Of a stretch of 51,270 nt of DNA, positions 1 to 51,270 are shown one piece after another. The DNA lies in NCBI GenBank assembly GCA_947170435.1, contig CAMVTO010000016.1:1-51270 (forward strand), in the 5' to 3' direction. Position numbers and translations under genes: made by a program. This DNA is from an uncultured Clostridia bacterium (GTDB taxonomy: Bacteria; Bacillota; Clostridia; Oscillospirales; Oscillospiraceae). Position 1 is the stretch's first letter, and every line of letters begins with the position of its first letter. Under the pieces are notes generated by a model that ran no database searches, was not told the DNA's origin, and saw only the letters and a program-made list of their open reading frames with translations.

Positions 1-2
1 AC

Positions 3-674
3 AAGATCCACGCCGATGGCAAGGAGTACAACACCTTCCGCACCTGGACGCTGGCAGTCTGCGCCGACGGCGTTACCATGCGCGATCTCTCCGTCGTCAA
101 CGACGCCCTGCACCCGGAAACGAAGGGCCAGGAGGTCGCGCTCACCGTCTACGGCAATCACTTCACCATGGAGGACTGTGTGTTGTCCTCAACGCAGGAC
201 ACGCTGTTCGTCGGCCCCCTGCCCCGCGACCTCATCGAGCGCTACGACGGCTTTCTGCCGGACGAGCTGCGCGTGGATCGGCCGCTCATGCAGCGCTTTG
301 CGCGCTGCCGCATCGAGGGCACTGTGGACTTCATCTTCGGCTGCGGAAACACACTGTTTGAGGACTGCGAAATCCGTTCGCTCTACGATGTGCGGAACGT
401 CGGCTACGTCGCCGCGCCCGCCCACGCGCTTGAGGAAACCGGCGGCTTTACGTTCCGCCGCTGCCGCTTCACCGCCGAGGACGGCGTAGAGGGCATCTTC
501 CTCGCCCGCCCGTGGCGGGACTACGGGCTTGCGCGGTTCGAGAACTGCGCTTACGGAGCGCACATTGCCGCCGAGGGCTTCGATAAATGGAACGATACAC
601 AGCGGGACAAGACCGCACGCTTCTACGAATCCCCCGCCGTCCCCGGCCGCGTCGCCTGGTGCAACCGCGCATAA
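3..674 (+). CDS. Pectinesterase (CE8), 3' part, 5' end outside window
   Basis: This is the C-terminal 223 codons of a pectin methylesterase, which removes methyl esters from homogalacturonan before lyases act. The reading frame is open from base 3, so the true start lies upstream of the window. The family motifs appear in the right order: STQDTLF (about 190-208), which carries one catalytic Asp; VDFIFG (about 324-341), which carries the nucleophile Asp; and ARPW (about 505-516), which matches the family LGRPW with its substrate-binding Arg. No secretion signal can be judged because the N terminus is missing. It ends just before a hairpin shared with the convergent isomerase gene. Family assignment is firm; substrate preference is not visible. 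Confidence 0.9.
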   Translation, partial: KIHADGKEYNTFRTWTLAVCADGVTMRDLSVVNDALHPETKGQEVALTVYGNHFTMEDCVLSSTQDTLFVGPLPRDLIERYDGFLPDELRVDRPLMQRFARCRIEGTVDFIFGCGNTLFEDCEIRSLYDVRNVGYVAAPAHALEETGGFTFRRCRFTAEDGVEGIFLARPWRDYGLARFENCAYGAHIAAEGFDKWNDTQRDKTARFYESPAVPGRVAWCNRA

Positions 675-676
675 AA

Positions 677-700
677 AGGCTGCCGCTTGCGCGGCAGCCT
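677..700 (-). terminator. Rho-independent terminator of the isomerase gene
   Basis: A perfect 10-bp stem (AGGCTGCCGC / GCGGCAGCCT) closes a 4-base loop. Read on the minus strand it is followed by TTTTTAT, a proper terminator tail for the gene ending at 738. On the plus strand it is followed by CTGAAAAAAC, so it would stop pectinesterase transcription only weakly. Confidence 0.85.
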
Positions 701-737
701 CTGAAAAAACGTTGCAATCTGATGCAATCTGCTGATA

Positions 738-1592
738 TTATAGAGAATCATAGAGTCGCTGAAGCATTTCGCGGGACGAGACGGCGTTCTCGTTGACGGT
801 ATTCTCCAGCGTCGCCTGAATATACGGCTTGCGCGCCTTGACAAAGCGCACGATATCGGTGTAGTCCATCTCGCCGGTGCCGGCGGCGATGCTCACCAGC
901 TTGCCGTTTTCGCGGCGGAAATCCTTGATGTGCACCATGGCGATGTGGTCGCAGAGCTTGTCCATGGCGTCTGCGATGACGCGCTGACGATCGTCCACGT
1001 TCTCCATACCCAGCAGGTTCACCGGGTCAAAGATGATGCGGAGATTGCGGCTGCCGATGCTGCGAATGACCTCCAGCGCACGGTCCGGGTTGTAAACGAT
1101 GTGGTTCCACACCGGCTCGATCGCCATAGTGACGCCGTAGTGCTCGGCACACTCCACCACCGGCGCGAGGTTGCGGATGAAGGTTTGCAGCGCCTCCTCG
1201 CCGTGGGTATTGGCGTCCAGCTTATACTCTGCGTTGGGCGCGCCGGTTTCGGTACCCACCATGCCGATGCCCGCCAGCGCCGCCACACGGATGTTGCCGT
1301 AGTAGCGGGATTGGAACTCCCGCAGCTTTGCTTCGTCTGGATGCGCGAGATTGAGGTAGCAGCCCAGCACCGCCACATCCAGTTCGTTTTGCCGGAACAC
1401 GCGGCGCACATAGGCGCCCAGGCCCTCGGTCAGCGCCGCGGCGTCAAAGGTGACGCCCTTGATGCACTTTGCCAGCGCCAGATGCACGCAGGAAAACCCC
1501 TCCTCCCGCGCCTTGGCCGCGCGGGCCTCCAAGGTCTGCCGCTCCGCGCTCTCCTGCGCATTAACGTCGTGAAGCCGAATTCCGATCTGCAT
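738..1592 (-). CDS. Sugar phosphate isomerase/epimerase family TIM-barrel protein
   Basis: This 284-residue protein belongs to the xylose-isomerase-like AP-endonuclease-2 superfamily, which includes hydroxypyruvate isomerase, tagatose epimerase and inosose dehydratase. Metal-ligand positions typical of the family can be seen: Glu in AIEPVWNH, Asp in IFDPVN, His in MVHIKD and Glu in TLENT. The ATG at 1592 is chosen because an AGGGGG element lies about 8 bases upstream; an in-frame start at 1658 would add 22 residues that do not look like this fold. It is divergent from the AEC permease gene. The exact substrate cannot be read from the sequence; a pectin-derived or small ketose substrate is inferred only from the neighbours. 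Confidence 0.8.
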   Translation of the reverse strand: MQIGIRLHDVNAQESAERQTLEARAAKAREEGFSCVHLALAKCIKGVTFDAAALTEGLGAYVRRVFRQNELDVAVLGCYLNLAHPDEAKLREFQSRYYGNIRVAALAGIGMVGTETGAPNAEYKLDANTHGEEALQTFIRNLAPVVECAEHYGVTMAIEPVWNHIVYNPDRALEVIRSIGSRNLRIIFDPVNLLGMENVDDRQRVIADAMDKLCDHIAMVHIKDFRRENGKLVSIAAGTGEMDYTDIVRFVKARKPYIQATLENTVNENAVSSREMLQRLYDSL

Positions 1593-1696
1593 GACGGTAC
1601 CCCCTGTTTGTGTATTTGAACCTATCATAGCTTTCGCCGCCCTCGGCGGGCTATGCAAAAAACAGTTTTGATTATGGATAATTCGGAGGAGCGCTC

Positions 1697-2635
1697 ATGA
1701 ACAGCCTGCTGATCTGTCTCAATGCCATTGTTCCGATCTTTCTCATCATCGCCGTCGGCTATGCCGCCAAGCGCGCAGGCATCATCCGCGAAACCGAGGT
1801 GCCGCGGATGAACGCCGTGGCGTTCAAGGTGTTCATGCCGGTGATGTGCTTTTATAACGTCTATACCTCCGATCTCTCATCGGCGGTGCGCCCAAAGCTG
1901 CTGATCTTCGTGTTTTGCAGCATCCTGCTGGTCTTTGGCCTGAGCCTGCTCTACGCCACATATTGCGTGCCGCTGCGCGAGCGCCGCGGTGTGGTCATTC
2001 AGGGCCTGTACCGCAGCAACTTCATCATCCTCGGCATCCCCTTCGCCGCCGGTCTCATTGAAGGCGGCGACGTGGGCGTTGCCGCGGTCACGAGCGCGCT
2101 GGTCGCGCCCACATTCAACGTGCTGGCGGTGGCGGTGCTGGAGGGCTACAGCGGCAAAAAGGCAAACAGGAAACGCCTCGTGCTGGATATCGCGAAAAAT
2201 CCGCTGATTCTCGGCAGCGTCGCCGGTATCATCGCCCTCGCGCTCGGGATCAGGCTCCCCGGCCCGCTCGAGGTCGCGGTGCGGGATATGGCGCGGGTGG
2301 CAAGCCCGCTGATGCTGTTCCTGCTGGGCGCGTTTTTCCACTTCGGCGACGCCAAGGAGCACATGCGCGAGCTGATTGCCGTCACCGTGGGGCGGCTTGT
2401 GATTGTCCCCGCCCTCATTCTCTCGCTGGCGGCGGTCCTGGGCTTCCGCGGCATAGAGTTCGTGACGCTCATCTCTGTATTCGGTTCCTCCACCGCCGTC
2501 GCCTCGTTCACCATGGCGGAGCAGATGGGCAGTGACGCAAAGCTCGCGGGCAACATCGTGGTTGTCACCAGCGCGCTGGCGTCGCTGACGATGTTTGTCT
2601 GGAGCCTTGTCTTTAAGATTCTGGGACTGTACTGA
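1697..2635 (+). CDS. AEC (auxin efflux carrier) family permease
   Basis: This is a 312-residue integral membrane protein with about ten hydrophobic segments and the AEC-family layout. An N-terminal helix bundle (ending near LLYATY) has the typical RSNFIILGIPFA segment near residues 105-117, and a C-terminal bundle ends in SALASLTMFVWSLVF. Bacterial members are secondary transporters of malate, malonate or other carboxylates. The start is set by GGAGGAGCGCTC before ATG. Its last 23 bases overlap the end of the convergent MATE gene. The transported compound is unknown; a small carboxylate is the family expectation. Confidence 0.88.
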   Translation: MNSLLICLNAIVPIFLIIAVGYAAKRAGIIRETEVPRMNAVAFKVFMPVMCFYNVYTSDLSSAVRPKLLIFVFCSILLVFGLSLLYATYCVPLRERRGVVIQGLYRSNFIILGIPFAAGLIEGGDVGVAAVTSALVAPTFNVLAVAVLEGYSGKKANRKRLVLDIAKNPLILGSVAGIIALALGIRLPGPLEVAVRDMARVASPLMLFLLGAFFHFGDAKEHMRELIAVTVGRLVIVPALILSLAAVLGFRGIEFVTLISVFGSSTAVASFTMAEQMGSDAKLAGNIVVVTSALASLTMFVWSLVFKILGLY

Positions 2636-4013
2636 GATAGTTCCGCCTGAACGAGCGAATGACAAAAATACTGATGATCGCCGCCAGCACGCCGGAGGAG
2701 AAATTGCTGATGAGCATCACCATGCCGACGCTCGCCTCACCCACGTTCGTCCAGTGTTGAAGCACCCAGAACACCGGGATGCGGAAGATGAACACGCGGG
2801 CGAAGTTCAGCAGCAGCGTCAACCGCGTTTTGCCGAGGCCGTAGAGCAGCGCCAGCACCGCGGCGTTGACGCCCAGCGGTACCGCGCCCAGCGCCTCGTA
2901 ACGATAGCACAGCACGATCTGGTCGTGGAACGCGGCGCTGCCGCTATCGAAGAGCTTCGCAAGCAGATCGAGCTGCCACAGCTCCAGCCCGGAAATCACC
3001 GCGCCGATCACCACATTCACCAATACCGTCGCGTAAAAGGCTTCCAGCACGCGGCGGTATTTTCCTGCGCCGAAGTTCTGGCTGATGATGGCGGAGGCGC
3101 CCTCCTGATAGCCGTTCTGCGGATTCGTGGTGATGCCGCCGAGGTTGTTCGCCACGCCCAGCGCGCCCACCATGGTCGCGCCGTAAACCGTGCTCATGGA
3201 ATTGACGACGGTCTTGCCGAAAGCAAAGAGCACCTTTTCCGTGATGACCGGGATCGACTGCGTGATCATGGGCCTGGTGGTCTCCTTATCCATGCGCACC
3301 GCATCCTTGGAGAAGCTGAACGCCCCGTCGCCGACAAGGCTGTTTTTCACGGCAAAGGCCAGCATCACCGCCTGCGACGCCAGCGACGCCACGGCGATCA
3401 TCACAAGATCGCCATGCAGAATATAGACGAACACCGCCGTCAGCGACAGCTTCACCGCGATGACGAGGAAATTGAGGTACATGATGCGCTGGGAGTTGCC
3501 GCGGGCACGCTCCACCGCGATGTAGACGTTGTTGAGGAACTTGATGACGAGCCCCACCAGTTCCACCGCGAAATACGCCGCGCCGACGGCGATCAGCTCG
3601 TCCGGTGTACCGGCAAGGCGCAAAAACCCCTCCGTGAACGGCAAGATGCCCAGCAGCATCGCAAGCCCCACCGCAAGGCAGATGACATACAGACTGCTCA
3701 CGCGCTTGCGCACCAGTGTGAAGTTACCCTCGCCGTAGGCGCGGCTGATCTGGATGCCTGCGCCCACCGCCAATCCCCCGCCCACAGCAGAGAGCATCAG
3801 GTTGAGCTGTGAGAGATACGCCACCGCCGACACGGACTCCTTGCTGATGTGGGACGCCATCATCGTATCCAGCACCATGAACAGCATATTGAGTCCCTGA
3901 TACAAGGCAAGCGGCGTGCCGATGTACAGGATGACCCGCAGCATCGGCCCATTCAGGCTCCGCTCCAGAAAGCGCTCATCCCTGCTCGTCAGCTTTGCTT
4001 GGATCTCCGCCAT
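2613..4013 (-). CDS. MATE family efflux transporter
   Basis: This 466-residue protein has about twelve transmembrane helices and two MatE domains, and is an expected cation-driven multidrug or metabolite exporter. Segments such as PLALYQGLNMLFMVLDTMMA near the N terminus and GALGVANNLGGI in the C-terminal half match the family. The ATG at 4013 follows a GGGGGCGG element. An upstream in-frame extension to 4130 runs back into the terminator hairpin of the glycerate kinase operon, so it is not used. The gene is a separate unit, transcribed after that terminator, and overlaps the AEC gene tail to tail. The substrate is not deducible. Confidence 0.9.
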   Translation of the reverse strand: MAEIQAKLTSRDERFLERSLNGPMLRVILYIGTPLALYQGLNMLFMVLDTMMASHISKESVSAVAYLSQLNLMLSAVGGGLAVGAGIQISRAYGEGNFTLVRKRVSSLYVICLAVGLAMLLGILPFTEGFLRLAGTPDELIAVGAAYFAVELVGLVIKFLNNVYIAVERARGNSQRIMYLNFLVIAVKLSLTAVFVYILHGDLVMIAVASLASQAVMLAFAVKNSLVGDGAFSFSKDAVRMDKETTRPMITQSIPVITEKVLFAFGKTVVNSMSTVYGATMVGALGVANNLGGITTNPQNGYQEGASAIISQNFGAGKYRRVLEAFYATVLVNVVIGAVISGLELWQLDLLAKLFDSGSAAFHDQIVLCYRYEALGAVPLGVNAAVLALLYGLGKTRLTLLLNFARVFIFRIPVFWVLQHWTNVGEASVGMVMLISNFSSGVLAAIISIFVIRSFRRNYLSTVPES

Positions 4014-4118
4014 ATTGCCGCCCCCGTTTCTATCCCATATTACGAGCAAGCATACAATAAAACCGCCGACATTTCTATACATTTTTCGGTGATTTTTCTT
4101 GCACAGACAGAACGAAAA

Positions 4119-4149
4119 AAAGCGGCGCACCGCAACAGCGCGCCGCTTT
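4119..4149 (-). terminator. Terminator of the TRAP/transketolase/glycerate kinase operon
   Basis: A 10-bp GC-rich stem (AAAGCGGCGC / GCGCCGCTTT) lies a few bases after the glycerate kinase stop. On the minus strand it runs directly into a stretch of seven T (TTTTTTTCG), a textbook intrinsic terminator. Confidence 0.9.
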
Positions 4150-4154
4150 CCTGT

Positions 4155-5285
4155 TTATTTTTCCACCACCGCGATCAGCCGCAGCACATCCTCCAGCGTC
4201 GCGCGGTAATACGCGGCGCTCTCGGCGGCGTAATCGGCAAATGCCTTCGCCGTGCGGTCGATGCCGAACATGGCCGTCACGCCCAGGTCATAGGCCTCGG
4301 CGGCGTCCGGCGCGATGCTGCCCACGATGGCGACCAGCGGGACGCTCCGCGGCTTGGTGCGGCTCGCGATGCCGGAGATCACCTTGCCGTGGACGCTCTG
4401 GCTGTCGATGCGCCCCTCGCCGGTGATGACGAGGTCGGCGCCTTGGAGCTTCGCGTCGAAGTCCACCATGTCCAGCACCGCCTCAATGCCGGAGCGCAGC
4501 TCCGCGTGCAAAAAAGCCACGCAGCCCGCGCCCATGCCGCCCGCCGCGCCCGCCCCGGGCATCTCCTGAACGGATTTCCCAAGGTCGCGTTCCATAACGG
4601 CGGCGAGATGGGCAAGTCCGGCGTCCAGACGCCCGACCATTTCCGCGTCCGCGCCCTTTTGCGCTCCGAACACCGCCGCCGCGCCGCGCGTGCCGCACAG
4701 CGGGTTGTCCACGTCCGACATCAGCGTCAGCTTCACGCCGGAGAGCAGTTGTTCCGCTTCGGTGTTGTCGATGCGCGCGATTTGCCCCAGCGTACCGCCG
4801 ACAGGAACGATCGCGTTTCCCGCCGCGTCATAGAACTTCGTGCCCAACGCCGCGGCGCAGCCACAGCCGCCGTCGTTGGTGCAACTGCCGCCGAGGCCCA
4901 GCAGGATCTCCGTGCAGCCGTGCTCCACCGCGTGTCGGATCAGCTCGCCCACGCCGAAGGTCGTGGTGGCCTCTGGATTCCGGCGCTCCCCCACCATCGG
5001 AAGTCCGGCTGCCGCTGCCATTTCCACGATGGCGGTCGTACCCTTGCGGGCATAGACAGCCTTGACCCTCTCGCCGTAGGGGCCGCCGACCTCCACCTTC
5101 ACCGGCTCCGCGCCAATGGCGTCGATAAAGCAGCCCACCGTGCCCTCGCCGCCGTCGGCGACGGGGATCGCGGCCACCTCGCAGCCGGGGAGGATCTTTG
5201 GCACGGACTCTCTGGCTATGGCGCAGATCTCCTGACTCGACAGCGTTCCCTTGAAGGAATCGGATATGACAATAACCTTCTTCAC
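4155..5285 (-). CDS. glxK: Glycerate kinase
   Basis: This 376-residue enzyme is of the GarK/GlxK type, which phosphorylates D-glycerate to 2-phosphoglycerate with ATP and so feeds glycolysis. Diagnostic segments are the N-terminal VIVISDSFKGTLSS, PVADGGEGT near residue 42, the central GLGGSCTNDGGCG, and GEGRIDSQS in the C-terminal half. It starts with GTG at 5285, with AGGAGG nine bases upstream. It is the last gene of the operon and follows the D-2-hydroxyacid dehydrogenase by 21 bases. That pairing suggests a hydroxypyruvate to glycerate to phosphoglycerate exit route. Length is normal for the family. Confidence 0.93.
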   Translation of the reverse strand: MKKVIVISDSFKGTLSSQEICAIARESVPKILPGCEVAAIPVADGGEGTVGCFIDAIGAEPVKVEVGGPYGERVKAVYARKGTTAIVEMAAAAGLPMVGERRNPEATTTFGVGELIRHAVEHGCTEILLGLGGSCTNDGGCGCAAALGTKFYDAAGNAIVPVGGTLGQIARIDNTEAEQLLSGVKLTLMSDVDNPLCGTRGAAAVFGAQKGADAEMVGRLDAGLAHLAAVMERDLGKSVQEMPGAGAAGGMGAGCVAFLHAELRSGIEAVLDMVDFDAKLQGADLVITGEGRIDSQSVHGKVISGIASRTKPRSVPLVAIVGSIAPDAAEAYDLGVTAMFGIDRTAKAFADYAAESAAYYRATLEDVLRLIAVVEK

Positions 5286-5306
5286 GGCGCAGCGCCTCCT
5301 ATTGTT

Positions 5307-6275
5307 TTATGGATTGACCACGTTCTGCGGCGCGCCGCGGAGCCACGCCTTCACATTCTCCACGGTGGTGTCCATGATGCGCGCTCGGCTGCCCTTCGCG
5401 CCCCAGCTCATGTGCGGCGTGATGATGCAGTTCTTGGCCTTGAGCAGCGGATTATCGCCGTGGATCGGCTCAGTGGACACCACGTCCAGCGCGGCGCAGG
5501 CGACCTTGCCGGAGTTAAGCGCGTCGGCGAGATCCTGCTCCACCACCATCTGACCGCGGGAGTTGTTGATGATGATAACGCCGTCCTTCATCTTGGCAAT
5601 GTTCTCCTTGTTGATGATGCCGGTGTTGAACGGGAACAGCGGCATCTGGAGGCCCAGCACGTCGGACTGTGCGAACAGCTCGTCGAGGCTCACATACTCC
5701 ACGCCCAGCGCCTTTGCCGCGTCGGTCTGCTTCGCATCGTAGGTGATGACGCGCATGCCGAGGGCTTTCGCAATTTCGGCGGTGTGGATGCCGATGTTGC
5801 CGCAGCCCAGCAGGCCGTAGGTCATGCCGGCCAGTTCGATGAGGGGATAATCCCAGAAGCACCAGTCGTCGTTGTGCTCCCACTTGCCTGCGTGTACCGC
5901 GTCGCTGTGGTGCCCGATGTGGTGGCAGGCCTCCAGCAGCAGCGCGATGGCAAACTGGCTGACGCTGCGGGTGCCGTACACCGGCACGTTGGACACGGGG
6001 ATGCCTTTTTCCCTGGCGTAAGCAATGTCCACCACATTGTAGCCCGTGGCGAGCACCGCAATATACTTGAGGTTGGGGCACTTGTCCATGGTCGCCTTGG
6101 AGATGGGCGTCTTGTTGACGATGGCAACGTCCGCGTCGCCGATCGCCTCCGCGATCTTAGGCGACTCCTCGTAGGACACGCGGTCGTAGACCGTCAACTC
6201 GCCCAGCGCCTTCAAGCCGTCCCAGCTCAGGTCGCCGGGGTTTTCGGTGTAGCCGTCCAGAACAACGATTTTCAT
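5307..6275 (-). CDS. D-2-hydroxyacid dehydrogenase (hydroxypyruvate reductase-like)
   Basis: This 322-residue NAD(P)-dependent enzyme reduces a 2-keto acid to the D-2-hydroxy acid. The Rossmann motif GLLGCGNIG lies near residue 148. The catalytic Arg (NNSRGQ), Glu (VSTEPI) and His (ITPHMSWG) are all present in family order. The ATG at 6275 is preferred over a TTG two codons upstream because AAAGGA sits at a normal distance from it. Placed next to glycerate kinase, its likely reaction is hydroxypyruvate to D-glycerate, but other 2-keto acids are possible. Confidence 0.88.
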   Translation of the reverse strand: MKIVVLDGYTENPGDLSWDGLKALGELTVYDRVSYEESPKIAEAIGDADVAIVNKTPISKATMDKCPNLKYIAVLATGYNVVDIAYAREKGIPVSNVPVYGTRSVSQFAIALLLEACHHIGHHSDAVHAGKWEHNDDWCFWDYPLIELAGMTYGLLGCGNIGIHTAEIAKALGMRVITYDAKQTDAAKALGVEYVSLDELFAQSDVLGLQMPLFPFNTGIINKENIAKMKDGVIIINNSRGQMVVEQDLADALNSGKVACAALDVVSTEPIHGDNPLLKAKNCIITPHMSWGAKGSRARIMDTTVENVKAWLRGAPQNVVNP

Positions 6276-6298
6276 AGGCAAAATCCTTTCTAATGAGA

Positions 6299-6325
6299 CG
6301 CCCCGGCAGGGTGGCTGCCGGGGCG
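6299..6325. terminator. Intergenic GC-rich hairpin between the two reductase genes
   Basis: A perfect 10-bp stem (CGCCCCGGCA / TGCCGGGGCG) with a 7-base loop. A T-run follows it only on the plus strand, where no gene ends. On the minus strand, the coding direction, no T-run follows, so it more likely shields or sets the dosage of mRNA segments within the operon than ends transcription. Confidence 0.6.
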
Positions 6326-6345
6326 TGATGTTGTTTTTTGAGCAA

Positions 6346-7284
6346 TTATCTGCCGAGATACAGCGACTGCTTGGCGAGGACGAGATTGAGCAGCAGCTCG
6401 CTGCACGGCGTGGGAATGCCGTGCTCCTTGCCGAGCTTGACCACCGCGCCGCTGATGATGCGGATCTCGGTCTCGCGGTGATGGTTCACATCCTGCACCA
6501 TGGAGCTGATGGTCTCGTCCGTCATGCGGGAAACCTCAAAGACGTGCTCCAGCTCGGTCTCATAGTCCAGCGTGCAGCCGGCGGCGTTGGCGACCTCGAT
6601 TGCCTCCTTGCACAGCAGCTTGGCGGTCTCGCGGGCGTACTCGTTTTCGTTGATGAAGCCGTTCTTGGTGCCCAGCAGCGCGCTGACGCCGTTGATGCAG
6701 CAGTTGGCGGAGAGCTTGTGCCAGATGGCGTTCATCACGTTCTCGTGCACGTCGGTCTCAAGACCCGCGATACGGAACGCCTCAGCGACCTCCTGCACCT
6801 TCGCCATGGGCGCCTTGGGCGAGCCCATGTTGGTGGCGCCGTAGCCGGTGTGGTTGACGTGGCCGGGTGCGACGGGCGTCGCGCCGAAGGCGGTGTTGCC
6901 GATGATGATCTGCTCCTCGGGGATGACTTTGGCGATCTCGTCATAGTTGCCGTAGCCGTTTTGCAGGCACAGAACCATCGTGTGCTGGTCGATCATCGGC
7001 AGCGCGTTGCGCATGGCGGACTCGAGGTACTGATAGTGAACGAACACGACCACGAGGTCGCACACGCCGATCTCCTTGGGATCGGTGGTTGCCATCGCCG
7101 GACGGACAGAGATGGTCTCGCCGTTGCCATGACCGGGGGCGTTCTTATCCACGAGAATGCCGTCCTTCTTCACGGCGTCGATAACAGGCTGGTAGGTGTC
7201 CAGCACGCAGACCTCGTGCTTGGAAATAAGGTAGCTGGCATAGCAGCTGCCGATGGCACCGCAGCCGACAAATCCGATTTTCAT
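6346..7284 (-). CDS. Ketopantoate reductase (PanE/ApbA) family protein
   Basis: This 312-residue NADPH-dependent reductase has the two-domain ApbA fold. The dinucleotide motif GCGAIGSCYASYL starts near residue 7. The catalytic Lys lies in NAIWHKLSANC near residue 185, followed by the conserved Asn of NGVSALLG. ATG 7284 has AGGAGG ten bases upstream; an upstream TTG would sit too close to it. Its place in a sugar-acid operon, and not with pan genes, suggests reduction of another branched or hydroxylated 2-keto acid, not pantoate synthesis. The true substrate is unknown. Confidence 0.85.
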   Translation of the reverse strand: MKIGFVGCGAIGSCYASYLISKHEVCVLDTYQPVIDAVKKDGILVDKNAPGHGNGETISVRPAMATTDPKEIGVCDLVVVFVHYQYLESAMRNALPMIDQHTMVLCLQNGYGNYDEIAKVIPEEQIIIGNTAFGATPVAPGHVNHTGYGATNMGSPKAPMAKVQEVAEAFRIAGLETDVHENVMNAIWHKLSANCCINGVSALLGTKNGFINENEYARETAKLLCKEAIEVANAAGCTLDYETELEHVFEVSRMTDETISSMVQDVNHHRETEIRIISGAVVKLGKEHGIPTPCSELLLNLVLAKQSLYLGR

Positions 7285-7331
7285 GGGAATCAATCCTCCT
7301 AAATGATAAGATGAAAAACGCTTCGTGTCAA

Positions 7332-8267
7332 TTACAGACTCTGCGCGATGGCGACAATGTTCTCCACCGTGACGCCGTTCTTCGCCAACAGGCGGTCATA
7401 GGGCGCGCTCTCGCCGAAGCGATCCTGGATGCCGACGCGCTTGACCTTGCCCTTGCCCATCTCGGCAGCGACCTCGCAGACCGCGGAGCCGAGGCCGTTG
7501 AGGATGTTGTGATCCTCGACGGTGATGATCTTGCCGATGCTGTTGACGCAGTCCATGACGCACTCCACGTCCAACGGCTTGATGGTGTGCATGTCGATCA
7601 CGCGGGCGTCGATGCCCTTGCCGGAGAGCTCCTTCGCCGCTTCAATGGCGAGGCGGACCGTGTCGCCGTTGGCGATGATCGCAACGTCCTTGCCCTCGCG
7701 GACGAGGTGCGCCTTGCCGATCTCAAACTCCACGTCGGGGCCATAGATCTGCGGGATGGCGTCACGGGTGAAGCGGAGGTACATGGGGCCGTAGGTGTTT
7801 GCCGCGGCGCGGACGAGCTTACGGGCGGAGTTATAGTCCGCGGGCATAATGACGCTGATGTTGGGGATGGTGCGCAGGATGCCCATGTCCTCGATGGCCT
7901 GATGGCTCGCGCCGTCGTTCGCCGGGGTCACACCGCCGTGGGAGCAGGCGATCTTGACGTTGAGGTTGGTGTAGCAGATCTCCTGACGGATCATCTCGCA
8001 CATACGCATGGAGCCGAAGGCCGCGTAGGTAACGACAAACGGAATCTTGCCGCAGGTGGCGAGACCCGCCGCAACGCCCGCGCCGTTCTGCTCGGCGATA
8101 CCGACGTTAATGTGCTGCTCCGGCAGCTCATGGATGAACTTGGTGGACTTGCAGCTCTTGCCGATGTCGCAGTCGACCACCAGAATGTTCTTGTTCTCCT
8201 TGCCCAGCTCTACGATTTCATCGCCGAAACCGTCGCGGGTTGCGATCTTTTTCAGTTCTTCGCTCAT
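7332..8267 (-). CDS. Transketolase, C-terminal subunit (pyrimidine-binding and C domains)
   Basis: This 311-residue protein is the second half of a split transketolase. It holds the Pyr domain with the cofactor-activating Glu in NVGIAEQNGAG, the AAFGSMR loop, and a C-terminal transketolase domain (residues about 185-311). It follows the N-terminal subunit by 15 bases with its own GGAGG site. Split transketolases are common in Firmicutes and archaea. In this operon it probably moves a two-carbon ketol unit from the imported or modified substrate to an aldose phosphate, but the donor is not visible. Confidence 0.9.
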   Translation of the reverse strand: MSEELKKIATRDGFGDEIVELGKENKNILVVDCDIGKSCKSTKFIHELPEQHINVGIAEQNGAGVAAGLATCGKIPFVVTYAAFGSMRMCEMIRQEICYTNLNVKIACSHGGVTPANDGASHQAIEDMGILRTIPNISVIMPADYNSARKLVRAAANTYGPMYLRFTRDAIPQIYGPDVEFEIGKAHLVREGKDVAIIANGDTVRLAIEAAKELSGKGIDARVIDMHTIKPLDVECVMDCVNSIGKIITVEDHNILNGLGSAVCEVAAEMGKGKVKRVGIQDRFGESAPYDRLLAKNGVTVENIVAIAQSL

Positions 8268-8282
8268 TACCTTCTCCTCCTC

Positions 8283-9122
8283 TCACGCGATGACCTGGGC
8301 CTTCAGCTCGGTCATGGCCTGCTCATACTCCTTGTCATTGGGGGCGACTCCGTGCCACGGGCAGCTGTTCTCCATGTAGGAAACGCCCTTGCCCTTGACG
8401 GTCTTGGCATACAGGCACTTGGGTTTGCCGTTCTTGGAGGCGAGCGCCTTGTCGATGGCGGCGCAGATCTGCTCCATGTCGTTGCCGTCCTCGACCACGA
8501 TATTCTCCCAGCCGAACGCCTCGAACTTTTTACCGAGGTCGCCGTTCGGCATGACCTCGTCGCAGGTGCCGTCGATCTGGAGGTTGTTGTAGTCCACAAA
8601 CACGATCAGGTTGTCAAGCTCATACTTGTGCGCCGTGTTGGCGGCCTCCCAGATCTCGCCCTCCTGCGCCTCGCCGTCACCGATGGCGACATAGACGTTG
8701 TAGCTCTTCTTATCCATCTTGCCGGCGAGCGCCATGCCCACCGCGCAGGCAAGACCCTGACCGAGGGAGCCGGTGGAGATGTCGATGCCCGGGCACTTGA
8801 CCATGGAGGGATGCCCCTGCAGCGGAGAGCCTTCCTTGCGGAGGGTATCCAGCGTCTCGATGGGAAAATAGCCCAGCGTGCCGAGTGCCGCGTACTGGAT
8901 CGGGCAAACATGACCCTTGGAGAGCACGAAGCGATCACGGTCTTCCCAGTTGGGGTTCTTGGGATCGACGTTCATGTACTTGAAGTAGCATGCCGTCACG
9001 AACTCCGCCGCGGACAGCGAGCCGCCCGGATGGCCGGACTGCGCCTTCCAAATCATGTCCACGACCTTCATGCGCAGGTCGGTTGCGATGTTTTTCAGTT
9101 CCTTGATGGATACATCTTTCAT
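8283..9122 (-). CDS. Transketolase, N-terminal subunit (thiamine-diphosphate domain)
   Basis: This 279-residue protein is the ThDP- and magnesium-binding half of the split transketolase. SGHPGGSLS near residue 28 supplies the phosphate-contact His. The ThDP motif runs from GDGEAQEGEIWEA to VDYNNLQIDGT (residues about 145-180). ATG 9122 has GAGAGGTGA just upstream and is preferred over the in-frame start three codons earlier. It is co-transcribed with the C-terminal subunit and the FCD regulator upstream. Confidence 0.92.
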   Translation of the reverse strand: MKDVSIKELKNIATDLRMKVVDMIWKAQSGHPGGSLSAAEFVTACYFKYMNVDPKNPNWEDRDRFVLSKGHVCPIQYAALGTLGYFPIETLDTLRKEGSPLQGHPSMVKCPGIDISTGSLGQGLACAVGMALAGKMDKKSYNVYVAIGDGEAQEGEIWEAANTAHKYELDNLIVFVDYNNLQIDGTCDEVMPNGDLGKKFEAFGWENIVVEDGNDMEQICAAIDKALASKNGKPKCLYAKTVKGKGVSYMENSCPWHGVAPNDKEYEQAMTELKAQVIA

Positions 9123-9157
9123 GAAAATCACCTCTCATAAAATGATAACAAAGTTGT

Positions 9158-9841
9158 TTAGCTCCAGTATCGCTCGTACAGCTGCTCCATGTGGTTTTTC
9201 ATAAAGACGTACGCGTCGTCGGCGCGGCCGTCCAGCACTGCCTGAGCAATGTGAAGATGCTCCTGATTGTTTTGCTCGCGATACTTTTTGGTTGCGATGG
9301 TGCGGCTGAGGATCAGTTCCCACATCCGCTGCTCCATGGTCTTGAAGATCAGCTCCATCATCGTGACATAGAGCGTGTTGCCGCTTGCCTTGGCAAGGAA
9401 CAGGTGGAACTCCCGATCCACGGTCGTCGTATAGGCATCTGCCGCCGCCTCCTGCTTAAAGCGCTCCACGATATCTGTCAGCTCCGCGCGCTGCGCTTCG
9501 TTCATCTGGCAGGTGGCAAGCCGCGCAATGTCCGGCTCCAGCACCATCCGCGCGCGAATGATGTCCTGCGGCTCGATCTCCTGCGTCCACTCGTCCTCCC
9601 CGGCGGCCGTCCGCTTGACATAGATGCCGGCGCCCTGCAGAGACTCGATGAGTCCGTTGAGCTCCAGCGCGGACAGCGCCTCCCGGACGGGCACGCGGCT
9701 GACGTTGAACATCGCGCACAGATCCTTCTCGCTGGGCAGCTTGTCTCCGACCTGATAGCGGCCGGACACGATCGCATCGTGGAGCTGGTTATAGATCTGA
9801 ATATAGAGTTTGTTGGAAGATACGGGAGTAAAGGTCTGCAT
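9158..9841 (-). CDS. GntR/FadR (FCD) family transcriptional regulator, operon copy
   Basis: This 227-residue regulator has an N-terminal winged helix (DKLPSEKDL, then VSRVPVREALSALE, residues about 32-60) and a C-terminal FCD ligand domain with a probable metal site formed by Asp/His residues (VDREFHLFLA, QEHLHIAQ, MKNHMEQ). FCD regulators usually sense organic or sugar acids. It sits inside the operon between dctM and the transketolase genes. It is about two-thirds identical by eye along its whole length to the regulator at 13247-13930, so the two are recent paralogues. Autoregulation of the operon is inferred. Confidence 0.92.
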   Translation of the reverse strand: MQTFTPVSSNKLYIQIYNQLHDAIVSGRYQVGDKLPSEKDLCAMFNVSRVPVREALSALELNGLIESLQGAGIYVKRTAAGEDEWTQEIEPQDIIRARMVLEPDIARLATCQMNEAQRAELTDIVERFKQEAAADAYTTTVDREFHLFLAKASGNTLYVTMMELIFKTMEQRMWELILSRTIATKKYREQNNQEHLHIAQAVLDGRADDAYVFMKNHMEQLYERYWS

Positions 9842-9899
9842 AAAGACACCTCTTTGCCGGGAATTCTTAACTGTTCCTTAACACAGCGTTGGGAGAGAG

Positions 9900-9925
9900 G
9901 AGGGCGCACGGCTGTGCGCGCCCTC
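9900..9925. terminator. Hairpin between dctM and the internal GntR gene
   Basis: A stem GAGGGC-GCAC pairs with GTGC-(GC bulge)-GCCCTC. No T-run follows on the minus strand, so it is probably an mRNA-stability or partial-attenuation element between the transporter and enzyme parts of the operon. Confidence 0.45.
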
Positions 9926-9945
9926 TGTGTTTCTTTGGGCAGGGA

Positions 9946-11235
9946 TCACATGAGTCCCGGCAGCCACGTGACGAGGCTGGGAACGTAGGTGATGAGGAAC
10001 AGGACGATCAGCAGCGGGACCAGGAACGGCAGGATCGCCTTGTACATTTTCTCGATGGTAATGCCCGCGCTCTTGGCACAGATGAAGAGGCTTGTGCCGA
10101 CCGGCGGAGTGCAGAGGCCGATCATCAGGTTCAGCACCAGCACGACGCCAAGGTGCAGCGGATCGATGCCGTAGACGCCCATCAGAGGGACGAGGAACGG
10201 CAGCGTGATGGTCATGGCGGCGAGCGCCTCCATGAACATGCCGATGAGCAGGAACGCGATGTTCAGGATCAGCAGCATGACGTACTTGTTGTCGGTCAGC
10301 GACACCAGCGCGGAGCTGAGCGCCTGAGTCATGCCCAGCATCGTGACGAGCCACGAAAACGCCGCCGCGCCGCAGATGATGCAGAGGATACCGGCGCTGT
10401 CGCGAGCGGTCTCAATGAGCGCGTTCTTGACCTCCGCCCAGCCCATCTCACGATAGACGATGACGGAGAGGATGAACGCATAGGTTGCCGCAATGCACGC
10501 CGCCTCGGTGGGGCTGAAGATACCCGACCAGATGCCGCCGATGATGATGACCGGCGTCAGGAGCGACAGGAAAGCCTCCTTGGTGGCGCCGCCGACTTCC
10601 TTCCAGCTGAACTTATGGACGGGATAGTGGCGCTTCTTCGCCATGAAGAACACGAGGATGCTGGTGGCGACCGCCAGCAGCAGGCCGGGCGTCACGCCGC
10701 CGATGAACAGGCGGCCGACGTCTACCTCAGACATCATGCCATAGACGACCATCGGAATGCTCGGCGGGATGATGGGGCCGATCGTCGCGCTCGCCGCGGT
10801 GACGGCGGCGGAGAAGTCCGGGTCAAAGCCCTCCTTGTTCATCGCGTCGACCTCGATCTGACCGAGGCCGCCGGCGTCCGCGACCGCGGAGCCGCTCATA
10901 CCGGAGAACACGATGGACGCCAGCACGTTGGCATGGCCGAGGCCGCCGGGGATCGCGCCGACCCACGCGGAGCAGGCGCGGAAGATCTTGCGGGTGACGC
11001 CGCCGGTGTTCATCATCTTGGCGGCGAGAATGAAGAAGGCGATGGCGAGCAGCGTGTAGGAGCTCGCGTTGCCGATCATGCGGTGGAAGATGGCGTAAAC
11101 CGGGAACTGACCGGTGACCGCGCAGGTGAAGAGCGCGGCGATGGCAAGCGAAAACGCGATGGGCACGCCGAGGACCATCAGCAGCAGGAAGCCGCCGACG
11201 AGCATCAGAACGAGAACGCCGAAGCTGAAGTTCAT
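9946..11235 (-). CDS. dctM: TRAP transporter large permease subunit (DctM)
   Basis: This 429-residue membrane protein has about twelve to thirteen helices and the TRAP large-subunit pattern: VLGVPIAFSLAIAAL near the start, SGMSGSAVADAGGLG near residue 108, IIPPSIPMVVYG near residue 145, and CTPPVGTSLFICAKSAG near the C terminus. It drives sodium-coupled uptake of the ligand delivered by DctP. Its ATG overlaps the DctQ stop by four bases (ATGA), so the two are translationally coupled. Confidence 0.95.
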   Translation of the reverse strand: MNFSFGVLVLMLVGGFLLLMVLGVPIAFSLAIAALFTCAVTGQFPVYAIFHRMIGNASSYTLLAIAFFILAAKMMNTGGVTRKIFRACSAWVGAIPGGLGHANVLASIVFSGMSGSAVADAGGLGQIEVDAMNKEGFDPDFSAAVTAASATIGPIIPPSIPMVVYGMMSEVDVGRLFIGGVTPGLLLAVATSILVFFMAKKRHYPVHKFSWKEVGGATKEAFLSLLTPVIIIGGIWSGIFSPTEAACIAATYAFILSVIVYREMGWAEVKNALIETARDSAGILCIICGAAAFSWLVTMLGMTQALSSALVSLTDNKYVMLLILNIAFLLIGMFMEALAAMTITLPFLVPLMGVYGIDPLHLGVVLVLNLMIGLCTPPVGTSLFICAKSAGITIEKMYKAILPFLVPLLIVLFLITYVPSLVTWLPGLM

Positions 11236-11744
11236 GCTGCCACCTCCTCATCTTTTTGCGCCGTGGGCGCGTCCTCCGGCTTGCGGTTCAGAATGATGTC
11301 GACCAGATGCACCACGGAGATGCAACAGCCGATCGGGAACGACAGGTAATAGAGACCGCGGCGCACGGGAATGGTCTGGTAGTACTGCGACCAGGCGTTC
11401 TGCACGACCTGGATGCTGTTGACGATGCCCGCGACGAGGAACACGATCAGCAGAACGTCGATGACGTCCTTGTAGATGCACCACGCCTTGGGCTTGAGGC
11501 TGTTGGTCACGAATGTGAGGCTCATGTGCTCCTGCTTGTGGAAGGTCATCGGCATACCGATGAAGGTCGTCCAGCACAGGCCCACGAGTGTCAGCTCGTA
11601 CTGCCATGTGACGGGGCTGTTGAAGATGAAGCGCATGACGACTGAATAATCAATGATCAAGCACAGCGCGACCAGCAGAAAGCCGGTGACACCCGCGCAG
11701 ATCTTATCCAGAATCAGGCTCACCTGATGGATGGCTGTTTTCAT
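11232..11744 (-). CDS. dctQ: TRAP transporter small permease subunit (DctQ)
   Basis: This 170-residue protein has four hydrophobic segments and the typical DctQ central part (WQYELTLVGLCWTTFIGM, then HMSLTFVTN). ATG 11744 follows AAGAGGTG; a longer start at 11810 would run into the preceding hairpin and is rejected. It pairs with DctM in the membrane, and the genes overlap by four bases. Confidence 0.92.
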   Translation of the reverse strand: MKTAIHQVSLILDKICAGVTGFLLVALCLIIDYSVVMRFIFNSPVTWQYELTLVGLCWTTFIGMPMTFHKQEHMSLTFVTNSLKPKAWCIYKDVIDVLLIVFLVAGIVNSIQVVQNAWSQYYQTIPVRRGLYYLSFPIGCCISVVHLVDIILNRKPEDAPTAQKDEEVAA

Positions 11745-11795
11745 GAATGCACCTCTTAAAAAACACATTAAGATTGTATCAAGGGGCTGCTGTGG

Positions 11796-11827
11796 GAAGA
11801 GGCACGGCACGGACGCCGTGCCTCTTC
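11796..11827. terminator. Hairpin between dctP and dctQ
   Basis: A perfect 13-bp stem (GAAGAGGCACGGC / GCCGTGCCTCTTC) with a 6-base loop lies 31 bases after the dctP stop. A T-run (TGTGTTTTTT) comes only about 40 bases later on the minus strand. This is the usual place for a structure that keeps binding-protein mRNA more abundant than permease mRNA. Confidence 0.65.
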
Positions 11828-11858
11828 GACACTATGGAACTATGACGGAATGATTGGA

Positions 11859-12935
11859 TTACTTAAGGGCGTTGATCCGCTCCACGAGATCCTTCGCCCA
11901 GTCATACTGCGCGTAGAAGTCCTCATACACACTCTGCGCCTGGTCGATGAACGGCTGGGTGTCGGGATAACCGACCTGCATGCCGGCGGCGACCAGCTCG
12001 GCGAGCTGAGACTCTTCGTTGTCGCGGATGTCCTGACGGTGCTGGTTGCCGAACTCAACAGCGGCTTCCTTCAGCGTGGCCTGGATGTCGGCGGGGAGCT
12101 TGTTCCAGGTGGTCAGCGAGAAGATCATGTCCTTGGGCTGATACTGGTAGTTCACCATGGTCAGGTACTTCTGGACGTTCTGGAAGTTGTTGGCGTAGAT
12201 GTTGGCGACGGGGTTCTCCTGACCGTCAAACGTGCCCTGCTGGAGAGCGAGGTACAGCTCGGAGAACGCGAACGGAGAAGCGGAAGCGCCGTAGGCGGCG
12301 AAGATCGCGACGGTCAGCGCATCCTCGGGGGTACGGAACTTGAGACCCTGCATATCGGCGGGGCTGTTGATCTCACGCTTGTTGTTGGTGAACTGGCGCA
12401 GGCCGTTCTCCCAGTAAGCGAGCTGGATCATGTTGTGGTCGGAGAGGCCCTCGAGCAGCTCTTCGCCGATCTCGCCGTCCAGAACCTTGTAGACGTGGTC
12501 GTAGTCAGCGAACAGGAACGGAAGGCTCAGCGCCTTGAACTTCGGGCAGTAGTTCGCCTGCTGGCCGGAGGGGAGCATCATGGCGTCGAGGGAACCCATC
12601 TCGACCATCTCGATCATCTCAGCGTTGGAGCCGAGCTGCTCGGAAGCGAAGATCTGGATCTCGACCTGACCGTTGGTGCGCTCGTTGACCGCCTGGGCAA
12701 AGCGCTCAAGGTTGATGTGGATGAGGTTGGCGGTGGTGTCGCTGTGGCCGATGCGGATGGTGTACTTCTGGCCGTCGTTGGCGGGCGCGGGAGCGGCCGC
12801 GTCGCTGCCGGTGCTCTCGGTGTTGGCGGGAGTGTCGGTGCTGCCGGAGCTGCTGTTGCCGCCGCCGCAGGCCGCGAGGGCGAGCACCATGACCAGTGCG
12901 AGAAGCAGTGCTGTGAGTTTCTTGACGTTCTTCAT
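11859..12935 (-). CDS. dctP: TRAP transporter substrate-binding lipoprotein (DctP)
   Basis: This 358-residue solute-binding protein is of the DctP/TAXI-like type. A lipoprotein signal with lipobox LAAC places the acylated Cys at residue 23, followed by a Gly/Ser/Thr linker. The mature domain has the DctP features IRIGHSDT, ERTNGQVEIQIFASEQLGS, and LKFRTPEDAL, which contains the carboxylate-binding Arg position. ATG 12935 is chosen because AGGAGG sits six bases upstream; the ATG at 12941 abuts the ribosome site. As the first gene of the operon, it fixes the ligand as probably a carboxylated sugar or small acid. Confidence 0.94.
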   Translation of the reverse strand: MKNVKKLTALLLALVMVLALAACGGGNSSSGSTDTPANTESTGSDAAAPAPANDGQKYTIRIGHSDTTANLIHINLERFAQAVNERTNGQVEIQIFASEQLGSNAEMIEMVEMGSLDAMMLPSGQQANYCPKFKALSLPFLFADYDHVYKVLDGEIGEELLEGLSDHNMIQLAYWENGLRQFTNNKREINSPADMQGLKFRTPEDALTVAIFAAYGASASPFAFSELYLALQQGTFDGQENPVANIYANNFQNVQKYLTMVNYQYQPKDMIFSLTTWNKLPADIQATLKEAAVEFGNQHRQDIRDNEESQLAELVAAGMQVGYPDTQPFIDQAQSVYEDFYAQYDWAKDLVERINALK

Positions 12936-12972
12936 GTTCATCCTCCTGTTTTGTTTTTTGACTCGTGTTTCC

Positions 12973-13008
12973 TACAAGCCGTCATTACTTGTAGATTTGT
13001 AATACAAG
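12973..13008. promoter_or_regulatory. Probable GntR/FCD operator at the dctP transcription start
   Basis: Three half-sites lie at 15-base intervals: TACAAG (12973), CTTGTA (12988), TACAAG (13003). The last overlaps the perfect palindrome TTGTAATACAA (12997-13007), which fits the FadR-type consensus TNGTNNNACNA. The palindrome lies just downstream of the dctP -10 box, where a bound repressor would block transcription. The match is seen; which of the two regulators binds is inferred. Confidence 0.6.
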
Positions 13009-13036
13009 AATATAAGCAGATATGATACTTTGTCAA
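13009..13036 (-). promoter_or_regulatory. Sigma-A promoter of the dctP operon
   Basis: On the minus strand a consensus -35 TTGACA (13031-13036) is followed after 16 bases by TATATT (13009-13014). It sits about 75 bases before the dctP start codon in the 311-bp region (12936-13246) shared with the divergent regulator. Apart from this promoter, the operator and the divergent promoter, I see no gene in that region. Confidence 0.8.
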
Positions 13037-13159
13037 TCATTGTTTATTTTTTCACACAGTTTCGGCACTTTTTATAAAGGATGCACAACTTGTTTGTACG
13101 GATTGCCGGGAGCGGACCGCTTACGCGCCGCAATCATGCGTCCGCCAGCCCGCTTTACA

Positions 13160-13187
13160 TTGACTTTTCCCGGAAAATGTGTAGAAT
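13160..13187 (+). promoter_or_regulatory. Sigma-A promoter of the divergent GntR gene
   Basis: TTGACT (13160-13165) and TAGAAT (13182-13187) are separated by 16 bases and lie 60 bases before the regulator start. A further TACAAG half-site lies at about 13221, between promoter and gene, which would allow autoregulation. Confidence 0.65.
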
Positions 13188-13246
13188 ATATGGTATATTT
13201 ACAAGGTAATCTATTAATCATACAAGTGCCTGCTTTTGAGGTTGTT

Positions 13247-13930
13247 ATGAAGTCTTTCACCCCGGTCACGAGCAACAAGCTCTATATCCAAATCTATAAC
13301 CAGATGCGCGACGCCATCGTTGCCGGGCAGTACAGCATCGGCGACCAGCTCCCCAGTGAAAAGGAGCTGTGCGCCATGTTTCATGTCAGCCGTGTTCCTG
13401 TACGCGAGGCCCTCTCCGCGCTGGAGCTCAATGGGTTTGTGGAGTCCGTGCGCGGCGCCGGGTACTACGTCACCCGCATCACGCCCGCGGTGGAGGATAT
13501 GATCAACGAGGTGGAGCCCCACGACATCATCCGCGCCCGTCTCACGCTGGAGCCTGCCATCGCCCGCGCCGCCGCTGAAATGATCACTGATGAGCAGCAA
13601 AAGGAGCTGCGCGATATTATTGAGCGGTTCCAGGCGGAGGGCAAGCAGGACACCTACACCACGAAGGTCGACCGGGAGTTCCACCTGTTTCTCGCCAAGG
13701 TGAGCGGCAACACACTGTACTTCATGATGATGGAAATGGTGTTCAAGACCATGGAGCAACGCATGTGGGATCTGATCCTCAGCCGCACGGTGGCGACGCC
13801 GAAGTACCGCGAGCAAAACAATCTGGAGCACCTCAATGTGGCTCAGGCGGTGCTCGATCACCGCGCCGACGACGCCTACGCTTTTATGAAGGAGCACATG
13901 GAGCGTTTGCAGGAGCGCTACTGGAGTTGA
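13247..13930 (+). CDS. GntR/FadR (FCD) family transcriptional regulator, divergent copy
   Basis: This 227-residue paralogue of the regulator at 9158-9841 has the same length, the same winged helix (DQLPSEKELCAMFHVSRVPV) and the same FCD residues (VDREFHLFLA, EHLNVAQ, MKEHMERL). ATG 13247 is chosen because GAGG is correctly placed and the N terminus aligns with the paralogue; a longer frame from 13022 would cover the promoter. It is divergent from dctP and is the likely local regulator of the TRAP operon. Differences cluster in the middle of the FCD domain (residues about 75-140), so the two may sense different ligands. Confidence 0.92.
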   Translation: MKSFTPVTSNKLYIQIYNQMRDAIVAGQYSIGDQLPSEKELCAMFHVSRVPVREALSALELNGFVESVRGAGYYVTRITPAVEDMINEVEPHDIIRARLTLEPAIARAAAEMITDEQQKELRDIIERFQAEGKQDTYTTKVDREFHLFLAKVSGNTLYFMMMEMVFKTMEQRMWDLILSRTVATPKYREQNNLEHLNVAQAVLDHRADDAYAFMKEHMERLQERYWS

Positions 13931-13991
13931 GCATGCCGTTTGGTATGCGGCGATTTTCCCTTTCGCGTGCGCGCTTGACAGCATACAATAT

Positions 13992-14032
13992 AAAAGAGGG
14001 TCTCCCGCTCGATGAGCGGGAGACCCTCTTTT
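13992..14032. terminator. Bidirectional terminator between the GntR gene and the T4SS block
   Basis: An 18-bp perfect stem (13992-14009 with 14015-14032) has an A-run on its left arm and a T-run on its right, so it works for the plus-strand regulator and for the minus-strand gene ending at 14041. It marks the left edge of the 35-kb one-strand secretion block. Confidence 0.92.
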
Positions 14033-14040
14033 TCAGTTTT

Positions 14041-15384
14041 TTATTCACCGCTATGCGGTTTCATCGTCAGTTCCGGTGCCAGCTGCGGTGCCGGATCATC
14101 CGGCACCTTCTCCATGCCCGACGGCTTAAGCTCAAAATCCTCCGCCTTCACCTGCGGTTCACGGCCTACGTTAACCTTCTCGACGACCTTCTTAAAATCA
14201 TCCTCCGGCAGCAGCGCCTTGACCGAGCACATCGCCTGCGTAAAGCACTCTTTGTCGTACTCGCGGCTCTTGGGTGCGCAGTCGGTGGTAATATACGTCC
14301 CCAGCGCGCTGACCAGTCCGTTCTTCTCTTCCTTACTCGGCTCCGTATCCTCGTTCACAAAGCGATCCAGCGCGTTGAGCATCTTGTGGAAGCACGCCGT
14401 CTTGCCGCTTGCCATCTTCTTGAGGCTGTCGCGGGTGTTGGCCAGAACCGCGTCGCGGCGGCTGAGATCAGCGTCCAGCGCCGTGACGGCCTCGCTCGTC
14501 TCCTTGATCGCGGTGCCGCGCGCCGCTGCCAGCAGGTTGCCGGGGTGTCCCTTCATGTACGACTTGAACGCCCGGGAACCGCTCAGTTCCATCGCGCGCG
14601 CGTCCGCCTTGGCCTCGTCAAACTCCGGGTTATCCTTCTGCTCATATGCCGCCAGCATGTACGCCGCAGCACTATAGACGTCACCGGCGTTGGCGAGCTT
14701 ACCCGCCTTCTCCTCGGGCTCGACGCGTTTTTGCTTGACGTAGTCCTCATAGCCATTCTTGCCGGGTTGCTTTTTCTCCTGTTCCTTCATCTGCTCAGGA
14801 TGGATGCTGTAATTCCCGGTCTCCAGTTTGTTCGCCAGCTCCTTATACAGCTTTGGCGGCATGATGGTTTTGAGAACCTTCATCTTCATTTCCAGCAGCT
14901 GCTCATAGCGGATGCGCTCATCGTCAACGATCTCAGCGTCTTTCGTGTCCTTGGCAGTCTCGGCATGGGCGCGCTGCCACTCCGCGCGGCGCTCCCGCTC
15001 CTTACCCGCCGCCGCGATCATACGCGCGGGTTCCTCCACGATCGCACGTTCGAGCGCTTTCTTCACCCTCTGCTGAGAAGGCGGATTCTTTCTGATCTCC
15101 TGATACAGCTCACCCATCGGGCTGTCCGGTGCCTCATACATGCCAAACTTAAGCAGCAGCTCCGCGGGACTCGGCTCATCCCCGACCTTTTGGAAAAAGC
15201 GGTTCAAAATGCCGTTCTTGACAATAAACTCGTGTACCGCGCGGTATGCGTTGCGCATCTCCGCGTCTGCCAGTTGCTGCGGCTTTGCCACATAGCTCTG
15301 GTACATGTAATACATGAGGATTTTCTTCCACTGCTGCTCTTCTCTGCGTTTTTTCTCTCTTTCCCAGTCATCCGTAACGATCAT
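14041..15384 (-). CDS. Unknown soluble protein (447 aa), last gene of the T4SS block
   Basis: I do not recognise a named family. The protein is charged, helix-rich and has no signal peptide or membrane segment. ATG 15384 has a strong GGAGGT site; the longer frame from 15429 is not supported. Residues about 330-425 (LKKMASGK to KVNVGRE) align by eye with a segment of the 512-residue protein at 41876-43414: both have a helical stretch, then YI, a charged turn with RE-Y, a Phe/Met helix, and VN..RE. This suggests a shared helical module in proteins from the two ends of the block. It could be a secreted substrate, a chaperone or a cytoplasmic accessory; none is shown. Confidence 0.75.
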   Translation of the reverse strand: MIVTDDWEREKKRREEQQWKKILMYYMYQSYVAKPQQLADAEMRNAYRAVHEFIVKNGILNRFFQKVGDEPSPAELLLKFGMYEAPDSPMGELYQEIRKNPPSQQRVKKALERAIVEEPARMIAAAGKERERRAEWQRAHAETAKDTKDAEIVDDERIRYEQLLEMKMKVLKTIMPPKLYKELANKLETGNYSIHPEQMKEQEKKQPGKNGYEDYVKQKRVEPEEKAGKLANAGDVYSAAAYMLAAYEQKDNPEFDEAKADARAMELSGSRAFKSYMKGHPGNLLAAARGTAIKETSEAVTALDADLSRRDAVLANTRDSLKKMASGKTACFHKMLNALDRFVNEDTEPSKEEKNGLVSALGTYITTDCAPKSREYDKECFTQAMCSVKALLPEDDFKKVVEKVNVGREPQVKAEDFELKPSGMEKVPDDPAPQLAPELTMKPHSGE

Positions 15385-15499
15385 GTAATACCTCCTTCGC
15401 CAACAGGTCACAGGGTTTGCCGCCATCAAGGAACTGCATCACGACTCGCGGCGGATTCCGTCTCATCCTCCGCGCCAAGCTGAATCAGATCAAGCTGAA

Positions 15500-15802
15500 T
15501 CAGATAATCTTGAGCATACCGGCAAAGCCGGTGATTTCAAAAACCTCCATGACCGGCTTGGTCACGTTCTTGATGACCAGCGATCCGCCCTTGCGGCGCA
15601 TGGCAAGATGGGCGCGCTTGAGCGCACGAAGGCCTGCGCTGGAGACATACTCCAGCTCCCCCATGTCGAGGATCAGCGTTTCAAAACGCTCACCCGCCGC
15701 GACCATGTGCTCCTCCGCGTCGCCGGCGGTGGTGGTATCAAGACGGCCGATCAGCTTCAGTTCACCCTCGGTGTCACGATTGATGAGTTTCATGTTCAGC
15801 AT
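15500..15802 (-). CDS. STAS-domain protein (anti-sigma factor antagonist-like)
   Basis: This 100-residue single-domain STAS protein resembles RsbV/SpoIIAA. The phosphorylation-loop motif YVSSAGLRAL near residue 58 keeps the target Ser. It begins MLNMKLINRD, preceded by GGAGG eight bases upstream, while an upstream extension is Arg/Lys-rich and overlaps the neighbour. Such proteins are switched by Ser phosphorylation by a partner kinase and bind anti-sigma factors or other signalling proteins. No partner kinase or PP2C phosphatase lies in the window. Its place between two unknown genes of a secretion operon is unusual and suggests a regulatory switch for the system. Confidence 0.88.
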   Translation of the reverse strand: MLNMKLINRDTEGELKLIGRLDTTTAGDAEEHMVAAGERFETLILDMGELEYVSSAGLRALKRAHLAMRRKGGSLVIKNVTKPVMEVFEITGFAGMLKII

Positions 15803-15845
15803 ATTCGTTTCCTCCAGCTTTCTCTTATTGCGTTGACGGTTTGCC

Positions 15846-17936
15846 TCAGAATCCGACGCCCTGATCCACGCCCTTTTCCGCGGTCTTTTCCGCGGTCTTT
15901 TGCTTCTCTTTCTCCATCTCAGGCTTCGGGCCATCCGGCTCCGCTTTTTTCTGCGTGTACGGCGAGTCTGCGGCGAAGAGCTTTTCGCCCCGGAGCGCCT
16001 CCTCCAGTTCCGCGCCTTTGAGATTCTCCAGCTGCGCGGCGTTGGGAAGGTGCAGGTTCACCGTTTCGTCGAGCGCTTTGTCGCCCCCGGCTCCAATCGC
16101 CCGCACGGTTTCCGGCGGCCCGATATGCAGCGTGTCCAGCCTGCTCATTTTCTGGAAGGCCTGAATGGATTTATCATGAGCCTCCTGGAACTTTTGCAGC
16201 AGCTCAGCCTTATTCTTATCGTGTTTGTCCGCATTTAAGTACTTGTTGCCCGCTGCGCTTTCCTCTGCTTGGGTCATCGCCCATTCCATGGTCAGCTTGT
16301 CCTTGGCATCCACATATTTGGGATACGCGTCTTTATTCTTTTTCCAGTCAATATCGTTTTGGCTTGTAAACGTAAGGGTCTCATAGTTTACACGGTCCCG
16401 GGTGAATCCTTTTCGCTGCTCGTCCGTAAGGGTCACCAAGCCCATGCTCTCAGCATGAAGCATAACCTGCGCTTTTTCGTTTTTGCGGGAGATGTCCAGG
16501 ATCCGTCCGAAACCCTTGGCGGTCTGCAGATCGGCGGGGGTCACCAGCTTCCTCGGCTGCTGGTCTTCCAGCACCGGCTCGCCCACATCCTTGTTGCATT
16601 CCTCGATCAGCGTGCTCTTATCCTCAAGGGCAAGCACCGCTTTTTTCAGCTCGGGATCGCGTTCGAGCAGCGCGGCGGACTCGCTGACCAGCGCAGCGGT
16701 GGTCAGGTTTCTCGGATCGCTGATCGGCTTGCCCTCAAACTTGTGCATCAGGAAGTTCATGCCGCTTGCAATGATACCCGCCAGTTTTTCGGGTTTGCCT
16801 TCCTCCCGATACTCTTTGACCGCTTCAAACACCTTCGCGCGCGAGGGCTGGTATACGCTGCCGAGCACCTTGCCCATATTATCGCGTGGATGATCTGGAT
16901 AGTCGATCATGCTTTCGGTGCACATCATCGTCGACCGGATCGCGTTCTGCTCCGGCGTAAAACAGTGCGCCTCAGATGACAACAGGTTATTTTTTGTGCT
17001 CCTTTCGCCCGGTTCCGACATATCAAAATCGCCGATGACGGACGGATCGCACGAATACATCACAGACAGCGCGGCAAATTCCGCGTCGCTGATCTCGGTT
17101 CCGTGCAGATTTTCCCCCTTGGGCAGCTCGTAGCTTTCCAGCTTTGAAAACTGCTCCTCTGTAAAGTACTTGCCTTTGCCGACCAGTGATTCGCGGCGCT
17201 CCGGCTTCGGGCCGCAGTAGGATTGGTACAGGCTGCGGTACTGGTCAAGCACGTATACCGGCTTCTCGCTCGTCATGTTCTTGAGCTGCTGTCCGCTCTT
17301 TTCCAGCTCCGCTTTCAACTTGGCCTGTTTGCTTTCTTCCTCCCGGCGGGCAACGTCAGCGTCAAAAGTCTTCTTCTCTTCTTCCAGCACTTTCGGCGTG
17401 CGCTTGTCGAGCTTCTCTTGAAAACTTTTTTCCTTGCGCGTCCACTCATCCAGTTTAGCCGGATACTGCTCGATATCAGTTTTTTCTTTGCGATAGGCAT
17501 AGCCGAACGTGATCGCGTTGGCGAACCGCTGCCAGCCGTTCAGCGGCTTCGGCTGCTCCGGCTTCGGGATGGGGAGCTCCGTCAGCGGCACGCTGTACCT
17601 GATATCAGAATTGCCAGACAGCGACAGCTGCACCGGATTCTTTTCTCCGGCCGGGAACGCCAAGATTTTCCCCTGCGCGAGCTTGTCAAGGAATGCGCCG
17701 GACTCCAGCATCTTGTCGTCCTCAAAGGGGTTCTTCAGCTCTCCCTGCTCCGTCAGCTCATAGAACATGAGATTGCCATCTACACCGCGCCCGTCTTTTG
17801 ACCTTTTGGTGTCAAATCCCAGATTGGGAAACAGCTGCGTATCCAGTCTGTGCCGCAGTTCTCCTTGCTGGTACTCCGGGATCTCATTCTTCGGTTTCTG
17901 GAACGGTGTGACGAAACGTCCTTTTATGGTTGCCAT
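15846..17936 (-). CDS. Unknown large soluble protein (696 aa) with C-terminal DQGVGF
   Basis: No family is recognised. The protein is charged and mainly helical, with no signal peptide; residues about 150-215 are a Lys/Glu-rich probable coiled coil. A segment near residues 390-425 (NFLMHKFEG, then SESAALLERDPELKKA) weakly resembles SEETDRVMNDPDFKYI in the 267-residue protein at 41038-41811. The extreme C terminus, VDQGVGF, resembles the end of the 512-residue protein (SDDGIGFN). A shared C-terminal tail is what a T4SS translocation signal would look like, but this is inference. The ribosome site GGGAGG precedes the ATG. The stop of the upstream gene lies four bases before it. Confidence 0.78.
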   Translation of the reverse strand: MATIKGRFVTPFQKPKNEIPEYQQGELRHRLDTQLFPNLGFDTKRSKDGRGVDGNLMFYELTEQGELKNPFEDDKMLESGAFLDKLAQGKILAFPAGEKNPVQLSLSGNSDIRYSVPLTELPIPKPEQPKPLNGWQRFANAITFGYAYRKEKTDIEQYPAKLDEWTRKEKSFQEKLDKRTPKVLEEEKKTFDADVARREEESKQAKLKAELEKSGQQLKNMTSEKPVYVLDQYRSLYQSYCGPKPERRESLVGKGKYFTEEQFSKLESYELPKGENLHGTEISDAEFAALSVMYSCDPSVIGDFDMSEPGERSTKNNLLSSEAHCFTPEQNAIRSTMMCTESMIDYPDHPRDNMGKVLGSVYQPSRAKVFEAVKEYREEGKPEKLAGIIASGMNFLMHKFEGKPISDPRNLTTAALVSESAALLERDPELKKAVLALEDKSTLIEECNKDVGEPVLEDQQPRKLVTPADLQTAKGFGRILDISRKNEKAQVMLHAESMGLVTLTDEQRKGFTRDRVNYETLTFTSQNDIDWKKNKDAYPKYVDAKDKLTMEWAMTQAEESAAGNKYLNADKHDKNKAELLQKFQEAHDKSIQAFQKMSRLDTLHIGPPETVRAIGAGGDKALDETVNLHLPNAAQLENLKGAELEEALRGEKLFAADSPYTQKKAEPDGPKPEMEKEKQKTAEKTAEKGVDQGVGF

Positions 17937-17939
17937 GGT

Positions 17940-18593
17940 TTATTCCTCCCGCTCATCATTTTGCGGCTGTGCGTCCTCTTCCGCCGGCTCGTCCGGCGGC
18001 TGCGCTGCCTTCTGAGGCTTTTGCTTTGCCGCTTTTTTGGTTTCCTTCCGGGTCTTTTTCTCCGCTTTCTTCTCTGCCTTTTGGCGCTTCTTTTCTTCCT
18101 TCGCCGCCTTGCGGGACTGTTTGTCCTCCTCGGACGGTTTCAGCTCGGTCGCCGCCACAGTGTCCGGCAGGCCGCTCTCAAACGCCCTGATCGCGCGGCG
18201 CAGCGAGATCCAGCCCGTGAGTCCGCGGCCCGTCCACGCCGTCAGCGTGGGCGTACCGTCTTCCCAGGTAAACACCAGCACCGCCGGGCGGGTCAGGACA
18301 TAACGGATGAGGCAGGCGATCGCCTCCGGCTGCTCGTTCAGGGCAAGACCGCGGCCAACGTTCTGCATGGACTTTTTCGCCGCCTCCATCAATCTCGCCT
18401 TGCTGTCCTTCGTCCCATAGCGCCGAATCCGGCGGGAGACGCCGAGCAAAAGCACCGCGTCCGCGCCGTCGCCGATGCCGATGGGCGTGCGCAGGATCGT
18501 GCCGGCCGGGAGGGCAATCAGGCGCCCGTCCTCGCCAAGCACGACGCGTCCCATCAGCACGCGCTTGATTTCCGCTCTTTTCAGGTCCTTCAC
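17940..18593 (-). CDS. Unknown 217-aa protein with a very basic Lys/Ala tail
   Basis: The first 150 residues form a compact domain (LPAGTILRTPIGIGDGADAV, then a helix and VLVFTWEDG) that I cannot assign. Residues about 150-200 are a Lys/Ala/Glu-rich basic tail with repeated KKAEKK-like units, ending in an acidic Pro/Glu stretch. No signal peptide or membrane segment is present. It starts with GTG inside the stop of the upstream gene (GTGA, four-base overlap), so it is translationally coupled to the membrane-anchored protein at 18590-19444. A role as a cytoplasmic partner of that protein is inferred. Confidence 0.78.
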   Translation of the reverse strand: MKDLKRAEIKRVLMGRVVLGEDGRLIALPAGTILRTPIGIGDGADAVLLLGVSRRIRRYGTKDSKARLMEAAKKSMQNVGRGLALNEQPEAIACLIRYVLTRPAVLVFTWEDGTPTLTAWTGRGLTGWISLRRAIRAFESGLPDTVAATELKPSEEDKQSRKAAKEEKKRQKAEKKAEKKTRKETKKAAKQKPQKAAQPPDEPAEEDAQPQNDEREE

Positions 18594-19444
18594 GGCTGTG
18601 CCTCGCTCTCTGCCGCTGTGGCGGTTTCTGCTGCTGCGATTTCCTCTGTTTCCTCTTCTTCGTCTTCTTCCTCTGTCTCCAGCGTCTCCACACGGCTGTC
18701 GGTCAGCATCATCTCGCCGCCTGCCACCTGAATGTCGAACACAAAGGATATCCCGTCGCGGACACTGTAGACCGTTACCTCAGCCGTGCCGTTAACGCGC
18801 GTCTCCATCTGGATGGTGACGCCCTCGTCTGAAACTTCGATCTCGGATACGTGCGCCACCATGGAATTGCTGCTCTCAGATTCCCATACCATGCCTCTTT
18901 CCGTGTAGCCCTCGGTATCCTCGACAAAGATCGTCAGCCCTTCGTCGCTGCCGCGCACGGTGAAAGCGTGTCCCGTCTCCTCGCCGCCGCGCACAGTGCT
19001 TTGCAGGGTACGCTCGCTGTGGCCGGCAATTACAGCAACCAGCTTGTCGTTCACATTGTTCACATCAATGGTAAGCGTCAGCTCCGCAAACGGATCCTCC
19101 CCGCTCATCAGCGCGAAGGTCGCCAATTCGCGGCCGCCCGCATCGGGTGTGATGGTGATTCCGGTTTCACCGCCCCGCGTGCCGCCAACGTTGATCTTTA
19201 CCGCGCTGCCCTCCGTGGATTTCAGGCTCCACGCGGCACCTGCCACATCCCCGGTCTTGACCGTCAGGGCAATTTTACCGTCGCCCCGCTCCGTCCAGGT
19301 ATACGGGTATGAAACATCCCCGCCGTGAAATGTGGCTCCACCGCGGTCACGCATAATAAGCGTGACCGCGACGGTGATGATGATAATGCCCAAGAGTGCC
19401 GCAAGGGTGATGATCAGTGGTTTTTTGTTGCTTTGCTTTTCCAT
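18590..19444 (-). CDS. Membrane-anchored extracytoplasmic protein (284 aa)
   Basis: A short Lys-containing cytoplasmic start is followed by one transmembrane helix (residues about 9-30), then a beta-rich external part with Thr/Val/Gly strands, and a strongly acidic Glu/Thr tail (residues about 250-270). There is no cleavage site, so it is probably a type II membrane protein. The topology is like VirB8/TcpC-type T4SS subunits, but I see no sequence match to them. It lies three bases after the giant protein at 19448-24502 and overlaps the next gene by four bases. Confidence 0.78.
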   Translation of the reverse strand: MEKQSNKKPLIITLAALLGIIIITVAVTLIMRDRGGATFHGGDVSYPYTWTERGDGKIALTVKTGDVAGAAWSLKSTEGSAVKINVGGTRGGETGITITPDAGGRELATFALMSGEDPFAELTLTIDVNNVNDKLVAVIAGHSERTLQSTVRGGEETGHAFTVRGSDEGLTIFVEDTEGYTERGMVWESESSNSMVAHVSEIEVSDEGVTIQMETRVNGTAEVTVYSVRDGISFVFDIQVAGGEMMLTDSRVETLETEEEDEEEETEEIAAAETATAAESEAQP

Positions 19445-19447
19445 AGG

Positions 19448-22400
19448 TTAGCCTCCCAGGCCGATACTCGGGTTCAAGACTGACCCGCCGCCTTCCATCT
19501 GGGCTTCCGGGTTCAGTCGGCCACTCGGGACCTGCGACCTCAAGTCGCCTCCCTCTCCAGGTAAAGTCGTGCTATCCGGCTGCGTCGTCGTTTCCGGCGT
19601 GGTCGTCGTCCCCGACTGCGTCGCCGTTTCCGGCGCGGTCGTCGTCCCCGGCGCGGTCGTCGTCCCCGGCGCGGTCGTCGTTTCCGGCGCGGTCGTCGTC
19701 CCCGGCGCGGTCGTCGTTTCCGGCGCGGTCGTCGGGCTCTCGACGCCGATGTTCACGATCGTCTGGATCTTCGACGACTCCACATCGCTCACGGTGATCC
19801 GATATTGCATCGTAACGCCCGTCTCGTTCTCCGGCGCGGTGAACGTGATCTTTTTCTCGTCCACGCGGATGGTCGAACTGGCACTGGCAGGGAATCCGTC
19901 CACAATACGCTCCGAAACCGCCTTCCAGCCGTAGTCGCTGCCGCTCAGTTCCGGTATGATGGTAACCGTTGCGCCCGATTTCGCGAGAATATCCATTGAG
20001 CCGCCGATGGCTTCCTTGGTCGTCATTTCGCCGTCACCCGCGGTACTCGCCGTCAGCTTGAGCGTAACGTTGGCAAAGATGACCGTCTGCGGTGCGCCCT
20101 CGCGGATGACCTCGTTGACCGTGCGATCCGTGGGCTTGCCGCTGTCACCCAGCTGTGCGCTGACCCTCGCGAGCGTCCAGCTCGCCGGATCGACACCGGT
20201 GTTGTGCCAGGGCTCAATCTGGATCCAGCGCAGCTGCTCGATATTGTTGACCAGCATCTGCGCCGTCTTGGTGCTGTTGCTCGGGAAGCTCGCCTCCCCA
20301 TCGGTCAGATAGGGGCGGATGTCGCTGTAGGTCTCCCGGATGAGGTCGCCGTACTGGTCGTAGTACCCCAGCGTCACACTCACCGGAGCGTCCGTACCGC
20401 CGCCCTCGTGCACGCCTTCCGCCGGCTCGCCGGTCTCAAAGGTCAGCGTCAGCGGCGTGACGCTGCCATTCGGCGCCATGCGGTTCGGTGCGCCGGAGAT
20501 GGTCGCCGGCGTGGTAAAGCCATACTCGCCGTGGATCGAATCCACCTCTTTGCTGTCGATGTTGTACTCATAGTCTACCACGCGCGCCGATTCCACCGTG
20601 CCGGTAACGTCGCCCATGCTAACGATGGTAACGCCGATGATCTCCCCAATGCACTTCTGCTCGAAGGTCAGGTCGATCACCTGACCCGGCCGAATCTGCT
20701 GGATCTCCTGGTCGGTCAGATAGATGTACGGCGAACGCAGCTCCGCTTCGGTAATGTCATCCGAACGGTACCACAGCGCCACCGCGAGGTTGTGCTGTTC
20801 GGACAGCGACATCTTGGGCACATCGTTGCCGAGCTGGAGCTGAACATGCTGCTGCCGCCGTGTCCGCGACGAAGTCAAAGCACTCAGAGACAGGCCAGCC
20901 GGATTGGTACTGCCGCTGCCTTCCATTTCCCACGTTCTAATCACGACGCCGCTGCGGATCTGCTGCACCACAGCGTTCACGATGCCGCGTATACCGGTGC
21001 CCGGACCGTCGAAGAGCTTGACGGAGATCAGCGAGTTGAACCTGCTCGCGCTGAGGCCGGTCAGGTAGAAGACCTTCCGACCGTTGTATATCGCCCGGTT
21101 CATGCCGGCGGAGCCGTCCACCTTTCCGTCCTTGTCGACCTTCAGGCTGCCGCTGGAAACCTGAATCGTCTCATCCGAGACATTGTTGTAGTTGATCGTG
21201 ACCACGGGGCCGTAGTTGGCATCGACCTTGGCATCATCGTCCGGGTACACAAAGACGTTGAGCGTGTCGTTCTCCGAGGGCGGCTCACGCGAGATGATCG
21301 ATCTCCACTGCGCTGCCTCGGGGTTCATCTCGAGGAGATTATCGGTGAAATAAATGTTAATGAGCATCGGCTCTGCGTTCATCTTCTCGCCGTACGAGTT
21401 CACCGTCCCGTCATAATGCTGCAGGATCACGCTGTACGCAGGTGAGGTTTCACTGTCGCCGTGGGCAAGCTCGGTCAGTTCCTCGCCCACGCGATAAATC
21501 CGCTGATACTCACCGTTGCTGTTGATGGCAAGAGTACCCGCGCCGTTCACCATAAACAGTGAAACATTTGAGATTCTCCATTCGGTATCCACCGCGCTGG
21601 TCACCGCCAACTCGATCCGGTTAATGGTCTTCACGTCGCTGAGGCTGAAGTAGAAGCGGTCGGTGTGATCCGCGCGGAACATCAGGTTCGGGTCGCTGAT
21701 CGTCTTGCCGCCAATAAGGTCCGAAGCGCCCAGCGTTGTGCGGTTCATGTACGAATACATGCTCTTGGTCACGTCACCGAGCTCCTCAGAACCCTTGGAC
21801 GGGCTGTAGGAGTCATAATAGACGGTTGCCGACAGGTTGCCCACAAACTGATCGCCGCCCTCGGGGTAGCCCTGTGTTGTAATGGCGAGCATAAAGTTGA
21901 CTTCAAAGGTGCTGCCGTCCACCGTATAGGTGCGCGCCAGCTCGGATGCGCCGCGGCCTGCCATACCCATGACCGACTGCATCTGTGCGCTGTCGCGGTA
22001 GTCAATGCTGATCCAGCCAACCTCGCTGATCGTCCACACCGGAACCAGCGCCGAGTTGCTCTCGCGCTTGACCTGAATGGAAGCGATCTTCAGCTTATCG
22101 AACATATCGCTGTCCTCAGAGAGATCCTCGGGGATAATCTGCACGGCGGTCACATCGCCGTAGTCCTGGTTGGTGGAAATGTTGAACGTCTGCGCCGCGC
22201 CGGCGATAAAGCCGTCCGAGGGGAGCTGCTGGTTCGCCAGCACAAAGGCGCTGCTGCCGCTCTTGAAGATAAGGCGGAAGTAGAAGAGGTTGTTGGAGCC
22301 GCAGTCACCATTCTCCAGTGTCGAGTCCTCGTTGCCGGCAACATTGACCGTTACCGAATAGAGGAACCTGTCTTTGCCGAAGCCCAGATCCTGCGATGCT

Positions 22401-24502
22401 TCCTGGAAGGTCATGGAATAGCGGATCTTCGACCAGTCCACGCGCTTGACGGTGTTCACGTCCGCGCTCCCGCCTTCGCCCCTGATGTTGTCCGTGCGGG
22501 TCGGTCCCACGTTGGTAAACGTGTCCTGTCCCTGCTGGATCAACACGGGGTTGATGCAGTCGTCCAAAAAGCGGTAAACCGGATCGCCCACGACTTCGCG
22601 CTCATAGCGCAGGGCGCTTGTCACGCCATCCACATTGAACGACTTCCAGACCACGTTGCGCTTGTAGAACGTTCTAACCGTCGAAATTTGCAGATCCTTC
22701 ATCTGCCAGTCGTCGTGGGTTCCTCCCTCAGCCATCCACACCTGGATGTCCGTGATCGCCTTCACCTGTTGGAGCGGCACAAAGAACCGCAGCGTCTGTC
22801 CGGTGGCGACGCCCTCGTAATAGCCAATATCCTGCGGGGTGCTGCCGTACCACCAGCCGTTGAAGTCGCGGGACAGCTCACGCACGTTGAGCGTGCTGGA
22901 CACCTTGGCGTTGCCGTTGAGGTCGATCCAGCTGATCGACATCAGGATGTCGTCCTTTGTGCCCGCGCCGGTGAGACTATCCGTCGTCAGTTCCAGAAGG
23001 TAGCGTTCCGTCCGGTCGCGCGGCGCGAGGAGCTTGCCGCTCTCATACTCGGTGATGCTGAGGCTGTTCGCTCCCATCTGGAGCGTATTGCCGTTCGTCG
23101 TCTGTACCGGCCGATAATAAACCGGGTCAGCCGGGTTGCCGGCGGCTGTTTTGTAGCTGTATTCAATCGAACCGGTGCTGTCGTCGACACGCGCTGTGAC
23201 CTGAGCGGCGTCATCCCCCGTCTTCGTCATATCATAGATCGCCATGGTAACGATGCTGGCAGGATCGCTTTCGCTCACCTCAATGCGGTTGCCGCGAAGC
23301 TGTCCCAGCGTGCCGGTAGGCTTTCCGGGCAACGTTGTCAGGCTGAGGGCGTTGCACGCCTCTTTCGCGCCGAGTGTCACAGTAACGCCTTTGCTGGGAG
23401 AAAGCGAGACAAAGTCAGGCAGGAAGATACCGAGTGCCATCCCCTCGCCCTGCTGTGCGAAGCCGCCGAGCGGCTTCTTCAGTTCCTCCGCCGAAAGCAG
23501 CGTCTTGGCGTACTCCACAGCGTTCAGCACGGCCGGCACGCTCACCGCGTGCTCAATGCCATAGCAGTCAATGTAGTACACAGTCACCGCCATGGTCTCC
23601 GCGATGCCCATGCTCGTCAGTGTGCTGTTTTCCGCTGACATCGCGCTCAGCGCTTCCAGGCCGGCACCGTATGTATCGGCAAAGTCAAAGCGCAGCACAA
23701 TGGTCTTTTTTGAGTTGTCCTGCAGCTTATGATTCTCATAGGTGCTGTCAAAGCCGGTCGTCTTGAGCACGATATCCGTTGCCTGCTGGCTTGCGCTTTG
23801 CTGCTTCTGGTTTCCGGCCACCTGAGAGCTGATCAGCTTGTCATTGTTCCAGCTGAGATTTCTCATCGAGCTCTTCTTTCCCTCGGCGATCAGTTTGCCG
23901 CTGAAATTGATGTAGCAATCGCTTGAGCCGATGTTGCTGCGATACAGGCCGTCCAACTGATCCACCTTGAAAATGCGCATGGCACGGCAGTCCCAGTTGC
24001 CATGATCGGCAGCAAAGAACTGCACACGCTTGATCTGTGTGATCTCGTCCTGCGTCGTGAACAGATACTGATCGGTGGAATAGGACTGGAACAGGCTCCG
24101 TCCCTTCTCAAGATCGGAAGCGGAATAGCCGTATGTATTCTGAATTTCCGTGTCGCGTGTCTTCTGCACGGCGGGATTCTTCACCAGAGTGCTGCCATCC
24201 TTCGTCAGCATGCTGTACGTCTTGCTCCACCCGTCTTTCGCGGGGAACAGGAACTTGCTGATCGTTTTATCTCCGCTCGCTGCCGTGGTGTAGGTGATGA
24301 TGAAGAAATCAATCTTATCCTCAAACCCCTGCTGCGTCCGCGCGCCGGTGGTGACCTCGAACAGATACGTCGATTCCGCCGCGTACGCGGCACCGGTCAT
24401 GGCCCAAACGCACAGCAGCAGCACCGGGATGAACATAAGATGTCCGCCCCACCGCCTGACGGTGCGGCCGAGCCTTTCCACTTGTTTTAAGAATGCCTGC
24501 AT
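19448..24502 (-). CDS. Giant exported protein (about 1684 aa) with Thr/Pro-rich repeat tail
   Basis: A signal peptide or N-terminal anchor (hydrophobic core LMFIPVLLLCVWAMTGAAYA) is followed by a very long beta-rich external part. A recurring pattern of an Ile/Val strand, an Asp-Trp turn and a second strand is seen at least five times (for example NWDCRAMRIF, DDWQMKDLQI, TEWRISNVSL, ASWTLARVSA). This suggests repeated PLAT- or galactose-binding-like sandwiches. Residues about 1587-1644 are TTAPET/TTAPGT repeats, a stalk or glycosylation region. No sortase LPxTG plus membrane anchor follows. ATG 24502 with GGGAGTG is preferred over a GTG six codons upstream. Function is unknown; a surface structure partnering the T4SS is inferred. 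Confidence 0.85.
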   Translation of the reverse strand: MQAFLKQVERLGRTVRRWGGHLMFIPVLLLCVWAMTGAAYAAESTYLFEVTTGARTQQGFEDKIDFFIITYTTAASGDKTISKFLFPAKDGWSKTYSMLTKDGSTLVKNPAVQKTRDTEIQNTYGYSASDLEKGRSLFQSYSTDQYLFTTQDEITQIKRVQFFAADHGNWDCRAMRIFKVDQLDGLYRSNIGSSDCYINFSGKLIAEGKKSSMRNLSWNNDKLISSQVAGNQKQQSASQQATDIVLKTTGFDSTYENHKLQDNSKKTIVLRFDFADTYGAGLEALSAMSAENSTLTSMGIAETMAVTVYYIDCYGIEHAVSVPAVLNAVEYAKTLLSAEELKKPLGGFAQQGEGMALGIFLPDFVSLSPSKGVTVTLGAKEACNALSLTTLPGKPTGTLGQLRGNRIEVSESDPASIVTMAIYDMTKTGDDAAQVTARVDDSTGSIEYSYKTAAGNPADPVYYRPVQTTNGNTLQMGANSLSITEYESGKLLAPRDRTERYLLELTTDSLTGAGTKDDILMSISWIDLNGNAKVSSTLNVRELSRDFNGWWYGSTPQDIGYYEGVATGQTLRFFVPLQQVKAITDIQVWMAEGGTHDDWQMKDLQISTVRTFYKRNVVWKSFNVDGVTSALRYEREVVGDPVYRFLDDCINPVLIQQGQDTFTNVGPTRTDNIRGEGGSADVNTVKRVDWSKIRYSMTFQEASQDLGFGKDRFLYSVTVNVAGNEDSTLENGDCGSNNLFYFRLIFKSGSSAFVLANQQLPSDGFIAGAAQTFNISTNQDYGDVTAVQIIPEDLSEDSDMFDKLKIASIQVKRESNSALVPVWTISEVGWISIDYRDSAQMQSVMGMAGRGASELARTYTVDGSTFEVNFMLAITTQGYPEGGDQFVGNLSATVYYDSYSPSKGSEELGDVTKSMYSYMNRTTLGASDLIGGKTISDPNLMFRADHTDRFYFSLSDVKTINRIELAVTSAVDTEWRISNVSLFMVNGAGTLAINSNGEYQRIYRVGEELTELAHGDSETSPAYSVILQHYDGTVNSYGEKMNAEPMLINIYFTDNLLEMNPEAAQWRSIISREPPSENDTLNVFVYPDDDAKVDANYGPVVTINYNNVSDETIQVSSGSLKVDKDGKVDGSAGMNRAIYNGRKVFYLTGLSASRFNSLISVKLFDGPGTGIRGIVNAVVQQIRSGVVIRTWEMEGSGSTNPAGLSLSALTSSRTRRQQHVQLQLGNDVPKMSLSEQHNLAVALWYRSDDITEAELRSPYIYLTDQEIQQIRPGQVIDLTFEQKCIGEIIGVTIVSMGDVTGTVESARVVDYEYNIDSKEVDSIHGEYGFTTPATISGAPNRMAPNGSVTPLTLTFETGEPAEGVHEGGGTDAPVSVTLGYYDQYGDLIRETYSDIRPYLTDGEASFPSNSTKTAQMLVNNIEQLRWIQIEPWHNTGVDPASWTLARVSAQLGDSGKPTDRTVNEVIREGAPQTVIFANVTLKLTASTAGDGEMTTKEAIGGSMDILAKSGATVTIIPELSGSDYGWKAVSERIVDGFPASASSTIRVDEKKITFTAPENETGVTMQYRITVSDVESSKIQTIVNIGVESPTTAPETTTAPGTTTAPETTTAPGTTTAPGTTTAPETATQSGTTTTPETTTQPDSTTLPGEGGDLRSQVPSGRLNPEAQMEGGGSVLNPSIGLGG

Positions 24503-24526
24503 TGTGATCACTCCCAACACATTTGC

Positions 24527-27500
24527 TTAGGCGATTTCTCGCGCCTGCTGTTTCCTCTTCTCGAGATATTCCACCAGTTCCTCCAGCGAAATCTCGGCGG
24601 TCTCCTGACCCTCGCGGCGCATGTGGTCGACAAAAGAAAGGGATTTCGCGTGCTCTATGCTGCGTGCAAGAAAAGCCGAAAGGTCGAACACGTCTTCTTC
24701 GCTATCTTCAGCAGACTCTTCGGAGGCTTCCTCCTCGTCCGCATCATCCGCCCTGTAAAGCTCATCATCCGACTCGCCGGAAAACGTTTCTTCCGCATCC
24801 CAGTCGATCTCGACCGACGGCTCGTCGCCACCTGTGTCTTCGACATCCCAGTCGATCTCTGCCTCCGGTTCGCCGGCAGGTGTTTCCTCCACGGACCGGT
24901 CGTACTCCGCTTCGTCGGCAGGCGCTTCCTCCACGACCCGGTCGAAATCGTACTCCGCTTCGTCGGCAGGAGTTTCCTCCATGTCCCAGTCTGCCTCGTC
25001 GCCGGAGCTCGTCTCCTGCGGTCCCTGCGCGATGGAGCGCTTGAGCTCCTCCATTTCCCTGCGCAGGCGCTCGATCTCCGCATCCTTTTCAATCAGCTGC
25101 GCGGAAAGGCCGGCGTCTGCGACGACATTGACCTGCTGTGGCGCAACCGAGGTGCCGATGCGCTCAAAGGCTTCGGTCATCTTGTTGGTCATCGCTTCAA
25201 ACATGCCCATCACGGCCGGCATGGCGGCAAACTGATCCATGGTGCCCGGAATCACGGCGGCAGAAGCCTTGGGCGTGGTTTCCTCGACCGCCACAGCGCT
25301 CTTAACAGGCTCAACGTAGTCCGCCCCGTCGATCTCCTCAAAGACGATGCCGCCGGATTTCGGCTTCTCGTCGTAGTCTGCCTCGTCAATCTCCTCGAAC
25401 ACGACGGACTTCCTGGTCTCGGCGACGGGCGCTGCCTCTTCTTCGTCCTCCAGATCCCAGCGGGCCATGACCGCTTCATCGTGGGCTTCGCGGCTTTCCG
25501 CGACAAAGTCTTCCCAGTTTTTCGCGCCCAGCTCGCCCCGGAAGTACTGGCTGATGTATTCCCGATCCTCAAACATGTGGATCATGCTCTCGCCGGTTTC
25601 CACGCGGAAGGTGGATCGGCTCGTGGGGCTCATGATGGTAAACGCCTGGCCGCGCGGCGCCTGCACGATCTGCTCCTGCTCGCTCTCGTTGATGCCGCCC
25701 GCGTTCTCGTAGAGCTTCACAAGATCCTGGATGTCGTTCGGGGCCAGAGCAAAAATAAAGCTGTATTGGCACGCGTTGATAATGGCAGTGGACTTTCGCG
25801 CGATCTCTTCCGATCCCACAAAGTCCTTGATGTTCTGGGTAATGACGATCTGCATACCGTTATACTTACGGATGCGCTTCGCCAGCTGGAACATGAAGTC
25901 CAGCGCAATCGGGTACTTTGCGTCGATGAAGACGTGCGCCTCATCAATGACGACCACGACCTTGCGTTTGAGGCCGTACTTCATGTTGTAATCACGGTTT
26001 TTAATGATTTCGTTGTCAATATACTTGAGCACCAGCAGCATCTGCGCATTGGCAATCGTCTGGTTGCGGTTTGCCAGCATGCTCTGGAAGTTGAACACGG
26101 TAAAGTTCGTCTCTGTTGTAACGGTGCTCGGGCCGTTCCAGATATTCGCGTTGCGGCCGCCGGTGGAGAACTTCGCAATGTAGTTCATCAGCGTGCGGAG
26201 CATGGTGCGGATGTAGTCGTTGTCCGTACTCTGAAACTCCTGCAGGATGGCATCGTAGAGGTCGTCAAAAATCGGGTAATCCTCCGGCGTCAGCTTGGAA
26301 AGGTCCGTCTCCGCTGTGATATTAAAGTCGCCGTAGAGACGATCCAGCAGGGTGTTGAGGTACTCCATGGAGTCCTTGTCGCAGTCCGGCAGGATCTGGC
26401 GAAAGAACTCCTCCAAAAATTGCAGATGCGTCGCATAACTCCCGGAAGGCCCGTTCTCTCCCGCCTCGTCATCGTCGAGGGCGGTGATGATGTGGAACGG
26501 ATTGAGCCGGCCGTACTGCGCGTTGCCGACATTGATGATTTTGCCGTGCAGGTTGCCCGCCAGCTCCTGATACTCGTTTTCCGGGTCGAGAATGAAAATC
26601 TTCGCGTCGTCCGCCGCGAGGTTGGCGAGGATGCTCTTGGTGGCGTAGGATTTGCCGGAACCGGATTTACCGACGATCACCATGTTGGAGTTCACGCGCT
26701 CCGAATCACGACGGAAGAAGTTGATAAACACAGGAATGCCGTCGTTCGAGCCCAGCTTCACACCGCCCTCATCGCTGATATGGGCGAAAATCCACGGGTA
26801 ACATGCGGCAACCGTGTTGCTGGGGATACCGCGGCCATCCTTGGCAAGCGGGTCGAAGCCGTTGATCTGTGAGCCGATGAACGCCTGCATCTGCTCGAAC
26901 TCCATGTTGTTGAGCTTGAAGTTGCTCTCCTGCCACAGGCGGCGGACCGTCTTTTTCATATCCGCGATGTTCGGGAGCAGAGAATCACCCGGCTGCTTGA
27001 TTTTGTAGTTGTTGCGCGTGCCCGTGATATCATAGGCCGTGACATAGACGTTGCACTCCAGCAGAGCCTCGTTGTCCGCCTGCAGCGTTCCGAGCAGCTC
27101 TTGCAGGGTATCCAGGTGCTGCTCAATTTCCAAACGCTTGGAATCCACGCCCGTGGCGCTCCACTGCCCGCGCAGCTCCATGAGGCTGCGGTCAATGCCG
27201 CGAATCGCCTTCTGGCGATCCATCGGCTTCACCTTGACGATGACCTTCGTGCCCGGCATGGACATGACGCCCGCGAGCCACGCGTCGCCCACCAGCGACG
27301 GAAAGCTGGTCACGCGGAAGTTGTGGGTGATGATGTGGTTCACCTCGACGCGGCGCGCCTTGATATCCACGGTGTCAGGCTGCGCCCAACGGGCGTAGTC
27401 CTCCGGCGCGATCTTGTCAATCTCATGCTCGTCGAAGTCCAGTGCATTGGAGTATTTCAGAAACACTGCCAGTTCTTTATTGTCCAGCCGGTGCACCGAC

Positions 27501-28744
27501 AACTCGCCCTGCTGAAGATTTGACAGCGCATTGTTGATTTGCAGGTCCAACTGGCGTTTGTCACTCTCATAGAGAACAATGTAGAAAAAGCTGGTCACAA
27601 CTTTTTCTTCGTTGCAGAGCGCCTGAAGCTCATTGATGCGGTCGTACTGGATCTCTACACGCGCCTTGAGCTCGCTCTCCGACAGCATGCCGCTCTCGTA
27701 GGAATCGCGCAGCTGATAGAGCTTTTCGTACTCTTTTTCAAGATAGCTCTCATAGTGGATGGGGCGTTCCAGCTTTACAATGTTGGCGCTGTACTTGGGG
27801 TTGATGGCACGCAGGATGCGACCCACGCCGGCCTCAATGGAGTTCTGGCGGCGATGCTCGCTGAAGAAGCGAAATTCCACCGGATCAATCTCAATGGCGG
27901 CGCCGTAGTATTCGCCCTTGTTGTACTCAATGTGATTGTCCTTGATCGCCGTGAAGCCGACGATATCGTCCATGTGCTTGCGGGACGTGGTGGCATCCTT
28001 TGCCTCCGCCATTTTGCGCATGGCCTCCGCGCTCGCCGCTGCGCGGCGGGCGCGGATCTCCTCTTTTTCCTCTTCGGGGGCGGTCTTGCTCTTGAGGATC
28101 TTGTCCTCTCGCTTACGCTCCGCCGCGCGCTCCTTTTCCTGCGCCTTGCGCTCCTTGGCGCTCAGCTTCTCTGTCTTGACCGCCTTTTCGGCCTCCTGAA
28201 CAGATTCAGTATACTCTCCCTCGTCCTCGTTCGCTTCTTCGGCGGCCCGCTTCTGGCGGATCGCCTCCTTCTCTTCCTCGGAAGCCGTCTTGCTCTTGAG
28301 GATCTTGTCCTCACGCTTACGCTCCGCCGCGCGCTCCTTTTCCGCGGCTTTCATCGCCTTGAGGCGCTCTTTCTTTTCGGCCTTGCTCTCCTTCTTATCC
28401 GATTTCTGCTTAAACAGCTCATCAAAGGCGGCGTCCGCCGCGCGGCCCTCGCCGCGCTCGACCAGCATCCGGTCAGTATAGGTCTTGGCGAAACGCCGAT
28501 CATAGCCGAGGAACGCCAGGATATGCAGCAAATAACGATAGTTCGGCTGACCATCCATGCGGAACAGCAGCATGCCCACCACCCCGCCAATGCCGATGCA
28601 GATACCAAACTTGTGGGGCAGCGTGGAGAGGAGCACGAGAACAACCATCGCCGCTCCGACAACCGCGACAAGCAGATCCCCCAGCGTTACGCCGCGGAAT
28701 AACTCCACATCTACTTTGGTCTTGCCCGGTATCAGTCTTGTCAT
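24527..28744 (-). CDS. virB4: VirB4-type T4SS ATPase with fused PrgI/VirB3-like N terminus and acidic tail
   Basis: This 1405-residue protein powers pilus assembly and substrate transfer at the inner face of the membrane. Residues 1-90 carry two membrane helices and the end pattern YRYLLHILAFLGYDRRF seen in PrgI/VirB3-like proteins. A Lys/Glu/Arg linker (about 110-245) contains a tandem repeat. The VirB4 domain follows, with Walker A GKSGSGKS near residue 693 and Walker B VVVVIDEAH near residue 930. Residues about 1110-1405 are an unusual acidic Glu/Asp tail with repeated EEIDEADY-like and EETPADEAEY-like units and a short coiled coil. Usual VirB4 proteins are 600-850 residues and lack this tail. 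Confidence 0.95.
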   Translation of the reverse strand: MTRLIPGKTKVDVELFRGVTLGDLLVAVVGAAMVVLVLLSTLPHKFGICIGIGGVVGMLLFRMDGQPNYRYLLHILAFLGYDRRFAKTYTDRMLVERGEGRAADAAFDELFKQKSDKKESKAEKKERLKAMKAAEKERAAERKREDKILKSKTASEEEKEAIRQKRAAEEANEDEGEYTESVQEAEKAVKTEKLSAKERKAQEKERAAERKREDKILKSKTAPEEEKEEIRARRAAASAEAMRKMAEAKDATTSRKHMDDIVGFTAIKDNHIEYNKGEYYGAAIEIDPVEFRFFSEHRRQNSIEAGVGRILRAINPKYSANIVKLERPIHYESYLEKEYEKLYQLRDSYESGMLSESELKARVEIQYDRINELQALCNEEKVVTSFFYIVLYESDKRQLDLQINNALSNLQQGELSVHRLDNKELAVFLKYSNALDFDEHEIDKIAPEDYARWAQPDTVDIKARRVEVNHIITHNFRVTSFPSLVGDAWLAGVMSMPGTKVIVKVKPMDRQKAIRGIDRSLMELRGQWSATGVDSKRLEIEQHLDTLQELLGTLQADNEALLECNVYVTAYDITGTRNNYKIKQPGDSLLPNIADMKKTVRRLWQESNFKLNNMEFEQMQAFIGSQINGFDPLAKDGRGIPSNTVAACYPWIFAHISDEGGVKLGSNDGIPVFINFFRRDSERVNSNMVIVGKSGSGKSYATKSILANLAADDAKIFILDPENEYQELAGNLHGKIINVGNAQYGRLNPFHIITALDDDEAGENGPSGSYATHLQFLEEFFRQILPDCDKDSMEYLNTLLDRLYGDFNITAETDLSKLTPEDYPIFDDLYDAILQEFQSTDNDYIRTMLRTLMNYIAKFSTGGRNANIWNGPSTVTTETNFTVFNFQSMLANRNQTIANAQMLLVLKYIDNEIIKNRDYNMKYGLKRKVVVVIDEAHVFIDAKYPIALDFMFQLAKRIRKYNGMQIVITQNIKDFVGSEEIARKSTAIINACQYSFIFALAPNDIQDLVKLYENAGGINESEQEQIVQAPRGQAFTIMSPTSRSTFRVETGESMIHMFEDREYISQYFRGELGAKNWEDFVAESREAHDEAVMARWDLEDEEEAAPVAETRKSVVFEEIDEADYDEKPKSGGIVFEEIDGADYVEPVKSAVAVEETTPKASAAVIPGTMDQFAAMPAVMGMFEAMTNKMTEAFERIGTSVAPQQVNVVADAGLSAQLIEKDAEIERLRREMEELKRSIAQGPQETSSGDEADWDMEETPADEAEYDFDRVVEEAPADEAEYDRSVEETPAGEPEAEIDWDVEDTGGDEPSVEIDWDAEETFSGESDDELYRADDADEEEASEESAEDSEEDVFDLSAFLARSIEHAKSLSFVDHMRREGQETAEISLEELVEYLEKRKQQAREIA
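28083..28139 (-). repeat. Direct repeat copy 1 in the VirB4 linker
   Basis: This 57-bp segment matches 28287-28343 with one mismatch. The offset is 204 bases (68 codons), so the reading frame is kept. It encodes the KERAAERKREDKILKSKT unit of the charged linker. Confidence 0.9.
28287..28343 (-). repeat. Direct repeat copy 2 in the VirB4 linker
   Basis: Partner of 28083-28139. The near identity at DNA level points to a recent in-frame duplication of the linker. Confidence 0.9.
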
Positions 28745-28780
28745 AACCGTTCGTTCCTTTACTGCTTATTTCAAATGCTT

Positions 28781-31420
28781 TCAGTCGTCCAGAGAAATCC
28801 TCTTAGGAGACGGAGTCGGCGCTTCCCGCGAGCGGCGCGGTCCCTCAGGGGCCGTATCCTTCAGCGACATACGCGAACCGCCGCTCTCCGCCGTATAGCT
28901 GCCGCCCTTCGATACGTTGCCGCCGACGCTTGTATGCGTGCTGGTGGTTGCCGCTCGGAAGTCGGCCTTTCTCTCCATCTGCTCCATAGTAGGACGCTTG
29001 CCGGAGGCAGGCGCTTCCTTCGAGCCCTTCGACATTTCGGGCTTATCGCCGAGCGTCATGCGGCTGCCGGTGTTGCCGGCCTCCCAGCTGCCTTTGCCCG
29101 TTTTCGTGCCGGAAACCATCATGCGCTGTCTGGTCTGTTCGGGCTTATTTGATTCCGGCTTCTTCATGTTGCCTTGCGCGTCCACTTTTCCCGCCATACC
29201 CTTACGGGCGGCGGACGCCTTCTGCGCAAGCTCTCTGTCCCGTGCGGACAGCGGCTTCGGGCCTGTTTCCTTGCCCTTGATATCACCCTGCGCGTTCACT
29301 TTTTTTGACATCGCCTTGTGAGCCGCGTTCGCCTTGCGGGCAAGCTCCATCTCACGGTTGGATTTCGGCGCGGGCGGAGGCGGAGCCTTCGGGACACTGG
29401 CGTCGGTGCCATTCGAGACGCTGGGGCCGCCGCCACCGCCGCCACCGCCGCCACCCTGGCTGCCCGGCAGATCGTTTCCGCCACCGGAACCGCCACCATC
29501 GGAGCCACCGCCGCCGGAGCCGCCGCCACCCTGGCTGCCCGGCAGATCGTTTCCGCCGCCGGAACCACCGCCACCCTGGCTGCCCGGCAGATCGTTTCCG
29601 CCGCCGGAGCCACCGCCACCGGGGCCACCGCCACCGGGGCCACCGCCATCGGGGCCGCCGCCACCGGGGCCGCCGCCACCGGGCGCACCGCCTTGCCTTG
29701 CTGCCAAGATTTTCTGCTCAGCATCGCGCACGGCAATATTCTTCTGTGCCTGTGCCTTCGCTTCGTCGCCTGCTACGTCGCCCTTGCCGAGGTTTTTCCA
29801 CGCGTTGACGGCCTTGCCGCCGGTCTTATCCCAGCCGCGTTTCAAGCCGTTTTGTGCCGGCTTCGTGGCAAAGTCGAGCACCTTGCCTGCGCCCTTGCCG
29901 ACGGTCTTCGCTGCGCTGGTAACGCCGCTGATCATCTTGCCGGCAGAGCTGGACATATCGCCCGCCTGGATGGACTGCATGCCCGCGCTGTCCGCGAGGA
30001 TACCGGTCAGCAGGCCCGTCGCCTTCTTGGAGACCTCAAACAGGCCGTAGATCATCACGAGCTTTGCCATGATGTTCATCGTGCTGTTCTCAAACAGCAC
30101 CAGCTTCGAGCTTGTGACGATCGGCAGCATGATGAGCAGCAGCCGCATGGCGATCACTGTGCCGAACACGCTGAAGCACTGCACGATGAACGCCGTCATC
30201 CACTGTTTCGTCTTGCCGCCGCCGTCATACGGCTGCACGGCGAAAATCGGCGGCGCGATGATGTACAGGAACAGCATGTTGAAAATACGAGCAATGCAGT
30301 TGAGAATGATAACCACAAGGTCAAAGATCAGCGCAATGCCCGAGAGGAACACGACGAGATAGTCCGTCGCAAAGCCGATATCGAAGTCCTTGCTGACCTG
30401 AGAGATGTTGTAGATGTTCTTCTCGCCCGAATAGTAGGGACCGCGCACCGGGTCAGTCAGCTCGCCATTTATGTTGTATTCATTGTTTTTTGCCGCCCTC
30501 ATAGTGCCCATCAGGAACAGATAGCGATCCAGCGGCACATAGCCCTCCGCCGGCGTCACGCGGGTGTAGGACTCCAGCGGACGGAAAGACTCATCGTTTC
30601 GGATTGTGTCCATCGCCTCAATAATGGACGCCGTTACCCCGTCATAGGACACGTCGAGCTTGAGCTCGGTGCGCAGATCGTGGGAGTTCGCAATCTTTTG
30701 CAGAACGGACTGCCAGGTTTTGATCTCGTTTCCGTCCGCGTCCTTGGTCGTATAGTAATAGCGGAACACTTTCTGGTTTTGCAGGTATTTGAGGTCTGTA
30801 CGGATCTCATTAAAGCAGGTGTTGATGTTATACCGGCTGGAATACGAGGGGTTGAGCGAATAGTTGCCGATGGTGTTGAGCACGCGCCCCATGGCGGCGA
30901 ACTCCTCATCGGTATAGACCTTGGTCGCCTCAAGATCCAGATTATCTGGATCGTTGAAGATCAGGTTGACCTGCTGCATCAGCACATTGGTCGAATTCAA
31001 TATGATCACCATGATCGCGCTCATGCCGAGAATCAGAATGAGCGTCCGCACCAGAGAGGTGAGGATCTGGCTCATCGACTGCTGCTGCTTGCCGCTGGAG
31101 TCAAACATTTTGCGTACCACCGCGGCAATGGTAAAACCGAACGCCAAAGCGATGCCAATGAGCGCCATTGCCCAATAAACATTGGTGATGGAGCGGTTGT
31201 TGAAAAAGACGTTGACAAGATAATCCTTTTCGCCGTCATAGCTGACCTTGTCAATGCCCGCAAAGACTCGGAACATCTCGTCCAGCATACCGACAATCTT
31301 GCACAGGCCGGTTTCCGCGTAGTAAAGAAGCCTGCCGACAAAGCTGTCGAGCACAAGCTGCATAACGTCAAAAATGACGTCAAATAGCCCTTGCAGTATC
31401 GAGTCAATCAGGTCACCCAT
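28781..31420 (-). CDS. VirB6/TrbL-like T4SS membrane protein with Gly-rich tail
   Basis: This 879-residue protein has an N-terminal polytopic part (residues about 1-480) with several membrane helices: near residue 70-105 (WAMALIGIALAFGFTIAAVV), 120-145, and a cluster at 345-455. It also has an external loop between about residues 150 and 335. This is the layout of the VirB6/TrbL channel subunit in Gram-positive T4SS. Residues about 570-675 are Gly-rich with three copies of NDLPGSQGGGG, followed by a basic repetitive tail (MELARKANAAHKAMSKKV, then RELAQKASAARKGMAGKV). The ribosome site AAAGGAGGG is strong. It stands between VirB4 and the VirD4 part of the operon. Confidence 0.88.
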   Translation of the reverse strand: MGDLIDSILQGLFDVIFDVMQLVLDSFVGRLLYYAETGLCKIVGMLDEMFRVFAGIDKVSYDGEKDYLVNVFFNNRSITNVYWAMALIGIALAFGFTIAAVVRKMFDSSGKQQQSMSQILTSLVRTLILILGMSAIMVIILNSTNVLMQQVNLIFNDPDNLDLEATKVYTDEEFAAMGRVLNTIGNYSLNPSYSSRYNINTCFNEIRTDLKYLQNQKVFRYYYTTKDADGNEIKTWQSVLQKIANSHDLRTELKLDVSYDGVTASIIEAMDTIRNDESFRPLESYTRVTPAEGYVPLDRYLFLMGTMRAAKNNEYNINGELTDPVRGPYYSGEKNIYNISQVSKDFDIGFATDYLVVFLSGIALIFDLVVIILNCIARIFNMLFLYIIAPPIFAVQPYDGGGKTKQWMTAFIVQCFSVFGTVIAMRLLLIMLPIVTSSKLVLFENSTMNIMAKLVMIYGLFEVSKKATGLLTGILADSAGMQSIQAGDMSSSAGKMISGVTSAAKTVGKGAGKVLDFATKPAQNGLKRGWDKTGGKAVNAWKNLGKGDVAGDEAKAQAQKNIAVRDAEQKILAARQGGAPGGGGPGGGGPDGGGPGGGGPGGGGSGGGNDLPGSQGGGGSGGGNDLPGSQGGGGSGGGGSDGGGSGGGNDLPGSQGGGGGGGGGGPSVSNGTDASVPKAPPPPAPKSNREMELARKANAAHKAMSKKVNAQGDIKGKETGPKPLSARDRELAQKASAARKGMAGKVDAQGNMKKPESNKPEQTRQRMMVSGTKTGKGSWEAGNTGSRMTLGDKPEMSKGSKEAPASGKRPTMEQMERKADFRAATTSTHTSVGGNVSKGGSYTAESGGSRMSLKDTAPEGPRRSREAPTPSPKRISLDD

Positions 31421-31438
31421 CCGTCAATCCCTCCTTTC

Positions 31439-32407
31439 TTATGCAACTTTGAGGTGCTTTCTCTTCACGAGGATATAGCCCAGCACGCCGGCGAGCGAAA
31501 CGCAGACCAGCGCGAAAAACAGCAGACTGTTGAGGTCCAGATACACGAGGATCGTGAACTGCGCCGCCACCGCGTTGCCCGCGGCGTCGTAGAACCGCAT
31601 TTGATACATGCCCGCCTCACTCAGCACTCCGTCGGAGGGAAACGCAATCGCTGTGCCGTCCCGCGTCATCGCAACGGAATCACCCGGCTGCAAACCGCCA
31701 ACCTGCACCGCACTGTGGAAACGGCCGTTCTTGTCCAGCTTGCCGTCCAGCGTCACCTGCGGCGGCGTGCGGTCGATGACCGTCATCAGATGGTAATGGA
31801 TCGCCGTGTCGGGGCAAACGTACTCCACGTCGTAAGCTCCCTCCTGCTCCATGCCGATGAAGTTGCGGTCGTAGTCCGCCTCCTCTTCGTTCACGGTCGC
31901 ACCGACGATATAGAATCCCTCCGGCATGGTATAACCGCCCGGCAGGTTGGTCGCAGCGCCCACGATGGTGAAGCTGAACAGCGTCACCGTGGTGTCGATG
32001 ACACGCACGCTGACCGAGTACTTGCCGACGTCGGCAATGTGGCTCAGATCGGTGTCTGTCAGCACCGTCCCGTTGCGCGTCAGCGTCACCTCCGCGCCCT
32101 CGTCCGCAATGATCTCCACCGGCTCGGTGACGATCATACCGTCCGCGACGGTTGCGCGCACCTCGTAGGTGCTCACGCCGGTGGGATAGATGAAGTTGCG
32201 CAAATCGCGGTCATAGTACATCGAGTTGGTAATGCGTATGCGTGTTGCCGATGCCGCGGCCTCTCCTCCGGTTGCCTCACCGGTGACGGTGTCCACCGTC
32301 CCGCTGTAATAGGGGTCTATCTCGGCGAATGCCGGCGCACAGAGCGTGCAGAGCAGCGCCGCGACACACAGCGCAGACGATATGGTTTTTGAGATCCGCA
32401 CCCTCAT
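31439..32407 (-). CDS. Exported protein with C-terminal membrane anchor (322 aa)
   Basis: A cleavable signal peptide (core SSALCVAALLCTLCAPAFA) is followed by a beta-rich external part with probable Ig-like repeats (STYEVRATVADG, KYSVSVRVIDTT, AGMYQMRFYDAAGN). One C-terminal transmembrane helix (SLLFFALVCVSLAGVLGYILV) and a short basic end (KRKHLKVA) come last. It is thus a type I surface protein. No family is recognised. Its place between VirB6 and VirD4 suggests it is part of the secretion apparatus or its surface scaffold. Confidence 0.82.
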   Translation of the reverse strand: MRVRISKTISSALCVAALLCTLCAPAFAEIDPYYSGTVDTVTGEATGGEAAASATRIRITNSMYYDRDLRNFIYPTGVSTYEVRATVADGMIVTEPVEIIADEGAEVTLTRNGTVLTDTDLSHIADVGKYSVSVRVIDTTVTLFSFTIVGAATNLPGGYTMPEGFYIVGATVNEEEADYDRNFIGMEQEGAYDVEYVCPDTAIHYHLMTVIDRTPPQVTLDGKLDKNGRFHSAVQVGGLQPGDSVAMTRDGTAIAFPSDGVLSEAGMYQMRFYDAAGNAVAAQFTILVYLDLNSLLFFALVCVSLAGVLGYILVKRKHLKVA

Positions 32408-32433
32408 GGGCTTTGCCTCCCGAAATTCTTTGT

Positions 32434-34446
32434 TTATGCGCTTTCGCCTAAAATCTTCTTATTGCGCACAGCGAGATCATAGAAGACCTCGTCCGCGCGG
32501 AAAATGTTGCTGCGGATCTCGGTGAGATCCATGGGGCCGAACTTGTAGAACGGGCATTTGTAAGAGGGCGTGTACTTCGTTTTCAGCGGGAAGCTGTTGA
32601 AGGACACGATGATGCTGTTGCCCGTGCTCTCCTGGTTGTTCAAACGCTGCAGCTCGCTGGGGTAGATCAGCGGGCGCACCTGCGTCTGCGTGGAGACGTT
32701 GACGTCGCCGCTCTTGCTGCCGAGGCTGGACGACATGCTCGTCGTTTTGACCGTCATGTTGCCGCACATCTCAGAGAACATCTTGCAGGTGTCCGTATCG
32801 TTCGAGCCGATGAACATCTTCACGCCGCAGTTACCGATGACGATGTCGGCCGTCTCCTTGCCGTACACGTTCGTGAGCTGCACGAACGACTGGATCACCA
32901 TGTTGAACCAAATCTTACGGGAACGGCCGACGGTGATCATCTGGCCGAACTTGTCGATCTTCGGCATGTTGCCGAACTCGTCCATGATGAAGTACACGTT
33001 CCGCGGGAGCGTCTGCCCCGGAAGCGGCGTCGCGATCTTGATGAGCGCTTTGTAGGTGCTCAGCACGAACAGGCTTGCCAATGAGTGGCGCGTATCCTTT
33101 TCGTCAGGGATCTTCAGGAACACTGCCGTCTTGCCGAAAGCCAGCTTTTCCGCCTTCAGGTCGGTGGCGCTGGTCAGGCCGCAGAGGCCGCGGTCGTTGA
33201 AGATCGTCAGCTTATCGAGCGTGACCGACATATAGCTGCTCATGGTGTTGTCCGGCGCGGAGAGCACCTGACGCGAGAGCTGGTATGCTTGAGAGAGCTG
33301 CCCGCGGCCCTCAAAGTAATCCTTGAGCGCCTTGTAGCCGTTGTCGCTGTTGGAAAGCGCCTTGTTGATGTTGAAAAGGTTGAATTTGTCCTTAGTCATG
33401 CCGAGGTCGGGGTTCTGACTGTCCTCCAGCATGGCGAGGCAGGTCGCCGTCACCAGCGAGCGCGCACCGCGCTCCCACATCTGATCCTTCTCGTTCGTGA
33501 TGGGGATGAGGCCGCCGACAAGATCCTGCAAGTCTTCGTACATTTCGTCGTAGATCTTGTTCTTTGCCAGCTCCACATCGTCCTTGGCGTGACCGAGGTC
33601 AGCGTAAGCGATGCCCTTCCACTCGATCCACGGGTCGCCCGCGTGGGCGTCGCCGTCGATGCGCCGGAGGTCGGGATAGTCGTCCATGCTGTCGATGTGC
33701 ATGATCATGCCCTTGCCGGCGTTGACGCTCTCCTGATACGCGTCCCAGATCGGCTCCAGCGGGTTCCAGCGGGAGGACGAGTAGGTGTCGCGCAGGTCGA
33801 GCACCATGACCTCGTAGCCCTGCTGCTTGAGAAAGCCGGAGTGGAGATCAAACAACTCGCCCTTCGGGTCGGTCATGATCATGGAGCTGCCGATGTTCGC
33901 GGCGGCGATGCACTGGATCATCGGGTTGATGAAGGTCGTCGTCTTACCGGAACCGGTGGCGCCGATGACCAGCGCGTGGACGCCGGGCTTCCAGTTGCCC
34001 TCCAGCTGTCCCTTTTTGTTCAGCACCGCGCGTGCCGGAACGCCGTCGTTCTTCGACTGCGGGAGGGTCTCATAGGTGAAGGTCGGGAAATACTTGTCGC
34101 GCTCCTTGTCGGTGAGGAAGCGGCTGTTCTCGAGGCTTCCCTCAATGCGGTCGCCCTCGCCGCTCTTGCCGCCGAGCAGGCTGCTGCGGAACATGCCGCC
34201 AAAGCCGCCGTTGATGGCGTAGAGAATGCCGAGCATCGCCGTAACGCCCGCGCCGATGCCCCAGGTCAGAGGCTCGATGAGCAGGCGGAAGCGGAAGACC
34301 GGCGAGCCGGTGATTGCCTCGACAATATAGCGCAGCAGCGAACCGAGGAACAGCGACGCAAAGAGGAAGATGCCGACGTAGAGTCCCACGGTGCCCATTT
34401 TGATCGACTTGATCTTGTCGCCGAGCGCTTCCAGCAGTTTTTTCAT
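32434..34446 (-). CDS. virD4: VirD4/TraG-type coupling ATPase
   Basis: This 670-residue type IV coupling protein brings substrates to the secretion channel. Two N-terminal membrane helices (residues about 17-40 and 60-80) precede the soluble ATPase domain. Walker A GATGSGKTTTF lies near residue 162 and Walker B VYFIMDEFGNMPK near residue 485. MIMTDPKGELFD, typical of TraG/VirD4, follows Walker A. The start follows AAAAAGGAGA. A coupling protein without a relaxase in the same block suggests that the substrates may be proteins, as in Dot/Icm or Cag. Confidence 0.95.
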   Translation of the reverse strand: MKKLLEALGDKIKSIKMGTVGLYVGIFLFASLFLGSLLRYIVEAITGSPVFRFRLLIEPLTWGIGAGVTAMLGILYAINGGFGGMFRSSLLGGKSGEGDRIEGSLENSRFLTDKERDKYFPTFTYETLPQSKNDGVPARAVLNKKGQLEGNWKPGVHALVIGATGSGKTTTFINPMIQCIAAANIGSSMIMTDPKGELFDLHSGFLKQQGYEVMVLDLRDTYSSSRWNPLEPIWDAYQESVNAGKGMIMHIDSMDDYPDLRRIDGDAHAGDPWIEWKGIAYADLGHAKDDVELAKNKIYDEMYEDLQDLVGGLIPITNEKDQMWERGARSLVTATCLAMLEDSQNPDLGMTKDKFNLFNINKALSNSDNGYKALKDYFEGRGQLSQAYQLSRQVLSAPDNTMSSYMSVTLDKLTIFNDRGLCGLTSATDLKAEKLAFGKTAVFLKIPDEKDTRHSLASLFVLSTYKALIKIATPLPGQTLPRNVYFIMDEFGNMPKIDKFGQMITVGRSRKIWFNMVIQSFVQLTNVYGKETADIVIGNCGVKMFIGSNDTDTCKMFSEMCGNMTVKTTSMSSSLGSKSGDVNVSTQTQVRPLIYPSELQRLNNQESTGNSIIVSFNSFPLKTKYTPSYKCPFYKFGPMDLTEIRSNIFRADEVFYDLAVRNKKILGESA

Positions 34447-34467
34447 GTGCTCGATCTCCTTTTTCCC

Positions 34468-37400
34468 TTAGTTGGTCGGGAACAGCTCCCAACGCTGGTT
34501 CTTAAACCGGTTGCCGGTCTGCACTGTGCCGGTCTCCAGATGCGTTCCGCTGCCCGCACCGCCTGGCACCTCAAGGCAGAGCTTTGCATTGGCGCTCATG
34601 GTGCCGCGGCCGATGATGTTGTAAATGGTCACTTCATCCCCCTCGACGATCGTCGTGCCTGCCGGCTCAAAATACCAGAAGTCGTCGTATTCGCCTGAGT
34701 AGTCATTGATTTCGACTTTTTCACCCGACGTAACAGGACCAAACCAGTTGCCTTCCTTGCCGGCTTGCAGAGTCTTGCCGGTATTGTTCGCGTAGGCGAT
34801 CCTGTAGTAGACGCGCCCGCCGCCGTCGTAATAATCCACGCCCATCGGAATGATCTGCCACTTCTGCGCGGCGCCGCCGTTGTTGGTGAATGCCTGGATT
34901 CTGGTGCCGTTGTCCGTGCTGCCACCGTAGAGGTCCATGCGCAGGGTCGTGCTGTGCTGCGGGATGAGGCAATACTTGCCCATCGCCGCGGGATCGATGA
35001 ACGTGTCCTCCGCGGAGGCGTTCGGGATACCAGCTTCCACCGCCGCCGGACTGCCGGGGAGATAGTACCGGCCATCCGCCGTCTTCTCCATCACCTGATA
35101 GAGCAGCCAGCGCTGGTTGTCGTTGTTCTTCTCGTTGGCCCTGCCGAGCCGCACATTGCTGTTGTCGGTCGTTCCCTCCGTCTCCAGCACATAGTTGGAG
35201 TCCGCGCGGTTGCGGAAGGTCACGCTTCCGTCGCCGTACACCTCCATGTACCAGTGCTGGTCGCTGTAGCCGTCGTAGGCCCACTGGTTGATATTGGTGC
35301 CGTTCGACACATTGGCGGTGCCGGTCGGGTCGAGCACCTTGCCGCTGTACACGTTTTCGATGCTGTAATACGGCTTCGATTCGCCGTCGACCAGGTCGGT
35401 GCCGCGCAGGACGATCCTCCACTTCTGAACATTGTATACGCTGCTGTTGGAAACAGAGGCGCGAAAGACTTTGACGTTGGCGCCGTCGTTCTGGTTGTTG
35501 CCCGGCTCCATGCGCATTTGAATCGCTGTCGGCGAGCCGATCTCGTAGGTGCCCAGCGTCACCGGCTCGAGCCTCTCCATCAGGCGGAACTTCTGGCTGT
35601 CGCTTCCGTTCTTCTTCGCCACGGTTACGCCGGTACCGTGGACTGTACTTCCGCCGGATACACTCATACAGTAATTTGTGTCACTGCGGTTGACAATGTT
35701 GTAATACTGGAGGCCGTTTTCGTCCTGCCCCGCGTCATTCAGATACCAAAGCTGATCGCTGTAGAAGTCGCTGTCCCACTGTTGGAGCTGGCTGTCCGCC
35801 TGGATGGCGTTTTGGCCCACAGCATCGATCACCTTGCCGCTCGCCATATTGACGATCTTGTAATACGCGCCGCCGCTGTCCGTACCCATCTTCACGAAGG
35901 TCCAGCGGGCGTAATTTGATGTTTCGTTGTATTCCCAGATGATGAACTTTGTGCCGTTGCTGTTGTTGTTCGAGGCCAGACCGACATGCATGCCGGGGGC
36001 GTGCTTGGGCAAAATGGAATAGGTGCCGATGGTCTCCGGCTCGATGGTCTCGGTAAACTTCCACTGCCGATTCTCGCCCTTGCTGTTCCACAGCTCCACC
36101 GCGGTGTTGTTGTCGGTTTTGCCGCCGGCTGCGCCAAGAAACACGCCGGTGTCACTTCTGGGGAAGATATAGTAGAACCCGTCGCCGGCGCTCTCCACGC
36201 ACCAGTACTGATTTTTGCTGTCGCCGTTCTCCGTCCAAAGGTGCGGCCTTGCGCCGTTTGCTGTGCTGCCGGAGTTGTCCAGCACCATGCCCGGCGCGTA
36301 GACGGAGTGGATGCGATAGTAGTTGATCTTTTTGCCCTCCACATAGGTGTAGCCCGCATACTCGAACCGCCAGCGCTGGATCTCGGTCTCCTTCTTGTCG
36401 TAGAGCTGCACCTTTGTGCCGTTGGAGTTTCCGTTGCCCACCAGATCCAGTACCTTATTGGTGCCGGCGTGCTTGGGGGAAAGATAGAACACCCTGCCGT
36501 CGAAGCGATCGACCTCCTCCGCCGGAGTCAGCGTCCACTTCTGGCTGTCGCTCTCGTTGCCTTTGGCGACGATGACGTTGGTGCCCGCCGTCGTCCCTGC
36601 CTGATCCGCGGCGAGAACATTATGATCGCCGCTGCGGTTGAAGAACGTGTAAGATCCGTCCTCGTTCTGCACAGCAAACCACTGCTGGTCAGTGCCGCCG
36701 TCGGAAGAATACTGGAGCACATTCTCACCGGCCTTGCCGTTACTTTGGGGCAGGTCGAACACCTTGCCGCTGCCCTCGTTCGAGATGGTGTAGCAGATCG
36801 CCTGCTCGCCGTTGAACTCCGCGCAGCCCGCCCGATGGAACGTCCACTGCTGATAGAGGGTTTTCGCCTGCGTCTTAAGCTCCACGTTGGCGCTGTCGCT
36901 GTCGTCGAAGTCGTTCACGCCCACCGTCAGATTAGGGGCGTGCAGCGGCGCAAGCGTGTAGGTCTTGCCGTCCAGCGCCGCGTAGGGCTCCGCGATGAAT
37001 TTCCACGTCGTCTTCTTGTATTGGGTTGCGGTCTCGTCTTTGAGCACCGCAAAGTTTTTATCATACCTGCCGTTGTAGAGTCCCAGCGTAAGGCTGGTAT
37101 CCTGCCGCGGTATGAGGTTATAGGTGCCGTCCTCGTTCTCGGTCACAAACCAGTGCTGCCTGGCGTCGCCGATATCAGCAGAAAACTGTACCAACGTCGC
37201 GCCGTCCTTGACGCCGCCCGTGCCGAAGCCCAGCGCCAGCGTGCTGTCGGCGACCGACACAAGCTGGTAGTAAGGCTGCAGCGCGCCATCCAGCTCACCC
37301 GCGCCGAGCGCCACGAACTTCCAGCGCGCGGCGTCCGTGCCCGCCGCGTCTGACTCCCTCTTGAGCACAATGCCGGAAGTCTTGTCGCTGCTCAGCGCGA

Positions 37401-40359
37401 CGCGCATCTGTCCCTCCGGTTTGTCCGCGGTGGGAACCAGCTCAAAGATCCTGCCGTTGAGCGGACTCTCCACGCTGATTTCCTCCGTCCCCTCAAGCCC
37501 GGCTTCCACGCCACTGATCTTCCAGCGCTGATAGTCCCCCTTCACGTTCGCGCTGATCGTCAATCGCGAGCCGCTCGCCGGATTTTCCGAGTTCGGCGCG
37601 GAAAGTACAAGGGACGCATTGCTGCGCGGCGCGAGATAATACTCGTCGGTACCGGGTGCCGCCTGCAAATACCAATATTGCATCTTGCCGCTCTCGCCCG
37701 ACTGGATCGTCGTGGTGGTCGCGTACACCCCTTCCCTTGCCTCCGTGCCAAATACGGAGAGCGCAAGATCGGTGTTCATCTCCAGGATGCGGTAATACAC
37801 CGTCGCCACGCCGGACAGATCGTCCGTACCCGCGGCTTCGAGCCGCCAGCGCTGGGCGTTGTTCACCACGTCGTCGGTGCGGATCGCCGCGTTGATCCCC
37901 CCCGATGCAGCTGCCTTGGCGTCCGCCAGCGCCAGACGCATGGTCGTCGCGCTCTGCGGGGCGATCTCCACCGCGGTGCCGAAGTCGACCGCCGAGGAGT
38001 ACGCGTCCTCTGTGAACTGGTTGGCGATGCGCCAATACTGCCCGCTCTCGTAGGTGCTGTTGCTGTTCACGATCACCGGCGTGTTGTTTGCCGCTCTGCC
38101 GCCGCTCACAGCGAGGCTGACGCCCGTGTTGCAGGCGTTGCGGATGAAGTATTCGTCGCCGTAGTTCTGCACGAGGAGCCATCTCTGGTCGTCCCCGTTG
38201 TCGCTGTGGTCGCTCACCAGCACCCCTGCGCCTCTGCTGACGCTGTTCTTGCCGGAAATGTCAAGACCGCGCATCGGACTCTTGCTCTTGACGTTGTCGA
38301 TGTAGTAGGTCGCGTTGACGCCGGATGTGCCGTTTTGGGTGATGTGCCACCACTGATCCATGCCGGTGTCGGCCTTGCGGATGACCGTCTGGTTGCCGTT
38401 ATTGGTGTTGCCGCCGCTCAGCGACAGACGGTAGCCCTCCGCGCAGGCAGGCTCAAGCTGGAAGTACCCGCCTTCCAGCGGCCCGATCCACAGGTCGGTG
38501 AACAGCTGCTCCTTCTCCTTTCCGCCTCTCGCGATGTATGCCGCGACAAGCTTTTTCTCGATCGGATACGGTGTGGTCGTCGTGCCCTTCGTCACGGAGT
38601 AGGTCGCCTTGCTGCCGCTCATGCGCAGGCTGACGTTATCGAGCGACGCGTCCTTGAACAGATCCTTATACTCGTCGTTTGGCGTGTCGCGCACCATCAC
38701 CGTGAGCTTCGGATCGTTGGCGCTGCCGACCGCGGCGTCGCCGTACTTCCTGACGTTCGCGGTGTTGCCGTAGATGCTGTTTTCCAGGAGGTTGTATGTA
38801 CTGTCCGCGCTGCCGACCTTGACGAATTCCTTGTCGGGGTCTTTGATCGGCGTGATTGTCTCGTCCTTGATCGCCTCCTGGACGTAGAGTGCGCGCGCCG
38901 CGCTGCTGGGAGAGTGGCCGGCAATGACCCAGCCGGTGTCACGGTTGTCGATGGAGTAGTCCTCAGCGGCGTATATGCTCTCGCCCGCAAGCACGCCGAA
39001 ATTGACGACGCCGCCGCGCTGGATGCGGACGCCGTTGAGGGAACCGCCGCAGAGCAGCGCGTTCGTCCCGATCACGATGCTGCCCTCGCTCGTGATCTTG
39101 CCGCAGCCGGTATCCTTCTTCGTGAACGGCATGAGCTTCGCGCCGTCCTTGATGACCAGCAGGCCGCCGTCCATGACTTTGATCTCGCCGTCGTTGAACA
39201 CCACGCCGTCGATGGTCAGCACGGCGTCGCTCTGGACGGTAATGGTCTTTCCCTTCGGGATGTAGTACAGGGGCTTGCCGAGGGTCTGCGCCTGATTCTT
39301 CGCCACAGCGAAGTCCTCCGCCAGCGTGCCGACCTTGTACTCCTTGCCGAGGAAGATCTTAAAGTTCTGGAGCTCCGGCTTGCTGCGGACGTTCTTCGCC
39401 CACAGGTATCTGCCGCTCACATCAAATTTCAGCGCCTCGTTGATGCCGCCCCAGTCGTTGTCCCAGTGCCAGATGGCAAAATTATTTTCCGTGGTCTGAT
39501 AGTTCGCCGCGCACGCGATCACAAAGTGCTTGTCGATGATCCACGGATCGGTGCGGTACAGCGCGTTGTCGGCCCCATAGTGGTGCTGATGATCATCGAA
39601 GCCGGTGGTGAGGCGCATATCCAGATTCTCGTAGTCGTCTACCAGGCAAAGCGCGGAATTCGAGCAGGTGTCGTCCTTGTTCGCCGCCCAGAGCCTCCAC
39701 GTCTGGTAGCCTTCCTTCTCGCCCCCATATTGAAGATAGGGGGTGCGCAGACCGCCCATGGTGACGAAGCTCTTGGGGTTTCTCTTGTTGTCACTGATCC
39801 TCGCCGACTCTGTAGCTGCCATCGAACTTACCATTTTAAGCCACTCTGCCGAAGAGAGGTAGCTGCTGATGGAAGCCGGATCAATCGCTCCGCCCGCCAG
39901 CATCGCGCGTCTCTCCGTGGCGATCAGGTCGTCCGCCCATTCCTTGTTGGCACTGTTGCCGAGGCGGGACGTCGCGTCGAGGGTGACGTTATCCTCATAA
40001 TAAGTGGTAAGCGAGTCGCCCTTTTTGGGGCCGCCGTTGGGAGCGGCGTTGAAGTAATAGTAATCGCCGCCCGTCTCCTGATAGAACAGGATGCGAGTGT
40101 ACTTGGTATCGCCGACGTCAATATTGTGCGTCTCGTTCGACGGGTGATAGTCGGCGTTATTGCCGATCTCCTGCATGTCCTCGATCCAATCCCACACGAC
40201 AAACTTCGTCCAGGTGGTGGATATCGGCTTCATCACCTCATTCGACTCCGGCGCCGCATTTGCGGCGATCGACAGCAGCTCGATGGGCGCGACGGTCAGC
40301 GCCGCGAGCAGCATGGACACCGCGCGGCGAGCGAACCGTTTGAGCTTTCTGTTCTTCAT
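34468..40359 (-). CDS. Giant secreted ricin-type beta-trefoil lectin (1963 aa)
   Basis: A signal peptide (RRAVSMLLAALTVAPIELLS, likely cut after AANA) is followed by an N-terminal domain of about 330 residues. A beta-helix-like stretch (residues about 375-470, GKTITVQSDAVLTIDG and following) comes next. From about residue 650 to the end there are some twenty-four QxW-type motifs (such as DQWWHI, DQRWLL, IQRWRF, NQRWEL), equal to roughly eight ricin beta-trefoil domains. These bind galactose- or mannose-type glycans. No cell-wall anchor is visible. It sits between the pilin and the coupling protein genes, so it is probably displayed on or exported by the T4SS, like large adhesins of enterococcal conjugative plasmids. 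Confidence 0.9.
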   Translation of the reverse strand: MKNRKLKRFARRAVSMLLAALTVAPIELLSIAANAAPESNEVMKPISTTWTKFVVWDWIEDMQEIGNNADYHPSNETHNIDVGDTKYTRILFYQETGGDYYYFNAAPNGGPKKGDSLTTYYEDNVTLDATSRLGNSANKEWADDLIATERRAMLAGGAIDPASISSYLSSAEWLKMVSSMAATESARISDNKRNPKSFVTMGGLRTPYLQYGGEKEGYQTWRLWAANKDDTCSNSALCLVDDYENLDMRLTTGFDDHQHHYGADNALYRTDPWIIDKHFVIACAANYQTTENNFAIWHWDNDWGGINEALKFDVSGRYLWAKNVRSKPELQNFKIFLGKEYKVGTLAEDFAVAKNQAQTLGKPLYYIPKGKTITVQSDAVLTIDGVVFNDGEIKVMDGGLLVIKDGAKLMPFTKKDTGCGKITSEGSIVIGTNALLCGGSLNGVRIQRGGVVNFGVLAGESIYAAEDYSIDNRDTGWVIAGHSPSSAARALYVQEAIKDETITPIKDPDKEFVKVGSADSTYNLLENSIYGNTANVRKYGDAAVGSANDPKLTVMVRDTPNDEYKDLFKDASLDNVSLRMSGSKATYSVTKGTTTTPYPIEKKLVAAYIARGGKEKEQLFTDLWIGPLEGGYFQLEPACAEGYRLSLSGGNTNNGNQTVIRKADTGMDQWWHITQNGTSGVNATYYIDNVKSKSPMRGLDISGKNSVSRGAGVLVSDHSDNGDDQRWLLVQNYGDEYFIRNACNTGVSLAVSGGRAANNTPVIVNSNSTYESGQYWRIANQFTEDAYSSAVDFGTAVEIAPQSATTMRLALADAKAAASGGINAAIRTDDVVNNAQRWRLEAAGTDDLSGVATVYYRILEMNTDLALSVFGTEAREGVYATTTTIQSGESGKMQYWYLQAAPGTDEYYLAPRSNASLVLSAPNSENPASGSRLTISANVKGDYQRWKISGVEAGLEGTEEISVESPLNGRIFELVPTADKPEGQMRVALSSDKTSGIVLKRESDAAGTDAARWKFVALGAGELDGALQPYYQLVSVADSTLALGFGTGGVKDGATLVQFSADIGDARQHWFVTENEDGTYNLIPRQDTSLTLGLYNGRYDKNFAVLKDETATQYKKTTWKFIAEPYAALDGKTYTLAPLHAPNLTVGVNDFDDSDSANVELKTQAKTLYQQWTFHRAGCAEFNGEQAICYTISNEGSGKVFDLPQSNGKAGENVLQYSSDGGTDQQWFAVQNEDGSYTFFNRSGDHNVLAADQAGTTAGTNVIVAKGNESDSQKWTLTPAEEVDRFDGRVFYLSPKHAGTNKVLDLVGNGNSNGTKVQLYDKKETEIQRWRFEYAGYTYVEGKKINYYRIHSVYAPGMVLDNSGSTANGARPHLWTENGDSKNQYWCVESAGDGFYYIFPRSDTGVFLGAAGGKTDNNTAVELWNSKGENRQWKFTETIEPETIGTYSILPKHAPGMHVGLASNNNSNGTKFIIWEYNETSNYARWTFVKMGTDSGGAYYKIVNMASGKVIDAVGQNAIQADSQLQQWDSDFYSDQLWYLNDAGQDENGLQYYNIVNRSDTNYCMSVSGGSTVHGTGVTVAKKNGSDSQKFRLMERLEPVTLGTYEIGSPTAIQMRMEPGNNQNDGANVKVFRASVSNSSVYNVQKWRIVLRGTDLVDGESKPYYSIENVYSGKVLDPTGTANVSNGTNINQWAYDGYSDQHWYMEVYGDGSVTFRNRADSNYVLETEGTTDNSNVRLGRANEKNNDNQRWLLYQVMEKTADGRYYLPGSPAAVEAGIPNASAEDTFIDPAAMGKYCLIPQHSTTLRMDLYGGSTDNGTRIQAFTNNGGAAQKWQIIPMGVDYYDGGGRVYYRIAYANNTGKTLQAGKEGNWFGPVTSGEKVEINDYSGEYDDFWYFEPAGTTIVEGDEVTIYNIIGRGTMSANAKLCLEVPGGAGSGTHLETGTVQTGNRFKNQRWELFPTN

Positions 40360-40398
40360 ATTCTTTCACTCCTGTTCTGAAGGGTGGTTCTTTCTTCC

Positions 40399-40458
40399 GA
40401 TCCCAAAGCGGGAAACCCGTTCCCGCTCTCGGATCGAAAGCCTGCTGTCAGGCTTTCG
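40399..40458. promoter_or_regulatory. Two hairpins between pilin 1 and the giant lectin
   Basis: One 10-bp stem (40435-40444 with 40449-40458) and one 8-bp stem (40407-40414 with 40420-40427), flanked by GATCC/GGATC arms, lie in the 112-bp gap. No T-run follows on the minus strand. They probably protect the pilin transcript or reduce read-through into the lectin gene. Confidence 0.5.
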
Positions 40459-40464
40459 ATTGGC

Positions 40465-40910
40465 GTCAAAATCAGCCGCTGACTTGGCCGCCGGCGTCCT
40501 TGATGTCCTTCTCGGAGATGATCGTGGTGGCCGCGCCGTTCTTGCCGCTGGTGTTGGAGCCGTTGACCCACCGAATCATCCTCGGCATCATGATGTTCAG
40601 CGCGAGGATCAGCACGAAGATCAGCACGAAGCCGATGATCGCGTTCTTCAGCGCGCCCTTGGCCTTCTCACGGTCCTGGGGCTCCTCCGCCTTGGCGAAC
40701 TTCACGCCGAGCAGCACGCAATACAGTGCGCCCACCGCGCCGACGATTGCCAGCAGCGGCCCGAGGAGCTGGTTGATGAGGTCGACGATCGGGTTTACCA
40801 CGTCGCCGAAGCCCGCGTCAGCGGCAAACGCGCCGGTGCAGAGCGTCATCGCGGCGACGCTCGTGCCGAGAGCCACACGGCTCATGGTGTTCTTAAGGTT
40901 TTTCATGTTT
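40465..40910. repeat. Pilin gene duplication, left copy
   Basis: This 446-bp segment matches 49029-49474 with three mismatches that I can see. Identity stops seven bases past the stop codon and four bases before the start codon, so only the gene itself is conserved. Confidence 0.95.
40472..40906 (-). CDS. VirB2-like pilin, copy 1
   Basis: This 144-residue protein has a signal peptide ending in CTGAFA, a first hydrophobic segment (LLGPLLAIVGAVGALYCVLLG, split near residues 46-68), a charged loop (KAEEPQDREKAKGAL) and a second helix (IIGFVLIFVLILALNIM). This is the VirB2/TrbC pilin pattern of Gram-positive T4SS. It differs from copy 2 (49036-49470) at two residues only: Thr/Asn in NTSGK and Lys/Gln in SEKD. 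It has its own strong promoter and starts the T4SS core operon. Confidence 0.9.
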   Translation of the reverse strand: MKNLKNTMSRVALGTSVAAMTLCTGAFAADAGFGDVVNPIVDLINQLLGPLLAIVGAVGALYCVLLGVKFAKAEEPQDREKAKGALKNAIIGFVLIFVLILALNIMMPRMIRWVNGSNTSGKNGAATTIISEKDIKDAGGQVSG

Positions 40911-40980
40911 TTTCCTCCATTTTTTTATGTTCTGGTTTTTATATGTAAAAGCGTCTCCGCCATTACAAACGTATCGTTTT

Positions 40981-41009
40981 ATTATACAACCTGCGCCGTT
41001 TAAATGCAA
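40981..41009 (-). promoter_or_regulatory. Strong promoter of the T4SS core operon (pilin 1)
   Basis: On the minus strand TTGCAT (41004-41009) is followed after 17 bases by a perfect TATAAT (40981-40986), 75 bases before the pilin start. It separates the core operon from the upstream gene, whose stop is at 41038. Confidence 0.8.
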
Positions 41010-41037
41010 CTCCGAACGCTCGGTTTGCATTCCTGCG

Positions 41038-41811
41038 TTATCGTACCGGGCCGTCTCCCGTTTTCGTCGGCGCGTCCGCTTCTGCTTTGGTCGGCTCCGC
41101 TTCACGCTGTCTCAGCTGCTCCGCCCGTTTGGGATACTGCTCCATTGCGATGCCGCTGCCCCGCAAGGTATTGATGTTGAGCGTCTCCGGTTTTTCATGC
41201 TCCATGATATACTTGAAATCCGGATCATTCATCACCCGGTCTGTCTCCTCACTGAGCATCGTGCCGTCCAGCTGCCGGTTCACGTCCCGCCGTACGACCT
41301 CCACCATCTTGCCGTCCGGTGCGAGCGCCTTTGCCTTCCAGCTCGACAGTCGGTGCACCGCCACCAGTGCCGCGTAGTCGCGCGGCTGCGCCGTTCGCGC
41401 CCGCGCCTTTGCCTGCACACCGTGGATCACGTCGATTGCCCGACGGTTGGGCTGTTCGCTTTCCGAAAGCTCTCTGTCCCGTGCCTGCAGGTCGCGCACC
41501 AGCGCGTCCACGCTGCCGCTTTGCGCCAGTTGTTCGCCGGTGTCCGCCATCAGCGAGCGGAACGCGGACGTCTTCTGGATGCCCTGCGAGATGTCATGGA
41601 TTGCCCGATAGTTGAGCTCGCCGGTAATGAACCCGACCTCCATGCCCCGCAGCAGCATTCCGTTCGCCGCGACTGCGTTGGCAAGGTGCTGAGACCGCTG
41701 GGCGGCGTCCGCCGTTTCGCGCGCCTGCAACATTTGCTCGTTGATGAACTTCCGGTGTTCCTCGACGCCTTTTTGTTCGACTTTTCTCCGATAATCCGTA
41801 AAATCCGCCAT
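41038..41811 (-). CDS. Unknown soluble protein (257 aa)
   Basis: This is a charged, helical protein without signal peptide or membrane segment, and I do not recognise the family. MADFTDY at 41811 is taken as the start because the alternative at 41841 is TTG; the ribosome site (GGGGGTGA) is rather distant, so the start is not certain. SEETDRVMNDPDFKYI near residue 190 weakly resembles a segment of the 696-residue protein at 15846-17936. The C terminus is Glu/Lys/Pro-rich. It lies 64 bases after the 512-residue protein gene and may share its transcript. Confidence 0.72.
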   Translation of the reverse strand: MADFTDYRRKVEQKGVEEHRKFINEQMLQARETADAAQRSQHLANAVAANGMLLRGMEVGFITGELNYRAIHDISQGIQKTSAFRSLMADTGEQLAQSGSVDALVRDLQARDRELSESEQPNRRAIDVIHGVQAKARARTAQPRDYAALVAVHRLSSWKAKALAPDGKMVEVVRRDVNRQLDGTMLSEETDRVMNDPDFKYIMEHEKPETLNINTLRGSGIAMEQYPKRAEQLRQREAEPTKAEADAPTKTGDGPVR

Positions 41812-41875
41812 TTCCCGCAGTCTCACCCCCTTCCTACGCAAAGCTGCCGCTTATCGCCCGGCGTTCGACGACCGC

Positions 41876-43414
41876 TTAATTGAAGCCAATGCCATCGTCG
41901 CTCTGCTCTTTCCCCGCAAGCTTCGGCGCCGATTCCATCATCTGCTTCTCCTCCAGATCCTCGGCCGCGTTGATCTTCTCCAGCTTCTCCAGTTTCTTGG
42001 GCGCCATGTCTTTCACCTGCACGTCCTCAATGGGATCCTCTGGATGAATATTCCGGTCTTGCGCCTGCAGATCCTTCACCTGTTTTTCCAGCGCGTCAGT
42101 TGCCTCCGGCGACATCTTCCTTGTGTACGTCTCAGGGACGGGGAATACATTCTGCAGTCCCTTGTCCTGGATCAGCTTCCCCGCAACCAGCCGGAGGGCA
42201 GGATGCTCCCGGAATCGCTCGTTGAGTTTATCTCGCAATCCATTGATCTTGCTCTGTTCCGCCGGATTGTTTACCAGTTGTGCGGATCTGCGGATCCAGT
42301 TAAGATAGTCTTGGTCCCTCTGGGGAAGCGTTTTGTCTTTTGAGACTTTCACGCCATCGCTGATCGTTTTCGCATCTCTGAGGATATTGCGCTCGTCGGT
42401 CGACGTTTTCGTCTGTTCCTCCTCAGAGAGCTTCTCGATCTCTTTATCCCGCTCGTTTCTCGCGTGCGCCTTTGCCAGCTCATCATCCGTTGCCTTCAGC
42501 ACGCTGTCCCGATGCCGTTCCGCCTTCGCCGCGGCGAGCACCTTCTTTTCCTCCGCCAGATAAGCCTGTTTCTTCTCTTCCGTCATAAAATAGTCCGTCG
42601 CCTTGATATTATACGCCTTGCTGCCGCCGTAAGTCCTTTCGCGCATCTGGTTCACTTCGGCGCAGGTCTGCATGAACTCCTTTGCGTCCATGGTTTCGCT
42701 GAGGCCCTTCATAAAGGCATTGAAGCGGTCGCGGCCGTACTCGTGGTCGCGCTCCTTGCCTCCGCGGGCAAGGATGTAATCCTTGATTGCTTTCTTCGCG
42801 TTGTCTCTTTCTGCACCCGCCTGAGCCTTGCCCTGGGCAAGATCCTGCATTGCCTTGAACGCGGCTTCGTACTGCTTGCTGTTGCCGGCGAAGATGTTCT
42901 TGAGCGTACCGGTAAAGGATTTATGGGTGCTGTTCTCCAGCTGATCGACCAGATTCCCCATGCGTATCTGCGGAGCGGCCTCTTTCTCCCGCTCGTCATA
43001 CTTCTGGGCGAAAACCGAGGCGTCGAGACTCTTCCATCTGCCATCTTTCTGATTCTTCACGCTTATAAAATCGCGAAGTTGTTTCCCGTCCATCGCGCCG
43101 AACACGGCGACGAATTTGGGAGATTTTCTGATTCCCGGAGCCAGTTTTTCCGCGCGCTTGCGAAACGGGTCATCCTCCGAGCCGAAGTCCTTGGGCTCGC
43201 CGAAGCCGTACTCTCCCGCAAGCTGGGCGTACGCCAGCGACATTGCAAGAAAGTCCTTCGCCGTGTTCAGGTGTTGATTGCGTAATTCCTCGCCCGAAGA
43301 CTGGGCCAAGCCGCAAAAATCCGTCGATTCCTGCAGCCAGTTGTTCGCCCGAAACATAAGGCTTTCGTAGTATTCATTCGGTTCTTTCTTTTCTTTTTTT
43401 TCAGGTTCCGGCAT
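41876..43414 (-). CDS. Unknown soluble protein (512 aa) with C-terminal DDGIGFN
   Basis: This is a Lys/Glu-rich helical protein with no signal peptide. ATG 43414 has GGAGGG seven bases upstream; the longer frame from 43492 covers the promoter. Residues about 155-245 (GTLKNIFAG to AEVNQMRE) align by eye with a module in the 447-residue protein at 14041-15384. A coiled-coil part (about 270-330) follows. The C-terminal SDDGIGFN resembles the end of the 696-residue protein. It is the first gene of its unit. Candidate T4SS substrate or cytoplasmic partner; no activity can be named. Confidence 0.78.
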   Translation of the reverse strand: MPEPEKKEKKEPNEYYESLMFRANNWLQESTDFCGLAQSSGEELRNQHLNTAKDFLAMSLAYAQLAGEYGFGEPKDFGSEDDPFRKRAEKLAPGIRKSPKFVAVFGAMDGKQLRDFISVKNQKDGRWKSLDASVFAQKYDEREKEAAPQIRMGNLVDQLENSTHKSFTGTLKNIFAGNSKQYEAAFKAMQDLAQGKAQAGAERDNAKKAIKDYILARGGKERDHEYGRDRFNAFMKGLSETMDAKEFMQTCAEVNQMRERTYGGSKAYNIKATDYFMTEEKKQAYLAEEKKVLAAAKAERHRDSVLKATDDELAKAHARNERDKEIEKLSEEEQTKTSTDERNILRDAKTISDGVKVSKDKTLPQRDQDYLNWIRRSAQLVNNPAEQSKINGLRDKLNERFREHPALRLVAGKLIQDKGLQNVFPVPETYTRKMSPEATDALEKQVKDLQAQDRNIHPEDPIEDVQVKDMAPKKLEKLEKINAAEDLEEKQMMESAPKLAGKEQSDDGIGFN

Positions 43415-43492
43415 AGTAGTACCCTCCTTCAATAAATGATTCTGCGTATTGATGTGCTTTTGGTTTTCTGAGAGCACTATAGCACAGCACAT

Positions 43493-43521
43493 ATATCAGT
43501 TTCGGTACAAATCTGTATCAA
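43493..43521 (-). promoter_or_regulatory. Probable promoter of the 512-aa protein gene
   Basis: TTGATA (43516-43521) and TGATAT (43493-43498) are 17 bases apart on the minus strand in an AT-rich gap of 196 bp (43415-43610). Confidence 0.5.
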
Positions 43522-43610
43522 AAATATTACAAACCAAAAATTTTGTTAAAATAGCCAGATTATTCCGCCATATTTCGGCACATTTTTTGTTTGTTCCGTC
43601 AAATATTTGG

Positions 43611-44387
43611 TTAGTACCCTTCATTCCAGACCGCCCACGAGTAGCCATACAGATAGAAGCCGCGGAACTCCATCTCCGCCTCGGGGACGCCGCGCAGATA
43701 GCGGTACAGATCGCAGTCGATCAGCTCCGGGCGGATGCGCATGAACCCGCCGCCGATCTCAAAGATCTCGCTGATCCCGTATTCATTCAGCGTATCCTGG
43801 AGGCTGTTTACGATCACATTGAAATAGTTTTGCGCCTTCGCGTCGTACTCCCGGTCCTCCCACATTTCGGTAAAAGCTACCTTTCTCGACACCTCGCCGC
43901 CGCGCCGGTCGATCAGCAGCGCAAGCAGCTCCTTCGCCTTTGCGCGCTCAAAATGCACCGCCCTGCCGTCTACCGTGATGGAGAACACGCCGAACGTATG
44001 CACCGAGATATGGGACACGTCCGTTTCCGCGCGGCTGAGCAAAAGCTGGTCGATCTGTGTTGTCAGCACCGCCTGATCAAGCGGCTTGATCAGATAGCTG
44101 AACGGGTGTACGGCATAGGCTTTGAGCGCATCCTGCGCATCCTCCGCCATAAAGATGATGGCGAGCCGCGCATATTTCTCCCGCAGCTTTGCCGCAAAAT
44201 CAATCCCGCTCATCTCCGCCAAGTCAACGGCAAGCAGAACGAGATCCGCGTGATCCATATTGAACCACGCCAGCGCTTCCTGCACATCCAAAAACCCGGC
44301 CACATAGTCGATCGCCGGATGCTCTCTGCATAGGGCAAGCACATGATCCAATGAACTCGCTTCACTGTCAATGCAAAGCACACGCAT
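43611..44387 (-). CDS. Response-regulator-like protein with degenerate receiver and winged-helix DNA-binding domain
   Basis: Residues 1-120 form a CheY-like receiver and residues about 140-235 an OmpR/SARP-type winged helix (TFGVFSITVDGRAVHFER and following), which recalls BTAD-less SARP regulators. The receiver keeps Lys in YLIKPL but has Ala where the phospho-acceptor Asp should be (LVLLAVDL instead of LVLLDxxM). Met replaces the switch Thr/Ser (IIFMAED), and the acidic pair reads DSE. Phosphorylation control is thus doubtful. ATG 44387 gives the normal receiver start MRVLCID and has GAGGTG six bases upstream. No histidine kinase is near. It likely regulates the T4SS block. Confidence 0.88.
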   Translation of the reverse strand: MRVLCIDSEASSLDHVLALCREHPAIDYVAGFLDVQEALAWFNMDHADLVLLAVDLAEMSGIDFAAKLREKYARLAIIFMAEDAQDALKAYAVHPFSYLIKPLDQAVLTTQIDQLLLSRAETDVSHISVHTFGVFSITVDGRAVHFERAKAKELLALLIDRRGGEVSRKVAFTEMWEDREYDAKAQNYFNVIVNSLQDTLNEYGISEIFEIGGGFMRIRPELIDCDLYRYLRGVPEAEMEFRGFYLYGYSWAVWNEGY

Positions 44388-44413
44388 CCTCATCACCTCA
44401 TCCACTACATCTG

Positions 44414-44449
44414 GTACATTTGGGCATACAAAACCTGTTTTAGTACATT
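44414..44449. repeat. Direct repeat GTACATT in the regulator promoter
   Basis: GTACATT occurs at 44414-44420 and 44443-44449, 29 bases apart, on either side of the probable transcription start. Direct repeats near this spacing are usual binding sites for OmpR/SARP-type winged helices, so autoregulation is possible. Confidence 0.4.
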
Positions 44450-44475
44450 ATATATCATATTGGGGCAAATTGAAA
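44447..44475 (-). promoter_or_regulatory. Promoter of the degenerate-receiver regulator
   Basis: On the minus strand TTTCAA (44470-44475) is followed after 17 bases by a perfect TATAAT (44447-44452), 60 bases before the start codon. Confidence 0.65.
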
Positions 44476-44576
44476 ATAGTTATTTACAAAACCGCGATGT
44501 CATTCTGCACAGAAACGCAGCTGGTTTATTATTTTGTTTTAACGCTCTTGTATTACAAATGAAGCGTCCAAATGAT

Positions 44577-44607
44577 AAAGAGCGTATCCGGTACGGATAC
44601 GCTCTTT
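44577..44607 (-). terminator. Terminator after the DUF3592-like gene
   Basis: A 13-bp perfect stem (AAAGAGCGTATCC / GGATACGCTCTTT) with a 5-base loop lies five bases after the stop at 44613. The T-run on the minus strand is short (TTT), so strength is moderate. Confidence 0.7.
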
Positions 44608-44612
44608 CAGGT

Positions 44613-45659
44613 TTAGCCTTTTCTGATGCTGTTTTTCAACGACTGGCGCATCATCTTGCCAAAGTCGCCGCCCTCATCGTTGAGTGCGCCGCTGCGGCCG
44701 AACGCCATCGCAGTGAGGAACACCGCGTCGAGGTTTTCCTCCCGCGTCCAGATGCGGTAGAAGCCCTTGACGGCGATCTTCTTCAGCACCTTATGCTTTT
44801 CCTCATTCTCCTCGTGGACGTGGTTGCTGGTGGCCTCCAGAACCGCGATCTCCTCGCCGTCGCGCGAAACACGGAAGCGGGGCCACACCGATCCCTCCTG
44901 CCGCTCGGTTTCTACGTTGATGCCGTTGCGCTTGAGCGTCTTCCAGATCTCCTCGCCGTCCAGATCAAAGGTATAGTGGTTGTCGAGCAGGAAGAAGTTG
45001 TTCTCCGTCTCCTCCTCATGACCCACCAGATGCTGCGTCGTGACGCCGTGCTCGTGGTCGATGAAGTCAAAGTGATATGCCGTGGTCATCGAGAACTTGG
45101 TCATCTTCGCCTCGTAGAGCACCTTGCGGTTCTTATCCTCGATGCGGTGGCCGTACTTCGGCGTACCCATGTCCGTGAGGAAGTAGACCTCACGCTCCTC
45201 ACCCTTGACAGAGGGCGCGCAGGTCATGCCGCCCTTGGCGCGCTGCGTCTCCAGCTCCGCCAGGGCCTCCTTGTTCTTCTTGCCGACAAGGAAGATACCG
45301 GCAATGAACACGACGCCCAGCACCATCAGGTAAACGCCGCCGCCCTTGCCGCCGTGGATGACGGACGGGTTCTGCGGGTCGTAATAGACGGTGACGGTCT
45401 TGCCCACCTTCCAGCCGTCGCTGTAGCTGTCCAGCCGCGAGGTGTAGCGCGAACCCTCCACCACATAGTCCACCATGACGATGTAGCTGGTGTCCTCCGA
45501 GTCGGACCATTCCTCATCCACCTCGATGGAGACGATGGTCGCCTGCGTCTTGACATAGCCCGCGGACTGGAAGAACGTGATGTAGACGCCCGCCGCGAAG
45601 GCGATCAGCGCCATGACCAACAAGAAATACTTGAACTTGGGTCCTCTGACAGAAAACAT
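44613..45659 (-). CDS. Membrane protein with DUF3592-like domain (348 aa)
   Basis: Residues 8-30 and about 108-125 are membrane helices flanking a beta-rich DUF3592-like segment (KTQATIVSIEVDEEW, then VTVYYDPQNPSVIH). The C-terminal 200 residues form a beta-rich cytoplasmic domain with strand pairs like the tubby/LURP-one fold (HRIEDKNRKVLYEAKMTKFS), but that match is weak. It follows the lipoprotein gene by 33 bases with AAGGAG before the ATG, so the two are one unit. The function is unknown. Confidence 0.78.
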   Translation of the reverse strand: MFSVRGPKFKYFLLVMALIAFAAGVYITFFQSAGYVKTQATIVSIEVDEEWSDSEDTSYIVMVDYVVEGSRYTSRLDSYSDGWKVGKTVTVYYDPQNPSVIHGGKGGGVYLMVLGVVFIAGIFLVGKKNKEALAELETQRAKGGMTCAPSVKGEEREVYFLTDMGTPKYGHRIEDKNRKVLYEAKMTKFSMTTAYHFDFIDHEHGVTTQHLVGHEEETENNFFLLDNHYTFDLDGEEIWKTLKRNGINVETERQEGSVWPRFRVSRDGEEIAVLEATSNHVHEENEEKHKVLKKIAVKGFYRIWTREENLDAVFLTAMAFGRSGALNDEGGDFGKMMRQSLKNSIRKG

Positions 45660-45692
45660 ATCTCCTGCTCCTTCCGATGATCCTGCGTGTCC

Positions 45693-47744
45693 TCAGTTCA
45701 CGCGGATAAACGCGCTGTCCTCGTCGCGCAGGCCGCGGTCGTCGTGCCAGCACAGCTCGCCGGCGTCGTTCAGATAGAAGTAACCGGTCTCTTCGTAGCT
45801 CTCGTCCGTGGTCCAGCCCTCGCCGTTCTCGTCGTACTCCTTGACCTGCCAGTTGCCGTTCTCATAGGCGAGCCCGTCATCCTCCAGCACGCCGAAAAGC
45901 TCCCACTCGTTCATCACGGCGGCGCTGTCCGGCCAAGTCGCGCTGATGTTCGCCTTGCCGGGCGCGACGCTGGGCTCGATCGTGACCATGCCGCGCCCCG
46001 CAATCTTCTCCGCCCAGACGCCGACGTACGGCGTCAGGCTCTCGTCGGCGCTCTTGGCGCCCGCCTTTTCGGCAAGCGCGTAGTACCAGCTCTGCATCGC
46101 CTCGGCGTAGCTGACGTTGTCGTCCCACATGGCCGCCTGATAGAGCGTTTCCTGACCGCCGGAGGTCACGCGGGCGTAGGCGTCCGGCGCGAAGAAGAAG
46201 TCGATGCGCACGTCCTCGTCCGGGAATTCCAGCACCACATACTCGCCGTCCGGCGCTTCCGTGGCGTCGGTATCGCCGAAGTAGCCGTGCAGGACGAACT
46301 CGGCAAAGCGCGTCGCGTCCACGCCGCCGCCCGCCACGGGGCCGAACTCCGTGGTGCTGACGGTGTAGTTCACGCCGTCCTGCCACGCCGCGCGGGCGAC
46401 GTACATATCCAGCTCGGAGTTGCCGAAGCCCGCGTACTCCAGATCGTTCTGCTCGACGAACTTATCCCTCATCTGCTCCGCCCAATCGCAGAGCATCGTC
46501 CACTGCGCCTGATCGCGCTCCATCTCCTCCGGCGTGGCGCGCGCATAGCGCACGTCCGTGGGATGGGTGTACAGATAATAGTTGCCGTCCGCGTCCTTGG
46601 CGAAGACCTCCACGCCGGACATGTCGTTGCAAAGCAACTCGTGTACCCTTTCCTCGTCGGCCACCACGATGTTGAACAGCCAGCCGGAGCCTTCATAGCT
46701 ATCCGCCTCCATGGACGCGGTCTCGGAAACGGAGAACAGGGTGCCGTCTGCGGCGTCCTGCGGGGTCAGAACGGTGATGAGATCGTTGTACTTGGGCTGG
46801 ATTTCGAGCTTCATTCCGCCGTTTTCATACTCGCCCCAGATCTGTGGGGGATACGTCACGACGATGGGATCGATGGGCGTGCCGCTGTCCATGCTCTCCA
46901 TGTCCTGCCCCTCGCAGAAGTTGAAGTTCAGCGTCAGCTTCTCAAAGCCCTTGAGCTCCTTCGCCTCGCCGTCGAAGCTCAAAAACCCTGCCGCCACCTT
47001 GCCCGGCGCGGCCGCGACGCCGCCGAGGACATAGTCGCAGACCACGCCGTCCAGTTCGGCGCTGACCGGGGACAGACCGACGAAGTGGTCGCTCTTGTTC
47101 TTCAGGTACACATAGACCTCAGGACCGAACCAGTCGTCATAGTCCTGCTCGCCGATTACCAACTCGCACTGGTCGTTCTCCCACAGGAGTCCATCGAAGC
47201 CGGTGATGTCCACCATCGGCACGCTCTCGTCGAGGGTGAGGGTCACCGGCTCCGACTTGTAGTCGTACCAGGTGTCCTCGTCCGGCGCCGTGGTGAAGCA
47301 GAACTCCATCATGCCCGGCTTGCTGATGTCAATGCCGGGGATGCTCGTTCCGTAGTAGCCCAGCGCGTAGCGGACGGTACTGCCGGCGGGCGCGTCCTGC
47401 CCGAAGCTGTTTTCCGCGCCGTAGTACTCCCCGTCCTCCATCATGAATTCAATCAGCAGCACGTCGGTCACGAAGCCGTTGACCGAGCCGTCGGTCACGC
47501 CGAGGTAGACGTCCTTCTCTCCCTTGTTCTCCACGTCCACCCAGAGGATGGGCGCCGGCTCCTCCGAGGTCGGATCGACGTCCAGCCCCGCGGTGGTGAC
47601 GGTCAAGCCGTCCTTGTCAAAGATGACGGCGCCGTTGGTGATATCGTTCTCCGCCGGTGCTTCCGTCTGATTTTTTGTTCCGCAGCCCGTCAGAACGCTC
47701 ATCACCATAAGTACGGACAGCAGCAATGCCAGTTTCTTTTTCAT
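45693..47744 (-). CDS. Large lipoprotein of unknown function (683 aa)
   Basis: The lipobox LTGC places the acylated Cys at residue 21, followed by a short linker. The external part is acidic and beta-rich, with repeated short segments such as DITGFDGLLWENDQCEL and VYVYLKNKSDHFVGLSP, which look like Ig-like or DUF-type surface modules. A C-terminal part (GNWQVKEYDENGEGWTTDES) follows. I see no catalytic motif. The ATG has GGAGG seven bases upstream. It is probably co-transcribed with the DUF3592-like gene. Confidence 0.8.
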   Translation of the reverse strand: MKKKLALLLSVLMVMSVLTGCGTKNQTEAPAENDITNGAVIFDKDGLTVTTAGLDVDPTSEEPAPILWVDVENKGEKDVYLGVTDGSVNGFVTDVLLIEFMMEDGEYYGAENSFGQDAPAGSTVRYALGYYGTSIPGIDISKPGMMEFCFTTAPDEDTWYDYKSEPVTLTLDESVPMVDITGFDGLLWENDQCELVIGEQDYDDWFGPEVYVYLKNKSDHFVGLSPVSAELDGVVCDYVLGGVAAAPGKVAAGFLSFDGEAKELKGFEKLTLNFNFCEGQDMESMDSGTPIDPIVVTYPPQIWGEYENGGMKLEIQPKYNDLITVLTPQDAADGTLFSVSETASMEADSYEGSGWLFNIVVADEERVHELLCNDMSGVEVFAKDADGNYYLYTHPTDVRYARATPEEMERDQAQWTMLCDWAEQMRDKFVEQNDLEYAGFGNSELDMYVARAAWQDGVNYTVSTTEFGPVAGGGVDATRFAEFVLHGYFGDTDATEAPDGEYVVLEFPDEDVRIDFFFAPDAYARVTSGGQETLYQAAMWDDNVSYAEAMQSWYYALAEKAGAKSADESLTPYVGVWAEKIAGRGMVTIEPSVAPGKANISATWPDSAAVMNEWELFGVLEDDGLAYENGNWQVKEYDENGEGWTTDESYEETGYFYLNDAGELCWHDDRGLRDEDSAFIRVN

Positions 47745-47768
47745 GTTTCCTCCAGATTGTCGTTGCTT

Positions 47769-47860
47769 TTATTTCGCCGGAACCACATACTTGGGTTTCT
47801 CGGGCAGATACTTGATGCGCAGTTCCATGCCCTCGTAGATGCGCGCACAGCTGCTGTACG
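47769..47860 (-). pseudogene. Fragment resembling the C-terminal end of a LysM-type protein
   Basis: A short frame without a start codon reads ARIYEGMELRIKYLPEKPKY and ends in VVPAK, then TAA. The first part is like the last strand of a LysM repeat. It is closed upstream by a TGA. It may be the remnant of a wall-binding hydrolase. It is the only coding-like signal in the 195-bp gap between the lipoprotein and the CvpA-like gene. Confidence 0.35.
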
Positions 47861-47939
47861 CGCATGCCGGTCATATTCATCTGCCAAGTGATCTGCTCTT
47901 GCCGGTACGATTATTATGAGCGGCTTTCCGTCGGGATTC

Positions 47940-48932
47940 TCAGGCAAAGAAACGAAGCACCAGCGTATCCTGCGCAAGCTCCCGGAACACATTGAAGCCC
48001 AGATACCGTACCGTCCAAAGAATCAGCCACATGCACACCGCCGTCTCGACAAAGCCGAGCGCAGCGCCGCCCAGCTTATCCACCTGCTTGACAACAGGCA
48101 GCACAAATACAAGGCCCAGCGAATTCTTGATGATGGTGAGCACTGCGAGGAAAGCAACCCAGCCGATCAGGAACACAAGGACACGCACATAGCGCGGCAC
48201 CATAAAGGCGATCACCGCAGCAACTGCGGCCTCCATCGCGGCACGGGCATTCTCAGCAGTCCGAATGGCCTCGCGGACCGCTCCGGCTTCTGTCCCATCG
48301 CCCAACATAGCCTCTGCGCCGGCATTCATTTCCTTTTGAACCGCCGTAATTGCCGCGTCAATGTTCTCGTCCGTCAGCACCGTCTCACCCGCGCTGCCCA
48401 GTGTATCGCCCACCGCGCGAATGTATTCGCGCGCCGCGTCACCGGAAAGCCCGCGCTCCTCAAGAGCCTCGCGTGCCACATCCATCAATCCATCCTCCAC
48501 AGCAGAAACCGCGGAGTCAACATTCTCATCGGTCAGCAGTTCATGATTCACCTGTGCCAGCTTATCGCCCGCGTCACGTGCGGCTTCCTTGGCAATGTCT
48601 GTGTACTGGGCAACATCAATGGCCGCGCGGATCTCATCCGTCATGCCGTACTCCAGCTTTTCAAGAACTGCGTCATAGTCCTCCAGCGACCAGAACGAGA
48701 CATCATGATCCAACGTTGCGTTCGTGATCGCAGGTGTCACGGCCTCTGAAATCGGTCCTGTCAGAACAGCAGCTAGCACAAGGCCGCAGATGGCCGACAC
48801 ACCGATGACCGCAAGCGGCATCAGTGCGGCATACAGTCCCTTGTGCATTCGCACAAATGTACCGCACAGCAGAATCGCAACGACCATAAAATCAAGAATC
48901 AGCGGTGTAAATTGCGTCAAAAGATCATTCAT
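47940..48932 (-). CDS. CvpA-like membrane protein with a long charged insert (330 aa)
   Basis: Two N-terminal membrane helices (residues about 12-30 and 35-58) and two C-terminal ones (about 245-270 and 285-310) with the pattern KLGGAALGFVETAVCMWLI match the CvpA family. Between them lies an insert of about 180 residues, helical and acidic, with two copies of a TDENVDSAV / TDENIDAAI unit. Normal CvpA proteins are about 160-200 residues. It follows pilin copy 2 by 103 bases without a clear terminator, so it is probably in the same unit. Confidence 0.78.
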   Translation of the reverse strand: MNDLLTQFTPLILDFMVVAILLCGTFVRMHKGLYAALMPLAVIGVSAICGLVLAAVLTGPISEAVTPAITNATLDHDVSFWSLEDYDAVLEKLEYGMTDEIRAAIDVAQYTDIAKEAARDAGDKLAQVNHELLTDENVDSAVSAVEDGLMDVAREALEERGLSGDAAREYIRAVGDTLGSAGETVLTDENIDAAITAVQKEMNAGAEAMLGDGTEAGAVREAIRTAENARAAMEAAVAAVIAFMVPRYVRVLVFLIGWVAFLAVLTIIKNSLGLVFVLPVVKQVDKLGGAALGFVETAVCMWLILWTVRYLGFNVFRELAQDTLVLRFFA

Positions 48933-49028
48933 GTTCCCGCCTTCTTTCTCTCAAGACACATGTTCCCGAGACGCTGGGAAAACCGTGCCCTTTGCACGCA
49001 GAGTGGTGAGTACTACCTCAGATAAGCT

Positions 49029-49474
49029 GTCAAAATCAGCCGCTGACTTGGCCGCCGGCGTCCTTGATGTCCTGCTCGGAGATGATCGTGGTGGCCGCGC
49101 CGTTCTTGCCGCTGTTGTTGGAGCCGTTGACCCACCGAATCATCCTCGGCATCATGATGTTCAGCGCGAGGATCAGCACGAAGATCAGCACGAAGCCGAT
49201 GATCGCGTTCTTCAGCGCGCCCTTGGCCTTCTCACGGTCCTGGGGCTCCTCCGCCTTGGCGAACTTCACGCCGAGCAGCACGCAATACAGTGCGCCCACC
49301 GCGCCGACGATTGCCAGCAGCGGCCCGAGGAGCTGGTTGATGAGGTCGACGATCGGGTTTACCACGTCGCCGAAGCCCGCGTCAGCGGCAAACGCGCCGG
49401 TGCAGAGCGTCATCGCGGCGACGCTCGTACCGAGAGCCACACGGCTCATGGTGTTCTTAAGGTTTTTCATGTTT
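49029..49474. repeat. Pilin gene duplication, right copy
   Basis: Partner of 40465-40910; the three mismatches are two missense and one silent change. Confidence 0.95.
49036..49470 (-). CDS. VirB2-like pilin, copy 2
   Basis: This 144-residue protein is identical to copy 1 except for Asn in NNSGK and Gln in SEQD. The signal peptide, two hydrophobic helices and charged loop are as in copy 1. It is the first gene of the block next to the rRNA operon and has a separate promoter, so the two pilins can be made under different control. Confidence 0.9.
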   Translation of the reverse strand: MKNLKNTMSRVALGTSVAAMTLCTGAFAADAGFGDVVNPIVDLINQLLGPLLAIVGAVGALYCVLLGVKFAKAEEPQDREKAKGALKNAIIGFVLIFVLILALNIMMPRMIRWVNGSNNSGKNGAATTIISEQDIKDAGGQVSG

Positions 49475-49607
49475 CCCTCCAAAAGATTCTGTATTTATGT
49501 AAAAGCATTTCGCCCTTGCATACGAACTCAGTGCTTAGCACGGCATCAAATATCCGTCAAATGGCCGAAAATAAAGCTCTGCAGCATTGTACCCTGATAC
49601 AGTTTCC

Positions 49608-49636
49608 ATATTAACCGAAACTTAGCAGAATTGCAA
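49608..49636 (-). promoter_or_regulatory. Promoter of pilin copy 2
   Basis: On the minus strand TTGCAA (49631-49636) and TAATAT (49608-49613) are 17 bases apart. The box pair lies about 140 bases before the start codon, leaving a long leader. A second possible -35 (TTGACG) lies nearer to the gene. Confidence 0.5.
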
Positions 49637-49707
49637 GTTCTTGTGACTACATATCACATTTTTTCTTTGCGTCAGCATGTCGTACTCTTTCTTATCAAAC
49701 GAATAGA

Positions 49708-49737
49708 AAAAGAGAGCATCATACGATGCTCTCTTTT
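49708..49737 (-). terminator. rRNA operon terminator after 5S
   Basis: A 12-bp perfect stem (AAAAGAGAGCAT / ATGCTCTCTTTT) with a 6-base loop is followed on the minus strand by TTTCTATTC, directly after the 5S gene. It also isolates the rRNA operon from the pilin promoter. Confidence 0.92.
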
Positions 49738-49738
49738 G

Positions 49739-49855
<117 letters not shown>

Positions 49856-49931
49856 GCTTTATTGCAACTGACCTGCGTCAGAAACAAACTATTTTGTTTT
49901 CTATATCTCAACGCCATTGGCGTAGCGATCT

Positions 49932-50006
49932 TGGTGACCCGTACCGGATTCGAACCGATGTTAAAGGCGTGAGAGGCCTCTGTCTTAACCACTTGACCAA
50001 CGGGCC
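49932..50006 (-). tRNA. tRNA-Glu (anticodon CTC)
   Basis: The cloverleaf folds on the minus strand: acceptor GGCCCGT / ACGGGTC, anticodon stem GAGGC with loop CTCTCAC (anticodon CTC), T-loop TTCGAAT, and encoded CCA. It lies between tRNA-Lys and 5S. Confidence 0.95.
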
Positions 50007-50008
50007 AT

Positions 50009-50023
50009 TTGGTACACCTTCAG
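50009..50023. repeat. Copy of the tRNA-Lys 3' end
   Basis: The 15 bases CTGAAGGTGTACCAA (minus strand) repeat the last bases of tRNA-Lys at 50171-50185. The 147 bases between the copies hold no second tRNA. Such a duplication of a tRNA 3' end is typical of integration scars or local recombination. Confidence 0.75.
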
Positions 50024-50171
50024 TCGGAGCGCCCGCAAAAGCTGCCTGTGGCAGGTTTTGCAGTTCCGAGTCCCTGACCGAGAAGCCGAGCCATTGGCGA
50101 AGGCTGATCGGCGTCCGGGGCACGATGTACAATATCAGTACGCCGAACCGAAGTCCTGACGAGCTGTGCCT

Positions 50172-50247
50172 TGGTACACCTTCAGGGACTCGAACCCTGG
50201 ACACCCTGATTAAGAGTCAGGTGCTCTACCAACTGAGCTAAAGGTGC
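50172..50247 (-). tRNA. tRNA-Lys (anticodon CTT)
   Basis: The cloverleaf folds on the minus strand: acceptor GCACCTT, D-arm GCTCAGTTGGTAGAGC, anticodon stem CCTGA with loop CTCTTAA (anticodon CTT), T-loop TTCGAGT, and encoded CCA. It lies about 70 bases after the 23S gene. Confidence 0.96.
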
Positions 50248-50317
50248 ATATTCCGTCGTACCTTCAAAACCGAACAAAGAGAATCGTGCATCGTAAGGCT
50301 CATTGCCTGCAAATCGT

Positions 50318-51270
<953 letters not shown>

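What the first reader, a model, noticed from the sequence alone, without database searches (positions are those of the whole stretch)
14041..49470. A 35-kb one-strand T4SS block without relaxase, integrase or replication genes
Seen: VirB4, VirD4, a VirB6-like protein and two pilins lie with some fifteen other genes, all on the minus strand, between a bidirectional terminator and an rRNA terminator. None of the proteins shows relaxase, recombinase, excisionase or replication motifs. Known: Gram-positive conjugative elements carry VirB4/VirD4/VirB6 together with a relaxase and usually an integrase and a wall hydrolase. Inferred: this may be a chromosomally fixed T4SS for exporting proteins or displaying giant lectins, a type of system little described in gut Clostridia.
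Basis: partly seen in the sequence, partly recalled or inferred. Interest (0 to 1): 0.88.

Follow-up and report, generated by a model that had tools for sequence, protein, structure and literature searches.

The report
Gut Clostridia's protein-secreting type IV system
This stretch of a gut Clostridia genome carries a type IV secretion machine with motor, channel and pilus genes but no linked DNA-transfer enzyme, and sister copies in related bacteria sit beside genes that look like injected enzymes, so it is probably a Gram-positive protein injector rather than a conjugation element.

Summary
From 14041 to 49470 nineteen genes run on the minus strand, including VirD4, VirB4, VirB6 and two PF18895 pilins. 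No relaxase or recombinase matches in the block or in the 14 kb to its left; the contig ends in 23S rRNA at 51270, so the right side is unseen. The block belongs to a recurring family. Seventeen of its VirD4s form one group apart from seven distant VirD4s (100/99), and carriers are 6 of 18 genus, 8 of 400 family and 6 of 394 order genomes (own included). Of 30 stretches tabulated, many cut short, 17 hold an Ig-like membrane protein, 14 a STAS gene and 9 a SpoIIE gene. PF03432 relaxases occur in 6 of 16 carriers, never on a block contig. Large soluble proteins lie beside the machine. In sister blocks 4 of 37 scanned have an ADP-ribosyltransferase, calpain, papain-like or Ntox11 domain, and others are FAM20-like kinases. 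Best reading: a protein-delivering T4SS of Gram-positive commensals. A fixed chromosomal place is not supported. The window's own four candidates match no family, and translocation is untested.

The parts
13992..14032 (.). bidirectional terminator-like inverted repeat, left edge of block
   Evidence: 19-bp perfect arms
14041..15384 (-). A462: soluble-looking helical protein, candidate cargo or accessory
   Evidence: no family above cut-off; homolog in G016 block, E 1e-162
15500..15802 (-). STAS (anti-anti-sigma type) protein
   Evidence: PF01740 E 9e-15; STAS genes in 14 of 30 tabulated stretches, plus G226 and G005:C65
15846..17936 (-). B696: soluble-looking candidate cargo
   Evidence: no family; in 2 of 18 genus genomes, both carriers; same order C217-B696-STAS in G005
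17940..18593 (-). C217: conserved small block protein
   Evidence: homologs in G016, G010, G347, G697, G005
18590..19444 (-). D284: protein with one N-terminal hydrophobic stretch (read by eye)
   Evidence: homologs in C8, G013, G016, G006
19448..24520 (-). E1690: giant protein with weak PLAT-like match, candidate tip or adhesin
   Evidence: PLAT E 1.8e-4, just below cut-off; homologs; not found in G374, G755, G681, G1012
24527..28744 (-). VirB4 ATPase with an N-terminal TcpE/VirB3-like stretch
   Evidence: TcpE match weak, E 0.0065, residues 12-79
28781..31420 (-). VirB6-like polytopic channel protein
   Evidence: NF045848 E 9e-43
31439..32407 (-). I322: beta-sandwich (Ig-like) domains with C-terminal membrane helix, neighbour of VirD4
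   Evidence: AlphaFold best model pLDDT 71.6, the other four 47-58; Foldseek E down to 5e-6 with Ig-tandem proteins but TM-scores of about 0.3 or less; in 17 of 30 tabulated stretches
32434..34446 (-). VirD4 coupling protein
   Evidence: PF02534 E 3e-55; group support 100/99
34468..40359 (-). giant ricin-type lectin (16 RicinB_lectin_2 stretches)
   Evidence: PF14200 E 6e-103
40472..40906 (-). T4SS pilin copy A
   Evidence: PF18895 E 5e-14; in a 446-bp repeat, 99.3% identity to copy B
41038..41811 (-). K267: helical soluble-looking protein, tightly linked
   Evidence: profile found in 2 of 400 family genomes, both carriers, both in the block
41876..43414 (-). L538: soluble-looking candidate cargo
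   Evidence: no family; partial homolog in G005 block E 1e-22
43611..44405 (-). response regulator
   Evidence: PF00072 E 4e-13
44613..45659 (-). DUF3592 protein
   Evidence: PF12158 E 3e-14
45693..47744 (-). large lipoprotein-like protein
   Evidence: lipoprotein-like start read by eye; relative on G000:C68
47940..48932 (-). CvpA-like membrane protein
   Evidence: PF02674 E 3e-8; 65% identical homolog beside A462 in G016
49036..49470 (-). T4SS pilin copy B
   Evidence: PF18895 E 8e-14
49708..49737 (-). terminator-like hairpin at the end of the rRNA operon
49739..51270 (-). 5S, tRNA-Glu, tRNA-Lys, partial 23S; contig ends here

Best explanation
The block encodes a dedicated, non-conjugative T4SS of Gram-positive gut Clostridia that delivers proteins. 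Shown: a motor and channel set (VirD4, VirB4 with a VirB3-like N-terminus, VirB6, VirB2-type pilin) that recurs as one lineage, often together with an Ig-like membrane protein (I322), a giant protein (E1690), a STAS protein and SpoIIE/RsbW-type regulators, and with no relaxase found on any block contig. Also shown: large proteins beside the machine, some of which in sister blocks have ADP-ribosyltransferase, calpain-like, papain-like C39/C70, Ntox11 or FAM20-like kinase domains. Inferred: giant lectins and E1690 bind the target; the partner-switching module turns the system on; VirD4 picks cargo, perhaps by a disordered hydrophilic C-terminal tail; VirB4, VirB6 and pilin move it out, possibly into a neighbouring cell. 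The window's A462, B696, L538 and perhaps K267 would be cargo or cargo chaperones.
For: VirD4, VirB4, VirB6 and pilin verified. Seventeen VirD4s of the family stand apart from 7 distant VirD4s (two of them identical) at 100/99. In the own genome a second block on C8 and a third VirD4 on the 7.8-kb contig C59. Relatives across genus, family, order and class. Relaxases never found on a block contig; relaxase near a distant VirD4 on C3 as positive control. None of 2525 plasmid records with a match reaches 60% identity. Four of 37 scanned candidates exceed the Pfam cut-off with an enzyme or toxin domain: ART 60.8 bits, Ntox11 71.3, calpain 47.6, papain-like C39_2 30.4. FAM20-like kinases: Pfam hits below cut-off, profile against PDB FAM20A E 2.9e-4, in the C8, G013, G010 and, weakly, G755 blocks, with a remnant in G016. 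K267 in 2 of 400 genomes and B696 in 2 of 18, carriers in each case. STAS (window), HATPase (G226), ECF sigma (G755) and SpoIIE (C8, G016) domains verified.
Against: No translocation has been shown anywhere. No signal-peptide or membrane predictor was run; 'soluble' and 'signal-less' are read from the sequences. The window's four candidates match no family, and 33 of 37 scanned candidates show no enzyme or toxin domain above a cut-off. The calpain-like and Ntox11 proteins had no PDB match. The last 15 residues of the window's four have net charge -1 each, unlike the sister set. A shared motif among them failed leave-one-out, and block-specific tail similarity was not significant. Kinase relatives occur in 7 of 392 non-carriers, and the G374 kinase hit is not on its block contig. 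No wall hydrolase or VirB8 was recognised in the window. Many block contigs are short, and a conjugative-type region on G681:C8 gave no PF03432 match, so linked relaxases could be missed. In G755 serine recombinases lie on both sides and a tRNA-Arg about 2 kb beyond the block.
Confidence: 0.68

Rival explanations
1. A conjugative or mobilisable element that has lost its relaxase and integrase, or uses an unrecognised relaxase or one in trans, and moves DNA.
For: VirB4, VirB6 and VirD4 are of the Gram-positive conjugation type. Patchy spread and trees that cross GTDB families. Serine recombinases beside the G016 and G755 blocks, and a tRNA near the G755 block. Relaxases exist elsewhere in some carriers.
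Against: No relaxase found on a block contig in 16 carriers, and no PF03432 match at all in 10 of them, which are 64-98% complete. No plasmid relative at 60% identity or more. Effector-type domains and regulators recur instead. VirD4 is kept at 67-88% identity among genus copies.
Confidence: 0.14
2. A surface-display or adhesion machine: pilin, Ig-like protein, E1690 and giant lectins form a glycan-binding organelle, and no protein enters another cell.
For: Giant lectin with 16 ricin-type stretches, E1690 in many blocks, Ig-like domains of I322.
Against: The giants appear to have Sec-type signal starts (read by eye) and would not need a T4SS. The coupling ATPase VirD4 is the best conserved large core gene between the window and C8, and catalytic candidate cargo recurs.
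Confidence: 0.1
3. A variant of the best explanation with another target: effector delivery into other bacteria (contact-dependent antagonism), as in the Xanthomonas killing T4SS.
For: Ntox11 is, as I recall, a polymorphic-toxin family (domain). One candidate family shares N-terminal parts and differs further on.
Against: FAM20-like, calpain and C70-like domains suggest eukaryotic targets. Immunity genes were not searched for, so their absence is not shown.
Confidence: 0.3

Closest known systems
T4SS of Patescibacteria/Saccharibacteria (PMC12102498, passages seen; PMC12857230 section 22 read)
   Same: Monoderm VirB4/VirB6/VirD4 machine with VirB2-like pilins (PF18895 was a search model there), mostly without relaxase, inferred to serve a non-conjugative role.
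   Different: Here mostly in genomes of ordinary size, patchy and in one genome multi-copy, with STAS/SpoIIE/RsbW regulators, giant lectins and effector-like neighbours; no VirB1 or VirB8 recognised in the window.
Streptococcus suis 89K T4SS secreting SspA-1 (PMC4897608 abstract and start of introduction seen; PMC12857230 section 22 read)
   Same: A Gram-positive T4SS reported to export a protein.
   Different: 89K transfers itself by conjugation and exports a subtilisin-like protease; here no linked relaxase was found, and the candidate cargo is encoded next to the machine.
Gram-positive ICE/CTn conjugation systems (MPF-FA/FATA)
   Same: VirB4, VirB6-type (MMCAP2_0566, Mbov_0396) and VirD4 families.
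   Different: No relaxase, wall hydrolase or integrase in the window; separate VirD4 group.
Partner-switching control of a secretion machine (Bordetella BtrU/V/W with its T3SS, recalled)
   Same: SpoIIE-type phosphatase, STAS and HATPase genes next to a secretion machine in sister blocks.
   Different: T4SS, Gram-positive; the window itself shows only the STAS gene.

Membership tests
Type IV secretion system | VirB4-type ATPase | tested here: met
Type IV secretion system | VirB6-type channel protein and VirB2-type pilin | tested here: met
Type IV secretion system | VirD4 coupling protein | tested here: met
Gram-positive conjugative element (ICE/CTn) | VirB8-like protein and wall hydrolase (VirB1) | tested here: not met
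   no such Pfam match up to E 0.1 among the window's block proteins; sister blocks not tested systematically
Gram-positive conjugative element (ICE/CTn) | linked relaxase | tested here: not met
   right flank unreadable, many sister contigs short
Gram-positive conjugative element (ICE/CTn) | integrase or recombinase | tested here: not met
   none in the window; present beside 2 sister blocks
Gram-positive conjugative element (ICE/CTn) | att repeats or empty site | tested here: inconclusive
   best repeat between the block ends is 14 bp; left flank in G005 and G014 is followed by other genes
Effector-translocating T4SS | non-DNA substrates encoded with the machine | tested here: inconclusive
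   enzyme or toxin domains in sister blocks, none in the window
Effector-translocating T4SS | C-terminal translocation signal | tested here: inconclusive
   tails P/G/Q-rich and hydrophilic in 30 candidates against 137 controls; charge rule not met in the window; block-specific motif not significant
Effector-translocating T4SS | T4SS-dependent transfer into cells | not testable with these tools
   needs experiment
Patescibacteria T4SS | branching within the Patescibacteria VirB4 clade | not tested
   no Patescibacteria VirB4 was fetched

The most novel reading that the evidence does not exclude
A previously undescribed lineage of dedicated effector-injecting T4SS in Gram-positive commensal Clostridia, with lectin-guided attachment and partner-switching control, whose cargo (FAM20-like kinases, ADP-ribosyltransferase, calpain- and papain-like proteases) acts inside gut eukaryotes such as rumen ciliates or fungi.
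Probability: 0.33. Interest if true: 0.94.

Novelty: new variant of a known kind. Interest (0 to 1): 0.82.

Why it matters
[quoted passage not shown] suis 89K island and the Patescibacteria systems. This family gives many loci without a linked relaxase and with nearby candidate cargo, some with testable catalytic domains, in commensal gut bacteria. It makes the question directly testable and, if the target is eukaryotic, would give gut Clostridia a contact-dependent way to act on protozoa, fungi or host cells.

Tried and rejected
1. Shared short motif in A462, L538, K267 and the G005 794-aa protein: convincing by eye, but the left-out protein was not found in leave-one-out HMM searches (A462 E 9.5, K267 E 0.78, L538 and the G005 protein not listed). 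Rejected.

2. Strain-specific C-terminal tail shared by unrelated proteins of one block: 46 proteins, 21 families, 16 blocks, permutation p 0.23-0.77 for tail lengths 4-10. Not supported, low power. Of the 47 candidates two were dropped before this count because their C-termini are cut, and one G005 protein was added.

3. Positively charged tail as a T4SS signal: 30 candidates against 137 controls, mean net charge of the last 15 residues +1.5 against +0.05, p 0.001. The candidates were picked with the tails in view, and the window's own four are at -1. Suggestive only.

4. Fixed locus beside rRNA: not supported; rRNA was not searched in sister loci.

5. Kinase as an exclusive marker of carriers: 3 of 8 carriers against 7 of 392 non-carriers, Fisher p 6e-4, not corrected for kinship; one of the three (G374) is on another contig than the block. 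The 3.3-40 kb read around the seven non-carrier genomes' hits and the G374 hit shows no VirB4 or VirD4 of this kind.

6. K267 fold: pLDDT 48, helical, not interpretable.

7. One search scanned several left-flank ORFs on the wrong strand; one search scanned the right ones. The gene list (own-genome C3) was greedy by length and does not show the VirD4 that one search found there.

8. Literature: searches listed nothing on this family. They cover only the open library, and most hits were seen as listings.

9. Three f31 loci (G802, G857, G925) were fetched but not read.
Full report
What is there. The window is contig C16 (51,270 bases, whole) of a 2.81-Mb, 81-contig, 88% complete genome. From 14041 to 49470 nineteen genes lie on the minus strand, most of them closely spaced. 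They include VirD4, VirB4, a VirB6-like protein and two nearly identical PF18895 pilins. VirB4 starts with a stretch weakly like TcpE/VirB3 (E 0.0065). The rest include a giant ricin-type lectin, a giant protein (E1690), a STAS protein, a response regulator, a CvpA-like protein, a lipoprotein-like protein and soluble-looking proteins without a family. No relaxase, recombinase or replication gene matches Pfam in the block or in the left flank, which carries metabolic genes and a TRAP transporter. The right side ends in an rRNA operon and cannot be followed.

A family of blocks. The own genome holds a second block on C8 (VirD4 84% identical) and a third VirD4 (79%) on the 7.8-kb contig C59. At VirD4 E <= 1e-80, carriers are 6 of 18 genomes of the genus (counted from the E-values), 8 of 400 of the family, 6 of 394 of the order and 10 of 291 of the class, own genome included each time. 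Seven of the ten class carriers have 0.8-1.2-Mb genomes with a more distant VirD4 (35-40%). A table of 30 fetched stretches, labelled by phmmer at E <= 1e-4, shows I322 in 17, STAS in 14, E1690 in 13, SpoIIE in 9 and RsbW-like genes in 7. Many stretches are cut inside a block, and a few labelled genes lie outside it (G016 has a second STAS/SpoIIE cluster, G681 a second T4SS), so these counts are rough. No pilin was found in the C8 stretch. In three loci (G755, G413, G374) a small gene that looks like an ECF sigma factor lies just upstream of VirD4; the G755 one was verified by Pfam. G374 has five VirB6 genes by this labelling. A genome scan with VirB4 found five named records; three titles name a ruminant (goat rumen, red deer, roe deer abomasum) and two bear RUG names, which I recall stand for rumen genomes.

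Not a usual conjugative element. PF03432 relaxases are in 6 of 16 carrier genomes and PF03389 in 3 of 10, never on a contig that holds a block. In the own genome the same search finds a relaxase at C3:118 kb, with a distant VirD4 at 132 kb. In a tree of 24 VirD4s, 17 family members stand apart from 7 distant ones, two of these identical, with support 100/99; the branch between is very long, so its exact place is unsure, and G006, G013 and the class-level relatives were not in it. None of 2525 plasmid records with a VirD4 match reaches 60% identity, and none of 41 phage records with a VirB4 match does. Caution: block contigs of G006, C59, G742, G413 and G005 are 3.7-20 kb long, the genomes are 64-98% complete, and a conjugative-type region on G681:C8 gave no PF03432 match.

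Candidate cargo. Beside the machine lie large soluble-looking proteins: 47 candidates chosen by eye in the loci read, of which 37 were scanned with Pfam. Four exceed a Pfam cut-off with an enzyme or toxin domain: ADPrib_exo_Tox in G374 (60.8 bits; PDB 1qs2 ADP-ribosyltransferase E 5e-4 and Vip2 E 0.007), Ntox11 (71.3 bits) and a papain-like C39_2/C70 protein (30.4/28.0 bits) in G697, and a calpain family domain in G010 (47.6 bits). The calpain-like and Ntox11 proteins had no PDB match. A kinase-like family with invariant DRH..N and DND residues occurs in the C8 block (three genes), G013, G010 and, weakly (E 3e-6), G755; its profile meets FAM20A and FAM20C in the PDB at E 3e-4 to 0.012. Another family in G226, G051 and G405 shares N-terminal parts between several proteins per genome and differs further on. 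The window's four match nothing. K267 was found in 2 of 400 family genomes, both carriers and inside the block; B696 in 2 of 18 genus genomes, both carriers, in the same gene order in G005.

Position and mobility. The place is not fixed. The TRAP locus left of the block is followed by other genes in G005 (a carrier, 2.5 kb read) and G014 (a non-carrier, 16.7 kb read), and gene lists of sister blocks show other neighbours. The VirD4 and VirB4 trees put G374 (family f1) next to G755 (f26), so blocks have probably moved between lineages. Serine recombinases lie beside the G016 block and on both sides of the G755 block, where a tRNA-Arg is about 2 kb beyond the last candidate. No long repeat flanks the window block.

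How it may work. Shown: gene content, conservation, no relaxase found on block contigs, and enzyme domains in neighbours. Inferred: surface giants and pilin make contact; STAS/SpoIIE/RsbW and response regulators switch the system on; VirD4 recruits cargo; VirB4 and VirB6 drive it through the membrane. How the wall is crossed without a recognised hydrolase is open. Eukaryotic targets are suggested by FAM20-like, calpain and C70-like domains; Ntox11 leaves bacterial targets open.

Literature. Section 22 of PMC12857230 (read; passages) calls dedicated Gram-positive effector T4SSs a long-standing question. PMC12102498 (passages) describes relaxase-poor Patescibacteria T4SSs. PMC4897608 (abstract and start of introduction) reports SspA-1 export in S. 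suis. Searches listed nothing on this family.

Noticed in passing
window 40465-40910 and 49029-49474: The two pilin genes lie in a 446-bp direct repeat at 99.3% identity; recombination between them could remove about 8.6 kb holding K267, L538, the regulator and CvpA.
   Followed up: partly
G764, G802, G857, G880, G925, G1020, G1034 (class-level carriers): Seven near-complete 0.8-1.2-Mb genomes of one family (f31) carry a 35-40% identical VirD4; an ORF of 2866 aa or more was seen in three of the four f31 loci read (G764, G880, G1034, not G1020). Such reduced Clostridia may be symbionts or epibionts.
   Followed up: partly
G681:C8, positions 59-79 kb of the stretch 510001-590000: A separate conjugative-type region with a ParA-like gene, VirD4 and VirB4 lies about 12 kb (to its VirD4) from the last candidate gene of this genome's block.
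   Followed up: no
G016:C2 (25001-offset) 41616-41933 and 44983-45360: Short ORFs matching the G005 794-aa protein and the kinase family lie in the G016 block, as if cargo genes decay and turn over.
   Followed up: no
L023:812-3260 and L022:15720-17540: Sensor histidine kinases (PF06580) sit beside the C59 VirD4 and the C8 block, in C59 with an HTH plus response-regulator gene.
   Followed up: no
window 9158-9841 and 13247-13930: Two related GntR/FCD regulators (73% DNA identity) flank the TRAP genes in opposite orientation.
   Followed up: no
G224:C11 (185001-offset) 13794-16870 and 28946-30564: Tandem kinase-like genes in a genome without this VirD4, about 12 kb from SpoIIE/RsbW genes like those of the blocks.
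   Followed up: no
L061:3027-5309: A CotH kinase protein lies about 26 kb from the G374 block; probably unrelated.
   Followed up: no
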